Assembly (NCBI RefSeq): GCF_000585995.1
Contig: NZ_CP007410.1
Location: 2,693,430 to 2,757,429, forward strand
Direction: 5' to 3'
Source: Pseudomonas brassicacearum
GTDB taxonomy: Bacteria > Pseudomonadota > Gammaproteobacteria > Pseudomonadales > Pseudomonadaceae
Length of the DNA stretch: 64,000 bases
Part shown: in pieces, positions 1 through 64,000 of the stretch
Layout of the letters: each line of letters opens with the position of its first letter
How positions within the stretch are numbered: the first letter of the stretch is position 1
Program-made: the position numbers and the translations under genes
The notes under the pieces: model-generated
What the model was told of the DNA's origin: nothing
The model's input: only the letters and a program-made list of their open reading frames with translations
Database searches by the model: none

Positions 1-1
1 C

Positions 2-1414
2 CCCCGTTATAACCACGATATCGCGCCGACCAAGGTGCACGAGCGAACCTGGAACAAATGGCACATCACCGCGCTCTGGGTGGGCATGGCGATCTGCGTG
101 CCGACCTACACCCTTGGCGGCGTGCTCACCGCTTATTTCGGCCTGACGGTGGGCGAGGCGCTGCTGGCGATCCTGTTTGCCAACATCATCGTGTTGATTC
201 CCCTGACCTTGAACGCCTTCGCCGGGACCAAGTACGGCATTCCATTTCCGGTGCTGTTGCGCTCGTCCTTCGGCGTCATCGGCTCCAACGTCCCGTGCCT
301 GATTCGCGCGCTGGTGGCGTGTGGCTGGTTCGGGATCCAGACGATGTTCGGCGGGCTGGCGATCCACCTGTTTCTCGGCTCGGTGTTCGAAGGCTGGAAG
401 AGCCTGGGCGGCACCGGCGAAGTAATCGGCTTCATGGTGTTCTGGGTCATTAACCTGTGGGTGGTGTTGCGCGGTGCCGAGTCGATCAAGTGGCTGGAAA
501 CCTTGTCCGCGCCGCTGCTGGTGCTGGTGGGGGCCGGCCTGTTGGTGTGGGCGCTGCCCAACGTCTCCCTGACCGAACTGATGGCGGTCCCGGCCAAGCG
601 TCCCGAGGGCGCCGGAGTGACCAGCTACTTCCTCGCCGGGCTGACGGCCATGGTCGGTTTCTGGGCGACCCTGTCGTTGAACATCCCTGACTTCAGTCGT
701 TACGCCAAGAGCCAGAAGGACCAGATCGTGGGGCAGATCATCGGCTTGCCGCTGACCATGTTCCTGTTCGCCTCCCTCGGCGTGGTCATGACCGCAGCCT
801 CGGAGAAACTGGTGGGCGTGACCGTCTCCGATCCGGTGACCTTGATCGGGCACATCCAGAGCCCGATCTGGGTAGCGCTGGCCATGGTGTTGATCATCGT
901 CGCCACGCTCTCGACCAACACCGCCGCCAACATCGTCTCGCCGACCAACGACTTCCAGAACCTGGCGCCCAAACTGATCGGCCGGACCAAGGCGGTGATG
1001 CTCACCGGGTTGGTGGGGCTGGCGCTGATGGCCCACGAGTTGCTGAAAAAACTTGGCCTGATCGTGTCCGAGGTCAGTCTTGAATCGGTCTATTCCAACT
1101 GGCTGCTGGGCTATTCGAGCCTGCTGGGGCCGATTGCCGGGATCATGGTGGTGGATTATTTCCTGATCAAGAAACAGCAACTGGACCTGGCCGGACTGTA
1201 CCGCGACGACGTGTATCCCGCGTGGAACTGGAACGGTTTCATCGCCTTTGGCGTGCCGGTGGTGCTGACCCTGTTGTCCCTGGGCAGCGACGCGTTCAGC
1301 TGGTTCTACAGCTACGGCTGGTTCACCGGCTCGGCCCTGGGCGGGGTGATTTATTACGGGTTGTGCAGTATGCAGGGGGCCAGCCCGGCTGTCGCCAAGT
1401 CACCTCTGCAATAA
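2..1414 (+). CDS. NCS1-family nucleobase/hydantoin permease, 5' end outside the window
   Basis: This is an inner-membrane proton- or sodium-coupled importer of the NCS1 family, which carries cytosine, uracil, allantoin or hydantoins. The open frame runs to the left edge, and the residues before the GTG at position 35 (PRYNHDIAPTKV) match the conserved NCS1 N-terminus, so the true start lies upstream of the window. About ten to twelve hydrophobic segments follow, with ERTWNKWHITALWVGM near the N-terminus and SLNIPDFSRYAKSQ in the middle, both typical of the family. It lies 150 bp before an M20 amidohydrolase and probably shares its operon. In Pseudomonas this pair usually belongs to reductive pyrimidine degradation, so uracil, dihydropyrimidine or hydantoin is the likely substrate. 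Family is sure; substrate is inferred from context. Confidence 0.9.
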   Translation, partial: PRYNHDIAPTKVHERTWNKWHITALWVGMAICVPTYTLGGVLTAYFGLTVGEALLAILFANIIVLIPLTLNAFAGTKYGIPFPVLLRSSFGVIGSNVPCLIRALVACGWFGIQTMFGGLAIHLFLGSVFEGWKSLGGTGEVIGFMVFWVINLWVVLRGAESIKWLETLSAPLLVLVGAGLLVWALPNVSLTELMAVPAKRPEGAGVTSYFLAGLTAMVGFWATLSLNIPDFSRYAKSQKDQIVGQIIGLPLTMFLFASLGVVMTAASEKLVGVTVSDPVTLIGHIQSPIWVALAMVLIIVATLSTNTAANIVSPTNDFQNLAPKLIGRTKAVMLTGLVGLALMAHELLKKLGLIVSEVSLESVYSNWLLGYSSLLGPIAGIMVVDYFLIKKQQLDLAGLYRDDVYPAWNWNGFIAFGVPVVLTLLSLGSDAFSWFYSYGWFTGSALGGVIYYGLCSMQGASPAVAKSPLQ

Positions 1415-1431
1415 CAGATGAATGCGGTTCC

Positions 1432-1521
1432 TGTGGGAGCGGGCTTGCTCGCGAATGCGGTGGGTCAATCAACATCAATGCGGGCTGATACACCGCCTTC
1501 GCGAGCAAGCCCGCTCCCACA
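1432..1521. repeat. REPIN-type paired palindrome, family A
   Basis: Two inverted copies of TGTGGGAGCGGGCTTGCTCG enclose a short spacer, giving a long imperfect hairpin of about 90 bp. It sits between the permease and hydrolase genes. The same unit recurs at six other places in this window. Confidence 0.9.
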
Positions 1522-1564
1522 CTGGACCGCGTTGAAATGAGATAACTGCCTGAAGGAGATCCCC

Positions 1565-2848
1565 ATGAACGCAGCCATCGACGTCCTGCAATCCACCCTC
1601 CCGCACATCAACCGCGACCGCCTGTGGCAGTCGCTCATGGACCTGGCCCAGCTCGGTGCTACGGTCAAGGGCGGTGTGTGTCGGCTGGCCCTGACCGACC
1701 TGGACCGCCAGGCACGGGACCTGTTCGTGCAATGGACCGAAGCCGCTGGCTGCACCGTCAGCATCGATGCGGTGGGCAACATCTTCGCCCGTCGTCCGGG
1801 GCGCAATCCGAACCTGCCACCGGTCATGACCGGCAGCCACATCGATACCCAACCCACCGGCGGCAAGTTCGACGGTTGTTTTGGCGTGCTGTCCGGGCTG
1901 GAGGTCTTGCGCACCCTCAATGACCTGAACGTTGAAACCGAAGCGCCGCTGGAAGTGGTGGTGTGGACCAACGAAGAAGGCTCGCGCTTCGCCCCGTGCA
2001 TGATGGGCTCCGGCGTATTCGCGGAAAAATTCACCCTCGAAGAAACCCTGGCCAAGACCGACGCCGAAGGCATCACCGTGGGCCAGGCGCTGAACGCTAC
2101 CGGCTACGCCGGTCCACGCCAGGTCAGCGGTCATCCAGTGGGCGCGTATTTCGAGGCGCACATCGAACAGGGGCCGATCCTGGAAGACGAGGGCAAGACC
2201 ATCGGTGTGGTGATGGGCGCCCTGGGGCAGAAATGGTTCGACCTGACCTTGCGCGGCGTCGAAGCCCACGCCGGTCCGACCCCGATGCACCTGCGCAAGG
2301 ACGCCCTGGTGGGCGCCTCGATCATTGTCGGTGCCGTCAACCGCGCCGCCCTCGGTCATCAGCCCCATGCCTGCGGCACGGTCGGTTGCCTGCAAGCCTA
2401 TCCGGGCTCGCGCAATGTCATCCCCGGCGAAGTGCGCATGACCCTGGATTTCCGCCACCTGGAACCGGCACGCCTGGACTCGATGATCGCCGAGGTCAAG
2501 CAAGTGATCGAAGACACCTGTCGGCAACACGGCCTGACCCATGAACTGAAACCCACCGCCGACTTTCCACCGCTGTACTTCGACAAGGGCTGCGTCGAAG
2601 CGGTGCGCGGCGCTGCCGGGGGGCTGGGCCTGTCCCACATGGACATCGTCAGCGGCGCCGGCCATGACGCGATCTTCCTCGCCGAACTGGGCCCGGCCGG
2701 CATGATCTTCGTGCCCTGCGAAGGCGGCATCAGCCACAACGAAATCGAAAACGCCGCCCCCGACGACCTCGCCGCCGGCTGCGCGGTGCTGCTGCGAGCG
2801 ATGCTGGCCGCCTCACAGGCTATTGCCGAGGGCCGCCTGGCGGCCTGA
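1565..2848 (+). CDS. M20-family Zn-dependent amidohydrolase (beta-ureidopropionase / N-carbamoyl amino acid hydrolase)
   Basis: This cytoplasmic enzyme hydrolyses an N-carbamoyl amino acid to the amino acid, CO2 and ammonia; allantoate is an alternative substrate in the family. The protein has 427 residues, the usual length. Metal-site motifs are visible: GSHIDTQPTGGKFDG around residues 90-104, WTNEEGSRFAP around 136-146, and AGHDAIF near residue 365. The start at 1565 has a strong ribosome site, AAGGAG, about 6 bases upstream. Next to an NCS1 permease, the best guess is N-carbamoyl-beta-alanine amidohydrolase, the last step of reductive uracil/thymine breakdown. The dihydropyrimidinase and dehydrogenase genes would then lie left of the window. 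Allantoate amidohydrolase cannot be excluded by sequence alone. Confidence 0.88.
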   Translation: MNAAIDVLQSTLPHINRDRLWQSLMDLAQLGATVKGGVCRLALTDLDRQARDLFVQWTEAAGCTVSIDAVGNIFARRPGRNPNLPPVMTGSHIDTQPTGGKFDGCFGVLSGLEVLRTLNDLNVETEAPLEVVVWTNEEGSRFAPCMMGSGVFAEKFTLEETLAKTDAEGITVGQALNATGYAGPRQVSGHPVGAYFEAHIEQGPILEDEGKTIGVVMGALGQKWFDLTLRGVEAHAGPTPMHLRKDALVGASIIVGAVNRAALGHQPHACGTVGCLQAYPGSRNVIPGEVRMTLDFRHLEPARLDSMIAEVKQVIEDTCRQHGLTHELKPTADFPPLYFDKGCVEAVRGAAGGLGLSHMDIVSGAGHDAIFLAELGPAGMIFVPCEGGISHNEIENAAPDDLAAGCAVLLRAMLAASQAIAEGRLAA

Positions 2849-2933
2849 ACGGCGTGGTGCACTATCGCAACTCCATGTGGTCGTAATCTTCAACGCATCC
2901 ATGCCTGAAGCGCACCGACCACATGGAGACCCA

Positions 2934-4421
2934 ATGAGCCAGGAAGTCCCGACCACCGATACCAATCGCCGTCAATTGCTGCAAATCATCGCCGGGTTGT
3001 CTGACGGGGTGATGTTGATGGAAGTCGACCAGACCATTGCCTGGGCCAACGAAGCGGCGTTGACCATGCATGGGGTCAAAGAGCTGAGTGAACTGGGCGC
3101 CAATGCCCAGGAATACGCCCAGCGTTTCAATTTGCGTTACCGCAATAACCACCCGCTGACCCAGGACAACTACCCCATCGCCCGGGTCGCCCGTGGGGAT
3201 GAGTTCAGCGATGTGCTGGTGGAAGTCACCCCCGTGGCCGATCCGGACCGCACCTGGGTCCATCGGATCCGCAGCATGGTGCTGACCGACCGCAACGGCG
3301 AACCTGAGTCTCTGGTGCTGATTCTCAGCGACGCCACCGAATGGGCCAGCGCCGAACAGCGCTTCGAGAAAACCTTCGGCGCCAACCCGGCGCCAGCGGT
3401 GATCTGTCGCCTGAGTGACCTGCGCTACATCAAGGTCAACCAGGGTTTCCTGGAAATGACCGGCTACAGTCGCGAGCAAGTGATCGGGCGTTCGGTGTAT
3501 GAATTGGACGTGCTCGAGGCTGCGGAGAGGCGAGACCTGGCCGTTGAGCGCCTGGGGCAGGGCGCGACCATTCCGCAAATGCAGGCCGAACTGAAATTGC
3601 CGGGCGGTGGCAGCAAGCAAGTGATTGTCGCGGGCCAGCCGCTGGATGACCTGCACGACGAGGACTGCATGCTGTTTTCCTTCATGGACATGGAGCCGCG
3701 CCGCAAGGCCGAAACGGCGCTGCGCCAGAGCGAGGAGCGCTTCGCCAAGTCGTTTCGTCTGTCGCCCGTGCCAACCCTGGTGTGCAGCGCCGAACAACTG
3801 TTGCTGGAAATCAACGAAGCGTTTCTCCAGACCAGCGGTTACTCCAGCGAAGAGCTGCTGGGTAAAACCGTGGAGGAGATTGGTTTTCTCGACAAGGACG
3901 CTGGCGCGGCACTGTTTGCCACGCTGGAAAAGACCGCGAATGTCTCCAGTGTCGACATCAAGGTTCACAAGAAAGGCGGGGAACAGATCGACTGCGAGGT
4001 GGCCGCCGATACCGTGGTCATTCAGGACAAGCCCTGCTACCTGCTGGTGTTGATGAACATCACCGAACGCAAGCGCTCGGAACTGGAACTGGTGGCGGCT
4101 ATTGAGGAAGTGATGAAGGATGCTTCCTGGTTCAGCCGCACCCTGATTGAGAAACTGGCCAACGTGAAGAGCATCAATGCTCAGGTGCCCAGTACGTCAT
4201 TCACCGAGTTGACGGCCCGGGAGCGTGACGTGTTGGGGCTGATCTGCGAAGGCCTGGCGGATAAGGAAATCGCCGCACGGCTGAAGCTGGCCCCCAATAC
4301 AGTGCGAAATCACGTGGCGACGTTGTACTCCAAGCTGGATGTTCATAGCCGCAGCGAGGCCATAGTCTGGGCTCGGGAACGCGGCCTGTTCGCCAGCGAA
4401 TGGCGTAAGAAGGCACCATGA
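2934..4421 (+). CDS. Multi-PAS LuxR-type transcriptional regulator
   Basis: This is a 495-residue cytoplasmic regulator with PAS sensor modules followed by a LuxR/GerE helix-turn-helix. Three PAS-like units can be read: about residues 12-125 (DGVMLMEVDQTIAWANEAA), 130-250 (RYIKVNQGFLEMTGYSREQV) and 255-380 (LLEINEAFLQTSGYSSEELL). The DNA-binding domain covers roughly 424-486, with LTARERDVLGLICEGLADKE and APNTVRNHVATLYSKL. The ATG at 2934 is chosen because GGAG lies just upstream and the PAS unit follows at once; the longer frame starting at 2823 overlaps the hydrolase and looks non-native. There is no receiver domain or membrane segment. It follows the permease-hydrolase genes by under 100 bp, so it may regulate them; the ligand is unknown. 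Confidence 0.85.
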   Translation: MSQEVPTTDTNRRQLLQIIAGLSDGVMLMEVDQTIAWANEAALTMHGVKELSELGANAQEYAQRFNLRYRNNHPLTQDNYPIARVARGDEFSDVLVEVTPVADPDRTWVHRIRSMVLTDRNGEPESLVLILSDATEWASAEQRFEKTFGANPAPAVICRLSDLRYIKVNQGFLEMTGYSREQVIGRSVYELDVLEAAERRDLAVERLGQGATIPQMQAELKLPGGGSKQVIVAGQPLDDLHDEDCMLFSFMDMEPRRKAETALRQSEERFAKSFRLSPVPTLVCSAEQLLLEINEAFLQTSGYSSEELLGKTVEEIGFLDKDAGAALFATLEKTANVSSVDIKVHKKGGEQIDCEVAADTVVIQDKPCYLLVLMNITERKRSELELVAAIEEVMKDASWFSRTLIEKLANVKSINAQVPSTSFTELTARERDVLGLICEGLADKEIAARLKLAPNTVRNHVATLYSKLDVHSRSEAIVWARERGLFASEWRKKAP

Positions 4422-4556
4422 TGGCCAGTGCAAATGCACCGTTCGTACTGGTGCAAATTCGGGTTTTGCGTGGGCCTCTCGCTCCTTAGGCTGTGAGGGT
4501 GCGGCATGTTTGCGATGTCGCGTCCCCTCACGAAACAGTCAAGGAACAGGCACACA

Positions 4557-4649
4557 ATGCGCAGTGCACCCATCGAATGTATAAACAGGAAGTCCGTTGA
4601 GGTCCTGACCCCGGCGTTGTCCATCCATCATTTGCGATCTCGGCGCTGA
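4557..4649 (+). other. Possible 30-residue leader ORF upstream of the DUF1652 gene
   Basis: A short frame starts at ATG 4557 and ends at TGA 4649, only 10 bases before the next gene. AAGGA lies about 11 bases before its ATG, which is loose for a ribosome site. It would encode a basic peptide ending HHLRSRR. The rest of the 4422-4659 gap shows no gene. Translation is speculative. Confidence 0.2.
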
Positions 4650-4659
4650 GGGAAAACGC

Positions 4660-4908
4660 ATGACCCAACTGGCCCCCGTGCGCGCCCGCCTCGAAGAAAG
4701 CTTCCAGCCGCTAGCTTGCGAATGCAGCCTCAATGGCGACGGCACCCTTACGGTACGCCTCTATCATCGCGAAAGCGGAGAGGTGGACTTGGTTGTGAGT
4801 GGCATGAGTCTGGACAGCGTTCGCTCGGAGGAAAGCCTGGCGAAGCTGATCAATGAACTGCGTTATGAGCTTGAAAACACCCCGCTGCATCGCGGTGACC
4901 CGGTGTAA
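4660..4908 (+). CDS. DUF1652 family protein
   Basis: This is an 82-residue soluble protein of a small family largely confined to Pseudomonas (DUF1652). Its pattern is LEESFQPLACECSLNGDGTL at the N-terminus, then a short beta-rich stretch with SGEVDLVVSGM and a helical C-terminus with LAKLINELRYELE. The start has GGGAAA a few bases upstream, which is a modest ribosome site. There is no signal peptide or metal site. Its function is unknown. It converges on the histidine kinase gene, with 8 bp between the two stop codons, so the pair probably has overlapping 3' ends. Confidence 0.75.
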   Translation: MTQLAPVRARLEESFQPLACECSLNGDGTLTVRLYHRESGEVDLVVSGMSLDSVRSEESLAKLINELRYELENTPLHRGDPV

Positions 4909-4916
4909 ATGATCAG

Positions 4917-6302
4917 CTACAGCAACGTCGGTCGGCAATCGAGCACCAACCGCGCGCCGCCGCGCTCGCTGCTGCCTACCTCCAGTGTGAATCCGTGCAA
5001 ACTGACGATCGCCGCGACAATCGACAGGCCCAGCCCGAACCCACCATGCTGGCTGCTGCCCTCGGCGCGATAGAAGCGGCGAAACACGGCCTTGCGCTCG
5101 GCCTCGGGGATGCCGGGGCCGGAGTCGAGTACTTCGATGCGGGTGCTGTCGCCCTGATCGACCCCGCGCAGGATCACTTCGCCCCCGGGCGGAGTGAACT
5201 TGATGGAATTGCTCAGCAGGTTCGACACCGCCTCGAACAGCAACGCCCGGTCACCATTGAGCAGGGGCAGGGTGTCGGGCATTTCCAGGGTGAAGGTCAG
5301 TTCGCCTTCCTCGGCCAGCGGCAGGTAAAAGTCGTGCAGTTCCTGTAATAACTGCAACGGATCGAGGCGCACGAACCCCGAGCGGCGCTGCTGGTCTTCC
5401 AATTCGGAAATCCGCAGCAAACCGCGAAACCGCGCCATCAGGGTATCGGTCTCGGCAATCACCTGGTCCATCTGCAACGCCTCGGGCGAACCGTCCGGGG
5501 CCTCCTGCTGGATGCGATACAGCTGGGCGCGCAGGCGCGTCAACGGGGTGCGCAGGTCATGGGCAATGTTGTCGCACACGCCCTTGACCTCGTTCATCAA
5601 GCGTTCGATGCGCTCGAGCATGGCATTGACGATGGCCGCCAGCATGTCCAGCTCATCGCGACGACTCGACAGCGGCAGGCGATGGGTCAGGTCGCCGGCG
5701 ACAATGGCCTCGGCACTGGCTTGCAGTTTGCGAATACGCTGCAAGGGGCGCCGACGCAGCAGGTGCCAACCGGCAATGCCCGGCAAGATCGTCAGCGACA
5801 CCCCCCAGAACAACGCGTGCAAGATGATCCGCGTCACGGCGAACAACGAGCCGTTGTCCCGCGCCAGGACCAGCCAGCGCCCGTCCTGGGTTCGGCTGGC
5901 CACCGCGTCGCAGCTGTCGGAAGGCACGCTGGGATCATCGGAGTCGACGCAGCCACCGAGCATGTGGATCTTGCCGTCGAGGGGAAGATCTGTAGGAATT
6001 TGCTGGATCGGTCCGCTCAAATGACGCAGCTGGGGATCGAACAGGCCGTAGGCATCGACGCCGCGTTCGTCCAGGGTCAGGCTGGCCATGAGGGCATCTT
6101 CCAACTGATCGCCGTGGATCCGGGCGAACAGATGCTGGCGCTGCATCAGGGAGTGCTTGGCCAGGCTGTCGAGGTAGCCGAACACTTCGTAATACATTAC
6201 CCCCATCAGGATCGCGCTCCAGATCACGAACAGCGAACTGTACAGCGCCAGCAGGCGGCTGCTGGAGGAGCGCCAGCCCTTAGCAGGGTTCAGCAATGAC
6301 AT
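4917..6302 (-). CDS. Sensor histidine kinase, HAMP/HisKA/HATPase type
   Basis: This inner-membrane sensor kinase has 461 residues. One membrane segment lies near residues 15-38 (LYSSLFVIWSAILMGVMYY) and a second near 158-178, with a periplasmic sensor loop of about 120 residues between them. The loop contains two cysteines in GGCVDSDDPSVPSDSCDAV that could form a disulphide. A HAMP linker follows, then the phosphoacceptor box NIAHDLRTPLTRLR with His near 248, the N box NLLSNSIKFTP, and the G boxes DSGPGIP and GGFGLGLSI. The gene start overlaps the 3' end of the response regulator by 23 bp, so the two are translationally coupled. Signal and targets are not evident. Confidence 0.92.
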   Translation of the reverse strand: MSLLNPAKGWRSSSSRLLALYSSLFVIWSAILMGVMYYEVFGYLDSLAKHSLMQRQHLFARIHGDQLEDALMASLTLDERGVDAYGLFDPQLRHLSGPIQQIPTDLPLDGKIHMLGGCVDSDDPSVPSDSCDAVASRTQDGRWLVLARDNGSLFAVTRIILHALFWGVSLTILPGIAGWHLLRRRPLQRIRKLQASAEAIVAGDLTHRLPLSSRRDELDMLAAIVNAMLERIERLMNEVKGVCDNIAHDLRTPLTRLRAQLYRIQQEAPDGSPEALQMDQVIAETDTLMARFRGLLRISELEDQQRRSGFVRLDPLQLLQELHDFYLPLAEEGELTFTLEMPDTLPLLNGDRALLFEAVSNLLSNSIKFTPPGGEVILRGVDQGDSTRIEVLDSGPGIPEAERKAVFRRFYRAEGSSQHGGFGLGLSIVAAIVSLHGFTLEVGSSERGGARLVLDCRPTLL

Positions 6303-6963
6303 AGCCGGAACCCCGTACCGTACGAATCAGCGGTTCCAGGCCCGGTGGGTCGATTTTTTTGCGCAAGCGACCGATGTGGACGTCGATCAGGTTGGTGCCG
6401 GGGTCGAAGTGGTAGCCCCAGACCTCCTCGAAAATCATCATGCGCGAGAGGATCTGCCCGCTGTTGCGCATCAGGAACTCCAGCAACTTGTATTCGGTGG
6501 GCAGCAGGCTGAGCAATTGCCCGTTGCGGCTGGCTTCTCGGCTGATCAGGTTCAGCTCCAGGTCGGCCACCCGCAGCACGGTTTCCGGCTCCCGGGCGCC
6601 GTTGTTGCGCCGCAGCAGTACTTCGACCCGGGCGGCCATTTCGTCGGTGGCGAACGGCTTGGTCAGGTAATCGTCGCCGCCGGCCCGCAGGCCACGTACC
6701 CGCTCATCCACATCGGAAAGGGCGCTGATCATCAGGATCGGCGTGGCCACGCCCATGGTCCGCAGGGTGGTGACGATCACCAGGCCATCCAGTTCAGGCA
6801 GCATGCGGTCCAGGGTGATCAGGTCGTAATCGCCGCTTACCGCCCGTTCCAGGCCTTCGCGACCGTTGTCGACCCAGTCGACGTCCAGGCCGTTGCGGGT
6901 CAGTTCGGCGACGATTTCACGGGCGGTGACGGCGTCGTCTTCGATGGTCAGGATGCGGTTCAT
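6280..6963 (-). CDS. OmpR/PhoB-type response regulator
   Basis: This is a 227-residue DNA-binding response regulator, partner of the overlapping kinase. The receiver domain has the acidic pair at residues 9-10, the phosphoacceptor Asp52 in LITLDRMLPELDG, and the conserved lysine in DDYLTKPFA. The C-terminal winged helix (about residues 130-225) contains LLPTEYKLLEFLMRNSGQIL and DVHIGRLRKKID. Transcription diverges from hcnABC across a gap of 275 bp. That makes joint control of the intergenic region possible, but no direct repeat of a clear OmpR type was recognised there. It resembles metal- or antibiotic-responsive regulators only at the family level, so no specific name is assigned. Confidence 0.93.
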   Translation of the reverse strand: MNRILTIEDDAVTAREIVAELTRNGLDVDWVDNGREGLERAVSGDYDLITLDRMLPELDGLVIVTTLRTMGVATPILMISALSDVDERVRGLRAGGDDYLTKPFATDEMAARVEVLLRRNNGAREPETVLRVADLELNLISREASRNGQLLSLLPTEYKLLEFLMRNSGQILSRMMIFEEVWGYHFDPGTNLIDVHIGRLRKKIDPPGLEPLIRTVRGSGYVIAEPC

Positions 6964-7065
6964 GGGCGGTACCGTGTTGGGAAGTTGGTGCTATTGCGCA
7001 GCATTCTGCCAAAGATTAGCTGTCGGCTTTCTGAAAAAAAGTTCATGAGCCGGCAAGCGGATTCG

Positions 7066-7111
7066 CTGGCCTGGATCAACACTTGGTCACAAATAATCCC
7101 TAACATAAAAT
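7066..7111 (+). promoter_or_regulatory. Candidate hcn promoter with an ANR-like box
   Basis: CTGGC-CTGG-ATCAA (7066-7079) has one perfect half of the ANR/FNR site TTGAT-N4-ATCAA and one weak half. Downstream are TTGGTC (7083-7088) and TAAAAT (7106-7111), separated by 17 bp, which suits a sigma-70 promoter. The box would then centre near -45, close to the class II activator position. In pseudomonads, oxygen-limited hcn expression through ANR is established; this particular assignment is inference. Confidence 0.5.
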
Positions 7112-7183
7112 TCCAGCGCACTATCCTGTTGCCTCTGAATGCCCCGCTATGGGGCGCTGATACACCAGGTGCTGACGCAAACG

Positions 7184-7232
7184 GTGAGGGTGTGCCGCAA
7201 GGAGCCTAGACCTCACAGAACCTTCAAGGAAG
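7184..7232 (+). promoter_or_regulatory. hcnA leader with hairpin-presented GGA motifs (possible RsmA/RsmE sites)
   Basis: GTGAGG (7184-7189) can pair with CCTCAC (7211-7216), placing a GGA (7201-7203) in the loop. A second GGA (7228-7230) is part of the ribosome site AAGGAAG just before the hcnA ATG. A separate small stem, GCCCC-GCTAT-GGGGC, lies at 7141-7155. RsmA-family proteins bind GGA in hairpin loops and repress hcnA translation in related strains. Binding here is not shown. Confidence 0.4.
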
Positions 7233-7238
7233 AGCAGT

Positions 7239-7565
7239 ATGATTCAACCTCAAGACCTTCTACGCCGAAAATTCGATATCCAGCCGCTGGAACAGGCCGA
7301 TATGACGGTGCGCCTGGACGGGCAGACCGTCAACGCCGCACAGGGTGAAACCGTCCTCACCGTCATCCAGTCCGTGGGCCAACGCCAGGTGGCCCGCAAC
7401 GACCACGACCAGATCAGCGGTGCCTATTGCGGCATGGGCGTCTGCCAATGCTGCCTGGTCAAGATCGATGGGCGCCACAAGCGCCGCGCCTGCCAGACCC
7501 TGGTACGGCCCGGCATGCAGATCGAAACCCGAGCCAACCGCATGACCGAAACGGAGGCACCATGA
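7239..7565 (+). CDS. hcnA: Hydrogen cyanide synthase subunit HcnA
   Basis: HcnA is the small [2Fe-2S] subunit of the membrane-associated glycine-oxidising cyanide synthase, which turns glycine into HCN and CO2. The 108-residue product matches HcnA in length. It carries the ferredoxin-like cysteine cluster GAYCGMGVCQCC (Cys64, 69, 71, 72) with a further Cys85 in RRACQT. The N-terminal stretch DIQPLEQADMTVRLDG also fits HcnA of pseudomonads. The ribosome site AAGGAAG lies 6 bases before the ATG. The stop overlaps the hcnB start in ATGA, so translation is coupled. The OoxA-like subunit of an opine oxidase is the closest alternative, but gene sizes and the HcnA-like sequence favour cyanide synthase. 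Confidence 0.9.
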   Translation: MIQPQDLLRRKFDIQPLEQADMTVRLDGQTVNAAQGETVLTVIQSVGQRQVARNDHDQISGAYCGMGVCQCCLVKIDGRHKRRACQTLVRPGMQIETRANRMTETEAP

Positions 7566-8971
7566 GCCTCGATCCGGTGATTGTCGGCGGTGGCCCGGCA
7601 GGGATGGCGGCGGCCATTGAGCTGGCCACGCACGGGGTGCGCTGCACCGTGCTCGAAGAAGCGCCGCGCCTCGGTGGCGTGGTGTACCGCGGGCCGTTGC
7701 GCGATGGCGTGCGCCTGGATTACCTGGGGCCGCGCTACAGCGAAGCCCTGGAGAAACTCCACGGTGAATTCCGGCGCCACGCCGGGTTGATCGACGTGCG
7801 ATTGGGCAGTCGCGTTATCGGCGCCGAAGGGTTCCGGGCGCTGATGTTGCTGGACGCCGACGAGCGCCTGCGTGAGATTGCCTATTCCCATTTGGTGTTG
7901 GCGGCCGGTTGTCACGAACGCAGCGTGCCGTTTCCGGGCTGGACCCTGCCGGGCGTGATGATGCTCGGCGGCCTGCAATTGCAGATCAAGAGCGGAGTGG
8001 TCAAGCCGCCGGGCCCGGTGGTGATCGCCGGCACGGGGCCGTTGCTGCCGCTGGTGGCCTGCCAACTGCACGCGTCAGGCGTGGCGGTGGCGGGTGTCTA
8101 TGAGGCCTGTGGGTTCGGCAGGATCGCCAAGGAAAGCCTGGCCTTGCTGAACAAACCGCAACTGTTCCTGGACGGCCTGAGCATGCTGGCCTACCTCAAG
8201 CTCAATCGCATCCCCGTGCGCTATGGCTGGGGGGTGGTGCAGGCTGATGGCGAGGGTGAGTTGAGCACGGTCACCGTCGCGCCGTATTCCACGACCTGGG
8301 AGCCGGACCTGAAACGCGCCGAACCGGTGCCGGCCCAGACGCTGGCGGTCGGCTACGGGTTTATCCCGCGCACCCAATTGAGCCAGCAGATGGGCCTGGA
8401 GCACGGCTTCAGCGAGGACGGCTACTTGCGGGCCGTGTCCGATGCCTGGCAGCAAAGCAGCGAGGCACACATTCACCTCGCCGGCGACATGGGCGGGATT
8501 CGCGGTGGTGAAGCCGCGATGCTGAGCGGGCGCATCGCCGCGCTGTCGATCCTGCTGCAACGCAACGTACTGGATTCGTCCACCGCTCTCGAGCACCGCG
8601 AGCGCTACCAGGCGCAGCTTGACCGAATCATTCGCTTCCGCGCCGCCGTGGATCGCTACACCCAGCGCGGCGCCGGGCAAACCGCGTTGCCGGCTGCCGA
8701 TACGGTGATTTGCCGCTGCGAGCACGCCACCCGCGCCGACATCGATCGAGCCCTGGAGCAGGGCGTGCAGGATATGGCCAGCCTGAAAATGCGCACCCGC
8801 GTGAGCATGGGCGACTGCCAGGGGCGGATGTGCGTCGGCTATTGCAGTGACCGATTGCGCGAAGCCACCGGGCGTGTCGACGTGGGCTGGCTACGACCGC
8901 GGTTCCCCATCGATCCGATTCCCTTTTCAGCGTTCCAGAACCTCGGCACGGAGGCCGTTTCCCATGATTAA
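7562..8971 (+). CDS. hcnB: Hydrogen cyanide synthase subunit HcnB (FAD-dependent)
   Basis: HcnB is one of the two flavoprotein subunits of cyanide synthase. The protein has 469 residues, starting at ATG 7562 within the hcnA stop. An FAD-binding Rossmann motif, VIVGGGPAGMAAAIEL, lies at residues 6-21, and a second dinucleotide fold near residue 155 (VVIAGTGPLLPLVA). The C-terminal part has a BFD-like cysteine set: CRC near 383-385 and GDCQGRMC near 418-424. This set is shared with the opine oxidase A subunit. The gene ends inside the hcnC start (8-bp overlap), confirming a tightly coupled three-gene operon. A longer frame beginning at 7427 overlaps hcnA and is not the native start. Confidence 0.92.
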   Translation: MSLDPVIVGGGPAGMAAAIELATHGVRCTVLEEAPRLGGVVYRGPLRDGVRLDYLGPRYSEALEKLHGEFRRHAGLIDVRLGSRVIGAEGFRALMLLDADERLREIAYSHLVLAAGCHERSVPFPGWTLPGVMMLGGLQLQIKSGVVKPPGPVVIAGTGPLLPLVACQLHASGVAVAGVYEACGFGRIAKESLALLNKPQLFLDGLSMLAYLKLNRIPVRYGWGVVQADGEGELSTVTVAPYSTTWEPDLKRAEPVPAQTLAVGYGFIPRTQLSQQMGLEHGFSEDGYLRAVSDAWQQSSEAHIHLAGDMGGIRGGEAAMLSGRIAALSILLQRNVLDSSTALEHRERYQAQLDRIIRFRAAVDRYTQRGAGQTALPAADTVICRCEHATRADIDRALEQGVQDMASLKMRTRVSMGDCQGRMCVGYCSDRLREATGRVDVGWLRPRFPIDPIPFSAFQNLGTEAVSHD

Positions 8972-10226
8972 GCACTATGACGTGGTCATCGCCGGTGGCG
9001 GTGTGATCGGAGCCTCCTGTGCTTATCAACTGTCCAAGCGCAAGCACCTGAAGATCGCCCTGATCGACGCCAAGCGGCCCGGCAACGCCACCCGCGCTTC
9101 AGCCGGCGGCCTGTGGGCCATTGGCGAGTCGGTGGGCCTGGGGTGCGGGGTGATTTTCTTTCGCATGATGTCGGCCAACCGCAAGCGCCAGACCCAGGGC
9201 GCCGCCGTGGCGGTGGACGCCAGCACGCCGCACATCCTGCCGCAGTCGTTCTTCGAGTTCGCCTTGCAGTCCAATGCGATGTACCCGCAGTTGCACCGCG
9301 AGTTGATCGACCGCCATGGCATGGATTTCAAGTTCGAGCAGACTGGACTCAAGTTCGTGATCTACGACGATGAAGACCGTTTGTACGCCGAGCACATCGT
9401 CGCCTGCATTCCTCACCTGGCCGATCAGGTGCGCTGGCTCGACCAGGCCACCCTGCGCGAGGCCGAGCCGAATGTCAGCCATGAAGCCCGGGGCGCGCTG
9501 GAGTTTCTCTGCGATCACCAGGTCAGCCCGTTTCGCCTGGCTGACGCCTACACCGAAGGTGCCCGGCAGAACGGCGTCGATATGTTCTTCAACACCAACG
9601 TGACTGAAGTCCTGCGCACGGGTGCGCGGGTTACCGGTGTGAGAACCGCCGAGGCTGGGACCTTCAACTGCCGCACCCTGATCAATGCGGCCGGGGCCTG
9701 GGCGGCGGACCTGAGCGAACAGGCCACTGGCGTGCGGATTCCGGTCAAGCCGGTCAAGGGGCAAATCCTGCTGACCGAGCGCATGCCGAAGATCCTCAAC
9801 GGCTGCCTGACCACCAGCGACTGCTACGTGGCGCAGAAAGACAACGGCGAAATCCTCATCGGCAGCACCACCGAAGACAAAGGCTTCGACGTGACCACCA
9901 CCTACCCCGAGATCGAAGGGTTGGTGCAAGGCGCGGTGCGCTGCATTCCGCAGCTGGCCGATATCAACCTGAAACGCACTTGGGCCGGCCTGCGCCCGGG
10001 CTCCCCGGATGAACTGCCGATCCTGGGGCCGATGCGAGGGGTGGAGGGTTACCTCAACGCGTGCGGCCATTTCCGCACCGGCATCCTGACCTCGGCCATC
10101 ACCGGGGAGTTGCTGGACAAACTGGTGAACAACGAACCGTTGCCGCTGGACATCACGCCGTTCCTGGCGGATCGCTTCGAAGGGGCGCCAAGGGTCGTCG
10201 AGCCAAAGGAAGTGGAGCTGGCCTGA
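8964..10226 (+). CDS. hcnC: Hydrogen cyanide synthase subunit HcnC (DAO-type FAD oxidase)
   Basis: HcnC is the catalytic amino-acid-oxidase-like subunit that oxidises glycine. The 420-residue protein belongs to the DAO family, with the FAD motif DVVIAGGGVIGASCAYQLSK at residues 5-24 and the C-terminal FAD-contact segment RTWAGLRPGSPDELPILG. The C-terminal part also has the DAO-type GHFRTGILTS. The start at 8964 overlaps the end of hcnB. The following 60 bp contain TGTGGGAT (10237-10244) and its complement ATCCCACA (10260-10267), an 8-bp stem that may help end the transcript, and then a REPIN. Products of this operon are linked to biocontrol of root pathogens in related strains. Confidence 0.92.
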   Translation: MIKHYDVVIAGGGVIGASCAYQLSKRKHLKIALIDAKRPGNATRASAGGLWAIGESVGLGCGVIFFRMMSANRKRQTQGAAVAVDASTPHILPQSFFEFALQSNAMYPQLHRELIDRHGMDFKFEQTGLKFVIYDDEDRLYAEHIVACIPHLADQVRWLDQATLREAEPNVSHEARGALEFLCDHQVSPFRLADAYTEGARQNGVDMFFNTNVTEVLRTGARVTGVRTAEAGTFNCRTLINAAGAWAADLSEQATGVRIPVKPVKGQILLTERMPKILNGCLTTSDCYVAQKDNGEILIGSTTEDKGFDVTTTYPEIEGLVQGAVRCIPQLADINLKRTWAGLRPGSPDELPILGPMRGVEGYLNACGHFRTGILTSAITGELLDKLVNNEPLPLDITPFLADRFEGAPRVVEPKEVELA

Positions 10227-10284
10227 GCAAATCCTGTGTGGGATCAGTGGTGAATGCATATCCCACAGCCACCCGAAAACAAAC

Positions 10285-10374
10285 TGTGGGAGCGAGCTTG
10301 CTCGCGATGGCGTCAGGTCAGTCAGTATCCATGTTGACTGGTACACCGCTATCGCGAGCAAGCTCGCTCCCACA
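10285..10374. repeat. REPIN-type paired palindrome, family A (GCGAGC subtype)
   Basis: Inverted copies of TGTGGGAGCGAGCTTGCTCG are separated by about 45 bp. The stem differs from the main A type by GCGAGC instead of GCGGGC, which makes the inner pairing perfect. It lies between hcnC and the convergent GST gene. Confidence 0.88.
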
Positions 10375-10420
10375 GGGATCCAGGGTGAAGCAGAATCCTG
10401 TGCTCGACAGCCATGGCCGG

Positions 10421-11032
10421 TTATTCCATCGGCGTGCTGACAAACGCCTCCAGCCCTTCGGCATAGGCGGTGAACGCGCTGATCGATGGGAATGACTTGC
10501 CCTGCACCTGGTCCGGCACCACAAGGTTGGTGAAGCTCCAGGCCACTGCCACGGTGATGCCCGCCTGATCGAGAGTGCCATCGGTGGCCAGTGGCTGTTT
10601 TACCAGTTCCTGTTCGAGCATGTCATAGGCCGCCGCCAGTTGGCCTTCCACGCGTTCTACCCAAGGGGCGTGTTGGATTTCTGTCGGCCGCAGGTTGCGT
10701 TCGTAGTAGATCTGCACCGACTTCTCGCACGCAGCCAGGGCCAACCCGATCAGGCGCAAAGAGCGCAGCCGTGACCCGAGATCGGTGGATATCAGGCTTC
10801 TACCCGGCGCGGCCAAGGCCTCGAGGTAATCGATGATCAACGTGGAGTCCATCAGCACGGTGCCATCGTCGAGCACCAGGGTCGGCGCCTTGACCACCGG
10901 ATTGATGCGCTGGAATTGCTCGAAATGCCTGAAGACCGAAACCGATTCATGCTCCAGGGCAATGCCCAGGCACTTGGCGGAAATCGCGACGCGTCGCACA
11001 TAGGGCGAGTCCAGCATGCCGATCAGTTTCAT
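10421..11032 (-). CDS. Glutathione S-transferase family protein
   Basis: This cytoplasmic protein of 203 residues has a thioredoxin-like N-terminal domain (residues 1-80, LIGMLDSPYVRRVAISAKCL) and an alpha-helical C-terminal domain. The conserved proline and the Asp-Ser glutathione contacts appear in NPVVKAPTLVLDDG and LMDSTLIIDYLEAL. Ser9, in the SPYVRRV segment, is the probable catalytic residue, as in beta and related bacterial classes. It lies between hcnC (convergent) and iolR (same strand, 35 bp away), so it may be cotranscribed with iolR. No specific substrate can be assigned. Confidence 0.85.
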   Translation of the reverse strand: MKLIGMLDSPYVRRVAISAKCLGIALEHESVSVFRHFEQFQRINPVVKAPTLVLDDGTVLMDSTLIIDYLEALAAPGRSLISTDLGSRLRSLRLIGLALAACEKSVQIYYERNLRPTEIQHAPWVERVEGQLAAAYDMLEQELVKQPLATDGTLDQAGITVAVAWSFTNLVVPDQVQGKSFPSISAFTAYAEGLEAFVSTPME

Positions 11033-11067
11033 GGCTTCTCCTTCAGCAATTCATAAGGGGCGAGGCA

Positions 11068-11991
11068 TTAATCCTCGAACCCGACCTGTTCATGGATTTC
11101 ATCGACCTTGAGCTCCAGCCGGTAAGCCACGGCGATGAACAGCGCCTGGCACAGGCACAGGGTGGCACTCAACGAACGGAAGGCGAACGAGCTGCCTTCG
11201 TTCACCAGCAGCACCGCATTGGCCCGCTTGGCCAGGGGCGACAGGTTGCTGTCGGTGATGATCAGCGTCTTGGCCTGGTGGTGCTGGGCGATGCGCAGGC
11301 AGTGCTGGGTTTCCTTGCCATAGGGCGTAAAGCTGATGGCGATCACCAGGTCGTTGGCCCGCACGCTGCGCATTTGCTCGCGATAACTGCCGCCCAAGCC
11401 GGACACCAGGTGAATGCGCTTGTTGGTGTGTTGCAGGTTGTAGACCAGGTAATCGGCGACCGCGAACGAGCGGCGCACCCCCACCACGTAGATGTTGTCG
11501 GCATTGACCACCAGGTCCACGGCTTTTTCGAACGCCTGGTCATCCAGCTCCAACCCCAGCCGCTCGATGCCCGACAGGGTTGCGTTGACGCATTCGCGGG
11601 CCAGGTCGCCGCCGCTGGCTTTCTGCGACTTGTTGGCGATCATGCTGCGGATGCGCTGCTGGTAGTTCTGCACCGGCGTGGTCTTGTGGGTGTAGGCCTC
11701 GCGGAACAACGCCTGCATTTCGCTGAACCCGCTGAAGCCGAAGCGTTGTGAGAACCTGACGATGGCCGACGGGTGTACTTCGCATTCCCGGGCGATGTCG
11801 CTGATGCGATCGACCATGATCCGGTCGCTCTGCTGGCTCATGTAGCTGGCGATGCGCTTGAGCTGGCGCGGCAGGCTTTCGTATTCGTCGGTGATCAGTT
11901 GCAGCAGGCGCTCGGCATTGATCGGTGGGCTCGGGAGGGCGGGTTCGGACGCGCTCTCGGACGGCGCCGGCAGATCATCGGGGCGGGTCAT
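11068..11991 (-). CDS. iolR: RpiR-family transcriptional regulator, probable inositol repressor IolR
   Basis: This is a 307-residue repressor with an N-terminal RpiR helix-turn-helix (about residues 28-105, ISDIARECEVHPSAIVRFSQ) and a C-terminal SIS sugar-phosphate-binding domain (about 140-275, NADNIYVVGVRRSFAVADYL and AISFTPYGKET). The first 25 residues are proline- and serine-rich and likely disordered. It is transcribed away from iolC, the usual place for the regulator of this locus in proteobacteria. A GGAA-N6-TTCC palindrome lies in the shared intergenic region, the kind of site described for RpiR-type IolR in rhizobia. The SIS domain would sense an inositol-pathway phosphate intermediate. 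Role by context; family certain. Confidence 0.88.
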   Translation of the reverse strand: MTRPDDLPAPSESASEPALPSPPINAERLLQLITDEYESLPRQLKRIASYMSQQSDRIMVDRISDIARECEVHPSAIVRFSQRFGFSGFSEMQALFREAYTHKTTPVQNYQQRIRSMIANKSQKASGGDLARECVNATLSGIERLGLELDDQAFEKAVDLVVNADNIYVVGVRRSFAVADYLVYNLQHTNKRIHLVSGLGGSYREQMRSVRANDLVIAISFTPYGKETQHCLRIAQHHQAKTLIITDSNLSPLAKRANAVLLVNEGSSFAFRSLSATLCLCQALFIAVAYRLELKVDEIHEQVGFED

Positions 11992-12166
11992 AGAAAATCC
12001 TTCTGGCTTGTTCTTTTAGGGCGGCCCGGAAAAAAGGCCGGCCCTCGACAATAGGTTGGCTGATCGCAGTCTACAGCTTAGGCGCAGGGAAAATCATGGG
12101 CAGACCGCGTTACGACATTGGCTGAAACGATGCACCGCGTCTGGCTCGCTTCGGTCATAGCGTATT

Positions 12167-12180
12167 GGAAAAAATATTCC
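12167..12180. promoter_or_regulatory. Candidate IolR operator upstream of iolC
   Basis: GGAA-AAAATA-TTCC is a perfect GGAA-N6-TTCC palindrome in the 313-bp iolR-iolC gap. An AT-rich stretch follows to about 12210 and probably holds the iolC promoter. The rest of the gap shows a hairpin (AGGGC...GCCCT, about 12019-12046) in the iolR leader and no gene. Confidence 0.65.
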
Positions 12181-12304
12181 ACGTAAAAAATTTATAGAAT
12201 AATTATTGATTGTTGCCCGCGGCTCGTTTTAGTCTGCATCCACCAAGAGCGTTGGCGCCGGTTCTGGCGGCAAGCGCAGGCTGATAAAAATAACAGGAGC
12301 CAGC

Positions 12305-14242
12305 ATGGGCCAGACTCGTTTTGCCAGTGGGCGTCAATTGGATGTGATCTGCCTGGGACGCCTGGGCGTCGACCTTTACGCGCAGCAAGTCGGAGCGCGC
12401 CTGGAAGATGTGTCGAGCTTCGCCAAATACCTGGGCGGTTCGTCGGCCAACATCGCCTTCGGTACTGCACGACTGGGCCTCAAATCGGCGATGTTGAGCC
12501 GGGTCGGGGACGACCACATGGGCCGCTTCCTGGTGGAGTCCCTGGCGCGCGAGGGCTGCGATGTCCGCGGCATCAAGGTCGATCCTGCACGGCTCACGGC
12601 GATGGTTCTGCTGGGGATCAAGGACCGGGAAACCTTTCCCCTGGTGTTCTACCGAGAAAATTGCGCCGACATGGCGTTGCGCGCCGAAGACATCGACGAA
12701 ACCTTCATTGCCTCCAGCAAGGCGCTGCTGATCACCGGCACGCATTTCTCGACCGAAAGCGTCTACCAGGCCAGCACCCAGGCCCTGGCTTACGCCGAGA
12801 AACACCACGTCAAACGCGTGTTGGACATTGACTACCGCCCGGTGCTCTGGGGCCTGGCGGGCAAGGCTGATGGAGAAACCCGTTTCGTCGCCGACCAGAA
12901 AGTCAGCCAGCACGTGCAAAGCATCCTGCCGCGTTTCGACCTGATCGTCGGCACCGAAGAAGAATTCCTCATCGCCGGCGGCAGTGAAGACCTGCTGACC
13001 GCGCTGCGTACCGTACGCTCGCTGACGCCGGCGACCCTGGTGGTCAAGCTCGGTCCGCAGGGTTGCACGGTGATCCACGGCGCCATCCCGGCCCGGTTGG
13101 AAGACGGCGCCCTTTATCCTGGCGTTCGGGTCGAAGTCCTGAATGTACTGGGTGCTGGTGATGCGTTCATGTCGGGCTTTCTCGCCGGTTGGCTGGAGGA
13201 CGCCAGCGATGAACGCTGCTGCCAATTGGCTAATGCTTGCGGTGGCCTGGTGGTGTCGCGCCATGCCTGTGCCCCGGCGATGCCGACCCGGGCTGAGCTC
13301 GATTATCTGTTCAAGAGTCCGGTGCCGATTACCCGGCCGGACCAGGACGCCATGCTGCAGCGGCTGCACCAGGTCAGCGTGCCGCGCAAGGCCTGGAAAG
13401 AGCTGTTCATCTTCGCCTTCGACCATCGCTGGCAACTGGTGGAACTGGCCCAGAAGGGCGGTCGCGACCTGAGCTGCATCGGCGAACTCAAGCAATTGTT
13501 CATCCAGGCGGTGGAGCGGGTCGAAGCCGACCTGCAGCGCCAGGGCGTCGAGGCTGATGTGGGTCTGCTGGCCGATCAACGTTTCGGCCAGGATTCGCTG
13601 AACGCCGCCACTGGGCGTGGCTGGTGGGTGGCGCGGCCGGTGGAAGTCCAGAATTCGCGGCCGCTGGCGTTCGAACACGGGCGCTCCATCGGCAGCAACC
13701 TGATCGCCTGGCCCCAGGAACAGATCATCAAATGCCTGGTGCAATTTCATCCCGATGACGAACCGCTGCTGCGCCTGGAGCAGGAGGCGCAACTGATGGG
13801 GCTGTACAAGGCGTCCCAGGTCAGCGGCCATGAATTGCTGCTGGAAGTCATTCCGCCCAAGGACCACCCATCACCGCACCCGGACGTGCTGTATCGCGCC
13901 CTCAAGCGCCTCTACAACCTGGGTATCTTCCCAGCGTGGTGGAAGATCGAAGCCCAGAGTGCGGACGAATGGAAACAGCTCGATGAGTTGATTCAACAGC
14001 GCGACCCGTATTGCCGCGGCGTGGTGTTGCTGGGCCTCAACGCCCCGGCCGCCGCCCTGGCCGAAGGGTTCCGCCAGGCCAGCCAGAGCAGCACCTGTCG
14101 CGGATTTGCCGTGGGCCGTACGATCTTCCAGGAGCCAAGCCGGGCCTGGCTGGCCGGGGAAATTGATGATGAAACGCTGATCCGGCAGGTGCAGGGCCGG
14201 TTTGTGGAATTGATCGAGGCGTGGCGTGCTGCCCGGAGTTAG
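12305..14242 (+). CDS. iolC: IolC: 5-dehydro-2-deoxygluconokinase fused to a DUF2090 aldolase-like domain
   Basis: This bifunctional cytoplasmic enzyme phosphorylates 2-deoxy-5-keto-gluconate and probably also splits the phosphate to malonate semialdehyde and dihydroxyacetone phosphate. Residues 1-330 are a PfkB ribokinase-like domain, with YLGGSSANIAFGTARLG near 42-58 and the catalytic NVLGAGDAFMSGF near 279-291. Residues from about 345 to 640 form a DUF2090 domain, beginning KELFIFAFDHRWQL. The total of 645 residues is about twice that of Bacillus IolC, where the aldolase IolJ is a separate protein. CAGGAG precedes the ATG. It is the first gene of the inositol operon; a REPIN separates it from iolE. 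Confidence 0.93.
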   Translation: MGQTRFASGRQLDVICLGRLGVDLYAQQVGARLEDVSSFAKYLGGSSANIAFGTARLGLKSAMLSRVGDDHMGRFLVESLAREGCDVRGIKVDPARLTAMVLLGIKDRETFPLVFYRENCADMALRAEDIDETFIASSKALLITGTHFSTESVYQASTQALAYAEKHHVKRVLDIDYRPVLWGLAGKADGETRFVADQKVSQHVQSILPRFDLIVGTEEEFLIAGGSEDLLTALRTVRSLTPATLVVKLGPQGCTVIHGAIPARLEDGALYPGVRVEVLNVLGAGDAFMSGFLAGWLEDASDERCCQLANACGGLVVSRHACAPAMPTRAELDYLFKSPVPITRPDQDAMLQRLHQVSVPRKAWKELFIFAFDHRWQLVELAQKGGRDLSCIGELKQLFIQAVERVEADLQRQGVEADVGLLADQRFGQDSLNAATGRGWWVARPVEVQNSRPLAFEHGRSIGSNLIAWPQEQIIKCLVQFHPDDEPLLRLEQEAQLMGLYKASQVSGHELLLEVIPPKDHPSPHPDVLYRALKRLYNLGIFPAWWKIEAQSADEWKQLDELIQQRDPYCRGVVLLGLNAPAAALAEGFRQASQSSTCRGFAVGRTIFQEPSRAWLAGEIDDETLIRQVQGRFVELIEAWRAARS

Positions 14243-14261
14243 ACATTGTGAATACTGAACC

Positions 14262-14350
14262 TGTGGGAGCGAGCTTGCTCGCGATAGCGGACTGATAGTT
14301 GACAACCAGTTGCCTGATCCACCGCTATCGCGAGCAAGCTCGCTCCCACA
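14262..14350. repeat. REPIN-type paired palindrome, family A (GCGAGC subtype), inside the iol operon
   Basis: Inverted TGTGGGAGCGAGCTTGCTCG copies flank about 40 bp between iolC and iolE. This lies within what should be one transcript. Confidence 0.88.
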
Positions 14351-14400
14351 GGGTTTATCGCCGCCTTCAATGGTTATGAAAAAACAATAAAGGTGCAGCC

Positions 14401-15291
14401 ATGCCCGCTATTCGAATTGGCATCAACCCGATTTCCTGGAGCAACGACGACCTGCCTTCCCTCGGCGGTGAAACGCCGTTGAGCACGGCGCTGAGCGAAG
14501 GCAAGGCCATCGGCTACGAAGGTTTCGAACTCAACGGCAAGTTCCCCAAGGACGCCAAGGGTGTCGGCGATGTGCTGCGGCCTTATGACCTGGCGCTGGT
14601 CTCCGGCTGGTATTCCAGCCGCCTGGCCCGGCGCTCGGCGGCGGAGGAGATCGATGCGATTGCCAGCCACGTCGAGCTGTTGGCGCAGAACGGGGCCAAC
14701 GTGCTGGTGTACGGCGAGGTCGCCGATTCCATTCAGGGCCAGCGCATTCCATTGATCGAACGGCCGCGTTTTCACACCGACGCAGCTTGGCAAACCTACG
14801 CCGAAAAACTCACTGAGCTGGCGCGTTTCACCTTGTCCCACGGCGTGCGCCTGGCCTATCACCACCACATGGGCGCATATGTCGAGTCGCCCGCGGACAT
14901 TGACAAACTGATGGCCCTGACCGGCAGTGAAGTGGGCCTGCTGTTCGACTCGGGTCACTGCTACATGGGCGGCGGCGAACCGCTGCAGGTCTTGCGCAAG
15001 CACATCGAACGGGTCTGCCATGTGCATTTCAAGGACGTGCGCAAACCCGTGGTGCAACTGGCGCGCAACAACCTCTGGAGCTTCCCCGACTGCATCATCA
15101 ACGGCACCTTCACCGTGCCGGGGGACGGCGACATTGATTTCGCCGCGTTGCTGGACGTGCTGTTGGCCGCCGATTACCAAGGCTGGCTGGTGGTGGAAGC
15201 CGAGCAGGACCCCGCCGTGGCACCGAGTTATGCCTACGCCAAGAAGGGCTACGACACCCTGCGTGCCTTGCTGGAAAGGAGTGCGTCATGA
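14401..15291 (+). CDS. iolE: IolE: myo-inosose-2 dehydratase
   Basis: IolE dehydrates 2-keto-myo-inositol (scyllo-inosose) to the trihydroxycyclohexanedione used by IolD. The 296-residue protein is a xylose-isomerase-like TIM barrel and needs a divalent metal. The N-terminal IGINPISWSNDDLPSLGGE and metal-site motifs YHHHMGAYVES, FDSGHCYMGGG (about 182-192) and CHVHFKDVR are characteristic. Its stop overlaps the iolB start by 4 bp (ATGA), so the two are translationally coupled. The operon order iolC-iolE-iolB-iolA is common in fluorescent pseudomonads. Confidence 0.95.
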   Translation: MPAIRIGINPISWSNDDLPSLGGETPLSTALSEGKAIGYEGFELNGKFPKDAKGVGDVLRPYDLALVSGWYSSRLARRSAAEEIDAIASHVELLAQNGANVLVYGEVADSIQGQRIPLIERPRFHTDAAWQTYAEKLTELARFTLSHGVRLAYHHHMGAYVESPADIDKLMALTGSEVGLLFDSGHCYMGGGEPLQVLRKHIERVCHVHFKDVRKPVVQLARNNLWSFPDCIINGTFTVPGDGDIDFAALLDVLLAADYQGWLVVEAEQDPAVAPSYAYAKKGYDTLRALLERSAS

Positions 15292-16097
15292 GCCTGTTGA
15301 TCAAAAGCCATCCCGACGGCCAGACCATGGTCCAGTTGCCCCATGGCGAATTGGAATACGTCGGGTTTGCCGCCTATCGCTTGAGCCTCGGTGAAACCCT
15401 GCCGGTGGCCGCCGGCGACAAGGAATTGTGCCTGGTGCTGCTCAGCGGGCGCATCAGCCTCAAGGGCGAAGCGCCGGGGCAGGGCGCGTTCGATTGGGAC
15501 AACCTCGGGGATCGCCAGTCGGTGTTCGAGGACAAATCACCCTATGCTGCGTACCTGCCGCCCGGCAGCCAGGCCCAGGTGACCGCCCTCAGCGATGTAC
15601 AGATCGCCGTGTGTGCCGCACCGAGTTCGGCCCAAAACAAATACGGCCCACGTTTGATCCGTCCCGACAGCATGAAGCGCAGTGTGCGGGGAAAAGGCGC
15701 CAACACCCGCTATGTCTGCGACATCCTGCCCGATAGCGAGCCGGCTCATTCGCTGCTGGTGGTGGAGGTGCGCACGCCGTCAGGTCACTCGTCGAGCTAC
15801 CCGCCGCACAAACACGACACCGATGACCTGCCGCACCAGAGCTTCCTGGAGGAAACCTATTACCACCAGGTCAACCCGTCCCAAGGGTTCGTGTTCCAGC
15901 GGGTCTATACCGACGACCGCAGCATCGACCAGGCCATGGCGGTGGAGAACAGCGACCTGGTGGTGGTACCCAAGGGCTATCACCCGGTCAGCGTGCCCTA
16001 TGGGTATGAGTCGTACTACCTGAACGTCATGGCCGGCCCGAAGCGCGTCTGGCAGTTCCATAACGACCCGCAGCACAGTTGGCTGCTCGACCTCTGA
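15288..16097 (+). CDS. iolB: IolB: 5-deoxy-glucuronate isomerase
   Basis: IolB isomerises 5-deoxy-glucuronate to 2-deoxy-5-keto-gluconate, the substrate of IolC. The 269-residue protein belongs to the KduI/IolB bicupin family. The metal-binding stretch SSYPPHKHDTDDLPHQS lies near residues 166-182, followed by EETYYHQVNPSQGF and the C-terminal NDLVVVPKGYHPVSVPYGYE-like segment. The start overlaps iolE by 4 bp, and iolA follows 34 bp downstream. No signal peptide is seen; the enzyme is cytoplasmic. Confidence 0.95.
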   Translation: MSLLIKSHPDGQTMVQLPHGELEYVGFAAYRLSLGETLPVAAGDKELCLVLLSGRISLKGEAPGQGAFDWDNLGDRQSVFEDKSPYAAYLPPGSQAQVTALSDVQIAVCAAPSSAQNKYGPRLIRPDSMKRSVRGKGANTRYVCDILPDSEPAHSLLVVEVRTPSGHSSSYPPHKHDTDDLPHQSFLEETYYHQVNPSQGFVFQRVYTDDRSIDQAMAVENSDLVVVPKGYHPVSVPYGYESYYLNVMAGPKRVWQFHNDPQHSWLLDL

Positions 16098-16131
16098 ATG
16101 AATGCCACACCTTCCATGGAGAACAAGAACA

Positions 16132-17634
16132 ATGAGTAACGCCCCGGTAGTAGGCCATTACATCAACGGTCGAGTGCAGGACAGCGACAGCGCACGCTTG
16201 AGCGATGTCTTCAACCCGGCCACCGGCGCGGTGCAGGCCCGGGTCGCCCTGGCCGAACCGGGCATTGTCGATGCGGCGGTGGCCTCGGCGCTGGCGGCAT
16301 TTCCGGCCTGGTCCGAGCAGTCGTCCTTGCGCCGCTCGCGGGTGATGTTCAAGTTCAAGGAACTGCTCGATCGGCATCACGATGAATTGGCGCTGATCAT
16401 CAGCCGGGAGCACGGCAAGGTGTTGTCCGACGCCCACGGCGAAGTCACCCGGGGCATCGAGATCGTCGAGTACGCCTGCGGTGCGCCGAATCTGCTCAAG
16501 ACCGATTTCAGCGACAATATCGGTGGCGGCATCGACAACTGGAACCTGCGCCAGCCCCTGGGCGTGTGCGCCGGGGTCACACCGTTCAATTTCCCGGTGA
16601 TGGTGCCGCTGTGGATGATCCCCTTGGCACTGGTCGCCGGTAACTGCTTCATCCTCAAGCCTTCGGAGCGTGATCCGTCCGCCAGTTTGTTGATGGCCCG
16701 GTTGCTGACTGAAGCCGGGTTGCCGGACGGTGTGTTCAACGTGGTCCAGGGCGACAAAGTGGCGGTGGATGCACTGTTGCAGCACCCGGACATCGAAGCG
16801 ATTTCCTTTGTCGGCTCCACGCCCATCGCCGAATACATCCACCAGCAAGGCACCGCCAACGGCAAACGTGTCCAGGCCCTGGGCGGGGCGAAGAACCACA
16901 TGATCGTCATGCCCGACGCCGACCTCGACCAGGCGGCGGATGCGTTGATTGGCGCCGCCTACGGCTCGGCCGGCGAGCGTTGCATGGCGATCTCCATTGC
17001 GGTGGCGGTCGGTGATGTAGGTGATCAATTGATTGCCAAATTGCTCCCCCGAATCGACCAGTTGAAGATCGGTAATGGCCAGCAGCCCGGTACCGACATG
17101 GGGCCGCTGGTCACCGCCGTGCACAAGGCCAAGGTGGAAGGCTTCATCGACGCCGGTGTCGCCGAGGGTGCCCGACTGATCGTCGACGGTCGTGGCTTCA
17201 AGGTGCCCGGCGCCGAGCAGGGGTTCTTTGTCGGGGCGACGCTGTTCGACCAGCTCACCGCCGAGATGAGCATCTACCAGCAAGAGATCTTCGGTCCGGT
17301 GCTGGGGATCGTTCGCGTGCCGGATTTCGCCAGCGCCGTGGCCCTGATCAATGCCCATGAATTCGGCAACGGGGTGTCGTGCTTCACCCGTGACGGTGGT
17401 ATCGCCCGAGCGTTTGCCCGCAGCATCAAGGTCGGCATGGTGGGGATCAACGTGCCGATTCCGGTGCCCATGGCCTGGCACTCCTTCGGTGGCTGGAAAC
17501 GCTCGCTGTTCGGCGATCACCACGCCTACGGCGAAGAAGGCCTGCGTTTCTACAGCCGTTATAAAAGCGTGATGCAGCGCTGGCCCGACAGCATCGCCAA
17601 GGGGCCTGAATTCAGCATGCCGACTGCCCAATAA
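16132..17634 (+). CDS. iolA: IolA/MmsA: CoA-acylating malonate/methylmalonate semialdehyde dehydrogenase
   Basis: This NAD-dependent enzyme converts malonate semialdehyde plus CoA to acetyl-CoA and CO2, the last step of inositol breakdown. It has 500 residues and belongs to the aldehyde dehydrogenase superfamily. The catalytic cysteine lies in [17 protein letters not shown] at residue 284, and the MMSDH-specific segment [17 protein letters not shown] is near 147-163. The ATG at 16132 is preferred to an in-frame upstream start (16102) because the conserved N-terminus VGHYINGR begins here. The enzyme may also serve valine degradation if no other copy exists, which cannot be judged from this window. 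Confidence 0.93.
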
Positions 17635-17668
17635 CCCGTTTTTCACAAGTGCCGGAGGGAGAACAACA

Positions 17669-18490
17669 ATGAACAAGCCCCTGCGTTTTGCCTTGAACCG
17701 AATGGTTGCCCCGCGCCTGTCACTGCCCGAATTCATTGACCTGGCCCTGGCGTTGAAAACCGATGCCATTGAGATCCGCAACGATCTGAAGGGTGTCGAG
17801 ATCGAAGACGGCATGCCGCCCGGCCGGGTGCGCGAGTTATGTGAGGAAAGGGGCATCAAGGTGCTGTCGATCAATGCCCTTTACCCTTTCGACGTGTGGA
17901 ACGAGGAGCGTCGTGCCCAAGCGGTGAGGCTGGCCGACTATGCCCGCGAATGCGGTGCCGAAGGGTTGGTGATGTGCCCGCTCAACGACCGCACCGACCC
18001 GCGCAGTGAAGCTGAGCGCGCCGCAGGGCTGCGGTCGGCCCTCAGCGAACTGGCGCCGATCCTGCGGGCCTTCGGCATCTACGGTTTCATCGAACCCCTG
18101 GGCTTCGAAGAATGCTCGCTACGCCGCAAGCGCACCGCCGTGGACGCGATCCAGGCCATTGGCGGGCTGGATGTGTTCCGCCTGGTGCATGACACCTTCC
18201 ACCACCATTTGGCGGGTGAGCAGGAATGCTTTCCCGAGTTGACCGGGCTGGTGCACATCTCCGGCGTCGAAGATGCCCAGGCGCCCTTGGCGACCATTCG
18301 CGACGGCCACCGGGTGCTGGTCGGCGAGGCTGACATCCTGGGCAATGCCAGGCAGATCGAGGCGTTGCGGGCCGGGGGGTATGAGGGCTACCTGTCCTTC
18401 GAACCGTTTGCCGAGAGCGTTCATGAACTGGCTGATATCCGCCAGGCGTTGGGGGCGAGTATGAATCACCTGCGCAATCCCCAGGCCTGA
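17669..18490 (+). CDS. iolI: TIM-barrel sugar isomerase, probable inosose isomerase IolI
   Basis: This is a 273-residue xylose-isomerase-like TIM-barrel protein. Bacillus IolI interconverts keto-inositols, which allows entry of D-chiro-inositol and other isomers, and has the same size (about 278). Metal-site motifs include [14 protein letters not shown] near residues 140-153, [13 protein letters not shown] near 172-184 and HISGVEDAQ near 195-203. The start has GGAGG about 9 bases upstream (CCGGAGGGAG). The gene lies inside the iol operon between iolA and iolD, which strongly links it to inositol. IolH or a hydroxypyruvate-isomerase-like activity is an alternative name, so the symbol is tentative. 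Confidence 0.8.
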
Positions 18491-18518
18491 CACGATTGTT
18501 GGTCTGGCGCAGACCCCA

Positions 18519-18608
18519 TGTGGGAGCGGGCTTGCTCGCGAAGGCGGTGGCACATTCAACATCGATTTCGCCTGGCACACCGCTTTCGCGAGCAAGCCCG
18601 CTCCCACA
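18519..18608. repeat. REPIN-type paired palindrome, family A, inside the iol operon
   Basis: Inverted TGTGGGAGCGGGCTTGCTCG copies lie between iolI and iolD. The right end reaches within 50 bp of the iolD start, so the hairpin could affect transcript stability there. Confidence 0.9.
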
Positions 18609-18656
18609 GGAGATTTGGGCCAGCTGCAAGATGTGCATTCCAAAAAAGGTGCAAGC

Positions 18657-21628
<2,972 letters not shown>

Positions 21629-21639
21629 CCCCAATCCCC

Positions 21640-21729
21640 TGTGGGAGCGGGCTTGCTCGCGAAAGCGGACTGACATTCGACATTGATGTCGACTGATACA
21701 CCGCTTTCGCGAGCAAGCCCGCTCCCACA
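21640..21729. repeat. REPIN-type paired palindrome, family A, inside the iol operon
   Basis: Inverted TGTGGGAGCGGGCTTGCTCG copies begin 11 bp after the iolG stop. This is the third such element within the iol gene series. Confidence 0.9.
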
Positions 21730-21802
21730 GTAGACCGTGTTTACCTGAAGCTACCCGGTCAAGTGTTGGGACTGAATTCAATCCGTAATCTAAGGAGCTT
21801 TC

Positions 21803-22855
21803 ATGCGAATCGGGCTAGTCGGCTACGGCAAGGGTGGGCGGTTCTTTCACGCGCCGCTGATCAGCAGTCTGCCGGGGGCTACGTTCGTCGGCGTGGTGAC
21901 CCGGTCCGCCGAGCGCCGCCAACAATTGGCCAGCGATCACCCGCAGGCCCAGGCCTTCGACACCCTCGAACAATTGGTGGCGGCCGGGGTTGATGCGGTG
22001 GTGGTGTCCACGCCTTTGGACGGTCGCCCGGCCATTGTGATGCACGCCATCGAACTCGGCGTGGCGGTGGTCAGCGACAAACCGTTCGCCCCTGACGCCG
22101 CGCAGGCCGAGGCGATGGTGTTGGCCGCCGAACGTCGCAACGTGCCTTTGAGCGTGTACCAGAACCGCCGCTGGGATTCGGATTTCCTGACCCTGCGCAA
22201 GCTGCTGGCCTCCGGGGCTCTCGGGCAAGTCATTCGTTTTGAGTCGAGTGTCGAACGTTATTCGCCAACCTCGGTAGGCAAAGGCAGCGGTGGCGGATTC
22301 CTGCGCGACCTCGGCAGCCATCTGGTGGACCAGGCACTGCAATTGTTCGGGCCGGTGACCAGGGTCTACGCCGAACTGGACTACCGGCAGCCAGGCCAGG
22401 TGTTCGACAACGGCTTCTTTATGTCTTTGACCCATGCCAGTGGCGTGATCTCCCACCTGAGCGGCAATTGCGTGCAAAACGCGCCGCGCCCACGTTTCCG
22501 GGTCAACGGCACCCAGGGTTGCTACACCGTCGAAGGTTTGGATGGCCAGGAAGCCCAGGCGCTGGCGGGGTTGAGCCCGGCGACCGAGGGCGAGCGCTGG
22601 GGCGCCGAAGAACATCGGCGCTGGGGCTGGTTCGAACACGGCACCGAGCGCGAGCGGGTGACCTCGGAGCGGGGCTGCTGGATCGAGTTCTACCAACGTC
22701 TGCAAACCGCGTTGCAGAGCGCCGGCCCTCTGCCGGTGGAGGCCCGTGATGCACTGGCGACCACGCGCATTCTGGACGCGGCCAGGCAGAGCGCCGAGCA
22801 GCGCGAAGTGCTGCTATTGACCACGCCTGTGGGTCATGGAATAAAAAACGAATAA
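21803..22855 (+). CDS. Gfo/Idh/MocA oxidoreductase, possible scyllo-inositol dehydrogenase
   Basis: This is a 350-residue NAD(P)-dependent sugar or polyol dehydrogenase. The Rossmann motif is GLVGYGKGGRFFHAPLI at the N-terminus, and the catalytic segment reads VVSDKPFAPDAAQAE, with DKP in place of the usual EKP. This form is shared with the YdgJ/YvaA (IolW, NADP-dependent scyllo-inositol 2-dehydrogenase) group. The C-terminal domain contains GGGFLRDLGSHLVDQALQL. AAGGAG precedes the ATG. It ends the iol gene run just before an IolR-like site and the ABC importer. Reduction of scyllo-inosose to scyllo-inositol, or the reverse, is the likely role but not proven. Confidence 0.85.
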   Translation: MRIGLVGYGKGGRFFHAPLISSLPGATFVGVVTRSAERRQQLASDHPQAQAFDTLEQLVAAGVDAVVVSTPLDGRPAIVMHAIELGVAVVSDKPFAPDAAQAEAMVLAAERRNVPLSVYQNRRWDSDFLTLRKLLASGALGQVIRFESSVERYSPTSVGKGSGGGFLRDLGSHLVDQALQLFGPVTRVYAELDYRQPGQVFDNGFFMSLTHASGVISHLSGNCVQNAPRPRFRVNGTQGCYTVEGLDGQEAQALAGLSPATEGERWGAEEHRRWGWFEHGTERERVTSERGCWIEFYQRLQTALQSAGPLPVEARDALATTRILDAARQSAEQREVLLLTTPVGHGIKNE

Positions 22856-22876
22856 AATTCTAAAATCAGTTGATAT

Positions 22877-22890
22877 GGAAAATATTTTCC
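22877..22890. promoter_or_regulatory. Candidate IolR operator upstream of the ABC importer
   Basis: GGAA-AATATT-TTCC is a second perfect GGAA-N6-TTCC palindrome, 20 bp after the preceding stop and 311 bp before the binding-protein gene. It suggests that the importer has its own IolR-controlled promoter. The remaining 346-bp gap shows no other clear signal except a short frame at 22998. Confidence 0.65.
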
Positions 22891-22997
22891 AATAAAGTCG
22901 ATTCCAGGTTACCGACAATCCTGTCCGCCTCCCGCCAAGCGCGCCTTGAACGGATGAAGGACGAAACAAAAACAAGAAACACAGCTAGGTACCGTCG

Positions 22998-23150
22998 ATG
23001 AAAACCTTCAGCCGTTCTGCGTTTCACCTGCCACATCTGCTGCGCCTGTCCGCAATCCTTCCCCTGTTCGAATCCCTGTGCATCCAGCGCAAGGGCGCCA
23101 TCGTGTGTTGCATGCCCGGCGCGCCCATCGTGCGTTTGCCGCGTTCCTGA
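22998..23150 (+). other. Possible 50-residue ORF in the importer leader
   Basis: A frame from ATG 22998 to TGA 23150 encodes a peptide starting MKTFSRSAFHLPHLLRL, hydrophobic in the middle, with three cysteines. No strong ribosome site is visible upstream. It ends 51 bp before the binding-protein gene. It may be only chance coding in a long leader. Confidence 0.2.
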
Positions 23151-23201
23151 TCCGCTGCGCCTTATCCATAAAACCAACAACAAAGTGGAGAAAGACCGTT
23201 C

Positions 23202-24128
23202 ATGAAGACCAAGACCCGTATCGCCTCGCTGGCCCTGTCGTTGATGCTCACCAGCGGCGCTGCCCTGGCGGACTTGAAGATCGGTGTCAGCATGTCCCAG
23301 TTCGATGACACCTGGCTGACTTACCTGCGCGAATCCATGGACAAGAAAGCCAAGTCCCTGCCGGACGGCGTCACCCTGCAGTTCGAAGACGCCCGCAGCG
23401 ACGTGGTCAAGCAACTGAGCCAGGTGGAAAGCTTCATCAGCCAGAAGGTCGACGCGATCATCGTCAACCCGGTGGACACCGCCGCGACCCAACGCATCAC
23501 CAAGGCCGCCGTCGCCGCCGGTATCCCGTTGGTCTACGTCAATCGCCGCCCCGACGATCTGAAACTGCCGGCAGGCGTGGTCACCGTTGCCTCCGACGAC
23601 CTGGAGGCCGGTCGCATGCAGATGCAATACCTGGCTGAAAAAATGGGCGGCAAGGGCGACATCGTGATCCTGCTGGGTGACTTGGCCAATAACTCCACCA
23701 CCAACCGCACCAAGGGCGTCAAGGACGTGCTGGCCAAGTACCCCAACATCAAGATCGAGCAGGAGCAGACCGGCACCTGGTTGCGCGACAAGGGAATGAC
23801 CCTGGTCAACGACTGGCTGACCCAGGGGCGCGAGTTCCAGGCGGTGGTGGCCAACAACGACGAAATGGCCATTGGCGCCGCGATGGCCCTCAAGCAAGCG
23901 GGCAAGGAGAAGGGCAGCGTATTGATTGCCGGGGTCGATGGCACGCCGGATGGCTTGAATGCGATCAAGAAAGGCGACATGGCAGTCTCGGTGTTCCAGG
24001 ACGCCAAGGGCCAGGCCGATGGATCGATCGACACGGCGGTGAAAATGGTCAAGAAACAGCCGGTCGAGCAGGCCGTCTGGGTGCCGTACCGCTTGATCAC
24101 GCCGGAAAACGTCGATCAGTTCAAGTGA
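23202..24128 (+). CDS. Sugar (probably inositol) ABC transporter substrate-binding protein
   Basis: This is a periplasmic binding protein of the ribose/galactose type (periplasmic binding protein 4, LacI-like fold), with 308 residues. A signal peptide covers about residues 1-23 and ends LTSGAALA before [10 protein letters not shown]. Sugar-binding features are the Phe-Asp pair in [22 protein letters not shown] near 115-121 and [15 protein letters not shown] near 243-257. The start has GTGGAGAAA close upstream. It heads a three-gene importer directly after the iol operon and behind a candidate IolR site, which points to myo-inositol as ligand, as for IbpA in Caulobacter. Ribose or another sugar is not ruled out. 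Confidence 0.88.
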
Positions 24129-24207
24129 CGTTCAACGCGTCCTCGGTCCCACCACAACAATAAACAGGCAAGGTCGCACGCCGACCTTGCCGAGGGAGTA
24201 CCTGATC

Positions 24208-25761
24208 ATGTTCGCTTCAGCGACTGCTTCGAGCGCCCCGGCGAGGATTGTCCCGCCGGACGTATTATCTGAAGAACCGTACCTGCTGGAAGTCGCTAAT
24301 GTCAGCAAAGGCTTTCCCGGCGTGGTGGCCCTGTCCGATGTACAACTGCGGGTCCGTCCAGGCTCCGTGCTGGCCTTGATGGGTGAAAACGGTGCCGGAA
24401 AATCGACCCTGATGAAAATCATCGCCGGCATCTACCAGCCGGACGCCGGCGAACTACGCCTGCGGGGCAAACCGGTCACGTTCGACACGCCCCTGGCGGC
24501 GTTGCAGGCCGGCATTGCGATGATCCATCAGGAGCTGAACCTGATGCCCCACATGAGCATCGCCGAGAACATCTGGATTGGCCGTGAACAACTCAACGGC
24601 CTGCACATGATCGACCACGGCGAAATGCACCGCTGCACTGCCAGGTTGCTGGAACGCCTGCGTATCAACCTCGACCCCGAGGAGCAGGTGGGCAACCTGA
24701 GCATTGCCGAGCGGCAGATGGTCGAGATCGCCAAGGCCGTGTCCTACGACTCCGACATTCTGATCATGGACGAACCGACCTCGGCCATCACCGAGACAGA
24801 AGTCGCCCATCTGTTCTCGATCATTGCCGACCTCAAGTCCCAGGGTAAGGGCATCATCTACATCACCCACAAAATGAATGAGGTGTTTGCCATCGCCGAT
24901 GAAGTGGCGGTGTTTCGCGACGGCGCCTACATCGGCCTGCAACGGGCCGACAGCATGGACGGCGACAGCCTGATTTCGATGATGGTCGGGCGCGAACTGA
25001 GCCAGTTGTTCCCGGTGCGGGAGCAACCCATCGGCGATTTGGTGCTGTCGGTGCGCGACCTGAGCCTGGACGGCATCTTCAAAGGGGTGTCGTTCGACCT
25101 GCATGCCGGGGAAATCCTCGGCATCGCCGGGTTGATGGGCTCGGGCCGGACCAACGTGGCCGAGGCGATTTTCGGCGTGACCCCGAGCACGGGCGGTGAA
25201 ATCTTCCTGGACGGCCAACCGGTGCGCATCAGCGACCCGCACATGGCCATCGAGAAGGGTTTTGCCCTGTTGACAGAGGATCGCAAGCTCAGCGGCTTGT
25301 TCCCCTGCTTGTCGGTGCTGGAAAACATGGAAATGGCCGTGCTGCCCCATTACGTCGGCAACGGCTTCATCCAGCAGAAAGCCCTGCGCGCCTTGTGCGA
25401 GGACATGTGCAAGAAACTGCGGGTCAAGACGCCGTCCCTGGAGCAGTGCATCGACACCCTGTCCGGCGGCAACCAGCAGAAGGCGCTGTTGGCGCGCTGG
25501 CTGATGACCAACCCGCGCATCCTGATCCTCGACGAGCCGACCCGCGGCATCGACGTCGGCGCCAAGGCCGAGATCTACCGACTCATTTCCTACCTCGCCA
25601 GCGAAGGCATGGCGGTGATCATGATTTCCTCGGAGCTGCCGGAAGTACTGGGCATGAGCGACCGGGTCATGGTGATGCACGAGGGCGATCTGATGGGCAC
25701 CCTCGACCGCAGCGAAGCGACCCAGGAACGAGTGATGCAACTGGCTTCGGGCCTGTCCTGA
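24208..25761 (+). CDS. Sugar ABC transporter ATP-binding protein (double ATPase)
   Basis: This is the cytoplasmic ATPase of the importer, with two fused nucleotide-binding domains (517 residues). The first has Walker [14 protein letters not shown] near residues 58-70 and Walker [12 protein letters not shown]. The second has the degenerate [16 protein letters not shown] in place of Walker A, a signature [15 protein letters not shown] and Walker [16 protein letters not shown]. This layout is normal for RbsA/MglA-type proteins. The ATG at 24208 is chosen because GAGGGAG lies 10 bases upstream; a TTG at 24187 is in frame but lacks a site. It lies between the binding-protein and permease genes, in the order typical of sugar importers. 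Confidence 0.93.
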
Positions 25762-25795
25762 TGCTCGTCAGTCCAGATAAAAAAGGTAAGTGGAT

Positions 25796-26818
25796 ATGAA
25801 CGCGATATTGGAAAACAAACCCGCGGCAGCACCGACCAGGCCCCGGCGGCGTCTGCCGACGGAGCTGAGCATCTTCCTGGTGCTGATCGGCATCGGCCTG
25901 GTGTTCGAAATGTTCGGCTGGATCATGCGCGACCAGAGTTTCCTGATGAACTCCCAGCGCCTGGTGCTGATGATCCTGCAAGTGTCGATCATCGGCTTGC
26001 TGGCCATCGGCGTGACCCAGGTGATCATCACCACCGGTATCGACCTGTCGTCCGGCTCGGTGCTGGCGCTGTCGGCGATGATCGCCGCCAGCCTGGCCCA
26101 GACCTCGGACTTCGCCCGGGCGGTATTTCCTTCCCTGACGGACCTGCCGGTGTGGATCCCGGTGGTGGCGGGGCTTGGCGTGGGGCTGCTGGCCGGCGCG
26201 ATCAACGGCAGCATCATCGCCGTGACCGGCATCCCACCTTTTATTGCCACCCTCGGCATGATGGTCTCGGCCCGTGGCCTGGCGCGTTACTACACCGAAG
26301 GCCAGCCGGTGAGCATGTTGTCCGATTCCTATACCGCCATCGGCCATGGCGCCATGCCGGTGATCATCTTCCTGGTGGTGGCGGTGATTTTTCACATCGC
26401 CCTGCGCTACACCAAGTACGGCAAATACACTTACGCCATTGGCGGCAACATGCAGGCAGCGCGCACGTCGGGGATCAACGTCAAGCGCCACTTGGTGATT
26501 GTCTACAGCATCGCCGGTCTGCTGGCGGGGCTGGCCGGGGTGGTGGCCTCGGCGCGGGCGGCGACCGGTCAGGCCGGCATGGGCATGTCCTATGAGCTGG
26601 ACGCGATTGCGGCGGCGGTGATTGGCGGGACCAGCCTGGCGGGCGGTGTGGGGCGCATCACCGGCACGGTGATCGGCGCGCTGATCCTTGGAGTGATGGC
26701 CAGCGGCTTTACCTTTGTCGGCGTCGACGCCTACATCCAGGACATCATCAAAGGGCTGATCATCGTGGTGGCGGTGGTCATCGACCAGTACCGTAATAAA
26801 CGCAAACTCAAGCGCTGA
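25796..26818 (+). CDS. Sugar ABC transporter permease
   Basis: This inner-membrane permease of the RbsC/AraH type has 340 residues and about nine to ten membrane segments. Family motifs are TTGIDLSSGSVLALSAMIAA near residues 82-101, GIPPFIATLGMM, and the cytoplasmic-loop GGNMQAARTSGINVKR. A short hydrophilic N-terminus rich in Pro and Arg precedes the first segment. AAAAGGTAAG upstream of the ATG at 25796 is a usable ribosome site. This completes the inositol-type importer, and the gene is followed by a GC hairpin that may end the transcript. Confidence 0.92.
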   Translation: MNAILENKPAAAPTRPRRRLPTELSIFLVLIGIGLVFEMFGWIMRDQSFLMNSQRLVLMILQVSIIGLLAIGVTQVIITTGIDLSSGSVLALSAMIAASLAQTSDFARAVFPSLTDLPVWIPVVAGLGVGLLAGAINGSIIAVTGIPPFIATLGMMVSARGLARYYTEGQPVSMLSDSYTAIGHGAMPVIIFLVVAVIFHIALRYTKYGKYTYAIGGNMQAARTSGINVKRHLVIVYSIAGLLAGLAGVVASARAATGQAGMGMSYELDAIAAAVIGGTSLAGGVGRITGTVIGALILGVMASGFTFVGVDAYIQDIIKGLIIVVAVVIDQYRNKRKLKR

Positions 26819-26840
26819 ACGCCTTGGTATTGCGACAATG

Positions 26841-26863
26841 CGCCACGCCTGACCCGCGTGGCG
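26841..26863 (+). terminator. GC-rich hairpin after the importer operon
   Basis: CGCCACGC-CTGACCC-GCGTGGCG is a perfect 8-bp stem, 22 bp after the permease stop. It is followed only by the interrupted T stretch TTGCCATTTGTCTTCTT, so termination may be weak. Confidence 0.55.
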
Positions 26864-26992
26864 TTGCCATTTGTCTTCTTAATACAGCTATTACACCGAA
26901 TTTCTTGTTATAAACGCACTCCGATGACCACCAAAAGCCTGTCAGAGAACATTTGCAGGGGTTGTCGGACATTTTCCCTATGTTTTCAGTTG

Positions 26993-27105
26993 CTGAGGCC
27001 TCGACTCGGCCTTAGACTGCCGCCCCTCGTAAATTGAGTGCCGGGTGGCGCTTGGAAGAGACGGCGCCTTCCCGATGAGCGTGGCAGCTGCGCTGCGGGA
27101 CGCTC
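26993..27105 (+). other. Structured leader region before the DksA-like gene
   Basis: Three stems follow one another in the 327-bp gap: CTGAGGCC/GGCCTTAG (26993-27015), GCCGCCC/GGGTGGC (27019-27049) with an inner CTC/GAG, and GAGCGT/ACGCTC (27077-27105) enclosing GCAGC-TGC-GCTGC. It could be a 5' leader of the next gene or a small RNA. No known riboswitch consensus was recognised. The remainder of the gap is AT-rich. Confidence 0.35.
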
Positions 27106-27145
27106 CATAATTCGCCTTAATGCACGTTTTTCTATAGAGATATCA

Positions 27146-27550
27146 ATGACAAAGGAAAAGTTGCTGGCCATGCCGGCGGATGACTACATGAATGCCGAGC
27201 AGCTGGCTTTCTTCACCAAGCTGTTGCAGAACATGAAAGTCGAAACCCACGAGCGCATCGAACAGAACCGAATCGCCATTGAGAGCCTGGACACCCCGGC
27301 TGACCCAGCGGACGCTGCTTCCGTAGAAGAAGAGCGTACCTGGCTGGTCAACGCCATTGATCGCGACCAGCGCATGCTGCCTCAACTGGAGCAGGCCCTG
27401 GACCGTATCAACGATGACAGCTTTGGCTGGTGCGACGACAGCGGCGAGGCCATTGGCCTCAAGCGCCTGCTGATCAGCCCGACCACCAAGTACTGCATCG
27501 AAGCCCAGGAACGTCACGAGCAGATCGACAAGCACCAGCGTCAGGCTTGA
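27146..27550 (+). CDS. TraR/DksA-family protein lacking the full Cys4 zinc site
   Basis: This is a small (134-residue) protein of the DksA/TraR family, which binds in the RNA polymerase secondary channel. The N-terminal two thirds form a helical hairpin of the DksA coiled-coil type, with the acidic tip DTPADPADAAS at about residues 49-59. The zinc-finger part reads GWCDDSGEAIGLKRLLISP, then TTKYCIEAQE: only Cys96 and Cys117 remain of the four positions, with Ser99 and Ala120 at the others. This resembles DksA2, the zinc-independent paralogue of P. aeruginosa. The ATG at 27146 is preferred over an upstream GTG or ATG, since upstream residues do not fit the family. A strong terminator follows. 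Confidence 0.82.
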   Translation: MTKEKLLAMPADDYMNAEQLAFFTKLLQNMKVETHERIEQNRIAIESLDTPADPADAASVEEERTWLVNAIDRDQRMLPQLEQALDRINDDSFGWCDDSGEAIGLKRLLISPTTKYCIEAQERHEQIDKHQRQA

Positions 27551-27563
27551 TTCGCGCCTCAAG

Positions 27564-27604
27564 AAAAAAATCGCAGCCTTCTTGACGAAGGCCGCGATTT
27601 TTTG
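27564..27604 (+). terminator. Rho-independent terminator after the DksA-like gene
   Basis: AAAAAATCGC-A-GCCTTC-TTGAC-GAAGGC-C-GCGATTTTTT forms a long stem flanked by A and T runs, starting 14 bp after the stop. The symmetry suggests it works in both directions. Confidence 0.88.
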
Positions 27605-27730
27605 CTTTCGCCTGCGCCTGTTTCTCTACTTCCGTTGACCTGCTGCAAGACCACGACTAATGGACCATGGATAATGGCTCGGTAGTGGCGTTTAATGCGG
27701 GCATAACAACGAGAAGTGTGGGTGACGAAC

Positions 27731-29338
27731 ATGGCGACAGACGGATCTCTGGCGGGTGCGGTGCCGGCCTCGGTGCCTGTGACAAAAAGCATGGCGCGTT
27801 GGTTGACGCCGACCTTGCAGAGTCTCGCCCTGTCTTTGCTGCTGTGCGGCATGGCCTTGGGCGGCTGGTCGCTGTACCTGGGCCTGCCCTTGGTGATGCT
27901 CATCGTCTGGTTGCCGCGCCTGCGCTCGCGCATGAGCGCGACCTCTGCGCCGGCCACGGTCGACAAACTGGCTGAGCTGACCCGCGACTTGTCCTACACC
28001 ACTAGTCATAACGCGTTGTCGGCGGCCGGCGTTGCCTATTCGGTCAAGCAACTGGCCGGCAAGGTCCAGTCGCAACTCGATGCGGCGGCGCAAATCGTCA
28101 GCAATGCCGAATCGATGATCGCCACCGAACAGGCCACCTCGCAACTCAGCCAGCAAGCCCTGGGCGCCGCCAGCGAGGCCCATCGCAGCAGCGTGGCCGG
28201 GCGCAGTGAACTGGTGGAGTCCATCAGCCGCATGCACCAGCTCAGCCAGCGCGCCAACGACAGTCGCGAGTTGATCGAGGCCTTGAGCGTGCGCAGCGAT
28301 GAAATCCAGCGGGTCAGCCTGGTGATCCAGTCGATCGCCAGCCAGACTAACCTGCTGGCACTGAACGCGGCCATCGAAGCGGCGCGGGCCGGTGAGCATG
28401 GCCGTGGGTTCGCGGTGGTGGCCGATGAGGTACGCGGCCTGGCCGGGCGCACGGCGGCGGCCACTGGCGAGGTGGGGGTGATGGTGGCGGATATCCAGCA
28501 GCGCACCGCGCAGGTGGTGGAGCAGATCCGTCAATTGGCCACCGACCTGGACAGCGGAGTGCAACAGGTCGAGCACACTGGCCAGCATCTGGAAAACATT
28601 GCCCGGCTCGCAGAAGGGGTCGAGAGTCAGGTCAGCGCCATCGCCCAGGGCACCGATACCAACCGCGAACAACTCGACAGCCTGTTCCATGCCATCGAGC
28701 AAATGCGCGGCGACCTGTCCATCAGCGATCAGCAGACCCAGCGCCTGGCCGAAGCGGCGGTGCAGATGGAAGGCCAGGCCGAAACCATCAGCGAACGCCT
28801 GGCCGAAGTGGGCCTCGACGATTATCACCAACGGGTCTATGACCTGGCCCGGGAAGGGGCGAGCCAGATCGCGGCGCAGTTCGAAGCGGACATCGACCAG
28901 GGCCGTGTCAGCTTGGAAGATCTGTTCGACCGTAATTACCAGGCCATCCCCAACACCCAGCCCGCCAAGTACCAGACCCGTTTCGACCGTTACACCGATC
29001 AGGTGTTGCCGGCGATCCAGGAACCGTTGCTCGCCCGGCACGAGGGCCTGGTCTTCGCGATTGCCTGCACCCAGCAGGGTTACGTGCCCACCCATAACAA
29101 GGTTTTCAGCCAGCCACTGACTGGCGATCCGCAGGTGGACACGCTGAATAACCGGACCAAGCGCAAATTCTCCGATCGCACCGGGATTCGCTGCGGCAGC
29201 CACCAACAGCCGGTGCTGCTGCAGACCTACACCCGCGACACGGGGGAGTTGATGCACGATCTCTCCGTGCCGATCATGCTCAAGGGGCGTCATTGGGGTG
29301 GTTTGCGGCTGGGCTACAAACCCGAGAAGCCGCGCTAG
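27731..29338 (+). CDS. Methyl-accepting chemotaxis protein with C-terminal extra domain
   Basis: This chemoreceptor of 535 residues signals to CheA/CheW. A short N-terminus is followed by a closely spaced hydrophobic pair (about residues 33-62, [20 protein letters not shown] and onwards), so there is almost no periplasmic loop. The signalling tip [20 protein letters not shown] is near residue 200, with [15 protein letters not shown] after it. After the receptor helices, roughly 160 residues form another domain (about 375-535) with [40 protein letters not shown] and [10 protein letters not shown]. Cytosolic sensing at the C-terminus is therefore likely. The ATG at 27731 fits better than the GTG at 27716. 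The ligand is unknown. Confidence 0.88.
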
Positions 29339-29342
29339 GCCC

Positions 29343-29478
29343 TGTGGCGAGGGAGCTTGCTCCCGCTGGGCTGCGCAGCAGCCCCAAGGCTGGACGCAGC
29401 CAGCAGCCTGAGAGACGAGCCGGCAGCGTTCAGGGGCGACTGCTGCGCAGTCGAGCGGGAGCAAGCTCCCTCGCCACA
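29343..29478. repeat. Paired palindrome, family B
   Basis: TGTGGCGAGGGAGCTTGCTC at the left and its inverse at the right enclose CTGGGCTGCGCAGCAGCCCC and related inner repeats. It begins 5 bp after the chemoreceptor stop. Confidence 0.88.
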
Positions 29479-29512
29479 AGAGCTGTCTTGCACTCAGCCA
29501 AGGTCCTGGCTG

Positions 29513-29749
29513 CTATTTACCGTCATGCAGCCGCACGTTGAGTTGATCCACCAGCACCGCTTCTTCACCGTCGGCGAGCAACCATTCGCTCAGTAGGTCT
29601 TTCTGCTGATCCGACCAGAAGTCAGCCTCCACCAGTTTGATCTCCGGGGCCAGTGGGTGCGCCATGATGAAATCGTCGATGGCGTTGCCGTCTGAAGGCA
29701 GGCCTAGTTGGTCGAACAGGGTGCTGAGTTCGTGCGAAGGCTGTTCCAT
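29513..29749 (-). CDS. DUF2789 family protein
   Basis: This is a 78-residue acidic cytoplasmic protein of the DUF2789 family, found in Pseudomonas and relatives. Recognisable pieces are HELSTLFDQLGLPSD at the N-terminus, FIMAHPLAPEIKLVEADFW and the C-terminal SEWLLADGEEAVLVDQLN. AAGGAGAA lies 6 bases before its start. Its function is unknown. It converges with the chemoreceptor gene across the family B repeat. Confidence 0.75.
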   Translation of the reverse strand: MEQPSHELSTLFDQLGLPSDGNAIDDFIMAHPLAPEIKLVEADFWSDQQKDLLSEWLLADGEEAVLVDQLNVRLHDGK

Positions 29750-29836
29750 GGGGTTCTCCTTGAGGTGGGCGCCGTGATGGCGCCTCGGTTGCTTCCCTTT
29801 ATCTGAGGCAAGCGCTCGTCAGGAGTTCGATCGGAC

Positions 29837-30106
29837 TCAGGCTTTCAAGGCCCCTTCGTCCACCGCCGCCTTCAAAGCCTTGGCTGCTTCCCGGGCGGCC
29901 TCGGCCGCGATCTCCGAGGTCTTGAACCAGCGATCCTTTTCCACTTGGTGCCAACTGACCGTAGTCAGGGGCGGTTTGGCGCGCATCACGATGACGGCCT
30001 GGAACTCGCCTTCGACCTCTCTGGCTTCGCCCCGGATAAAAAATTCGCCGATATCAAATTCCGTCACGTCGCGCCTTCTCTTCAAAAAGTCATAGTGTTG
30101 GTGCAC
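29837..30106 (-). CDS. Small hypothetical protein
   Basis: This is an 89-residue protein of unknown function. The middle part is beta-rich (EFQAVIVMRAKPPLTTVSWH), and the C-terminus is an alanine-rich helix (SEIAAEAAREAAKALKAAVD). The ATG at 30106 is given, but a GTG at 30067 (VTEFDIGEFFIRG) would give a 76-residue product and is equally plausible, since GAGAAGG precedes it. No membrane segment or signal is seen. It is likely conserved in the genus, which cannot be checked here. Confidence 0.6.
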   Translation of the reverse strand: MHQHYDFLKRRRDVTEFDIGEFFIRGEAREVEGEFQAVIVMRAKPPLTTVSWHQVEKDRWFKTSEIAAEAAREAAKALKAAVDEGALKA

Positions 30107-30200
30107 GATCCGCCGATAGGCGACGGTCTTCGCAGGCAGGCAGTATGGCAGCAGTTGCCTGTCGGCGGCTGAGTTAAGTCATGGGCGGGCGTATATGAGC

Positions 30201-30437
30201 TCAGGCGCTTCGTTCGAGATGCCTGGCCAGATAGCAGGCCTCGTTATGATCGGTGCGGAATCCTCTTACACGTCCAGTGGATGTTTCCTCAATATGGAAA
30301 AAACACTTACCGGCCAGGACGACCCGATAACGCGGTTGAATCAGCGAGACTGGAAGGCAATCGACCCCGTTGAACGTGTCGTGTGTCTCCACGATGCAAG
30401 GGGCAACAGGAGGGTTCAGGGTTGTGAAAGTGGCCAT
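30201..30437 (-). CDS. Small hypothetical protein
   Basis: This 78-residue product starts at ATG 30437 (MATFTTLNPPVAPCIVETHD), with AAAAGGAATTCAC directly upstream, a good ribosome site. A longer frame starting at 30524 exists but has no such site. The protein has several short beta strands (YRVVLAGKCFFHIEETSTG) and a C-terminal helix with ACYLARHLERSA. No family was recognised. It is isolated between another small gene on the same strand and the AT-rich gap that follows. Confidence 0.6.
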   Translation of the reverse strand: MATFTTLNPPVAPCIVETHDTFNGVDCLPVSLIQPRYRVVLAGKCFFHIEETSTGRVRGFRTDHNEACYLARHLERSA

Positions 30438-30863
30438 GTGAATTCCTTTTCTATGGTTTACCGACGAATTGTCGAGTAGTTCGGGTAGTCTCCACGCCTC
30501 TGGCTGCTCTAGAATCGGCAGCACCGTGTGGACCGCATGCCTATCTAAAGCAATTTTTTTTGGGCTCGATGTCAGAAAAATGCTTTTTTAAGTGGGAAAT
30601 TTCCCTAAAGTTAGTAGTCCCACCTTTTCCGATGCTCAGAGTGGTGTTTTCCTTCAGCCTCTGACGACCTTCGGGAAAGACGGTGAGAGTGGCAATCCTT
30701 TAGTCTTCTCTCGCCCCGGGGCAGGGCGCGCCGTTCACTTCGAATTTCAGTTACAGGTCCATTGCGACACTACAGTCGGCACGGGTTCTCGTGGTCCGTC
30801 CTTTTTAGGGGGCGGACCGTTTTCAAAGATGGGGATGTTTCCTTGGCAGTAAGTAATCTCGAC
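30438..30863. other. AT-rich intergenic region with palindrome and hairpin
   Basis: This 426-bp stretch lies between two oppositely oriented genes. It contains poly-T runs, the perfect 12-bp palindrome GGGAAATTTCCC (30594-30605), a GCCCCGGGGC palindrome near 30714-30723, and a hairpin GGTCCGTCC/GGCGGACC at 30793-30818 shortly before the next gene. Frames crossing it lack ribosome sites and look non-coding. It may hold divergent promoters and a structured leader. Confidence 0.4.
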
Positions 30864-31313
30864 ATGCATGCGTTATTTGTACTTGGTGACCTGCGGGCAA
30901 AACTGGTCAAACAATTCCAGTCACGTTTCGTCTACATCACCGAGCAGACCGCCGAAGGTATCTATGTTGCCGAAATCGACACCGAGTCGGCCCTGGTGGT
31001 CGACGACAAGCCCAGGCTTGAACTCAAGGTGGGGGATCATTTTCGTGCAGCGGTATTACCCAGTCGCGAAGGCGGCAAGTTTGAAATCAAGTTTCGCGAA
31101 ATCAAGCTGACGGTCTATGGACTGGGCGACTACGCGTTCGTCACGACCCCCGGTGGTCAGGCGATCCTGTTCAAGGAAGGCCACAGCGTGGTGACCGTGT
31201 TCGCGGCCAACGAACAATTGCAGGAAGGCTTGACCAAGACCCTGAAGGCGGTCACCGCCAAAGCCGCCAAGTGGCGCAAGGGCGAGCTGGTGACGTTCAA
31301 GGCCAGTGAATGA
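30864..31313 (+). CDS. Hypothetical protein, 149 residues
   Basis: This is a soluble protein without a recognised domain. The ATG at 30864 begins MHALFVLGDLRAKLVKQF; a TTG at 30843 is a possible earlier start, and neither has a strong ribosome site. The sequence is beta-rich with alternating charged residues (KPRLELKVGDHFRAAVLPSR, KFEIKFREIKLTVYGLGDY) and ends in a lysine-rich helix (LKAVTAKAAKWRKGEL). It has no signal peptide. Neighbours give no hint: an AT-rich gap lies upstream and a betaine-type binding protein downstream, with 172 bp between. Confidence 0.65.
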   Translation: MHALFVLGDLRAKLVKQFQSRFVYITEQTAEGIYVAEIDTESALVVDDKPRLELKVGDHFRAAVLPSREGGKFEIKFREIKLTVYGLGDYAFVTTPGGQAILFKEGHSVVTVFAANEQLQEGLTKTLKAVTAKAAKWRKGELVTFKASE

Positions 31314-31485
31314 GGCGGGTAGTGCCGATGAGCGCGGGGGCTACGGTCGCCCTGGACCGGTTACAGTTTTAACGAGATATCGCTGGAACCTCGGCTACAG
31401 TCAATTGACTGAACTATTCAGAGGCTTGCGTTCGGTGACGCAGGGCCGTTCAGCCATTGCTGTGTCTGGTACGAGGTAAAAAAGC

Positions 31486-32496
31486 ATGAAACGAGTTCGA
31501 CAGTGGCTGGCTGCCTGGGCCGCCTTCGCTGTGTTGGTTTCGCCATTCCCGACGTCGGCCGCTTCAGCGCCGATTCACTTCGCCGACTTGAACTGGGAAA
31601 GCGGCAGCCTGATCACCGATATCCTGCGGATCATCGTCGAAAAGGGCTACGGATTGCCGACTGACACATTGCCGGGTACCACCATTACCCTGGAAACCGC
31701 CTTGGCCAATAACGACATACAGGTGATCGGCGAAGAGTGGGCCGGTCGCAGCCCTGTGTGGGTCAAGGCCGAGGCTGAAGGCAAGGTGGTCGCCCTGGGC
31801 GATACGGTCAAGGGCGCGACCGAAGGTTGGTGGGTGCCGGAATACGTGATCAAGGGTGACCCCGCCAAGGGCATCAAGCCCCTGGCGCCGGACCTGCGCA
31901 GCGTCGAAGACCTGGCGCGCTACAAGCACGTGTTCAAGGACCCGGAAAGTCCTGACAAGGGGCGTTTCCTCAACAGCCCCATTGGCTGGACGTCCGAAGT
32001 GGTCAACAAGCAGAAGCTCAAGGCGTACGGGCTGTCGGACAGCTACGTGAACTTTCGCAGCGGTTCGGGGGCGGCGCTGGATGCGGAAATCACCTCGTCG
32101 ATTCGCCGCGGCAAGCCGATCCTGTTTTATTATTGGTCGCCCACACCGTTGCTCGGGCGTTTCAAACTGGTGCAGTTGCAAGAGCCGCCGTTCGATGCCG
32201 AGGCCTGGAAAACCCTGACCGACGCCGACAATCCCAATCCGAAACCGACCCGCTCATTGGCCTCGAAACTGTCAATCGGTGTATCGGTACCGTTCCAGAA
32301 ACAACACCCGGACATTGCCGAGTTCTTCAGCAAGGTCGACCTGCCCATCGAACCGTTGAACAAGGCCCTGGCCGACATGGGCGAGAAGCGCACGCCACCC
32401 CGCGAAGCCGCCGAGGCGTTCCTCAAGGCTCATCCGCAGGTCTGGCAGGCCTGGGTGCCCAAGGAGGTGGCAGACAAAGTGTCTGCCGGCCTGTAG
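31486..32496 (+). CDS. Glycine betaine/choline-type ABC transporter substrate-binding protein
   Basis: This is a periplasmic ligand-binding protein of the OpuAC family, with 336 residues. A signal peptide of about 26 residues ends PFPTSAASA before PIHFADLNWESG. Aromatic ligand-box candidates are visible in EEWAGRSPVW, EGWWVPEYVIKGD and LFYYWSPTPLLGRF, which suits quaternary amines such as glycine betaine, choline or carnitine. No permease or ATPase gene lies beside it, so it is an orphan binding protein that presumably serves a transporter encoded elsewhere. This is common in Pseudomonas. Exact ligand unknown. Confidence 0.85.
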   Translation: MKRVRQWLAAWAAFAVLVSPFPTSAASAPIHFADLNWESGSLITDILRIIVEKGYGLPTDTLPGTTITLETALANNDIQVIGEEWAGRSPVWVKAEAEGKVVALGDTVKGATEGWWVPEYVIKGDPAKGIKPLAPDLRSVEDLARYKHVFKDPESPDKGRFLNSPIGWTSEVVNKQKLKAYGLSDSYVNFRSGSGAALDAEITSSIRRGKPILFYYWSPTPLLGRFKLVQLQEPPFDAEAWKTLTDADNPNPKPTRSLASKLSIGVSVPFQKQHPDIAEFFSKVDLPIEPLNKALADMGEKRTPPREAAEAFLKAHPQVWQAWVPKEVADKVSAGL

Positions 32497-32635
32497 GAGG
32501 GTTTGCGTGCCAGCGAGTTGAACACTTGATCCTGAGCAAGGCGTCATTCGCGCGAATCGGGCAGTCTGCGCTGGTCCAGCGAAATACCAAATTCCAGCTA
32601 GGATGATTGTTCAACTCTTTTCAGGAGGCTGGCGA

Positions 32636-33073
32636 ATGACGCTTTTATTGGCTCGGTCGCTGGTCGCAGTGTTTGCGACCATCAGCTTGATTCACTTGTA
32701 TTGGGCCCTGGGCGGGCGATGGGCGGCCCTGGCGGTGGTGCCTCAGGTGCCGGTGAGGCAGGGCGGTTCGTTGCGTCCGGCGTTCGAGCCATCCGGCTGG
32801 TTGACCCTGCTGGTGGCGATGGCGCTGCTGATGATTGCGGTTCTGGTGTGCCTGCGAGTCGGCCTGTTGGCACCGCCTGTCACCCATCGGGCGTTGCAAT
32901 GGCTGATCAGCGCGATTGCCTTGCTGATGTTCGCCCGGGCCATTGGCGAGTCGAACCTGGTGGGCTTCTTCAAGGAGGTCAAGGACTCGACATTCGCCAA
33001 GCTCGACACTTGGGTCTATTCGCCGTTATGTGTCGTGCTTGGGGCTGGGTTACTGGCGGTGGCCTGGGCCTGA
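32636..33073 (+). CDS. DUF3995 family membrane protein
   Basis: This is a 145-residue integral membrane protein with four predicted membrane segments: LVAVFATISLIHLYWALGG, LTLLVAMALLMIAVLVCL, ALQWLISAIALLMFARAIG and LCVVLGAGLLAVAW. The first segment with HLYWALGGRW is the DUF3995 signature. The ATG at 32636 is chosen because AGGAGG lies 7 bases upstream; an earlier ATG in frame at 32603 has no site. Function is unknown. It stands alone, converging with the antiporter operon across a family B repeat. Confidence 0.8.
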   Translation: MTLLLARSLVAVFATISLIHLYWALGGRWAALAVVPQVPVRQGGSLRPAFEPSGWLTLLVAMALLMIAVLVCLRVGLLAPPVTHRALQWLISAIALLMFARAIGESNLVGFFKEVKDSTFAKLDTWVYSPLCVVLGAGLLAVAWA

Positions 33074-33116
33074 ATGGCGGTGCGGTGTAAACGGGGTGAC
33101 ACAAAACGACCGCTTT

Positions 33117-33247
33117 TGTGGCGAGGGAGCTTGCTCCCGCTGGAGGGCGCAGCCCTCCCAAAAGCTGAACACAAACAGCCTGACACTCCGAGGTGGCAGG
33201 TTTCGGGGCTGCTGCGCAGCCCAGCGGGAGCAAGCTCCCTCGCCACA
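33117..33247. repeat. Paired palindrome, family B
   Basis: TGTGGCGAGGGAGCTTGCTC and its inverse lie at the ends, between the DUF3995 gene and the 3' end of the antiporter operon. It may act as a shared 3' structure for the two convergent transcripts. Confidence 0.88.
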
Positions 33248-33270
33248 ATGGTGTTCTGCTCAAGCGGCGG

Positions 33271-33633
33271 TCAGCCGTCGTTCTCGGCTCTACGGCTGCT
33301 CACTTCCGCCGGCACATCATCCCCAGCCATGCGCTTGCGAAACAACGCCGCCCGGGCCAGCAGCAGGGTGGTCACCGGAACGGTGATGGACAGCAGGATC
33401 GGTATCAGCCAGGCATGCAGCACCGGCCCGGACTTGAGCGCCGAAAAATAGATGATCGAAGCCAGCGCCACGCACCAGGCTCCCAGTGTAGAAGCCAGGG
33501 CCGGCGGGTGCATGCGCTGGAAATAGTCCTTGAGTCGCACCAGGCCAATGGCCCCGACCAGGGCGAAGAGGCTGCTGAGCACCAGCAGGATCGCTACCGG
33601 GATTTGCACCCACATCGACAGTTCGCCAGTCAT
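33271..33633 (-). CDS. mrpG: Multisubunit cation/H+ antiporter subunit G
   Basis: MrpG (PhaG/MnhG/ShaG) is a small membrane subunit of the Mrp-type antiporter, which exchanges Na+ or K+ for protons and supports alkali and salt tolerance. The 120-residue protein has three membrane segments, with VAILLVLSSLFALVGAIGLV, RLKDYFQRMHPPALASTLGA (the typical MrpG motif) and the C-terminal IPILLSITVPVTTLLLARAA. Its start overlaps the F subunit stop by 4 bp. It is the last gene of the minus-strand operon A/B-C-D-E-F-G. Confidence 0.93.
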   Translation of the reverse strand: MTGELSMWVQIPVAILLVLSSLFALVGAIGLVRLKDYFQRMHPPALASTLGAWCVALASIIYFSALKSGPVLHAWLIPILLSITVPVTTLLLARAALFRKRMAGDDVPAEVSSRRAENDG

Positions 33634-33908
33634 TCGATCACCTCGCCACGCAACAGGAACTTGGCCAGGGCAAACGAGCCGACAAAGCCGAACAGGGCGA
33701 TCAGCAGCGCCGCCTCGAAATAAGTGTCGCTGGCGTAGCGGATGCCCAGCACCAGCATCATCAGCATCGCCACGATGTACAAATAGTCCAGGGCCAAGAC
33801 CCGGTCCTGTGCCGAAGGCCCCTTGAACAGCCGCAGCAGGGTCAACACCATCGCCAGGGAAAACAGGAACAGGCTCAGCAGGATCGCATTGGACAGCAAC
33901 GGGCTCAC
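33630..33908 (-). CDS. mrpF: Multisubunit cation/H+ antiporter subunit F
   Basis: MrpF is a small membrane subunit (92 residues) with three hydrophobic segments: NAILLSLFLFSLAMVLTLLR, VLALDYLYIVAMLMMLVLG and EAALLIALFGFVGSFALAKF. The conserved LFKGPSAQDRVLALD between the first two segments is typical of the family. It overlaps subunit E by 4 bp and subunit G by 4 bp, so the whole set is translationally coupled. Confidence 0.93.
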   Translation of the reverse strand: MSPLLSNAILLSLFLFSLAMVLTLLRLFKGPSAQDRVLALDYLYIVAMLMMLVLGIRYASDTYFEAALLIALFGFVGSFALAKFLLRGEVIE

Positions 33909-34393
33909 TGGAAAATCTCCATCAAGGGGCGCTCATAGGTGGCCTTGAAGTGCGCAATGAAGGACGCCTCGTCCTCCAGGTCGAAGACATGCATCAGCAG
34001 GATGCTGCGATCCAGGGCCAGTTCCGACCAGACCGTCCCCGGAATCACCGTGGTGATCATCGACAGGGCTGCCAGGCCGTTGGCATCGTGCAGCTCCAGC
34101 GGCACCTTGATGAACCGCGAGCGGGGCGGGCGGCGCCCGGCGTTCAGCACACCCCAGGCCACCGTCAGGTTGGAGAGCACCACGTCGCGGCCCACCAACA
34201 GGAACAACCGCAGCACCACCCACGGTCGCCGGATGCGGATCGGCCGCGGACGCAGCGGGCGCATCATCAGGGGGGCCAGGAAACCCAGCGCAGCCCCCAG
34301 CAGCAGATGGCCGGCGCTGAGGGACAGGTTCAATACCAGCCACAGCAACCAGAGCGCCAGGGATAGCCACGGTGCGGGAAACAGGCGTTTCAT
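33905..34393 (-). CDS. mrpE: Multisubunit cation/H+ antiporter subunit E
   Basis: MrpE is a 162-residue membrane subunit. It starts at ATG 34393 (MKRLFPAPWLSLALWLLWLV), overlapping the D subunit stop by 4 bp; a longer frame upstream is an artefact of reading through mrpD. Two or three N-terminal membrane segments are followed by a cytoplasmic domain with VLSNLTVAWGVLNAGRRPPR and the conserved MITTVIPGTVWSELALDRS. Its ending HFKATYERPLMEIFQ is near the F start. Confidence 0.92.
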   Translation of the reverse strand: MKRLFPAPWLSLALWLLWLVLNLSLSAGHLLLGAALGFLAPLMMRPLRPRPIRIRRPWVVLRLFLLVGRDVVLSNLTVAWGVLNAGRRPPRSRFIKVPLELHDANGLAALSMITTVIPGTVWSELALDRSILLMHVFDLEDEASFIAHFKATYERPLMEIFQ

Positions 34394-36075
34394 GGCTGCA
34401 CCTCCTGCAATGCGGCGCTGGCCTCGGGGTTCGGGACGGCGCGGGTGGCGAGCACTGACATCACGTAGTGTTCCGGATTGTTCAACGCATCGGCAGCGGA
34501 TTGGGTGTAGCGCAGCAACGGCTCGGCCTTGAACGTCAAGGCGATGCCCAGGCCCAGCAACAGGATGATCGGCAGGCACTCGAAAGGCCGCAGCAACGGC
34601 GACGGTCGGTCTTGCGGCGTCCAGAAGCGTTGGACACCCAGGCGCGAAAACGCAATCAACGAGGCCAGCCCGGACAGGATCAGCAACGCCAGCAGCCCCC
34701 AGGCCTGATTCGACACCGGCGCCCCGGCGCTGGCCCCAAGCCCTTGGGGATTGAGCAAGGCGCTCAGCAGGCTCAACTTGCCGATGAACCCCGACAGCGG
34801 CGGCATGCCGATAATCAACAATGCACAGAAGATGAAACTCAAGCCGAGGAAGGCCATGGTCCAGGGGATCACTTGCCCGACCACGGCTTTCTGTTCGTCA
34901 TCGAGGTTGATGCCCTTGGGCGGTTCCAGGGACTCCATTGGCCGTGGCAAGGTATCCAGGTCATCGTCCAGGGACATGTCGTTGGCCGAGCGCGAGCGTT
35001 CGATCAGTTCGGCCAGCAAGAACAGCGCACAGAGTGCCAGGGTCGAACTCACCAGGTAAAACAGTGCCGCCCCCACCAGGTTGGGTTGGGCGAAACCAAT
35101 CGCTGACAGCAGGATTCCGGCCGAAACCAGAATGCTCAGGCTGGCCATGCGCTCCAGCCGTTGGGCCGCCAGAATGGCGATGGCCGCGCAGACGATGGTC
35201 GCCATGCCGCCGTAGATCAGCCAGTCGGCGCCAAAAAACGCCGAGGCACCGGCCTGGCTGGAGAAGAGCAGCGTCCACAGGCGCAAAATCGTGTAGACGC
35301 CGACCTTGGTCATGATCGCGAACAACGCCGCTACCGGCGCGCTGGCCGCGCTATAGGCCGGCACCAGCCAGAAGTTCAGCGGCCACATGCCGGCCTTGGC
35401 CAGGAACGCCACCGCAAGGATCCCGGCCCCGGCGTGCAGCAGGCCACGGTCGGCTTCCGGCACCAGGGGCACCTTCAAGGCCAGGTCGGCCATGTTCAAC
35501 GTGCCGGTGACGCCATAGATCAGCGCCGCGCCGATCAGGAACAGCGACGAGGCCAACAGATTGATGGAAATGTAATGCAGCCCCGACGACACTCGCGCCC
35601 GGCCCGAACCGTGCAGCATCAACCCGTAGGAGGCCGCCAGCAGCACTTCGAAGAACACGAACAGGTTGAACAGGTCCGCCGTCAGGAAGGCCCCATAGAG
35701 GCCCATCAGTTGGATCTGGAACAGCGCATGGAAACTTGCTCCGGCGCGGTCCCAACGGGCGGTGGCGAACAGCAGGGCGCTGACGCCGATGATGCCGGTC
35801 AGCACCAGCATCAGCGCCGACAGCCGATCGACCACCAGTACGATGCCGAACGGCGCCTGCCAGTTGCCAGGCAGATACACGCCAATGGACGCGGGCAGGG
35901 CCTGGTCCTGGGTCCAGTGCAGCAGCAACACAGCGATGCCCAGGCCCAGCACGCTGGAGAGCAGGTTGATCCGAGCCTTGAGCGGGCGGTGTTTCTCACC
36001 CAGCATCAGCATCAACGCGGCGGTCAGCAGCGGCAGCAGGATGGGCGCGGCGATCAAGTGGGGCGTCAACATCAT
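34390..36075 (-). CDS. mrpD: Multisubunit cation/H+ antiporter subunit D
   Basis: MrpD is one of the two large proton-pumping-like subunits, related to NuoM/NuoN of complex I. The 561-residue protein has about fourteen membrane segments. Key features are LLAASYGLMLHGSGRARVSS, the lysine in FLAKAGMWPLNFWLVPAYSA (near residue 230) and the glutamate in FFEVLLA (near 140), the conserved ion-path residues. A loop near residues 370-400 (SRSANDMSLDDDLDTLPRPM) is strongly acidic, a feature of the PhaD type. It overlaps subunit C by 4 bp. Confidence 0.93.
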   Translation of the reverse strand: MMLTPHLIAAPILLPLLTAALMLMLGEKHRPLKARINLLSSVLGLGIAVLLLHWTQDQALPASIGVYLPGNWQAPFGIVLVVDRLSALMLVLTGIIGVSALLFATARWDRAGASFHALFQIQLMGLYGAFLTADLFNLFVFFEVLLAASYGLMLHGSGRARVSSGLHYISINLLASSLFLIGAALIYGVTGTLNMADLALKVPLVPEADRGLLHAGAGILAVAFLAKAGMWPLNFWLVPAYSAASAPVAALFAIMTKVGVYTILRLWTLLFSSQAGASAFFGADWLIYGGMATIVCAAIAILAAQRLERMASLSILVSAGILLSAIGFAQPNLVGAALFYLVSSTLALCALFLLAELIERSRSANDMSLDDDLDTLPRPMESLEPPKGINLDDEQKAVVGQVIPWTMAFLGLSFIFCALLIIGMPPLSGFIGKLSLLSALLNPQGLGASAGAPVSNQAWGLLALLILSGLASLIAFSRLGVQRFWTPQDRPSPLLRPFECLPIILLLGLGIALTFKAEPLLRYTQSAADALNNPEHYVMSVLATRAVPNPEASAALQEVQP

Positions 36076-36415
36076 TCCTTGGGCTCCCGACCGTCCACAT
36101 GGTCAGTACCAGTCAGGCCCCGGGAGGCGAGCAGCACCACCAGGAACAGCGCGGTCATGGCGAAGCTGATCACGATGGCGGTCAGCACCAGGGCCTGGGG
36201 CAGTGGGTCGGTGTAGTGCAGCAGATCCTGGGGCACGCCGTCCTTGATGATCGGTTCTTTGCCGATGAACAGGCTGCCCATGCTGAAGATGAACAGGTTG
36301 ACGCCGTAGGACAGCAGGCACAGGCCCATGACCACCTGGAAGGTCCGTGGCCGTAGCACCAGCCAGACGCCCGAGGCGGCCAATACGCCGATTGCGATTG
36401 CGATGACTTCTTCCA

Positions 36416-36416
<1 letters not shown>
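36072..36416 (-). CDS. mrpC: Multisubunit cation/H+ antiporter subunit C
   Basis: MrpC is related to NuoK of complex I. The 114-residue protein has three membrane segments: IAIAIGVLAASGVWLVL, QVVMGLCLLSYGVNLFIFSM and LVLTAIVISFAMTALFLVVL. The second contains GLCLLSYGVNLFIFSMG, typical for the family. It adjoins the A/B gene, sharing its first base with that gene's last stop position, and overlaps mrpD by 4 bp. Confidence 0.93.
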
Positions 36417-39339
<2,923 letters not shown>

Positions 39340-39492
39340 AGGCTTCTATTCGGCGGGAGGTTGTGAGGGATCATACGTGGCGTATTCCAGATCACCAACC
39401 GCGAGGGTGTCGCAGAATCCTACAAGGTAGGTGGAGTTTTCCTGCCTTGAGTTGTTTCAGGAGGATAGAAGAACAACGATTTCTCGATGGAC

Positions 39493-40425
39493 TTAACGCT
39501 CACGCTCAAGCACCTCATCTTCCACGACCACACCTTTGCCCCGAGTCTTCAGCTCACTGACAATCACCGCCGCCACGATCAGCGCCGCGCCAAACAAGGC
39601 AATCGCCGGCAACCGTTCGCCCGCCAGGCGCCCGGCGATGCCGGCCCACACCGGCTCGCCGGCATAGATCAGCGTGGCACGGGTGGGCGAGACACTTTTC
39701 TGTGCCCAGTTCATCGCCACCTGAATGGCTGCACTGGCGGCCCCCAGGCCGACGGCGCTGACCAGCAGCAGCCAGGAAAAGTCTGGAATCGCTTCCTGGG
39801 TCGGCACCACCATCAGGAACGCCAGCACCGCCGTGCTTGCCAGTTGCACCACGGTCACCCGGCGCACGTCGACCTGGCCGGCATAGGCGCTGATCAGGAT
39901 GATCTCGGCGGCAATCGCGATGGCGCTGATCAGCGTGGCGATTTCTCCGGGGCTGAAGTTCAGCGATGCCCCGGCGGGCCCCGATACCAGCATCAGCCCG
40001 GTGAACGCCAGCATGATGCCAAGGCTGGGCATCAGCCCAGGCCGCCGGCCCAGCACCAGCCACTGCAACAGCGGCACGAACGGCACGTAGAGCGCGGTGA
40101 TGAACGCCGACTGGCTGCTGGGGATGGTTTGCAGGCCGACGGTCTGCAAGCCGTAGCCGAGCATGATCGCCACGCCGATGAAGCACCCGGCCTTGAGTTC
40201 GAACAGGGTCAGGTCCCGCAGGTGGCGCCAGGAGAACAGCGCGACAAACGCAGCCGCGGCGGCGAAGCGCAGGCCAACGAAAAACATCGGCCCGCTGACC
40301 GTCATGGCGTGCTGCACCAGTAGGAAAGTCCCACCCCAGATCATGGTGATCAGCACCAGCACACATTCGGCCTTGCTGAACCGGGAGAAACGGGAGGAAG
40401 CTTGGGGGGAGTTCACCGATGCCAT
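39493..40425 (-). CDS. DMT-superfamily (EamA) transporter
   Basis: This inner-membrane drug/metabolite exporter has about 310 residues, ten predicted membrane segments and two EamA repeats. The first repeat begins ECVLVLITMIWGGTFLLVQH; the second contains SPTRATLIYAGEPVWAGIAG. The ATG at 40425 is given. A GTG at 40455 is in frame but lies inside a perfect palindrome and has no better ribosome site. It diverges from an XRE-cupin regulator, a frequent pairing in which the regulator controls the exporter. The substrate may be an amino acid or another small metabolite. Confidence 0.87.
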   Translation of the reverse strand: MASVNSPQASSRFSRFSKAECVLVLITMIWGGTFLLVQHAMTVSGPMFFVGLRFAAAAAFVALFSWRHLRDLTLFELKAGCFIGVAIMLGYGLQTVGLQTIPSSQSAFITALYVPFVPLLQWLVLGRRPGLMPSLGIMLAFTGLMLVSGPAGASLNFSPGEIATLISAIAIAAEIILISAYAGQVDVRRVTVVQLASTAVLAFLMVVPTQEAIPDFSWLLLVSAVGLGAASAAIQVAMNWAQKSVSPTRATLIYAGEPVWAGIAGRLAGERLPAIALFGAALIVAAVIVSELKTRGKGVVVEDEVLERER

Positions 40426-40447
40426 GACCTTGCGCGCCACTTGAGGC

Positions 40448-40484
40448 GGACGCACAATGCGTCCGAACAGTTGGGCAGTATAAT
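40448..40484 (+). promoter_or_regulatory. Palindrome and -10 box between the DMT exporter and XRE regulator genes
   Basis: GGACGCA-CAA-TGCGTCC (40448-40464) is a perfect 7+3+7 palindrome. A consensus TATAAT (40479-40484) lies 14 bp after it, so the palindrome covers the -35 region. Transcription would then start about 10 bp before the ATG of the regulator, leaving almost no leader. The arrangement suits autoregulation. Confidence 0.6.
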
Positions 40485-40499
40485 GCGCAACCCCAACAG

Positions 40500-41075
40500 A
40501 TGAGCCATACAGTGCACAAAGAAAATGGCCAGCGGGCCTCCGTCCTGCAACACGTCAGCCAGAATGTCCGACGCCTGCGGCACGCCGCGCAGCTCAGCCA
40601 GACCGCGCTGGCGGAACGCTCCGGGGTCAGCCGGCGGATGCTGGTGGCCATCGAGGCCGGGGAAAAGAACGTCAGCCTGACCACGCTTGACCGGGTCGCC
40701 GAAGCCTTGGACGTGGCCTTCAGCGACTTGATCCAGGCCCCCGACGCCCGCGATCCGAGCCGCATCAACGAACTGGCCTGGGCCGGCATTATTCCCGGCA
40801 GCAAAGCCGTATTGCTGGCCAAAGCCACCGCCAGCCGCGAAGTCGAACTTTGGGAATGGCGCCTGGAACCCGGCGAGCATTACCCTAGCGAACCCGACGC
40901 CGACGGTTGGAGCGAGCAGCTCTATGTCTTCGAGGGCTGCCTGACCCTGCTGTTGGGCAGCGAGGAGCGCCGCATTGGCGCCGGTGAGTTTTTCATGTTC
41001 GCCAGCAACCAGCCCCATGCCTATCGCAACGATGGGCCGGTGGCGGCGAGATTCGTCCGCAACGTGGTGATTTGA
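40500..41075 (+). CDS. XRE-family regulator with C-terminal cupin domain
   Basis: This is a 191-residue cytoplasmic regulator. Residues 18-75 are a Cro/CI helix-turn-helix (VRRLRHAAQLSQTALAERSG and SRRMLVAIEAGEKNVSLTTL). Residues about 115-188 form a cupin (WEWRLEPGEHYPSEPDADGW, LYVFEGCLTLLLG, FASNQPHAYRNDG). In this family the cupin senses a small ligand. It diverges from the DMT exporter gene across a perfect palindrome and is followed at 18 bp by an FAD protein, with which it is probably cotranscribed. No ribosome site is visible before the ATG. Confidence 0.88.
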   Translation: MSHTVHKENGQRASVLQHVSQNVRRLRHAAQLSQTALAERSGVSRRMLVAIEAGEKNVSLTTLDRVAEALDVAFSDLIQAPDARDPSRINELAWAGIIPGSKAVLLAKATASREVELWEWRLEPGEHYPSEPDADGWSEQLYVFEGCLTLLLGSEERRIGAGEFFMFASNQPHAYRNDGPVAARFVRNVVI

Positions 41076-41092
41076 TGCCTGGGGAGAACGGT

Positions 41093-42523
41093 ATGGACAC
41101 AGCGCTGGAGCGACGGGGCCGCGGCCTCATCCGCGAAGCCGATATCCTGATCATTGGCGGCGGCCTGAGCGGTGCCATGCTGGCCGCGCAGTTGCTGCGC
41201 CTGCCGGGTCGGCGCGAGGTGCTGATCGTCGAGCCGCGCAGTGAACTGGGCCGGGGCGAAGCCTACAGTGCCGTGGAACTTGGCCACACCTTGAACGGCA
41301 ACGCGGCGCGCATGAGTGTCGACCCGGACAACGCCGATGACCTTACCCAATGGCTCACCGCGTTCATCGAAGCCGGCGGCTGGCCCGAGTCGGATCAACA
41401 GCACGTGCCGATCAGCGAGTTGTTCCCGCCCCGGGGGATATTCGGCCTCTACGTGCAGCAACGCCTGGCCGAGGCTCGCGAGTTGGGCGCACAAAACGAT
41501 TCGACCGCCGAGCACGTGTGCGGGGAAGCCGTGGACCTGCGGCTTGCCGACGATGCCGTGATGGTGACGCTGGACGACGGCCAACTCTTGCGTGGCCGTT
41601 TCGCGGTGCTCGCCACCGGCATGTTCCCGGCGGCGCGCACCCCGCAGACCGAATCCAGCGGCTTGAATGCCGCGGCCCTGGATCCTTGGGATGTGGCTGC
41701 GATGCGCCAGCTCGACCCGCAGTCGACGGTGCTGATCATCGGCTCGGGGCTGACCATGGTCGACGCCGTGGTGTCCCTGGAGCAGGCCGGGCACCGCGGG
41801 CCGATCGAAGTGTTTTCCCGCCATGGCCTGCTGCCCCACGTGCGCCGCCAGCCACCGGCCTGGGTGGATTTCCTCGCTGAAGATCACAGCCTGCGTTCGC
41901 CCCGCCAACTGATGCGTGCCCTGCGTGAGCAATGCCGCCAAGCCCACGCCCTGGGGATCGATTGGCAAGCGCCGCTGGACACCGTGCGCGCGCACATCGG
42001 GCGCTTGTGGAACCAGGCCAGCGACGTGCAGCGCCGACAGTTCGTGCGGCATGTGCGGCCGTGGTGGGAGAGTCATCACCATCGCTCGCCACCGTTGAGC
42101 GCGGAGCTGGTGGCGCGTTTGCATGGGGAAGGGCGGTTGCGGATTCAGGCGGCGTCGTTCAAGGGGCTGGCGGCGTCCCCCGATGGCTCGGTGGGTATTC
42201 GCATCCGTCGCCGGGGTGAGGCAGGACTGGAAGTGGTGCTGGGCGCCGCGCTGATCAACTCCAGTGGCATTGAATATGACTGGCGTCGGGTTGCACGGCC
42301 GTTGCCGCAACAACTGCTGGCCCGCGGTCTGATCCAGCCGGGGCCGCTGGCCCTGGGTATTGCCGCCCGTGCTGACGGTGCGGTGCTGGACGCTGAAGGC
42401 AAGCCAGCCAGCCGCCTGTTCGCCATGGGCCCGCCGCTGCGGGGGATGTGGTGGGAAAGCACCGCCGTGACCGACGTGGCGAGCCAGGCCAAGGCGCTGG
42501 CGGCGCGGTTGGTTGAGTTGTAA
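41093..42523 (+). CDS. FAD/NAD(P)-binding protein
   Basis: This flavoprotein-like protein of 476 residues has an N-terminal Rossmann motif, DILIIGGGLSGAMLAAQLLR, near residues 17-36, and a second glycine motif, TVLIIGSGLTMVDAVVSLEQ, around 210. It resembles the FAD-NAD(P)-binding family (NAD_binding_9) rather than classical reductases. The ATG at 41093 is preferred: GGGGAG lies 7 bases upstream, while starts at 41072 and 41075 overlap the preceding stop. It follows the XRE-cupin gene. Substrate unknown; related proteins act in hydroxylation or oxidation of amino acid-like molecules, but this is only a family-level guess. Confidence 0.78.
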   Translation: MDTALERRGRGLIREADILIIGGGLSGAMLAAQLLRLPGRREVLIVEPRSELGRGEAYSAVELGHTLNGNAARMSVDPDNADDLTQWLTAFIEAGGWPESDQQHVPISELFPPRGIFGLYVQQRLAEARELGAQNDSTAEHVCGEAVDLRLADDAVMVTLDDGQLLRGRFAVLATGMFPAARTPQTESSGLNAAALDPWDVAAMRQLDPQSTVLIIGSGLTMVDAVVSLEQAGHRGPIEVFSRHGLLPHVRRQPPAWVDFLAEDHSLRSPRQLMRALREQCRQAHALGIDWQAPLDTVRAHIGRLWNQASDVQRRQFVRHVRPWWESHHHRSPPLSAELVARLHGEGRLRIQAASFKGLAASPDGSVGIRIRRRGEAGLEVVLGAALINSSGIEYDWRRVARPLPQQLLARGLIQPGPLALGIAARADGAVLDAEGKPASRLFAMGPPLRGMWWESTAVTDVASQAKALAARLVEL

Positions 42524-42552
42524 ACCCAACATTCAGATTGACCCCGTCCCCC

Positions 42553-42683
42553 GTGGCGAGGGAGCTTGCTCCCGCTGGGTTGCGAAGCAACCCCAAGAGG
42601 CTGAACGCAATCAACCTGGCACACCAAGGTGAATGGTTTTGGGGCTACTTCGTAGCCCAGCGGGAGCAAGCTCCCTCGCCACA
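42553..42683. repeat. Paired palindrome, family B
   Basis: GTGGCGAGGGAGCTTGCTCC and its inverse flank inner TTGCGAAGCAACCCC and GGGGCTACTTCGTAGCCC stems. It lies between the convergent FAD-protein and Gfo/Idh genes. Confidence 0.87.
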
Positions 42684-42708
42684 AAAGCGGATCAGCGGCG
42701 GGCAGTGA

Positions 42709-43821
42709 CTATTCACTGATTTTCACCCAACGCTGCTCCCTCGCCGCCACCCGAATCGCCGCCGCCAGCCGCTCCACCTCCCAGGCCTCGTCGAAGTCCG
42801 TCCCGCTGCCGCCTTCGCCGGCAAGCGTCATGATCAGTTCCTGCACTTCCAGCGTCTTCAATTCGTTGTAGCCCAACTGGTGTCCGGCGGCCGGGCTGAA
42901 TGCGGCATAGCCGGGCAAGTCCGGGCCGGCCAGCAGACGCTGGAAGCCTGACTGGCCGACGCGACACAGGCGCAGCTCATTGAGCCGTTCCTGATCGAAG
43001 GCCAATGTGCCCAGGGTGCCACTGATCTCGAAACTCAGATGGTTCTTGTAGCCATGCTTGAGCCAACTGCTGCTCACCGTGCCTCGGGCGCCGTTGGCGA
43101 AACGCAGCAGGGCGTGGATCTGGTCGTCCACGGCGATGGCGCGTTGTTCGGCATTGCCGGCGCTGGCAGGGCGTTGGTGATGCACGGTCTGACTGTCGGC
43201 GCACACCGCCTCGACATCGCCCAACAAATGCCGGGCCATGGCCAGCAAATGGCTGCCCAGGTCGGCCAGTGCGCCGCCAGCGTGGGCCGCTTCGCAACGC
43301 CATGACCACGGCGAGGTCGGGTCGGCCATGAAGTCTTCGCTGAATTCGCCCTGGAAGCTGATGATCTGCCCCAGTTCGCCGCGTTGGATCATGTCCCGCG
43401 CCAGTTGGATGATCGGATTGTGCTGATAGTTGTAGCCGACCCGCGTCACTACGCCGGCGGCCCTGGCCGCCTGGCGCATCTGCTCGGCTTGCTCCAGGGA
43501 CACCGCCAGGGGCTTTTCACAATAGACCGGTTTCCCCGCCGCCAGCGCCGCCATGGCCATCGGGAAGTGCAGGTGGTTGGGGGTGGTGATGGCGATCAGG
43601 TTGACCTTGGGGTCGTCGATCAGCTGTTGCCAGTCACTGTGGGCGGTCTCGAATCCCCAGCTTTGGGCGCACTGTCGGGCACGCTGAGGATCGGCGTCGG
43701 CCAGGGCCGCGAGTGTCAGGTTCAGGGGGAGGTCGAACACCGCCTTGGCATTGTGGAACGCCAAGGCATGGGCACGGCCCATGAAGCCGGTGCCAATCAG
43801 ACCGATGCCGAGTTCACGCAT
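42709..43821 (-). CDS. Gfo/Idh/MocA oxidoreductase, possible member of the inositol regulon
   Basis: This is a 370-residue NAD(P)-dependent dehydrogenase. The Rossmann motif is LGIGLIGTGFMGRAHALAFH, and the catalytic segment VYCEKPLAVSLEQAEQM (near residues 97-113) has a normal EKP. The C-terminal domain includes AAHAGGALADLGSHLLAMAR. Upstream of its start lie two GGAA-N6-TTC half-conserved palindromes, 29 bp apart, matching the candidate IolR operators of the iol locus 20 kb away. This suggests oxidation of an inositol isomer or related polyol. The gene is monocistronic as far as can be seen. Substrate specificity cannot be read from sequence. Confidence 0.85.
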   Translation of the reverse strand: MRELGIGLIGTGFMGRAHALAFHNAKAVFDLPLNLTLAALADADPQRARQCAQSWGFETAHSDWQQLIDDPKVNLIAITTPNHLHFPMAMAALAAGKPVYCEKPLAVSLEQAEQMRQAARAAGVVTRVGYNYQHNPIIQLARDMIQRGELGQIISFQGEFSEDFMADPTSPWSWRCEAAHAGGALADLGSHLLAMARHLLGDVEAVCADSQTVHHQRPASAGNAEQRAIAVDDQIHALLRFANGARGTVSSSWLKHGYKNHLSFEISGTLGTLAFDQERLNELRLCRVGQSGFQRLLAGPDLPGYAAFSPAAGHQLGYNELKTLEVQELIMTLAGEGGSGTDFDEAWEVERLAAAIRVAAREQRWVKISE

Positions 43822-43865
43822 GAGAAAGAGCCCTTTGAATTTTTATTTTCAGAAGGGCTATTTAT

Positions 43866-43908
43866 GGAATAAATATTCTCTAATTGCAAATGGTGGAATA
43901 AATATTCA
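43866..43908. promoter_or_regulatory. Tandem IolR-like operators upstream of the Gfo/Idh gene
   Basis: Two copies of GGAATAAATATTC lie at 43866-43878 and 43895-43907, offset by 29 bp. Each fits GGAA-N6-TTC but lacks the final C of the palindromes near iolC and the importer. They are 45-87 bp before the start codon of the minus-strand gene, where an operator would be expected. Confidence 0.55.
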
Positions 43909-43932
43909 TTTTTGTCGTCACTACATATCCCC

Positions 43933-44021
43933 TGTGGGAGCGGGCTTGCTCGCGAATGCAGTGGGTCAGTCACAGCTGTATCAACTGGTCCACCGCATTC
44001 GCGAGCAAGCCCGCTCCCACA
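43933..44021. repeat. REPIN-type paired palindrome, family A
   Basis: Inverted TGTGGGAGCGGGCTTGCTCG copies lie between the Gfo/Idh promoter region and the 3' end of the SDR gene. Confidence 0.9.
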
Positions 44022-44054
44022 AGGGATTTCACAGGTATGTCATGGCGCTCGCTG

Positions 44055-44822
44055 TCAGGACAGGAACCCACCATCCACATTCAACGCCACGCCCGTGGTG
44101 TAGCTCGACGCATCACTGGCCAGGTACAACACCGCACCGGCCATTTCGCTCGGGTCGGCCACGCGCTTGAGGGGGATCTGCGCCAGGGCGGTTTTCAGGA
44201 TGGCGTCGTTCTTGACCAGCGCCGAGGCGAACTTGGTGTCGGTCAGGCCCGGCAGCAAGGCGTTGCAGCGAATGCCGAACTGCGCGCATTCCTTGGCGAA
44301 GACCTTGGTCATGTTGATCACCGCGGCCTTAGTCACCGAGTAGATGCCCTGGAAGACCCCCGGCGAGATGCCGTTGATCGACGCCACGTTGATGATGCTG
44401 CCGCCGCCGTTCTCGCGCATCAGCTTGCCGGCTTCCACCGACATGAAGAAGTAGCCGCGAATGTTCACGTCCACGGTTTTCTGGAATGCACCCAGGTCGG
44501 TGTCCAGCACATTGCAGAATTGCGGGTTGGTGGCGGCGTTGTTCACCAGGATGTCGAGGCGCCCGAACTGTTCGCGGATGCCAGCGAACACCTGGCTGAT
44601 CTGCTCCATTTCCCCGATGTGGCAAGCGATGGCGGTGGCCTTGCCGCCGGCGGCGATGATGGCGTCGGCCACATGCTGGCAACCGTCGAGCTTGCGGCTG
44701 GACACGATCACATGGGCGCCTTGCTGGGCCAGCAACTTAGCGATGGCCTCGCCGATGCCGCGGCTGGCGCCGGAAACGAAAGCGATTTTACCGTCGAGGT
44801 CGAACAACTGGGTCTTGGACAT
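44055..44822 (-). CDS. Short-chain dehydrogenase/reductase
   Basis: This is a 255-residue SDR enzyme with a Rossmann fold. The cofactor motif VSGASRGIGEAIAKLL is at residues 16-31, NNAA near 93-96 and the catalytic YSVTK near 160-164. The Ser in INVASINGISPGVF precedes it by about 13 residues. The sequence is of the classical type, often involved in beta-oxidation-like or quinone-related steps. It ends 24 bp after the phosphotransferase gene on the same strand, so the two are likely one operon. Such SDR plus kinase-like pairs commonly lie next to acyl-CoA dehydrogenases, but none is visible here. Confidence 0.88.
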   Translation of the reverse strand: MSKTQLFDLDGKIAFVSGASRGIGEAIAKLLAQQGAHVIVSSRKLDGCQHVADAIIAAGGKATAIACHIGEMEQISQVFAGIREQFGRLDILVNNAATNPQFCNVLDTDLGAFQKTVDVNIRGYFFMSVEAGKLMRENGGGSIINVASINGISPGVFQGIYSVTKAAVINMTKVFAKECAQFGIRCNALLPGLTDTKFASALVKNDAILKTALAQIPLKRVADPSEMAGAVLYLASDASSYTTGVALNVDGGFLS

Positions 44823-44846
44823 GCTGTTTCCTTGTTATAGGTGCGC

Positions 44847-45914
44847 TCAGAGCGTGGATTTGCCGATGACCTGCAGGCTCATCTGCTCCAGCAGTTTGTT
44901 CATCTGAACGAACTGCGCGAAGCGTTTGTCCTGGGTCTGGCCGTGGAAGAAGCGGTAGTAGATCTGCTGGACGATGCCGGCCAGGCGGAACAGGCCGTAG
45001 GTGTAATAGAAGTCGAAGTTGTCGATGCGGATCCCGGCGCGCTCGGCGTAGTAATCGACGAACTCGCGGCGGGTCAGCATGCCAGGCGCGTGGCTGGGCT
45101 GGCGGCGCATCAGTTGCACCGGTGCCGGGTCGCCGGCCTCGATCCAGTAGGCGAGGCTGTTGCCCAAATCCATCAATGGATCGCCAAGGGTGGTCAGTTC
45201 CCAGTCCAGCACGCCGATGATCTGCATCGGGTTCTCGGGGTCAAGGATGACATTGTCGAAGCGGTAGTCGTTGTGGACGATGCTCGACGTGGGATGGTCG
45301 GCGGGCATCTTGTCGTTGAGCCAGGCCTTGACCGTCTCCCATTTCGGCGCGTCGGGGGTCAGGGCTTTTTCGTAGCGGTCGCTCCAGCCACGGATCTGCC
45401 GGGCCACGTAGCCTTCGGGCTTGCCCAGGTCGGCCAGGCCGCAGGCGTTATAGTCGACCCGGTGCAATTCAACGAGCCTGTCGATGAAGCTCTTGCACAG
45501 CGTTTCGGTGCGGGCGGCGTCGAAACCCAGCTCCGGCGGTAGCTCGGAGCGCAGGATGATGCCCTTGACCCGTTCCATCACGTAGAACTCGGCGCCCATC
45601 ACCGAATCGTCGGTGCAGTGCACATAGGCCTTCGGGCAGTAGGGGAAAGCCTCGCGCAGTTGATTGAGAATGCGGAATTCGCGGCCCATGTCGTGGGCGG
45701 ACTTGGCCTTGTGACCGAACGGCGGACGGCGCAGGACGAATTCCTGTTCGGGGTATTCCAGCAGGTAGGTCAGGTTCGACGCGCCACCGGGAAACTGGCT
45801 GATCCGTGGCAGGCCGGTGAGGCCTGGAATGTGGGCCTTGAGGTACGGGTCGATCAGGTTGGCATCGAGTTCTTCACCGTCGCGCACGCGGGTGGACTGA
45901 TCAGTAAACGCCAT
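44847..45914 (-). CDS. Phosphotransferase family protein (APH/ACAD10-like)
   Basis: This is a 355-residue kinase-like protein of the aminoglycoside phosphotransferase/ACAD10 N-terminal family. The nucleotide lysine region is EFVLRRPPFGHKAKSAHD, the catalytic loop VHNDYRFDNVILDPEN is near residues 215-230, and the metal aspartate sits in GVLDWELTTLGDPLMDLGN. It is intact in all three. In bacteria such proteins act with acyl-CoA dehydrogenases in oxidation of hydroxy-acyl substrates. It pairs with the SDR downstream, consistent with a small fatty-acid-like catabolic unit. The upstream 197 bp show no other gene. Confidence 0.88.
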   Translation of the reverse strand: MAFTDQSTRVRDGEELDANLIDPYLKAHIPGLTGLPRISQFPGGASNLTYLLEYPEQEFVLRRPPFGHKAKSAHDMGREFRILNQLREAFPYCPKAYVHCTDDSVMGAEFYVMERVKGIILRSELPPELGFDAARTETLCKSFIDRLVELHRVDYNACGLADLGKPEGYVARQIRGWSDRYEKALTPDAPKWETVKAWLNDKMPADHPTSSIVHNDYRFDNVILDPENPMQIIGVLDWELTTLGDPLMDLGNSLAYWIEAGDPAPVQLMRRQPSHAPGMLTRREFVDYYAERAGIRIDNFDFYYTYGLFRLAGIVQQIYYRFFHGQTQDKRFAQFVQMNKLLEQMSLQVIGKSTL

Positions 45915-46111
45915 GCTTATCCCTTCTGCTTATTTTGGAGACCATCGATCATTGGCTAATCTAATGGCGCGTGGGAGGCGTCACAAGCGCGCCCGGGTCT
46001 TATAGGTTAGCGTGTTGCCGGATAATCAGCGGGCCTGATGCACGCTGGCGTGCGCGGTGGCGGTGCACGGGCTAAGGTTTGAAGGTCTGTCGCTTTCAGG
46101 GAGCAACCGCG

Positions 46112-46507
46112 ATGGGATGCCCGCAAGTCTGTGGCACCGCAACCTTGCAATGCAGCTTTGGCGCGGCCCCGGCGGTGCTCAATGTGTTGCCGGTCAATCG
46201 CCTGCTGACCGGCGGGATGCCGGCGGCGAACATCATGGATCACATCCCGCTGGTGAACATCACCACCTTCGGCATGTGCCAGAGCCTGGCGAACCCGACC
46301 GTGGCCGCGGCGACTGCGGCAGCCTTGGGCGTACTGACCCCCATGCCGTGCATTCCCGCCACCGCCACCCCATGGATCCCCGGCGGCGCGCCGACCCTGT
46401 TGCTGGGCAACATGCCGGCCATCGACGCCAACAGCACCTTGATGTGCACCTGGGCCGGAGTGATCAAGATCGTGGTGCCGGGGCAGGTGCAGATGTTGAT
46501 TCCCTGA
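46112..46507 (+). CDS. PAAR-like DUF4280 protein (T6SS tip)
   Basis: This is a 131-residue protein of the DUF4280 (PAAR-like) family, thought to cap the VgrG spike in type VI secretion. The ATG at 46112 (MGCPQVCGTATLQCSFGAAP) is preceded by AGGGAGC; an earlier ATG at 46079 is in frame but has no such site. Five cysteines occur, and the C-terminal half contains PWIPGGAPTLLLGNMPAIDA and LMCTWAGVIKIVVPG. It is not fused to a toxin domain. It converges with the YwqK/VgrG genes, with a REPIN between them. It probably carries a separate effector or serves only as a spike tip. Confidence 0.83.
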   Translation: MGCPQVCGTATLQCSFGAAPAVLNVLPVNRLLTGGMPAANIMDHIPLVNITTFGMCQSLANPTVAAATAAALGVLTPMPCIPATATPWIPGGAPTLLLGNMPAIDANSTLMCTWAGVIKIVVPGQVQMLIP

Positions 46508-46572
46508 TAGGTCATCCGGCAGCGCTCGCATTGTCTGAAGTGGGCGCAGAATGGCGTTTCACCACAAACCCT

Positions 46573-46661
46573 TGTGGGAGCGGGCTTGCTCGCGAAGGCG
46601 GAGTGTCAGTCGATACTAATGTTGCTGACCCACCGCTTTCGCGAGCAAGCCCGCTCCCACA
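46573..46661. repeat. REPIN-type paired palindrome, family A
   Basis: Inverted TGTGGGAGCGGGCTTGCTCG copies lie between the DUF4280 gene and the convergent YwqK-like gene. Confidence 0.9.
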
Positions 46662-46709
46662 CTTTTCCCAGTGGCCCCTCAAATATGAGGTCCACTCCAG
46701 ATGCCATCG

Positions 46710-47252
46710 TCACGCCTGCGCCGGATCATTCCAGCGCCTGAACCACCAGCGCACCCGGGAGATCGGCTTGCCGTCGGCATCCAGTGGCCGGCCGTCTTCA
46801 GCGTAGGTGTGGGCCGGTTCCAGCAGTTGGCCGTTGAGGTAGCGAGCTTCGACCGCGGGGTTGCCATTGGCGTGCAGGCGGCGATAGCGGCCGTCGCGCA
46901 CGCCGTCGCGATAGAACTCGGCTTCGGCCAGTTGCCCGTCGGGGAAGTAGTTGTTCGCCTCACCGTGCAGTAACCCGCGACGGTAAGAGGCCTGGCGCTG
47001 CAATCCACCTTCGGCCGCGTAAAAGCTCGCCACGCCCTGCAACTTGCCTTTCACGAACGGCAACACTGCCGAGACCTTTCCATTCGGGTGATACAGGGTG
47101 CTGGTGCCTTGCAGTTCACCCTGGCTGTAGTTGAGTTTTGCCTGCGGTCGTTGTGCTTCTTCGATCTGCAGTGCGCCGTCGAGCCGGCCATCGACCAATT
47201 GCCCGCTCAGCCGGCTGTCGTCATGCTCCAGGTCCAGTCTTTTCAAGGCCAT
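46710..47252 (-). CDS. YwqK/MORN-repeat protein associated with VgrG
   Basis: This is a 180-residue protein of the toxin-antitoxin YwqK family, built of MORN-like repeats: GELQGTSTLYHPNGKVSAVL, GKLQGVASFYAAEGGLQRQA, GLLHGEANNYFPDGQLAEAE and GVRDGRYRRLHANGNPAVEA follow one another every 20-24 residues. The N-terminus (MALKRLDLEHDDSRLSGQLV) has no signal peptide. In other genomes YwqK proteins lie beside toxins or in VgrG islands; here the gene follows vgrG by 13 bp. Its role may be immunity, adaptor or chaperone; no toxin partner is visible. Confidence 0.75.
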   Translation of the reverse strand: MALKRLDLEHDDSRLSGQLVDGRLDGALQIEEAQRPQAKLNYSQGELQGTSTLYHPNGKVSAVLPFVKGKLQGVASFYAAEGGLQRQASYRRGLLHGEANNYFPDGQLAEAEFYRDGVRDGRYRRLHANGNPAVEARYLNGQLLEPAHTYAEDGRPLDADGKPISRVRWWFRRWNDPAQA

Positions 47253-47265
47253 CGCTGCGCTCCTG

Positions 47266-49275
47266 TCAGTTGACCTTCACCAGGCCGCCCTTGATCGTCA
47301 GCATGCCGCCGCCGTCCACGGTCTGTTCGGCGGCGGCCTTGTTCACCAGGCTGATACCGGCATCGTTGGTCAGGGTGGTGCCGGCCTTGTTTTCCAGCGA
47401 CGTACCGGCCTGGTTGCTCAGGGCCGTGCCGGCTTTCTGGCTGATCGATGTGCTGGCCTGGGCCGCCAGGTCCGCGCCGCTCTTGATCGCGAAACTGCCG
47501 CCGCTTTGCAGGGTCAGGGTGCCGCTGACCTTGATGGTCAGGTTGCCGTCCACCGTCAAGTCGTAGTTGCCAGTGACCTTGTGCGCGAAGTTGCCGCCCG
47601 TGCTGTGGTTCTGGTCCGAGCCCACGGTGACGGTGCGGGTGTCTTTCACATCGAGGCTGTCGCTGCCGGTCTGGAGGGTCACGCTGCGCTTGCCTTTCTC
47701 CAGGATGATGGTCTCGTCGCCTTCCTTGACCGTGCGGGTGCGGGCGTTCTGCACGGTGAGGGTTTCGTCATGGCCGACGGTGGCGGTGGTGTCGTTGAGC
47801 ACGTTGATGTTGAAGTCCTTCTGGGCCTGGAGAAACACCTCCTCGGCGTCCTTCTTGTCTTCGAAACGCAGTTCATTGAAGCCGCCGCCGCCCTTGGATG
47901 AATTGGTCTTGATTCCGGACTGGGTCTGGTTCGCCGGCAACGCATAGGGCAAGGCGTTGTCGCCGTTGTAGACGCAGCCGGTTACCAGCGGTCGGTCCGG
48001 GTCGCCGTCGATGAAGGTTACGATGACCTCCTGGCCAATGCGCGGCACGAACTGCATGCCAAAGCCCTTGCCGCTCCAGGGCAGGACCACGCGGACCCAG
48101 CAGGACGAGGTTTCGTCGTTCTTGCCGGTGCGGTCCCAGGGGAACTGCAACTTGATCCGCCCGTATTCGTCGGTCCAGATTTCTTCACCGGCCTTGCCCA
48201 CCACCAGTGCCGTCTGGGTGTGCATGCGCGGTTTTGGCGTGGTGCGGGCCGGTCGATAAGCGGTGGCCTTGGGGATCGCTTCGAAGCGGTTGCGATAGTG
48301 CTCGTGGCTGGCTTCGTGGCTGACCGAGGTCACCACCCAATCGATATTCAGCGTCGTGTCTTCATGGCCAGCGAGGGTGAACCAATACCCCGGTACCAAC
48401 CAGCGGCAGTCGCTCTCGCCGACAAAACGCTTCTCCTGGCTGCGCAGGCCATCCACCCGCTGCTTGGTCAACGCGTCGCCTTGACCCTTGACGGTATAAC
48501 CGCCCGGATGCTCGTACATCGAGCTCGGTCCGGCCACGGCTTCGGCCTGGCTGTAGAGCGACGTCGTCGGTGTGGTGAATTCGTAATCGGTCGCTTGGTA
48601 AACCCCGGCCACCGCTTGCAGGCACACTTGCCCCGAGCGGATGCCGTGCAGTTCCCGCTCGCCCATTCTCTGCCCGAGATAGTTCACTGTCGGCCCATTG
48701 GGGATGGGCGCGAACGCGTCGTTGCTGTCGGCCAGTACCAGGGTGTGCTTGCCGTCTTCATGGGTGAAGAACCAGAAGATCCCGTCCTCTTCCATCAGGC
48801 GCGAGACGAACGCCAGATCAGTCTCGCCGTATTGCACGCAGTATTCGCGCGGGCTGTAGCTGCCGGTGAGTTTGAGCTGGAAATCGGTGAAGCCATGGGC
48901 CTTGAAAATCGTGGTGACGATGTCCGCCGTGGCGAGGTTCTGGAACACGCGGTTGTTGCTGGCAAGGCTCAGCCACCAGAGCCAGGGACGCAGTACCAGT
49001 TGATAGCGTTCGGCGGTGGCATCAGCTGGAAGCTGACGGATTTCAGCCACCAGAAAATCCAGCGGGCGCAGCAGCGCATCCTTGTGCAGGGTGGTGGTGA
49101 CATGGCTGGCGACGGCGCTGGTGAGTGTCAGGGACGCACCGTCGTTGATGCCGTTGAGGATGTGCGAGCCCAATGCATTGAGGCTTTCTTCGCCCGACAG
49201 TGATTCAGGGTACAGCGCCGACAGCGAGGCGGCGGTGAGGGAGAGGGTGGTATTGCTGTCGGTGAAGCGGGGCAT
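47266..49275 (-). CDS. vgrG: VgrG, type VI secretion tip protein (TssI)
   Basis: VgrG forms the trimeric spike on the Hcp tube. The 669-residue protein has the phage gp27-like N-terminal part (residues 1-370) and the gp5-like OB domain with EEIWTDEYGRIKLQFPWDR and SGKGFGMQFVPRIGQEVIV near 375-440. A beta-helix needle follows: VTLQTGSDSLDVKDTRTVTV and a run of LSNQAGTSLENKAGTTLTND-type repeats up to residue 650. The C-terminus ends at VDGGGMLTIKGGLVKVN, so there is no added effector domain. It is followed by the YwqK-like gene and lies next to the AT-rich orphan gene and clpV. Confidence 0.95.
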   Translation of the reverse strand: MPRFTDSNTTLSLTAASLSALYPESLSGEESLNALGSHILNGINDGASLTLTSAVASHVTTTLHKDALLRPLDFLVAEIRQLPADATAERYQLVLRPWLWWLSLASNNRVFQNLATADIVTTIFKAHGFTDFQLKLTGSYSPREYCVQYGETDLAFVSRLMEEDGIFWFFTHEDGKHTLVLADSNDAFAPIPNGPTVNYLGQRMGERELHGIRSGQVCLQAVAGVYQATDYEFTTPTTSLYSQAEAVAGPSSMYEHPGGYTVKGQGDALTKQRVDGLRSQEKRFVGESDCRWLVPGYWFTLAGHEDTTLNIDWVVTSVSHEASHEHYRNRFEAIPKATAYRPARTTPKPRMHTQTALVVGKAGEEIWTDEYGRIKLQFPWDRTGKNDETSSCWVRVVLPWSGKGFGMQFVPRIGQEVIVTFIDGDPDRPLVTGCVYNGDNALPYALPANQTQSGIKTNSSKGGGGFNELRFEDKKDAEEVFLQAQKDFNINVLNDTTATVGHDETLTVQNARTRTVKEGDETIILEKGKRSVTLQTGSDSLDVKDTRTVTVGSDQNHSTGGNFAHKVTGNYDLTVDGNLTIKVSGTLTLQSGGSFAIKSGADLAAQASTSISQKAGTALSNQAGTSLENKAGTTLTNDAGISLVNKAAAEQTVDGGGMLTIKGGLVKVN

Positions 49276-49357
49276 CGAACATCCTCAGCAAAGGCGGCTG
49301 CCTTTCAATCGGCGACGTTTGAACAGGTGACCCTACGGTTCGGGTATCGATTTCGGT

Positions 49358-49840
49358 TCATTTGTAATTGGTTTTTTGGGGGGCTTTATTTTTTTTCGAG
49401 CGATATTTGGCTTCAAATGCCCCCCAGACCAACCGGATGTCATACCAGGGCTGTGTGGTTTTGAGCTCAGTCGCTTTGCTATGCAGTAAAGTGGGGATCG
49501 CACCTAGATTGTCGTTGTCATTGATTATCTGGATCAGCGTTTCGGTCTGGCTCAGGCTCTTCTTTTGGAGATGATTCATGCTCCTGGTTTTCTTTTCTTC
49601 CTGGGCAATCGTTGGCTTGTTCAGCTCCAGATAGGCAATAGCCTTGTCCAGGTTGATAGTTGCCGCGGGGGATTCCGGCCCACCTGCAGGGCCTGATTCA
49701 TGACCGTGGTACTCATCTTTTCCGCTATAGCCTTCCAGGCATTCAATTATTTTATGTTGCGATATGAAGATTCGATCCAAGTCCTGAGCCTTGCTCGTAC
49801 GGTACGACTGGATACAGCTCCAAACGGTTATCGCAGACAT
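49358..49840 (-). CDS. Hypothetical AT-rich orphan between vgrG and clpV
   Basis: This is a 160-residue hydrophilic protein without a recognised domain, signal peptide or membrane segment. It starts at ATG 49840, with GAGG about 8 bases upstream. Residues 1-75 include SQHKIIECLEGYSGKDEYHG and a glycine/proline-rich stretch. Residues 85-160 are lysine-rich and helical (TRSMNHLQKKSLSQTETLIQ), ending RSKKNKAPQKTNYK. Base composition is clearly lower in GC than in the tss genes on both sides, a sign of recent acquisition. A T6SS effector, immunity or accessory role is possible purely from position; no homology was recognised. Confidence 0.6.
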   Translation of the reverse strand: MSAITVWSCIQSYRTSKAQDLDRIFISQHKIIECLEGYSGKDEYHGHESGPAGGPESPAATINLDKAIAYLELNKPTIAQEEKKTRSMNHLQKKSLSQTETLIQIINDNDNLGAIPTLLHSKATELKTTQPWYDIRLVWGAFEAKYRSKKNKAPQKTNYK

Positions 49841-49884
49841 TTAATAAACCTCGTTGATAGATTGGGTTGCGTATTCATGGGAAA

Positions 49885-52428
49885 TCATTCCAACACCCAC
49901 TCCGCCAGTTTTCCCGTCACTTGTGTCATCAACACATTCTCGACATCCCGTGCCCCCGCCGCGCTGCACTTGGCCAACACAGCCTTGACGATTCCGGCAT
50001 CGAACTCGAACTGCTTGCCCGTCGCGGCCTTGTAGCGCCCGCGCAATTTCTCCAGTTTCGCCAGGACAATCCCCTCCAGCGTCGCTTCATCCAACGGTCG
50101 ATACGCCACCACGGTCATGCGTGCCAGGAACGCCGGGCGAAACGCTTGCAGCAGGACTTTATGCAAGGATTCGTTGAAGGCATCAGTGCCCAGTTGCGCG
50201 GCCGGTGTGTCCAGCAGCAGTTCGGCGCCGACGTTGCTGGTGGCGAGCATCACGGTGTTCTTGAAGTCGACCACCAGGCCGGTGCCGTCTTCCATCAGGC
50301 CTTTGTCGAAGACGTTGTAGAACGCCTCGAGCACATCCGGGTGGGCTTTTTCGATTTCATCCAGCAGCACCACTGAATAGGGTTTGCGCCGCACCGCCTC
50401 GGTGAGCACGCCACCGCTGCCGTAGCCGACGTAGCCGGGCGGGGCGCCTTTGAGTTGGCTGACGGTGTGGGCTTCCTGATACTCGGAAAGGTTGATGCTG
50501 ATCAGGTTGCGCTCGCCCCCGTACAAGGCATCGGCCAAGGCGTAGGCGGTTTCGGTCTTGCCCACGCCGGTGGGCCCCACCAGCAGGAACACCCCGACCG
50601 GTTTCTGCGGGTCGGTGAGGCCGGCGCGGTAGGCTTGCAGGCGTTGGGCGATGGTGTTTAGCGCCGTGCCTTGGCCCATGACTCGCTGGCCCATGCGCTG
50701 GCCGAGGGTGCGTACGGCGTGGGCTTCGTCGGCGAGCATCTTGCCCACCGGGATGCCGGTCCAACCGGCGATCACGGCGGCGACGGTCTTGCTGTCCACC
50801 TGTTCCGGCACCAGCGGATCGTCCTGGCGAATGGCATCGAGGCCGGCTTCCAGGCGCAACAGTTCGGCGGCCAGGTGGTCGATGCGGTTATCGATCTCGG
50901 TGTCGGGTTTTTCACTGTCGGCGCGTTCGCTCAGGGCGAGCAGTTCGCGCCGGGTGTCGAGCAATTCGCGCACCGCTTCGCGCTCTTCGCCCCAGCGGGT
51001 TTCCAGCTCGCGAATGGCCTGCACGTTGCTGGTCGATTCGCCTTCCAGCAGGGTGATGCGTTCGCGATGATCCAGGCCAGTGGCCTGTTCCCGGCGCAGG
51101 CGTTCGACTTCGTCCTTGAGGCTGTTCTGGCGGTGGCGCAGGCTTTCCAGGGGCGGCGGTACATCATGCTGGCCGAGGGCGACCCGGGCGCAGGCGGTGT
51201 CGAGCACGCTGATGGCTTTGTCCGGCAACTGTCGTCCGGAGATGTAGCGGTGGGACAGTTTCACCGCTTCGTGGATGGCTGCGTCCAGCACTTGCACACC
51301 GTGGTGCTGTTCCAGCTTGGTCGCTACGCCACGGAGCATTTCCACGGCGGTGAGTTCGTCCGGTTCTTCGACTTGCACCAATTGGAAACGCCGGGCCAGG
51401 GCCGGGTCTTTCTCGAAATATTTTTTGTACTCAAGCCAGGTGGTGGCGGCCAGGGTGCGCAGCTCGCCCCGGGCCAGGGCCGGTTTGAGCAGGTTGGCCG
51501 CGTCGCTGCCGCCCTCTGCGCCGCCGGCACCGATCAGGGTGTGGGCTTCGTCGATGAACAGAATGATCGGTTTTTCCGCGCTGCGTACCGCGTCGATCAC
51601 ACCTTTGAGGCGCTGTTCGAATTCACCTTTGACGCCGGCGCCGGCCTGTAACAAGCCGAGGTCAAGCACCCGCAGCGTAACCTCCTGCAAGGATGGCGGC
51701 ACATCCCCCGCCGCGATGCGCAGGGCCAGGCCTTCCACCACCGCCGTCTTGCCGACACCTGGCGCGCCCACCAGGATCGGGTTGTTCTGTCGGCGCCTGA
51801 GCAGGATATCGATGCACTGGCGAATCTCGCCGTCGCGCCCGACGATGGGGTCGATGCGTCCGGCCCGGGCGTCGGCGGTCAGGTCCTGGGTGTATTGGTC
51901 GAGGACCGGGTCCTGTTTCTGCGGCGCCTCACCGGGTTTGACCGCACGCACGCCGCCGACATGTTCGCGGGAGCTCTCAGTCCACTCCAGTAAATGGGCG
52001 CGCAGGGCGTCCCGGGGAATGCGCAGCAATGACGAGGCGCTGTTGAGCAGCAGGCTGCGACGCTCGTCACGGTCCAGCAGCGCCAACAGCAACAGTCCGG
52101 AGCGAATGCTGTCCAGGCCCAACACACTGGCCTGGACCACGGCGTCTTCCAGCAGGCCGATGGTTTGCGCCGACAGGGCGGGCGTACGGGTGCTGCCGGA
52201 TTTGAACAGGTCCAGGGCCTTGTTGGTTTCCGCCGCCACCGCATCACGTTCCAGGCCAAAGCGCGGCAGCAGGCAAGCGAAGTCGCCGCCTTCGATGTCC
52301 AGCAACTCCAGCAGCAGGTGTTCGATTTCCACGTAGTGATGGCTGCGCTGCATGCAGCGTTGCGCGGCTCGTTCCAGGGCGCGACGGTTGTCCGGGTTGA
52401 GGCGTCCGATCAGGCTGGCCAGTTCCAT
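49885..52428 (-). CDS. tssH: TssH/ClpV, type VI secretion ATPase
   Basis: ClpV disassembles contracted TssB/TssC sheaths for reuse. The 847-residue protein has an N-terminal Clp domain (residues 1-150, LERAAQRCMQRSHHYVEIEH), then two AAA+ modules: Walker A GAPGVGKTAVVEGLA near 219 and GPTGVGKTETAYALA near 620. A coiled middle domain separates them (residues about 400-510, VERLRREQATGLDHRERI). Walker B sequences (IILFIDEAHT and SVVLLDEIEKAH) are intact. It starts one base after the TssG stop, so it is coupled to that gene. Confidence 0.95.
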   Translation of the reverse strand: MELASLIGRLNPDNRRALERAAQRCMQRSHHYVEIEHLLLELLDIEGGDFACLLPRFGLERDAVAAETNKALDLFKSGSTRTPALSAQTIGLLEDAVVQASVLGLDSIRSGLLLLALLDRDERRSLLLNSASSLLRIPRDALRAHLLEWTESSREHVGGVRAVKPGEAPQKQDPVLDQYTQDLTADARAGRIDPIVGRDGEIRQCIDILLRRRQNNPILVGAPGVGKTAVVEGLALRIAAGDVPPSLQEVTLRVLDLGLLQAGAGVKGEFEQRLKGVIDAVRSAEKPIILFIDEAHTLIGAGGAEGGSDAANLLKPALARGELRTLAATTWLEYKKYFEKDPALARRFQLVQVEEPDELTAVEMLRGVATKLEQHHGVQVLDAAIHEAVKLSHRYISGRQLPDKAISVLDTACARVALGQHDVPPPLESLRHRQNSLKDEVERLRREQATGLDHRERITLLEGESTSNVQAIRELETRWGEEREAVRELLDTRRELLALSERADSEKPDTEIDNRIDHLAAELLRLEAGLDAIRQDDPLVPEQVDSKTVAAVIAGWTGIPVGKMLADEAHAVRTLGQRMGQRVMGQGTALNTIAQRLQAYRAGLTDPQKPVGVFLLVGPTGVGKTETAYALADALYGGERNLISINLSEYQEAHTVSQLKGAPPGYVGYGSGGVLTEAVRRKPYSVVLLDEIEKAHPDVLEAFYNVFDKGLMEDGTGLVVDFKNTVMLATSNVGAELLLDTPAAQLGTDAFNESLHKVLLQAFRPAFLARMTVVAYRPLDEATLEGIVLAKLEKLRGRYKAATGKQFEFDAGIVKAVLAKCSAAGARDVENVLMTQVTGKLAEWVLE

Positions 52429-52429
52429 T

Positions 52430-53455
52430 TCAGGCGATCTCCGGCTGACGAAGGCGGGTGACGATCCGTTGCACGGTCAGGTTGGATTGACGTTGCAGAC
52501 CGCCGTTCCAGTTCAACCGTGGCGGCGCTTGATGGCCCAGTTGCAGAGGGCCGGCACCACGGACCAGTAGCACCAGGGTGCAGTCCAGGTCGGGGCCGAA
52601 ATACAAGGCATACAGGCTGGCGAGTAACGGATGGGTCTCGCCGTTGGGCAGTAAGCCATTGGCCTGGGCGGCGCTCAGCGGGCCAAGGGTCAGGCGCACA
52701 CCGGCATGTTCGTCCCAGACCCGGGTGCCGGCCACGGCGCTGCGGCCCAGGCGCAGGTTGCGGCCGCCCGGCTGCAAGCGGCTGCGGCTGGCGGACGGGA
52801 TGTCCCGCCAACCCCCTTCGTAGGCCGTCAGCTCCACCGGCAGCCCGAACTGCTCGCGGACAATCGCCGCAAACCCGGCCAGGGAGCGCCGGCCATCGGC
52901 GTACAGTGCGGTGCAGGCCAGCACGGCGGAATCAGGCGCGGCCTGGCGCTCCTGCAAAGCCTTGGGCAACAGGCCGGTCAGGGCTCGCAATTGCGCGTGC
53001 ACCGCAGAGGCACCAGGCGCGGTGAAGCCCAGGGCGATGCGATGCTTGCGCATCACCTTATAGAGCAGGCTGAGCAAGCGATGCTGGAACAGATCGAGAA
53101 ATTCCGCGGGCGCATGATCCCGCGCCCGCGCCCGTTGTTGCAGCCACTCCTGATAAGCGTAGGGTAGGGGACCGTCGGGGCCGCCGAGGCCAAAGATCGG
53201 CGTGGTCAGGACCGGTTGCGAACCGGGTTCCTGGCTCAGGCTTTCGACTTCACTGGCGGCGAACAGCGGCGTCAACGGCCCGCGCAGGCGCAAGGCTTCG
53301 GCGTGCGGCGCGGTGCCGCTGCCCAAGGGTTCGGCCTGGGGATGTTCGCGTTCCAGCAGCAATAAGGCCTGGAGCCATTCGAAGCGTTGTGGGTCACGCC
53401 GCAGCCGTTGACTCAGGTTCAGAGCGTCAGGGGTTTGCCGGCTTGGGGTTGCCAT
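52430..53455 (-). CDS. tssG: TssG, T6SS baseplate protein
   Basis: TssG is a baseplate wedge protein that works with TssE, TssF and TssK. The product has 341 residues, a normal length, and shows family segments FEWLQALLLLEREHPQAEP and HRLLSLLYKVMRKHRIALGF, and near the C-terminus LTLGPLSAAQANGLLPNGET. Its start overlaps the 3' end of tssF by 37 bp, and its stop is one base before clpV, a tight operon. No unusual features are seen. Confidence 0.92.
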   Translation of the reverse strand: MATPSRQTPDALNLSQRLRRDPQRFEWLQALLLLEREHPQAEPLGSGTAPHAEALRLRGPLTPLFAASEVESLSQEPGSQPVLTTPIFGLGGPDGPLPYAYQEWLQQRARARDHAPAEFLDLFQHRLLSLLYKVMRKHRIALGFTAPGASAVHAQLRALTGLLPKALQERQAAPDSAVLACTALYADGRRSLAGFAAIVREQFGLPVELTAYEGGWRDIPSASRSRLQPGGRNLRLGRSAVAGTRVWDEHAGVRLTLGPLSAAQANGLLPNGETHPLLASLYALYFGPDLDCTLVLLVRGAGPLQLGHQAPPRLNWNGGLQRQSNLTVQRIVTRLRQPEIA

Positions 53456-55209
53456 GTTTTCACCTCCTTGTCGGACTGAACCAGCGCTGTGCGCACGAAG
53501 CGATTGGCGGTGGCATAAAGGGAAAAGAACTGCGCCAGTACCCCGGAGAACAGCACGGCGCTGCTGCCGACGAAATGCTGCGGATCCAGTTGCAGGCGCA
53601 CTTCCAGCCCGTTACGCCAGCCACGCCAGGCGTCTTCGCCGACGTGGGCGATGACGCGCTCGCAGCCCAGCCCCGATACCCCTTCGATCTGGCGACGGGC
53701 ACTGGCCTCGTCGCGCAAATTGTGCAGTTCGAGAATCTCGCGCAGCGCGTCCAGCGCCTGGGGACCTTCGACCAGTGATAAATGGTTCAGCGTCAATTGC
53801 GACACCAACCGCCAGCGCGACTCACCGTCCAGGCGCGGCAGGCTTTGGGGGCTGGGAGGGTTGCGCAGGCGGGCCCAGGCCACCGGCCCCGGACGCTCGA
53901 ACCCCAGCGGGGTGCCGGCCGGCAGGCTCTGGGCCAGGTGTCGGTTGGTGCACAGCAGTTCGGCTGTGAGGCTGTAGTCCCCGGTTTCGGCCAACGGGTC
54001 GAGCTGGGTATCCACCAGGCTGACCATCAAATCGGTGCCCAGCCGGTTCGGGCTCATGCCGCTGACCCGCCGTGCATGCCAGTAGCACGGCTGGGCGCTG
54101 CCGTGCTGGCTGCCGTAATAGGCCGGCACCTTGCGCACGCCTTGGCTGGACGTGGCGCGCATGCCTCGGATGCTGTGGATCTCGACGCTGTTTTCCCGAT
54201 GACTGTCGGCCACCAGCCGGTATTCGCTGCGGGTGCCGTTCGGACGCAGCGGCTCGGAGGTCCTGGGGAACAGGTTGATCACCGGCGCGCAGCCCAGGGC
54301 GATGTCGCTGGCTTGCAGTGGTAGACGGCTGGCGGGGGCACGGTCGAACACGATGTACAGGTACAAGGATGGGCTGTCGCTGGTGGCCCCGGTCAGTGGC
54401 AGGTCGAAAAAGCCGAATTTGTCGGGAAAGGCAAAGTACTCCGCCAGCAGGCGCATGCCGGGATGTACGCCGTCTTCGTCCGGCAGCAAGGTTTCGTCAC
54501 TGGCGAAACCGACGATGTGTGGCAAACCCACCAGTGGCTCCGGCACGCTACCCGGCGGGCCGGCCAGGACCTTGACGGCATGGGCGCCCAGCAAGTCGTA
54601 CAGCCAGGCGTTGATCATCGGTGAGGCCGCCAAGTGCACCCGCAGTTGATCGATGCCCAGGCTCGACCATTGGCTTTCCCCCAGGCAACGCAGGTTCAGG
54701 CGCAAGGCCGAGCGGGCCTGGACTACGCCGGTCAGCGCCTGGGCCTCGTCACTGCCCAGCAGCAGCGCTTCGCTGACTTCAATCGGCCACAGGTGCACGG
54801 CGGCCGTGGTGCGGAAATGAATGCTCTGGCCCTTGTCGGTGGTGACGAACAGCGGTGTATCCCGGGGCAGCGGGTAGCCCTCGTTGAGGTTGCCTTTGCT
54901 CGGGTCGGGTTCGAACTGCACGATTGCGCACGATGGCAGCGGGCGCATGGCCAGTGGGTAAAGCTGTTCGAGCAGGGCGTCGCTGAACTCGGCGTAATCG
55001 TCATCGAGCCTGCGTTGCAAGCGCGCGGCCAACAGCGCGAAACCTTCCAAAAGGCGCTCGACGTGCGGATCGGGGCATTCACCGGGGGACAACTCCAGGC
55101 GCCTGGCGACCTTGGGGTAACGTTCGGCGAACAGGCTTCCGGCATGCCGCAGCCAGGTCAATTCGCGCTGGTAATAGTCCAGCAGTTGCGGGTCAATCGA
55201 GTCGCTCAT
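53419..55209 (-). CDS. tssF: TssF, T6SS baseplate protein
   Basis: TssF is the largest baseplate wedge subunit. The ATG at 55209 gives 596 residues, beginning MSDSIDPQLLDYYQRELTWL, the usual N-terminus. A frame starting at 55248 would add 13 residues unlike the family. Typical segments include LARRLELSPGECPDPHVERL-like text near residue 45, PLAMRPLPSCAIVQFEPD near 90 and GTPLGFERPGPVAWARLRN near 455. It overlaps tssE by 17 bp and tssG by 37 bp. Confidence 0.92.
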   Translation of the reverse strand: MSDSIDPQLLDYYQRELTWLRHAGSLFAERYPKVARRLELSPGECPDPHVERLLEGFALLAARLQRRLDDDYAEFSDALLEQLYPLAMRPLPSCAIVQFEPDPSKGNLNEGYPLPRDTPLFVTTDKGQSIHFRTTAAVHLWPIEVSEALLLGSDEAQALTGVVQARSALRLNLRCLGESQWSSLGIDQLRVHLAASPMINAWLYDLLGAHAVKVLAGPPGSVPEPLVGLPHIVGFASDETLLPDEDGVHPGMRLLAEYFAFPDKFGFFDLPLTGATSDSPSLYLYIVFDRAPASRLPLQASDIALGCAPVINLFPRTSEPLRPNGTRSEYRLVADSHRENSVEIHSIRGMRATSSQGVRKVPAYYGSQHGSAQPCYWHARRVSGMSPNRLGTDLMVSLVDTQLDPLAETGDYSLTAELLCTNRHLAQSLPAGTPLGFERPGPVAWARLRNPPSPQSLPRLDGESRWRLVSQLTLNHLSLVEGPQALDALREILELHNLRDEASARRQIEGVSGLGCERVIAHVGEDAWRGWRNGLEVRLQLDPQHFVGSSAVLFSGVLAQFFSLYATANRFVRTALVQSDKEVKTWQPQAGKPLTL

Positions 55210-55636
55210 GTCGTACCTCAAGGCCGTCGCCGGCGTGCTCGATGACAAAGGCCACGGGCCATGCGTGCAGGTCGCCGCGCAACTCGCCCAACAGCCGTAT
55301 GCTCAGTCGCTGCGGATGGCCCGGTACCGGGCTGACCTGCACCTCGCCCAAGCGCAGGCGAGGTTCGAAGTGGGTGATGGCCTGGCGAATTTCCCGGGTC
55401 AGTTGGCGCCGGTCATCGCTGCGCTGCTGTTGCAACGCGGTCCAATCGGCGATGCCGTAGTCCAGGATGCTCGGGGGCTCGGTCAGTGCCCGTGGGCCAC
55501 GTCGGGTATTGAACAGGCGTTGCAGTTCGGCATGGACCGAGTCCTGCAACGCCTGGCGATCGAACGTCCGGCCCGAATCGTCTGCCGGGTTGGCCAGGCG
55601 ATCGAACAGAGGCGGGCGAAGCCCGAAGCCGGCCAT
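55193..55636 (-). CDS. tssE: TssE, T6SS gp25-like baseplate protein
   Basis: TssE is a gp25-like sheath-initiating baseplate component. The 147-residue product has the family pattern: PPLFDRLANP near the N-terminus, RRGPRALTEPPSILDYGIAD in the middle, and ITHFEPRLRLGEVQVSPVPG towards the C-terminus, which holds the conserved glutamate and arginine. It follows hcp by 12 bp and overlaps tssF, as expected for this cluster. Confidence 0.93.
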   Translation of the reverse strand: MAGFGLRPPLFDRLANPADDSGRTFDRQALQDSVHAELQRLFNTRRGPRALTEPPSILDYGIADWTALQQQRSDDRRQLTREIRQAITHFEPRLRLGEVQVSPVPGHPQRLSIRLLGELRGDLHAWPVAFVIEHAGDGLEVRHERLD

Positions 55637-55648
55637 GGGCGCGCTCCG

Positions 55649-56146
55649 TCACTTGGTCATTTTGTTGGCCGCCAGGTCCCAGGTCGTGCCCGCCGTGCCT
55701 TCCTTGGTGCCGTCGTCTTTCTGGGCCGTGAGTTCCCATTTGATCTTGGTGAAGTTCAGCGACAGGGTTTCCACCGGTTTGCCGCCCGTGCCGCCGCTGA
55801 CGCTGACGTTGGATAGCACGACGTTGGTCAGGGTGTAGATAATGAACGGCATGAGTTTGCCGCTGCCCTCGGCGGCGTTGCGACCAATGGTGATGACGGC
55901 CTGCGGGATGGGTTTACCGGCGCAGCAATACTCGTTGAGCGTGGGGGTGGAACTGTCGATGAATTTTGTCAGGGTGAATTCACCGATGTGGGGCCGGCCG
56001 GAGGTGCGCTCCGAGTTGCTGACGTCGTTGGTGACTTGCATTGCCACGTTGTGGCTGTAGGACATGACCTCGATCTTGTCCGTGAAACCCTCCAGCAGGC
56101 TGTCGCCCTTGATGTCGCCGCCGAGGTCGAGAATGATCGCATCCAT
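55649..56146 (-). CDS. hcp: Hcp (TssD), T6SS tube protein
   Basis: Hcp builds the inner tube and is itself exported; small effectors may ride inside it. The 165-residue protein has family segments IILDLGGDIKGDSLLEGFTD at the N-terminus, VMSYSHNVAMQVT, and RPHIGEFTLTKFIDSSTPTL. The C-terminus is normal, without an extra domain. Upstream, between it and tssC, lies a family B repeat of about 90 bp, so hcp may have its own promoter or processed transcript. Confidence 0.94.
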   Translation of the reverse strand: MDAIILDLGGDIKGDSLLEGFTDKIEVMSYSHNVAMQVTNDVSNSERTSGRPHIGEFTLTKFIDSSTPTLNEYCCAGKPIPQAVITIGRNAAEGSGKLMPFIIYTLTNVVLSNVSVSGGTGGKPVETLSLNFTKIKWELTAQKDDGTKEGTAGTTWDLAANKMTK

Positions 56147-56217
56147 TGTGTGGAACTCCTGAAGAAGACAAGTGGGGCAATGCCCGATACCGATTCGTTA
56201 AGACGAACGCCGAACCC

Positions 56218-56310
56218 TGTGGCGAGGGAGCTTGCTCCCGCTGGGCTGCGCAGCAGCCCCAAAAAACAGGGCCGCTTCGCGCCCCAGCGGGAGCAAGCTC
56301 CCTCGCCACA
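56218..56310. repeat. Paired palindrome, family B, inside the T6SS operon
   Basis: TGTGGCGAGGGAGCTTGCTC and its inverse enclose a shorter spacer than elsewhere, between tssC and hcp. It may mark a transcript processing point that raises hcp relative to the structural genes. Confidence 0.87.
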
Positions 56311-56331
56311 TAGCCACATAGCCACGAGCAA

Positions 56332-57813
56332 TCAGGCAGCTACCGGTGGCGGCAGCGTCGCCACCAGGCGGATCGAGGCGGTCAACTCCTCCAGCTGGAA
56401 GTGCGGCCGCAGGAACACGGTGGCTTTATAAGCCCCAGGCTTGCCGGCCACCTCCGTCACGTCCACCCGGGCTTCGCGCAACGGGTATTGCGCCTTGATC
56501 TCTTGCGGCGCGTTGTCGTTGATCAGCACGTAGTCGGCGATCCAGTTGTTGAGGTAGGTCTGCACGTTGTCGCGGGTCATGAAGCTGCCGACTTTGTCGC
56601 GCATGATCACCTTCAGGTAATGGGCGAAACGCGAGGCTGCGAGGACATACGGCAACATCGCCGAGATCCGCGCGTTGGCGTTGGCCTCGTTGGTGTTGTA
56701 GACCTTGGCCCGGTTGGTGGTCTGGCCGCCGAAGAACACCGCCACGTCGCTGTTTTTCTTGTGGCACAGGGCGATGAAGCCCAAGTCGTTGAGTTCTTTT
56801 TCGCGGCGGTCGGTGATCGCCACTTCGGTCGGACATTTGAGCGACAGATCCCCGGAACTGGTGCGGAAGGTATGGGCCGGCAGGCCTTCGACCGCGCCAC
56901 CGCCCTCGGCCCCGCGAATCGCCGCGCACCAGCCATATTTGGCGAAGGCTTCAGTGATGCGTTGCGACAGTGCCCAGGCGGCGTTGCCCCACAGGTATTT
57001 GCTGTGGTCGGTGCCGTTGACGTCTTCGACGTAGTTGATGCCTTCCACCGGCAGCGTGTCCGGGCCGTAGGGCAGGCGCAGCAGGAAGTGCGGCAGCACC
57101 AGGGACACATAACGCGAGTCTTCGCTTTCACGGAACGAGCGCCACTTGATCAGTTCCTGGCTCTCGAAAATCTTCGACAGGTCCCTCGGTACCGCCAGTT
57201 CGGTGAAGCTGGTCATGTCGAACAATCGAGGGCTGGCGGCGGCAATGAACGGCGCGTGTGCGGCGGCGGCGACGTTCGAGAGTTTTTCCAGCAGGCCGAT
57301 GTCCTGCGGGTGCCGGCCGAAGGTGTAGTCGCCCACCAGCAGGCTGAACGGGTGCCCGCCGAAGGTGCCGTATTCTTCTTCGTAGATTTTCTTGAAGAGT
57401 GCGCTCTGGTCGAATTCGACGGCTTTTTCCAGATCGTTCTGCAGCTCTTTCTGGGTCACGTTGAGCAGGCGCAATTTGAGCCGGGTGCTGGTCTCGGTGT
57501 TCTGCACCAGCAGGTGCAGGCCGCGCCAGGAGGCTTCGAGTTTCTGCAGGTCGGGGTGGTGCAACACTTCGTTGAGCTGGGCGCTGATCAACTGGTCGAT
57601 CTGGCTGATGCGGTCGTTGATCATCGCCACGGTGTCCTTGTCGATGGCCATGCCTTCGTCGAGGACCTGGGTGGCAAATTCGGCCAGCATGTCGCGGGCG
57701 TAGTCCTGCTGGCTGTCGTCGTGGGCCATGCGGCCTTCGGCGATGATCTTGTCCAGCAGGGACAGGGTCTGGGTCGTGCTCTCGCTGGTTTGAGCGCTGG
57801 ATGAAGCAGGCAT
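56332..57813 (-). CDS. tssC: TssC, T6SS contractile sheath large subunit
   Basis: TssC, with TssB, forms the contractile sheath. The 493-residue protein has the typical segments EASWRGLHLLVQNTETSTRL near residues 93-112, YTFGRHPQDIGLLEKLSNVA near 170, and RFAHYLKVIMRDKVGSFMTR near 390. The C-terminal AQYPLREARVDVTEVAGKPG fits the interacting strand region. It starts 30 bp after tssB and is followed by the family B repeat before hcp. Confidence 0.95.
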   Translation of the reverse strand: MPASSSAQTSESTTQTLSLLDKIIAEGRMAHDDSQQDYARDMLAEFATQVLDEGMAIDKDTVAMINDRISQIDQLISAQLNEVLHHPDLQKLEASWRGLHLLVQNTETSTRLKLRLLNVTQKELQNDLEKAVEFDQSALFKKIYEEEYGTFGGHPFSLLVGDYTFGRHPQDIGLLEKLSNVAAAAHAPFIAAASPRLFDMTSFTELAVPRDLSKIFESQELIKWRSFRESEDSRYVSLVLPHFLLRLPYGPDTLPVEGINYVEDVNGTDHSKYLWGNAAWALSQRITEAFAKYGWCAAIRGAEGGGAVEGLPAHTFRTSSGDLSLKCPTEVAITDRREKELNDLGFIALCHKKNSDVAVFFGGQTTNRAKVYNTNEANANARISAMLPYVLAASRFAHYLKVIMRDKVGSFMTRDNVQTYLNNWIADYVLINDNAPQEIKAQYPLREARVDVTEVAGKPGAYKATVFLRPHFQLEELTASIRLVATLPPPVAA

Positions 57814-57843
57814 GGCTGTATCTCCCTTGAGTGATGAGCGCGA

Positions 57844-58404
57844 TCAGGCCTGGGGTTCGGTCGGGGCCGGGTCATCGTTGGCGGCCACGGTCGGCAGCTC
57901 TGGCGGTACGTCCTGGGGCCGGGCCGACTTGATCTCTTGCAGGCCTTCGGTGTTGGCGATCACGTCCCGTAGCAGCTTGTCCAGGTCGTCGTTGCCATCG
58001 AGTTTGGTCAACAGGTCCCGCAGGCGCTGGCGCGCCTCGAACAACCGGCGCAGCGGCGTGACCTGCTCCACGACCTTGACCGGGTCGAAGTCATCGATGT
58101 GGCGGAAGTTGAGTTCGATGTTGAGCTTGCTGTCATCGCCGCTGAGGGTGTTGTTCACCTGGAGGGTGGCGCGGGGGGAGATGGAGGCCAGGACCTCATT
58201 GAAATTATCCCGATCGATTTCCGTGAAGCGCCGCTCATTGAGCTTGGGCAGCGGGTCCAGGGGCTTGCCCGAAAGGTCGGCCAGAATGCCGACCACCAGT
58301 GGCAATTCTTTTTTCTCGATGGCGTTGCCGATTTCCACGTCATAGGTGATCTGGACGCGGGGAGGACGGACTCTGTCGAGCTTGTGCTGGGTACTTTCTG
58401 CCAT
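57844..58404 (-). CDS. tssB: TssB, T6SS contractile sheath small subunit
   Basis: TssB is the small sheath subunit. The 186-residue protein carries RVQITYDVEIGNAIEKKELP at residues 17-36, VVGILADLSGKPLDPLPKL, and the helical C-terminal part with RRLFEARQRLRDLLTKLDGN. A proline-rich tail follows. It is the first gene of the minus-strand half of the cluster; the 224-bp gap to tssJ holds the divergent promoters, where no clear sigma-54 site was found. Confidence 0.95.
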   Translation of the reverse strand: MAESTQHKLDRVRPPRVQITYDVEIGNAIEKKELPLVVGILADLSGKPLDPLPKLNERRFTEIDRDNFNEVLASISPRATLQVNNTLSGDDSKLNIELNFRHIDDFDPVKVVEQVTPLRRLFEARQRLRDLLTKLDGNDDLDKLLRDVIANTEGLQEIKSARPQDVPPELPTVAANDDPAPTEPQA

Positions 58405-58628
58405 GGCGGCCGACTCCGATGCAGGTGTGGAAGCAATGCATCGGGAGTCCCGCTCATCGCATTCCCTTGCTGATCCACAGGTTGCAAATGGAGGGCAGAA
58501 AACCTGTCATTCCCTTGACGAACCTGGCGCATTCGACCGTGCTGGTCGAACTATCCAAGACGCTAGAACAGGTCTATAAAAATGCAAGCAAAAACAATTT
58601 CTGACCGCTGAGAAAAGGAAAATTCATT

Positions 58629-59081
58629 TTGCGTGTCTTTTTTTTCGGATTTTTTTTGAGCCTGGCACTCACCGGTTGCTCGTTCTTCGCCCCCAGTGTC
58701 GACCTGGACAGCCTGACCCTGGACGTCGCGCCGCGGGCCAATGACGACACACCGATCGCCGTGGATTTCATCGCCGTGAATGACCCGGACCTGCTCAAGC
58801 AACTGTCGGGTATCACCGCCAGCCAGTGGTTCGCCGAGCGCGAACAGTTCCAGCGCGACTATCGTCAACGCATGTCGGTGTGGGGGCTGGAGCTGGTCCC
58901 GGGGCAATTTATCGACCGCCAACCCTTCCCGTTGGAGGGCCGGCGCGCCGCTGGACTTTTGGTCTTCGCCAGCTATAACACTCCCGGAGCCCACCGGCTT
59001 CGGCTGGACGATCAGCGCAAGGCCTGGCTGAAGTTCGACAGTCGTGAGATGACCCTCGTGAATGACGGGTCAGCGCAGTGA
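58629..59081 (+). CDS. tssJ: TssJ, T6SS outer-membrane lipoprotein
   Basis: TssJ anchors the membrane complex in the outer membrane. The 150-residue product begins at a TTG (58629) with AAGGA upstream and has a short signal peptide with lipobox LTGC; the lipidated Cys is residue 17. The mature part contains RANDDTPIAVDFIAVNDPDL and EREQFQRDYRQRMSVWGLEL, typical of the family. It is the first gene of the plus-strand half (tssJ-K-L-M). Confidence 0.9.
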   Translation: MRVFFFGFFLSLALTGCSFFAPSVDLDSLTLDVAPRANDDTPIAVDFIAVNDPDLLKQLSGITASQWFAEREQFQRDYRQRMSVWGLELVPGQFIDRQPFPLEGRRAAGLLVFASYNTPGAHRLRLDDQRKAWLKFDSREMTLVNDGSAQ

Positions 59082-59145
59082 CAACCAGCCTTGAGTGACC
59101 GCGGGCCGCCAAGCGCGGCGACATTGGGATGTCGAAGGGAGTCGT

Positions 59146-60477
59146 ATGAGTCTGTTACCTGACGCGGTGTGCTGGCATGAGGGCATGCAGTTACTGCCCC
59201 AGCATTTTCAATTGCAAGGCCTGCGCGCCGAGGCCCTGGCCGCGCATTTTGCCGGGGCCTGCAATCCCTGGTTCTGGGGTGTCAGTCAACTGGAAGTCGA
59301 TCCCTCGGCCCTCAGCGCCGGCCAGGTTCGACTGCTGCAACTGCAAGGCACCTTGCCGGACGGCTTGCCGGTCAACCTGCAGGCCGGTGTCGGGCCTGTC
59401 CTGGAGCTGGACATCAGCGAGGCGGTGAACAAGACCGACGACGCCACCGTGACCGTGTACCTGGCCATCAGTCCGCTCTGGCGCGCCGGACAATTGCTGC
59501 CACTCAAGGGCCGCCTGCAATCGGTGGTCGGCGATGCGTTGCCGGATCTCACCAGTGGCGAATTCCCCGAATCCATCACCGTCTGGCGACCCAATCCAAG
59601 GCTGTGCACGCAACTGAGCAAGGCCGACTCGATCTGCCTGCCGCTGCTGCGCATTCGCAAGGAAGGCGGCGGCTTTTTGCGCGTGCCCTACACGCCACCG
59701 ACGCCTGTGTTGCTGCCGGAGTCGATGCTCGGTCGGCGAGTCGCCGGACTGTGCGCTCGGGCGCGGGAAAAATGCCTGTTCCTTGCCGGTCGGTTGCGCC
59801 AGGCCCAGGCGGCGGGCAACCAGGACGATGCCATGGAGATCCGTCGGCAACTGACTGCATTGTGGTCACGCTTGCCGGAGGTAGAAGGCGCGCTGAACGC
59901 CCGGGTCGCGACACCCCAGGCGCTCTACGGTTTGCTGCTGGGGCTGGCCGGTGCCTGGTCGGCCCTCGATCCGCTGGCCGGCGTGCCGGCTTTCGCGCCC
60001 CTGGATTTTCTGGAGTTGCAGCGCGGCTACGAACCGTTGCTCGACTGGCTGGAAGACACCTTGGAACTGGTTCGCGCCGGCTATCGCAGCCTGGCCTTCG
60101 AGCGCAATGATCAGGTCTTCTCGATCCAGTTGCCCGACGATCAGCCGAACCAACGCCTGGTGATCGGCCTGCGCATGCCCAACGGCGCCAGCGAGCAAGC
60201 GGCGGCCGAGTGGTTACGCGGGGCAATCATCGCGTCTGCACCGCACGTCGCGCTCTTGAGTCGGCAGCGCATGAGCGGTTTGCCCCATCAGGCCATGAGC
60301 CGCAACGAACAGGTGGCCTACAGTGTGGGCGACGACACTCGATTGTTTGTGGTGAGCGCCAGCGGGCAGTGGTTCGACGGGCAGTTGCCGCTGTACATCG
60401 TGGCGCCGGCGTCGGCCCAGGCCAGCAGCCCGTGGCAAGTGGTGTTGTTCGTGGCGCAAACCGGTGAAAGTGCCTGA
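59146..60477 (+). CDS. tssK: TssK, T6SS baseplate-to-membrane connector
   Basis: TssK links the baseplate to the TssL/TssM membrane complex. The 443-residue protein starts at ATG 59146 (MSLLPDAVCWHEGMQLLPQH); an upstream frame from 59095 is unlike the family. Signature stretches are WHEGMQLLPQHFQLQGLRAE at residues 9-28 and LRIRKEGGGFLRVPYTPPTP near 165-184. The C-terminal MSRNEQVAYSVGDDTRLFVV is close to the end. GAAGGGAG lies just upstream of the start. The next gene follows after 18 bp. Confidence 0.94.
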   Translation: MSLLPDAVCWHEGMQLLPQHFQLQGLRAEALAAHFAGACNPWFWGVSQLEVDPSALSAGQVRLLQLQGTLPDGLPVNLQAGVGPVLELDISEAVNKTDDATVTVYLAISPLWRAGQLLPLKGRLQSVVGDALPDLTSGEFPESITVWRPNPRLCTQLSKADSICLPLLRIRKEGGGFLRVPYTPPTPVLLPESMLGRRVAGLCARAREKCLFLAGRLRQAQAAGNQDDAMEIRRQLTALWSRLPEVEGALNARVATPQALYGLLLGLAGAWSALDPLAGVPAFAPLDFLELQRGYEPLLDWLEDTLELVRAGYRSLAFERNDQVFSIQLPDDQPNQRLVIGLRMPNGASEQAAAEWLRGAIIASAPHVALLSRQRMSGLPHQAMSRNEQVAYSVGDDTRLFVVSASGQWFDGQLPLYIVAPASAQASSPWQVVLFVAQTGESA

Positions 60478-60495
60478 TTGCAAAAGGGGAGTCGT

Positions 60496-61257
60496 ATGCC
60501 TGACGGAAGTGGCGGTGCGGTTCGGGGTCTGCATGAGGCGCCGCTGAGCAGCGCTTTTCGTCAGGCCTGGCTGAAGTGGTCCCAGGAGTGGCAGGACTTG
60601 CCCAGGGACAGCGACCCTGCGGTACTGGTCAATCGGGTGGTGGAGTTTTCCGGGCGCAGCGCCCAGCGCTTGTGGCGGGTGGCCTTTGCCACCGTCGGCG
60701 ATGCCGCCACCGAACAGGTCAAGGCACTGGTCTACGCCTTCGTGGCGCTGGTGGACGAAACCTTGCTGTTCACCCCGTGGCCGGGGCAACTGGCCTGGCA
60801 GCAGCACCCGCTCGAATCGCGCATGTATGCCAGTCGCCAGGCCGGCGAGCGGCTGCCTGCCGCCATCAAGAAACTGCTGGATGAGCAGATGCCCGGCACT
60901 CGGGACCTGGCCAATGTCTACCTGCAATGCCTGGTCCTCGGCTTCCAGGGCCGGCTGCGCGGCGAGCCCGGACAGATCCAGCATGAAAAATGGCGCCTGG
61001 CGCTGTTCACGTTTGCCTGGCAGCACGATCCTGATTATGTCGATGTCAGTGAGCGCCTGGCGATGTCTTCGGCGGCAGTGCCGGTGCGCATGCCAGTGCA
61101 GCAGTCACTGCCGGACGGGGTGCGCCTGGGGTTGGCGATCCTGGCGATGGTGGTGTTGCTGACCGGGTTGGGGCAGGTGTTCTGGCGGGACATCGTTTCG
61201 GCGCTCGAACCGGTGCTGCAACTGAACGAGTCGGCGGTCCAGGAGCAGGACTCATGA
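60496..61257 (+). CDS. tssL: TssL (DotU-like), T6SS inner-membrane protein
   Basis: TssL is the cytoplasmic-facing inner-membrane component that binds TssM. The 253-residue protein starts at ATG 60496 behind GGGGAGTCGT. It has the DotU domain (residues about 30-205, VYAFVALVDETLLFTPWPGQ with the conserved Asp-Glu) and one C-terminal membrane segment, GLAILAMVVLLTGLGQVFW, near residues 215-235. There is no peptidoglycan-binding extension. The stop overlaps the tssM start by 4 bp. Confidence 0.94.
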   Translation: MPDGSGGAVRGLHEAPLSSAFRQAWLKWSQEWQDLPRDSDPAVLVNRVVEFSGRSAQRLWRVAFATVGDAATEQVKALVYAFVALVDETLLFTPWPGQLAWQQHPLESRMYASRQAGERLPAAIKKLLDEQMPGTRDLANVYLQCLVLGFQGRLRGEPGQIQHEKWRLALFTFAWQHDPDYVDVSERLAMSSAAVPVRMPVQQSLPDGVRLGLAILAMVVLLTGLGQVFWRDIVSALEPVLQLNESAVQEQDS

Positions 61258-64000
61258 GCCCCTTGAGCATCATCGCCCTGGTGTTGCTCGCCATCGTCCT
61301 GCTGCTGTTGATTACGGTCGTGATCTGGTGGCTGCGGACCCAGGGTGGCGCGGCGATCCGCAGTTTCTATGGGGCGGTGCGCCACATGGAGCAGGAGCAG
61401 GGCACCCGGGACCGCTATCAGATGCCCTGGTTGTTGATGCTCGGCAATGAAACGGACGGCGCGCAGCTGTGTGCCCAATGGCGTTTGCAACCGACGGACA
61501 AGGCCGCATGGTTCGGACGCTGGTGGTCGGATGCCGAAGGCGCGGTGCTGGTGGTGCCCCAGGCGTTGTTCCTGCCCGATGAAGGCATGAACCGGCAACG
61601 GGGCAACTGGTGGCGCTTATTGGGACTGATCCTGCGGTTGCGCAGCAAACGGCCGCTGGACGCGGTGATCTGGACCGTCCCGTTCGGCAAGCTCGACGAC
61701 ATCGAGCACACCACCGAGTTGAGCCTCAAGGTCCGGCGGTGTTTTATCGACCTTCTGCAACGGTTCAGTCTCAGCTTGCCCGTGTACGTGGTGATCACCG
61801 GGATGGAGGAGCTGCCAGGCTTCCAGGAACTGGTCAGCGCACTGCCCGCCGAGGCCCGGGAATCGACATTGGGCTGGTCGTCGCCTTACCTGCCTGATGC
61901 GGCGTGGCAATCGCATTGGAGTGATCAGGCGCTGGATCAGGTCAACGCCGCGCTGTCGCAATCGATCATCGAAATCGGTGCACTGGCGGGCCAATTGAGC
62001 ACCGATCTATACGGTTTGCCCGAGCGCTTCGAAGGCTTGCGGCGGGCCTTGCAGATCCTCCTGGAGCCGGTGTTCCAGGGTAATGCCCAAGGCGAAGCGC
62101 CGCGTTTTCGCGGCGTGTATTTCACCGCCAGCCAGGCGCCGGCGGTCAGTGTGGACGGGTTCGCCGCCACCGACAGCGTCCTGCGGCAAACGGTGTTCGC
62201 CCGCCAATTGTGGGCGCGACGGCTGGTGGCCGAACGTGGCCTGGCCCAGCCTGTGCCCCGCCTGCTGCGCTTGCGCCAGCGCTGGCATCGGTTGGCCGGT
62301 GCGGTGGCGCTGGTGGTCGGGCTGGTCTGGTTGGGGGGCATGTTGTGGGTCTGGCACTATTCGGTGGAGGAGGCCGAGGGGCTCTCGCGGCTGATCCTCA
62401 GTGCCCATAAGAACCACCTCGCGGTCGACCCTGACGAGCCGCAACTGGAGCCGACCCGGCACAACGTGCAGAACTACTGGAACGTCCTGGAAAAAGCCCC
62501 GCGCTGGCGTTTTGTCTCGGTGGTGTTCCCCACTTCCTGGTTCTCCTCCGTGGACACGCAACTTGAGGAGGGCTTGCGCCTGACCGCGCGGCACCACTGG
62601 GTACTGCCCCTGCGTGACTTGCTGGAGTCGGACCTGGAACAGCTCAAGGCCATCCGCAACACCGAGCGCCGCGGCAATGTGCAAAGCGAAGACCCGGCGC
62701 AATGGCAGAGCTACGTGAAAGCCAAGCAGTTGGTGGAGCTCGCCGTGCGCCTTGAGCAGCACAATCAGCTGTTCAGCCAGGTGGTGAACAACCCCAAGGC
62801 GCCGCTGGACGAGCTGGTGCAACTGAGTAACAACGCCTTGTCGTTGAGCCTCAACACCGGCACCTTGAGTCGGGCACGGTTCTACAACCGGGTGCTGTTC
62901 GATTCGCAAAACACCGATCTGCAAGGACTGGACCTGAACGCCGCGCGCCCGGTGATCTCCGATAACTTCACCGGCCTGATGCAGCGCTGGCTCGATCATT
63001 ATTTCCTGGCGGACAACTTCGTGCGCCAGGCCGGCTATCTCAAGTTGCATCTGCAACGCCTGGAGTCGGGCAGTGGAAACTCCTTGAGCGAACTCGAAGA
63101 CCTGATGGCGCTGATCGATGATTTGCAGACCCTGGTCAGCCTGACCAATTCGGCCTGGGGGCGGGGCAAGGGCCAGGACCTGGTGCCCGGATACTCCCAG
63201 ATGATGGACAAGGTCAGCCACAGCACCTTGCTGGGGCCGGACATCGAACAGGACCTGGAGAGCCAGGCGGCGAAGCTGCAGCAGAGCTTTCGCGACCAGT
63301 GGATCGTTCAGAGCGGTTCCCGGGACAATCTGCTGGTGCAGCAGGGCAGTGGCTTGCTGGTGTTGCAAGACCATGTCACGGCGCTGGACGGTGCGGTGCA
63401 AGCCCTGTTCAAACGTGATTTCGTGGCGTTGGCCATGCAGAAAGACCCCTTGGACAGCAATTCCGATTCGATGGGCCAGGGCGACGGCAGCGATGATTTC
63501 AGTGGCGCCCTGAACTACTTCGCCAGCTACAAAAGCTATGCCAACGATGAGCTGCCGCGCATCCCGCCGGATTACCGTGACGCGTTGATGCAGGCCGCTG
63601 AAGGCGCTGCGGCGCGGGCCATGTGGTTGAGTTTGGATGAGCGCGACGAGCCGTTACCCGGCATGGGCTTCAATGTGCAGACATCCCAGGCCGTGGCGCT
63701 GCAAAAAGCGTTCATGGACGTGCACCGCAGCGATCTGGCGGTGCGTTTCCAGCGCCTGCTCAATCGCCGGGCATTGGCGCAGATCAAGAGCGGCCTGGAC
63801 GAAATCGATGCCCAGCCGCTGTTCAGCCAGCGGGCCGATGTCCAGCGTTGGGACGGTTCGAAAAACTTCGGCTTGCAGCTGTACGGCGCCAGCGACCCAC
63901 AAGATCTGAAGCTGAACCTGAACCAGCAGTTTGGCGCCATGCTGCAGATCGCCGAGCAGCGCATGCCGGCCCTGGAATGGCTGATTGTCCAGCAGGACAA
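61254..64000 (+). CDS. tssM: TssM (IcmF-like), T6SS inner-membrane protein, 3' end outside the window
   Basis: TssM spans the inner membrane and reaches TssJ in the periplasm. About 915 residues are visible and the frame is open at the right edge. It starts at ATG 61254 in the tssL stop. Membrane segments lie at residues 3-27 (IIALVLLAIVLLLLITVVIW) and near 350 (VALVVGLVWLGGMLWVWHYS). The cytoplasmic part resembles the IcmF NTPase domain but lacks Walker A: the usual glycine-rich lysine loop is replaced by MPWLLMLGNETDGAQLCAQW, and the DTAG motif by VLVVPQALFLPDE. The later LRLRSKRPLDAVIWTVPF still matches. TssM without a P-loop is known in some T6SS lineages. Confidence 0.93.
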   Translation, partial: MSPLSIIALVLLAIVLLLLITVVIWWLRTQGGAAIRSFYGAVRHMEQEQGTRDRYQMPWLLMLGNETDGAQLCAQWRLQPTDKAAWFGRWWSDAEGAVLVVPQALFLPDEGMNRQRGNWWRLLGLILRLRSKRPLDAVIWTVPFGKLDDIEHTTELSLKVRRCFIDLLQRFSLSLPVYVVITGMEELPGFQELVSALPAEARESTLGWSSPYLPDAAWQSHWSDQALDQVNAALSQSIIEIGALAGQLSTDLYGLPERFEGLRRALQILLEPVFQGNAQGEAPRFRGVYFTASQAPAVSVDGFAATDSVLRQTVFARQLWARRLVAERGLAQPVPRLLRLRQRWHRLAGAVALVVGLVWLGGMLWVWHYSVEEAEGLSRLILSAHKNHLAVDPDEPQLEPTRHNVQNYWNVLEKAPRWRFVSVVFPTSWFSSVDTQLEEGLRLTARHHWVLPLRDLLESDLEQLKAIRNTERRGNVQSEDPAQWQSYVKAKQLVELAVRLEQHNQLFSQVVNNPKAPLDELVQLSNNALSLSLNTGTLSRARFYNRVLFDSQNTDLQGLDLNAARPVISDNFTGLMQRWLDHYFLADNFVRQAGYLKLHLQRLESGSGNSLSELEDLMALIDDLQTLVSLTNSAWGRGKGQDLVPGYSQMMDKVSHSTLLGPDIEQDLESQAAKLQQSFRDQWIVQSGSRDNLLVQQGSGLLVLQDHVTALDGAVQALFKRDFVALAMQKDPLDSNSDSMGQGDGSDDFSGALNYFASYKSYANDELPRIPPDYRDALMQAAEGAAARAMWLSLDERDEPLPGMGFNVQTSQAVALQKAFMDVHRSDLAVRFQRLLNRRALAQIKSGLDEIDAQPLFSQRADVQRWDGSKNFGLQLYGASDPQDLKLNLNQQFGAMLQIAEQRMPALEWLIVQQD

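Follow-up and report, generated by a model that had tools for sequence, protein, structure and literature searches.

A stand-alone Gfo/Idh gene of Pseudomonas brassicacearum is probably a member of the inositol regulon controlled by IolR

The DNA analysed in this study, referred to as the window, is a 64,000-nt stretch of the genome of the plant-associated bacterium Pseudomonas brassicacearum (NZ_CP007410.1, positions 2,693,430 to 2,757,429). An iol cluster is located on its plus strand, and the divergent neighbour of iolC, iolR (11068-11991, minus strand), encodes a regulator of the RpiR/MurR family, as judged by an N-terminal HTH_6 domain (49.2 bits) and a C-terminal SIS domain (80.4 bits) that both score above the Pfam cut-offs. 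The cluster comprises iolC (12305-14242), which specifies a kinase/aldolase fusion (NF047869, 1092.7 bits with a cut-off of 600), followed by iolE (14401-15291; TIGR04379), iolB (15288-16097; TIGR04378), mmsA/iolA (16102-17634; TIGR01722), a gene for a xylose-isomerase-like TIM barrel protein (17669-18490; Pfam AP_endonuc_2), iolD (18615-20588; TIGR04377) and the inositol 2-dehydrogenase gene iolG (20618-21628; NF052679, 566.8 bits with a cut-off of 540), where all TIGR models named score above their cut-offs. The second Gfo/Idh protein of the cluster (21803-22855, plus strand) is YvaA-like: its PDB matches include the yvaA entries 3gdo and 3gfg, and PRK11579 reaches 185 bits, below the cut-off of 330. 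Next come the plus-strand genes for an inositol-type ABC importer (23202-26818) with a binding protein (23202-24128), an ATPase (24187-25761) and a permease (25790-26818). These match NCBIfam sugar-ABC models below the cut-offs, and their position in the cluster suggests that inositol is the substrate. About 16 kb beyond the end of the importer genes, on the minus strand, lies another Gfo/Idh gene (42709-43821), hereafter the distant gene, whose 370-residue product is scyllo-inositol-dehydrogenase-like with PDB entry 5ya8 as the best match (317.6 bits). None of the checked genes at its flanks (41072-42523, 44055-44822 and 44847-45914) encodes a regulator. The family models thus bear out the gene identities (RpiR-type regulator, iolC, ABC importer and Gfo/Idh gene) proposed in an earlier, sequence-only reading of this DNA. 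That reading was right about the type of regulator and about a Gfo/Idh gene away from the locus, but it had placed the regulator beside the importer site and the Gfo/Idh gene about 20 kb off, whereas the regulator adjoins iolC and the distance from the importer end is about 16 kb.

Perfect GGAA-N6-TTCC palindromes had been reported upstream of iolC and of the importer genes. Indeed, both are present (12167-12180 and 22877-22890), they are the only perfect copies in the whole window, and sites are also found at these promoters in relatives. The further claim that the same core occurs twice before the distant gene is literally untrue, because the copies at 43866-43879 (GGAATAAATATTCT) and 43895-43908 (GGAATAAATATTCA) each carry one mismatch. 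In the iolC promoter, the putative operator 1 reads TGGAAAAAATATTCCA (12166-12181, plus strand), and a putative operator 2 with a degenerate right half lies 29 bp away (12195-12210, plus strand), overlapping the putative -35 element TTGATT (12206-12211). In this genome, operator 2 of iolC scores below the stricter threshold of 7, so that no pair is present there at that threshold. The putative operator 1 of the importer promoter (TGGAAAATATTTTCCA, 22876-22891, plus strand) is situated within the spacer between a putative -35 element TTGATA (22870-22875) and a -10 element TAAAGT (22893-22898); its putative operator 2 (22847-22862, plus strand) has a shifted left half, and its right half, ATTCTA, keeps the register at a distance of 29 bp on the upstream side of operator 1. 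The putative proximal operator of the distant gene, which reads GAGAATATTTATTCCA on the minus strand (43865-43880), likewise lies inside a putative promoter spacer (-35 TTGCAA, 43884-43889; -10 CATAAA, 43861-43866), with a putative distal operator 29 bp away (ATGAATATTTATTCCA, 43894-43909, minus strand). An uncertain third site, 29 bp further downstream (TGAAAATAAAAATTCA, 43836-43851, minus strand), was rejected as too degenerate, with a match of at least 8 out of 10 in just 27 of the best 80 loci, and the segment may simply be untranslated leader.

It could be argued that the two palindromes before the distant gene (near 43866 and 43895) are what AT-rich DNA yields by chance and that this gene is unrelated to inositol. 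Core counts taken by themselves agree with this: the two perfect cores in the window compare with a shuffle mean of 0.84 and are within chance (two or more in 17 of 100 shuffles), and the 19 one-mismatch cores represent no excess over the chance mean of 21.9. Moreover, the bare GGAA-N6-TTCC core occurs at 128 places in the genome, as compared to 46 for a reversed control pattern. It is therefore a poor predictor of the regulon and was rejected as too loose; as a genome-wide rule, the core fails by the standard of the sequence-only reading itself, which had counted many genome-wide matches against its own proposal. What does exceed chance is the context, namely extended TGGAA-N6-TTCCA sites in three promoters, kept across species and with a partner about 29 bp off. 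In view of the conservation, spacing, co-occurrence and gene positions described below, we consider a mere coincidence very improbable.

For genome-wide scans, 51 arrays were collected from the iolC and importer promoters of other genomes, and 38 of them were combined into a profile designated R1, from which distant-gene promoters were excluded. Among the candidates scored (150 of 476 first-look candidates), R1 marked three places in the P. brassicacearum genome at E≤10, which correspond to the importer (2.9e-8), iolC (2.5e-5) and the distant gene (2.5). This paired-site profile is far more specific than the published core, with three places versus 128. The single-site profile R2 (150 of 1747 candidates scored) marked five places, of which the distant gene ranks fourth with an E value of 2.0. 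Accordingly, the operator score of the distant gene alone has no genome-wide significance in either scan. The two additional R2 places are 679694, near an SDR gene, and 4584510, near a DUF6124/carboxypeptidase region; a link to inositol was sought for both and none was seen. With a 16-bp consensus taken from the sites of the window itself, iolC and the distant gene came out on top genome-wide; being circular, this ranking was discarded as evidence.

The conservation of the sites was assessed in relatives, the named loci being the best 80 of 201 confirmed. Among 113 unique upstream regions of the distant gene, including that of the window, 80 have two sites, 29 have one and four have none. One or two sites are thus kept in 109 of 113, whereas at least one site was found in about 2% of shuffled regions, in which only base composition is kept. 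Twelve regions whose start codons are odd (L038, L200, L201, L203, L204 and L206-L212) are included in these counts; L038 lies at the end of a contig, and in the other 11 the start codon was misplaced. The spacing in the 80 two-site regions is 29 bp in 73, 30 bp in five and 28 bp in two, and in the 109 regions with a site the -35 slot reads TTG in 96 and the -10 slot reads xATxxA in 92. Upstream of iolC, the best site matches at 8 to 10 of 10 positions in all 32 relatives examined (10 in 25, 9 in six and 8 in one), and when the threshold is relaxed to 6 of 10, the secondary matches are most often offset by +29 (23) or +28 (9). Of 29 relatives, 27 have an importer operator 1 that scores 9 or 10 and two have one that scores 7; here, the relaxed threshold yields offsets of -29 (14) and -28 (11), with +15 being equally common (15). 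The near-core sites of the distant gene, neither of which is perfect in the window, favour GAAT-N4-ATTCCA over the perfect palindrome of iolC. This difference, and the modest score of the distant gene with the iolC/importer profile, would be expected if the distant gene were controlled by some other regulator that recognises an AT-rich palindrome of similar form, in which case the gene would be linked to inositol by its enzyme function only. On the other hand, the distant-gene sites have the same spacing of about 29 bp as those at iolC and the importer genes, and the same placement in the promoter spacer as that of the importer.

The distribution of these genes over 199 Pseudomonas genomes bears on the same question. 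An RpiR match with E≤1e-40 was present in 109 genomes; exclusion of four with 32%-identical matches only (G042, G146, G151 and G155) left 105 genomes with an iolR orthologue, one of which (G034) has a 97-residue match. As in the window, iolC adjoins iolR in 32 of the 40 Pseudomonas loci fetched around iolR, and the remaining eight are without iolC. The distant gene is present in 91 of the 199 genomes, all of which have iolR and 90 of which have a full iolC; two genomes contain iolC without the distant gene. The corresponding Fisher p-values, 6e-42 with iolR and 2e-53 with iolC, both ignore shared ancestry. In 13 genomes that have iolR and lack iolC, neither the distant gene nor a site was detected. 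A pooled profile, R3, which was partly trained on distant-gene arrays and applied under more stringent filtering (31 candidates from each genome were scored), hit at least 92 genomes among the matches listed, counted per genome wherever the hit lies. These are the 91 with the distant gene plus one (G037) in which iolC is present and the distant gene absent; the 13 genomes with iolR and without iolC gave no R3 hit among the matches listed. In four relatives (G047, G167, G088 and G105), the distant gene follows iolR on the same strand at a distance of 111-164 bp with a site kept, and in two others (G008 and G149) it directly follows the importer permease gene, with no site found upstream of it. 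Control by a different regulator appears unlikely in the light of the 13 genomes and of the gene neighbourhood, since the checked flanking genes encode no regulator and the neighbour is iolR itself in four genomes.

The distant gene had already been proposed as a member of the IolR regulon on the basis of four sites, and four lines of evidence that are independent of these sites support the proposal: its appearance among the three R1 places (non-significant if taken alone), the conservation of its sites, its co-occurrence with iolR and iolC, and its alternative positions directly behind iolR or the importer genes. The gene's own sites are imperfect and its R1 and R2 scores non-significant; it is conservation and co-occurrence that carry the case. 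From the paired sites, which resemble those of the cluster, and the near-exclusive co-occurrence we infer that the distant gene very probably serves the inositol pathway and forms a solitary unit of the regulon under the same repressor, IolR. It is essentially right to regard it as a new addition to the IolR regulon, which is a known type of regulon. A literature search that covered a minority of subscription journals gave no record of IolR acting on the distant gene or of the 29-bp layout, and the passages of PMC9430895 that were consulted contain nothing on a Pseudomonas IolR.

The product of the distant gene shares 46% identity over 354 aligned positions with the scyllo-inositol dehydrogenase of Paracoccus laeviglucosivorans (5ya8). 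Nine of the ten active-site residues named for that enzyme (PMC5969746) are kept in the window protein as well as in all 79 orthologues, namely K106, D191, H195, R178, H318, Y135, E165, F17 and L192. They include the catalytic residues K106, D191 and H195 as well as R178 and H318, which serve in substrate recognition and, among the inositol dehydrogenases known, are said to occur in the scyllo-inositol enzyme only (PMC5969746). The exception is the substrate-binding residue Y163, which is F in the window protein and all 79 orthologues. The models for IolG inositol 2-dehydrogenase stay below their curated cut-offs (TIGR04380, 131.7 bits with a cut-off of 355; NF052679, 50.9 bits with a cut-off of 540), and the label of levoglucosan dehydrogenase, the best NCBIfam model, was rejected (NF052479, 301.3 bits, far below the cut-off of 650). 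The enzyme would most likely oxidise scyllo-inositol and perhaps other inositols. A reading to which we give appreciable but limited weight is that the distant gene belongs to the IolR regulon and acts on a different inositol-like compound or sugar, such as a chiro-inositol, an L-sugar or, working in reverse, an inosose. This would be consistent with the levoglucosan dehydrogenase model being the best match, with the YvaA-like second dehydrogenase in the cluster, and with the finding that the Paracoccus enzyme, the nearest one characterised, also oxidises L-glucose and myo-inositol (PMC5969746). In addition, the cluster of P. extremaustralis contains a gene named iolG2 that is said to encode a scyllo-inositol dehydrogenase (PMC11065229), so that the distant gene would specify a second such enzyme or something else. 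The retention of R178 and H318 in 79 of 79 orthologues argues against another substrate, as does the levoglucosan enzyme 6a3f, which differs at the H318 and E165 positions in a printed alignment compared by eye. This alternative concerns the substrate only and is compatible with control of the distant gene by IolR.

In Bacillus subtilis, IolX and IolW are scyllo-inositol dehydrogenases; the catabolic gene is inositol-induced, and iolX is located outside the main iol operon. By contrast, the repressor of iolX is IolQ, a regulator other than IolR (PMC5504672). The position of iolR beside iolC and the palindromes at the iolC and importer promoters agree with an IolR of the Caulobacter/Sinorhizobium type. 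The Pseudomonas arrangement resembles the alphaproteobacterial IolR regulon of Caulobacter crescentus (Boutte et al. 2008, PMC2597717), in which an RpiR-type IolR also adjoins iolC, the members lie at separate chromosomal places, and GGAA-N6-TTCC is found upstream of iolC, the ABC importer genes and, additionally, idhA. The inositol dehydrogenase gene idhA can be separate in Caulobacter, whereas in Pseudomonas iolG is in the cluster and the scyllo-inositol-dehydrogenase-type gene is separate. Both iolC promoters have two motifs, those of Caulobacter being located 104-119 and 45-60 bases upstream and 59 bp apart (PMC2597717), versus 29 bp in Pseudomonas. Mutation of the nearer Caulobacter motif left iolC promoter activity unchanged and only the farther motif was shown to matter (PMC2597717), which weighs against a need for site pairs. 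The RpiR-family repressor MurR of Escherichia coli, which differs from IolR as a regulator and in its effector, has been proposed to bridge two adjacent sites over the -35 and -10 elements, and its pair spans 47 bp (PMC12713135), while the Pseudomonas pair spans 45 bp. By analogy, we infer that IolR might bridge its paired sites.

In the mechanism that we propose, IolR (11068-11991) would bind TGGAA-N6-TTCCA-like operators, paired about 29 bp apart, at iolC, the ABC importer genes and the distant gene. Bound IolR would block RNA polymerase at all three promoters, since the operators lie between the putative -35 and -10 elements (importer and distant gene) or over the putative -35 element (iolC). 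Upon inositol breakdown, a pathway intermediate would release IolR and the three units would be switched on together. For rhizobial IolR, the reported inducer is 2-deoxy-5-keto-gluconate 6-phosphate. The product of the distant gene would convert scyllo-inositol to inosose, which would enter the pathway at the IolE step.

A phylum-wide search yielded 71 iolC matches in 68 genomes, two of which (G500 and G510) were outside the upstream scans. In the first scan of 40 iolC upstream regions, a site matching at 9 or more of 10 positions was present in 22 and absent from 18, as compared to 0.65 expected from shuffles that keep base composition only; in the second scan, 13 of 30 iolC loci had a site and 17 had none. 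One genome without a site (G366) is included in both scans. Pairs spaced by 30 bp come mostly from one family (f51), with 29 bp in f45 and f55 and 31 bp in f50, and in the second scan four loci from families other than that of the window (L277, L289, L290 and L291) have pairs with a spacing of 29 or 30 bp. Near the 28 iolR loci from the phylum search, a site is present in some cases and absent in others. IolR operators across the Pseudomonadota may share one layout of at least two palindromes about 29-30 bp apart, forming a unit of about 45 bp for an IolR tetramer; this layout would mark the Pseudomonas inositol regulon, stand-alone genes included, and would be lost along with the catabolic genes even from genomes that retain iolR. 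We regard the prospects of this proposal as evenly balanced. If it were true, the Caulobacter pair of 2008, 59 bp apart, would be the outer two sites of a three-site array. The stand-alone genes under such a layout would be the one for the scyllo-inositol-dehydrogenase-like protein and also, in two of the genomes, one for an additional, second protein that binds sugar.

Our findings propose a role for a Gfo/Idh gene that is present in 91 of the 199 Pseudomonas genomes sampled and for which none of the matching curated family models reaches its cut-off. A natural control for the role of IolR without the pathway is provided by the 13 genomes in which iolR is present and iolC absent. Altogether, the inositol regulon of root-associated Pseudomonas probably reaches beyond its cluster.

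The window belongs to a genome consisting of a single contig of 6.65 Mb. Judged by the protein of the Gfo/Idh gene considered here (hereafter the distant gene), Pseudomonas brassicacearum, P. kilonensis and P. thivervalensis are its closest named relatives, with 95-96% identity. The RpiR-family regulator gene iolR (11068-11991, minus strand) is divergent from iolC, and iolC, iolE, iolB, mmsA, iolD and iolG, which all run in the same direction, each exceeded the curated cut-off. A TIM-barrel protein is encoded directly ahead of iolD, and a second Gfo/Idh protein 3' of iolG is followed by a sugar ABC importer (23202-26818). The distant gene (42709-43821, minus strand) is separate from this cluster, and lies between a gene for an FAD/NAD-binding protein on the opposite strand (downstream) and an SDR gene plus an APH-type gene (upstream). 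The stretch that separates the distant gene from the SDR gene contains a long inverted repeat (43934-44020; arms GTGGGAGCGGGCTTGCTCGCGAATGC and its reverse complement), which we take to resemble the REP elements of Pseudomonas.

The sequence-only reading had reported perfect GGAA-N6-TTCC cores before iolC and the importer, and an exact search of the window indeed gave two matches to this pattern, starting at 12167 and 22877. The cores that it had placed at 43866 and 43895, before the distant gene, proved to be near-cores, each with one mismatch in the right arm. At least two exact cores per window-sized sequence occurred in 17 of 100 shuffles, and cores with one mismatch were not enriched as a class (19 in the window versus 21.9 expected by chance). 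The bare core is a poor genome-wide marker, as it is present at 128 places in the whole genome (46 for a reversed control pattern). The original observation is therefore partly right, but weak when taken alone, because the core counts in the window are at chance level and the genome holds so many other cores.

More specific patterns emerged from the promoters of relatives. The best site upstream of iolC scored 8-10 out of 10 against the extended site TGGAA-N6-TTCCA in all 32 relatives examined, and the commonest offsets of secondary sites, at a loose threshold, were +29 (23 cases) and +28 (9). In the importer promoter the putative operator is located between TTGATA and TAAAGT, and this site scored 9 or 10 in 27 of 29 relatives; for the other two (L190 and L194) no good site was found in the stretch searched. 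The importer pair is less clear, since an offset of +15 (15 cases) was as frequent as offsets of -29 (14) or -28 (11). The region upstream of the distant gene contains two sites spaced by 29 bp, the inner of which falls in the spacer from TTGCAA to CATAAA. Among 113 unique upstream regions of this gene, 80 had two sites (73 of them with the 29-bp spacing), 29 had one and 4 had none; for the named loci only, which are the best 80 of 201 confirmed, the respective numbers were 63, 16 and 1 (a contig end). The four regions lacking a site represent this contig end, L201 with a misplaced start codon, and the genomes G149 and G008. In the latter two the distant gene follows the importer permease gene on the same strand and would not need its own promoter.

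Profiles were then used for searches of the own genome. R1, a paired-site profile of 45 positions, was built from 38 arrays that precede iolC or the importer genes in other Pseudomonas genomes, without the distant-gene promoter. At E≤10, and with 150 of 476 candidates scored, it returned three distinct places: the importer (2.9e-8), iolC (2.5e-5) and the distant gene (2.5). The single-site profile R2, built from 24 sites, returned five places with 150 of 1747 candidates scored, namely the importer (0.006), iolC (0.017), 679694 (0.57), the distant gene (2.0) and 4584510 (2.4). Because only these fractions of the candidates were scored, weak places may be missing from both lists. The distant gene is near the top of either list, yet not significant alone. 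In a scan of the window only, with filters off, its two sites ranked right after the iolC and importer matches.

The distribution across Pseudomonas was analysed in 199 genomes, including the own one, with thresholds of E≤1e-120 for the distant gene, at least 78% identity for iolR and E≤1e-150 for full iolC. These were detected in 91, 105 and 92 genomes, respectively. All 91 genomes with the distant gene had iolR and 90 had full iolC, counts that are uncorrected for shared ancestry; in the exception, G051, iolC is shortened. Among the 199 genomes, iolC without the distant gene was observed only in G037 and G129. The iolC of G129 is divergent, and the iol cluster to which it belongs (L238) is likewise divergent, with 65-66% identity for iolC. 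This cluster is probably under another regulator, since neither an iolR orthologue nor a site was detected in G129. R3, a pooled profile of 46 arrays, some of them from distant-gene promoters, matched 92 genomes at E≤0.01 (counted per genome, not per gene), that is the 91 with the distant gene plus G037. This agreement is partly by construction, because promoters of this kind cannot be detected where the iol genes themselves are missing. The 13 of 199 genomes with iolR but without iolC are more telling than this count: none had the distant gene and none had an R3 match. In the six of them that were examined (L232-L237), iolR (11068-11991 in the window) adjoins dksA-like and chemoreceptor genes, and the same genes flank the importer in the window (26818-29338). 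This gene order would fit a loss of the whole iolC-to-permease segment from these six genomes, or its never having been acquired. In four genomes the distant gene is located behind iolR, with a gap of 111-164 bp and a site retained. This position, or that behind the permease gene in two others, is further support for its regulon membership. In G044 (L230, L160) the importer, the dksA-like gene, the chemoreceptor gene and the distant gene lie together, and the iolR-iolG part is some 260 kb away, so a rearrangement may have split the locus.

Caulobacter and its relatives are known to have a dispersed IolR regulon with the GGAA-N6-TTCC core (PMC2597717), and for Pseudomonas, PMC8079746 describes induction of the iol cluster by root exudate and mentions a dedicated repressor. 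Neither a stand-alone scyllo-inositol-dehydrogenase-like gene as a member of the IolR regulon nor an arrangement of paired sites some 29 bp apart was found in the literature searched, which covered few subscription journals. Release of rhizobial IolR by 2-deoxy-5-keto-gluconate 6-phosphate has been reported (PMC8877191, citing Kohler 2011). MurR of E. coli, an RpiR-family regulator like IolR, is described as bridging, in the form of a tetramer, two neighbouring sites that cover the -35 and -10 elements and span 47 bp (PMC12713135), and the 45-bp site pairs found here would be compatible with similar bridging. Against bridging counts the Caulobacter iolC promoter, which has two motifs: mutating the farther one altered promoter activity, whereas mutating the nearer one did not (PMC2597717). 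Outside the own family, iolC-upstream sites scoring at least 9 of 10 were found at 22 of 40 loci in one scan and at 6 of 23 in another that shared one genome with it, and many iolC loci lacked a site (18 of 40 and 17 of 23 scanned). The pair spacing there was mostly 30 bp in family f51, and 29-31 bp in f45, f50, f55 and four further loci. Two loci, L227 (G073, ~4608) and L229 (G071, ~1654), carry a second gene for a sugar-binding protein, 56-58% identical to that of the importer, whose paired sites and promoter are laid out in the same manner. At L229, none of the three ORFs scanned downstream encodes an ABC subunit, so that this gene may likewise belong to the regulon as a stand-alone unit.

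As to function, the best solved relatives of the distant-gene protein are the Paracoccus scyllo-inositol dehydrogenases 5ya8 (317.6 bits) and 6ktj (314.6 bits). Both score above 6a3f (267.7 bits), a levoglucosan dehydrogenase-type enzyme named putative dehydrogenase in the PDB. Of ten active-site residues named for 5ya8 (as given in PMC5969746), the window protein retains nine, as do all 79 orthologues compared (the best 80 of 201 confirmed loci, minus one truncated); Y163 is replaced by F in all of them. In the same alignment, 3 of these 10 residues are kept in IolG and 4 in the second dehydrogenase of the cluster. The latter resembles YvaA, which was later renamed IolW. In P. extremaustralis, a scyllo-inositol dehydrogenase gene, iolG2, is reported to lie in the iol cluster (PMC11065229). 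In view of iolG2 and the YvaA-like cluster enzyme, the distant gene need not encode the sole scyllo-inositol dehydrogenase.
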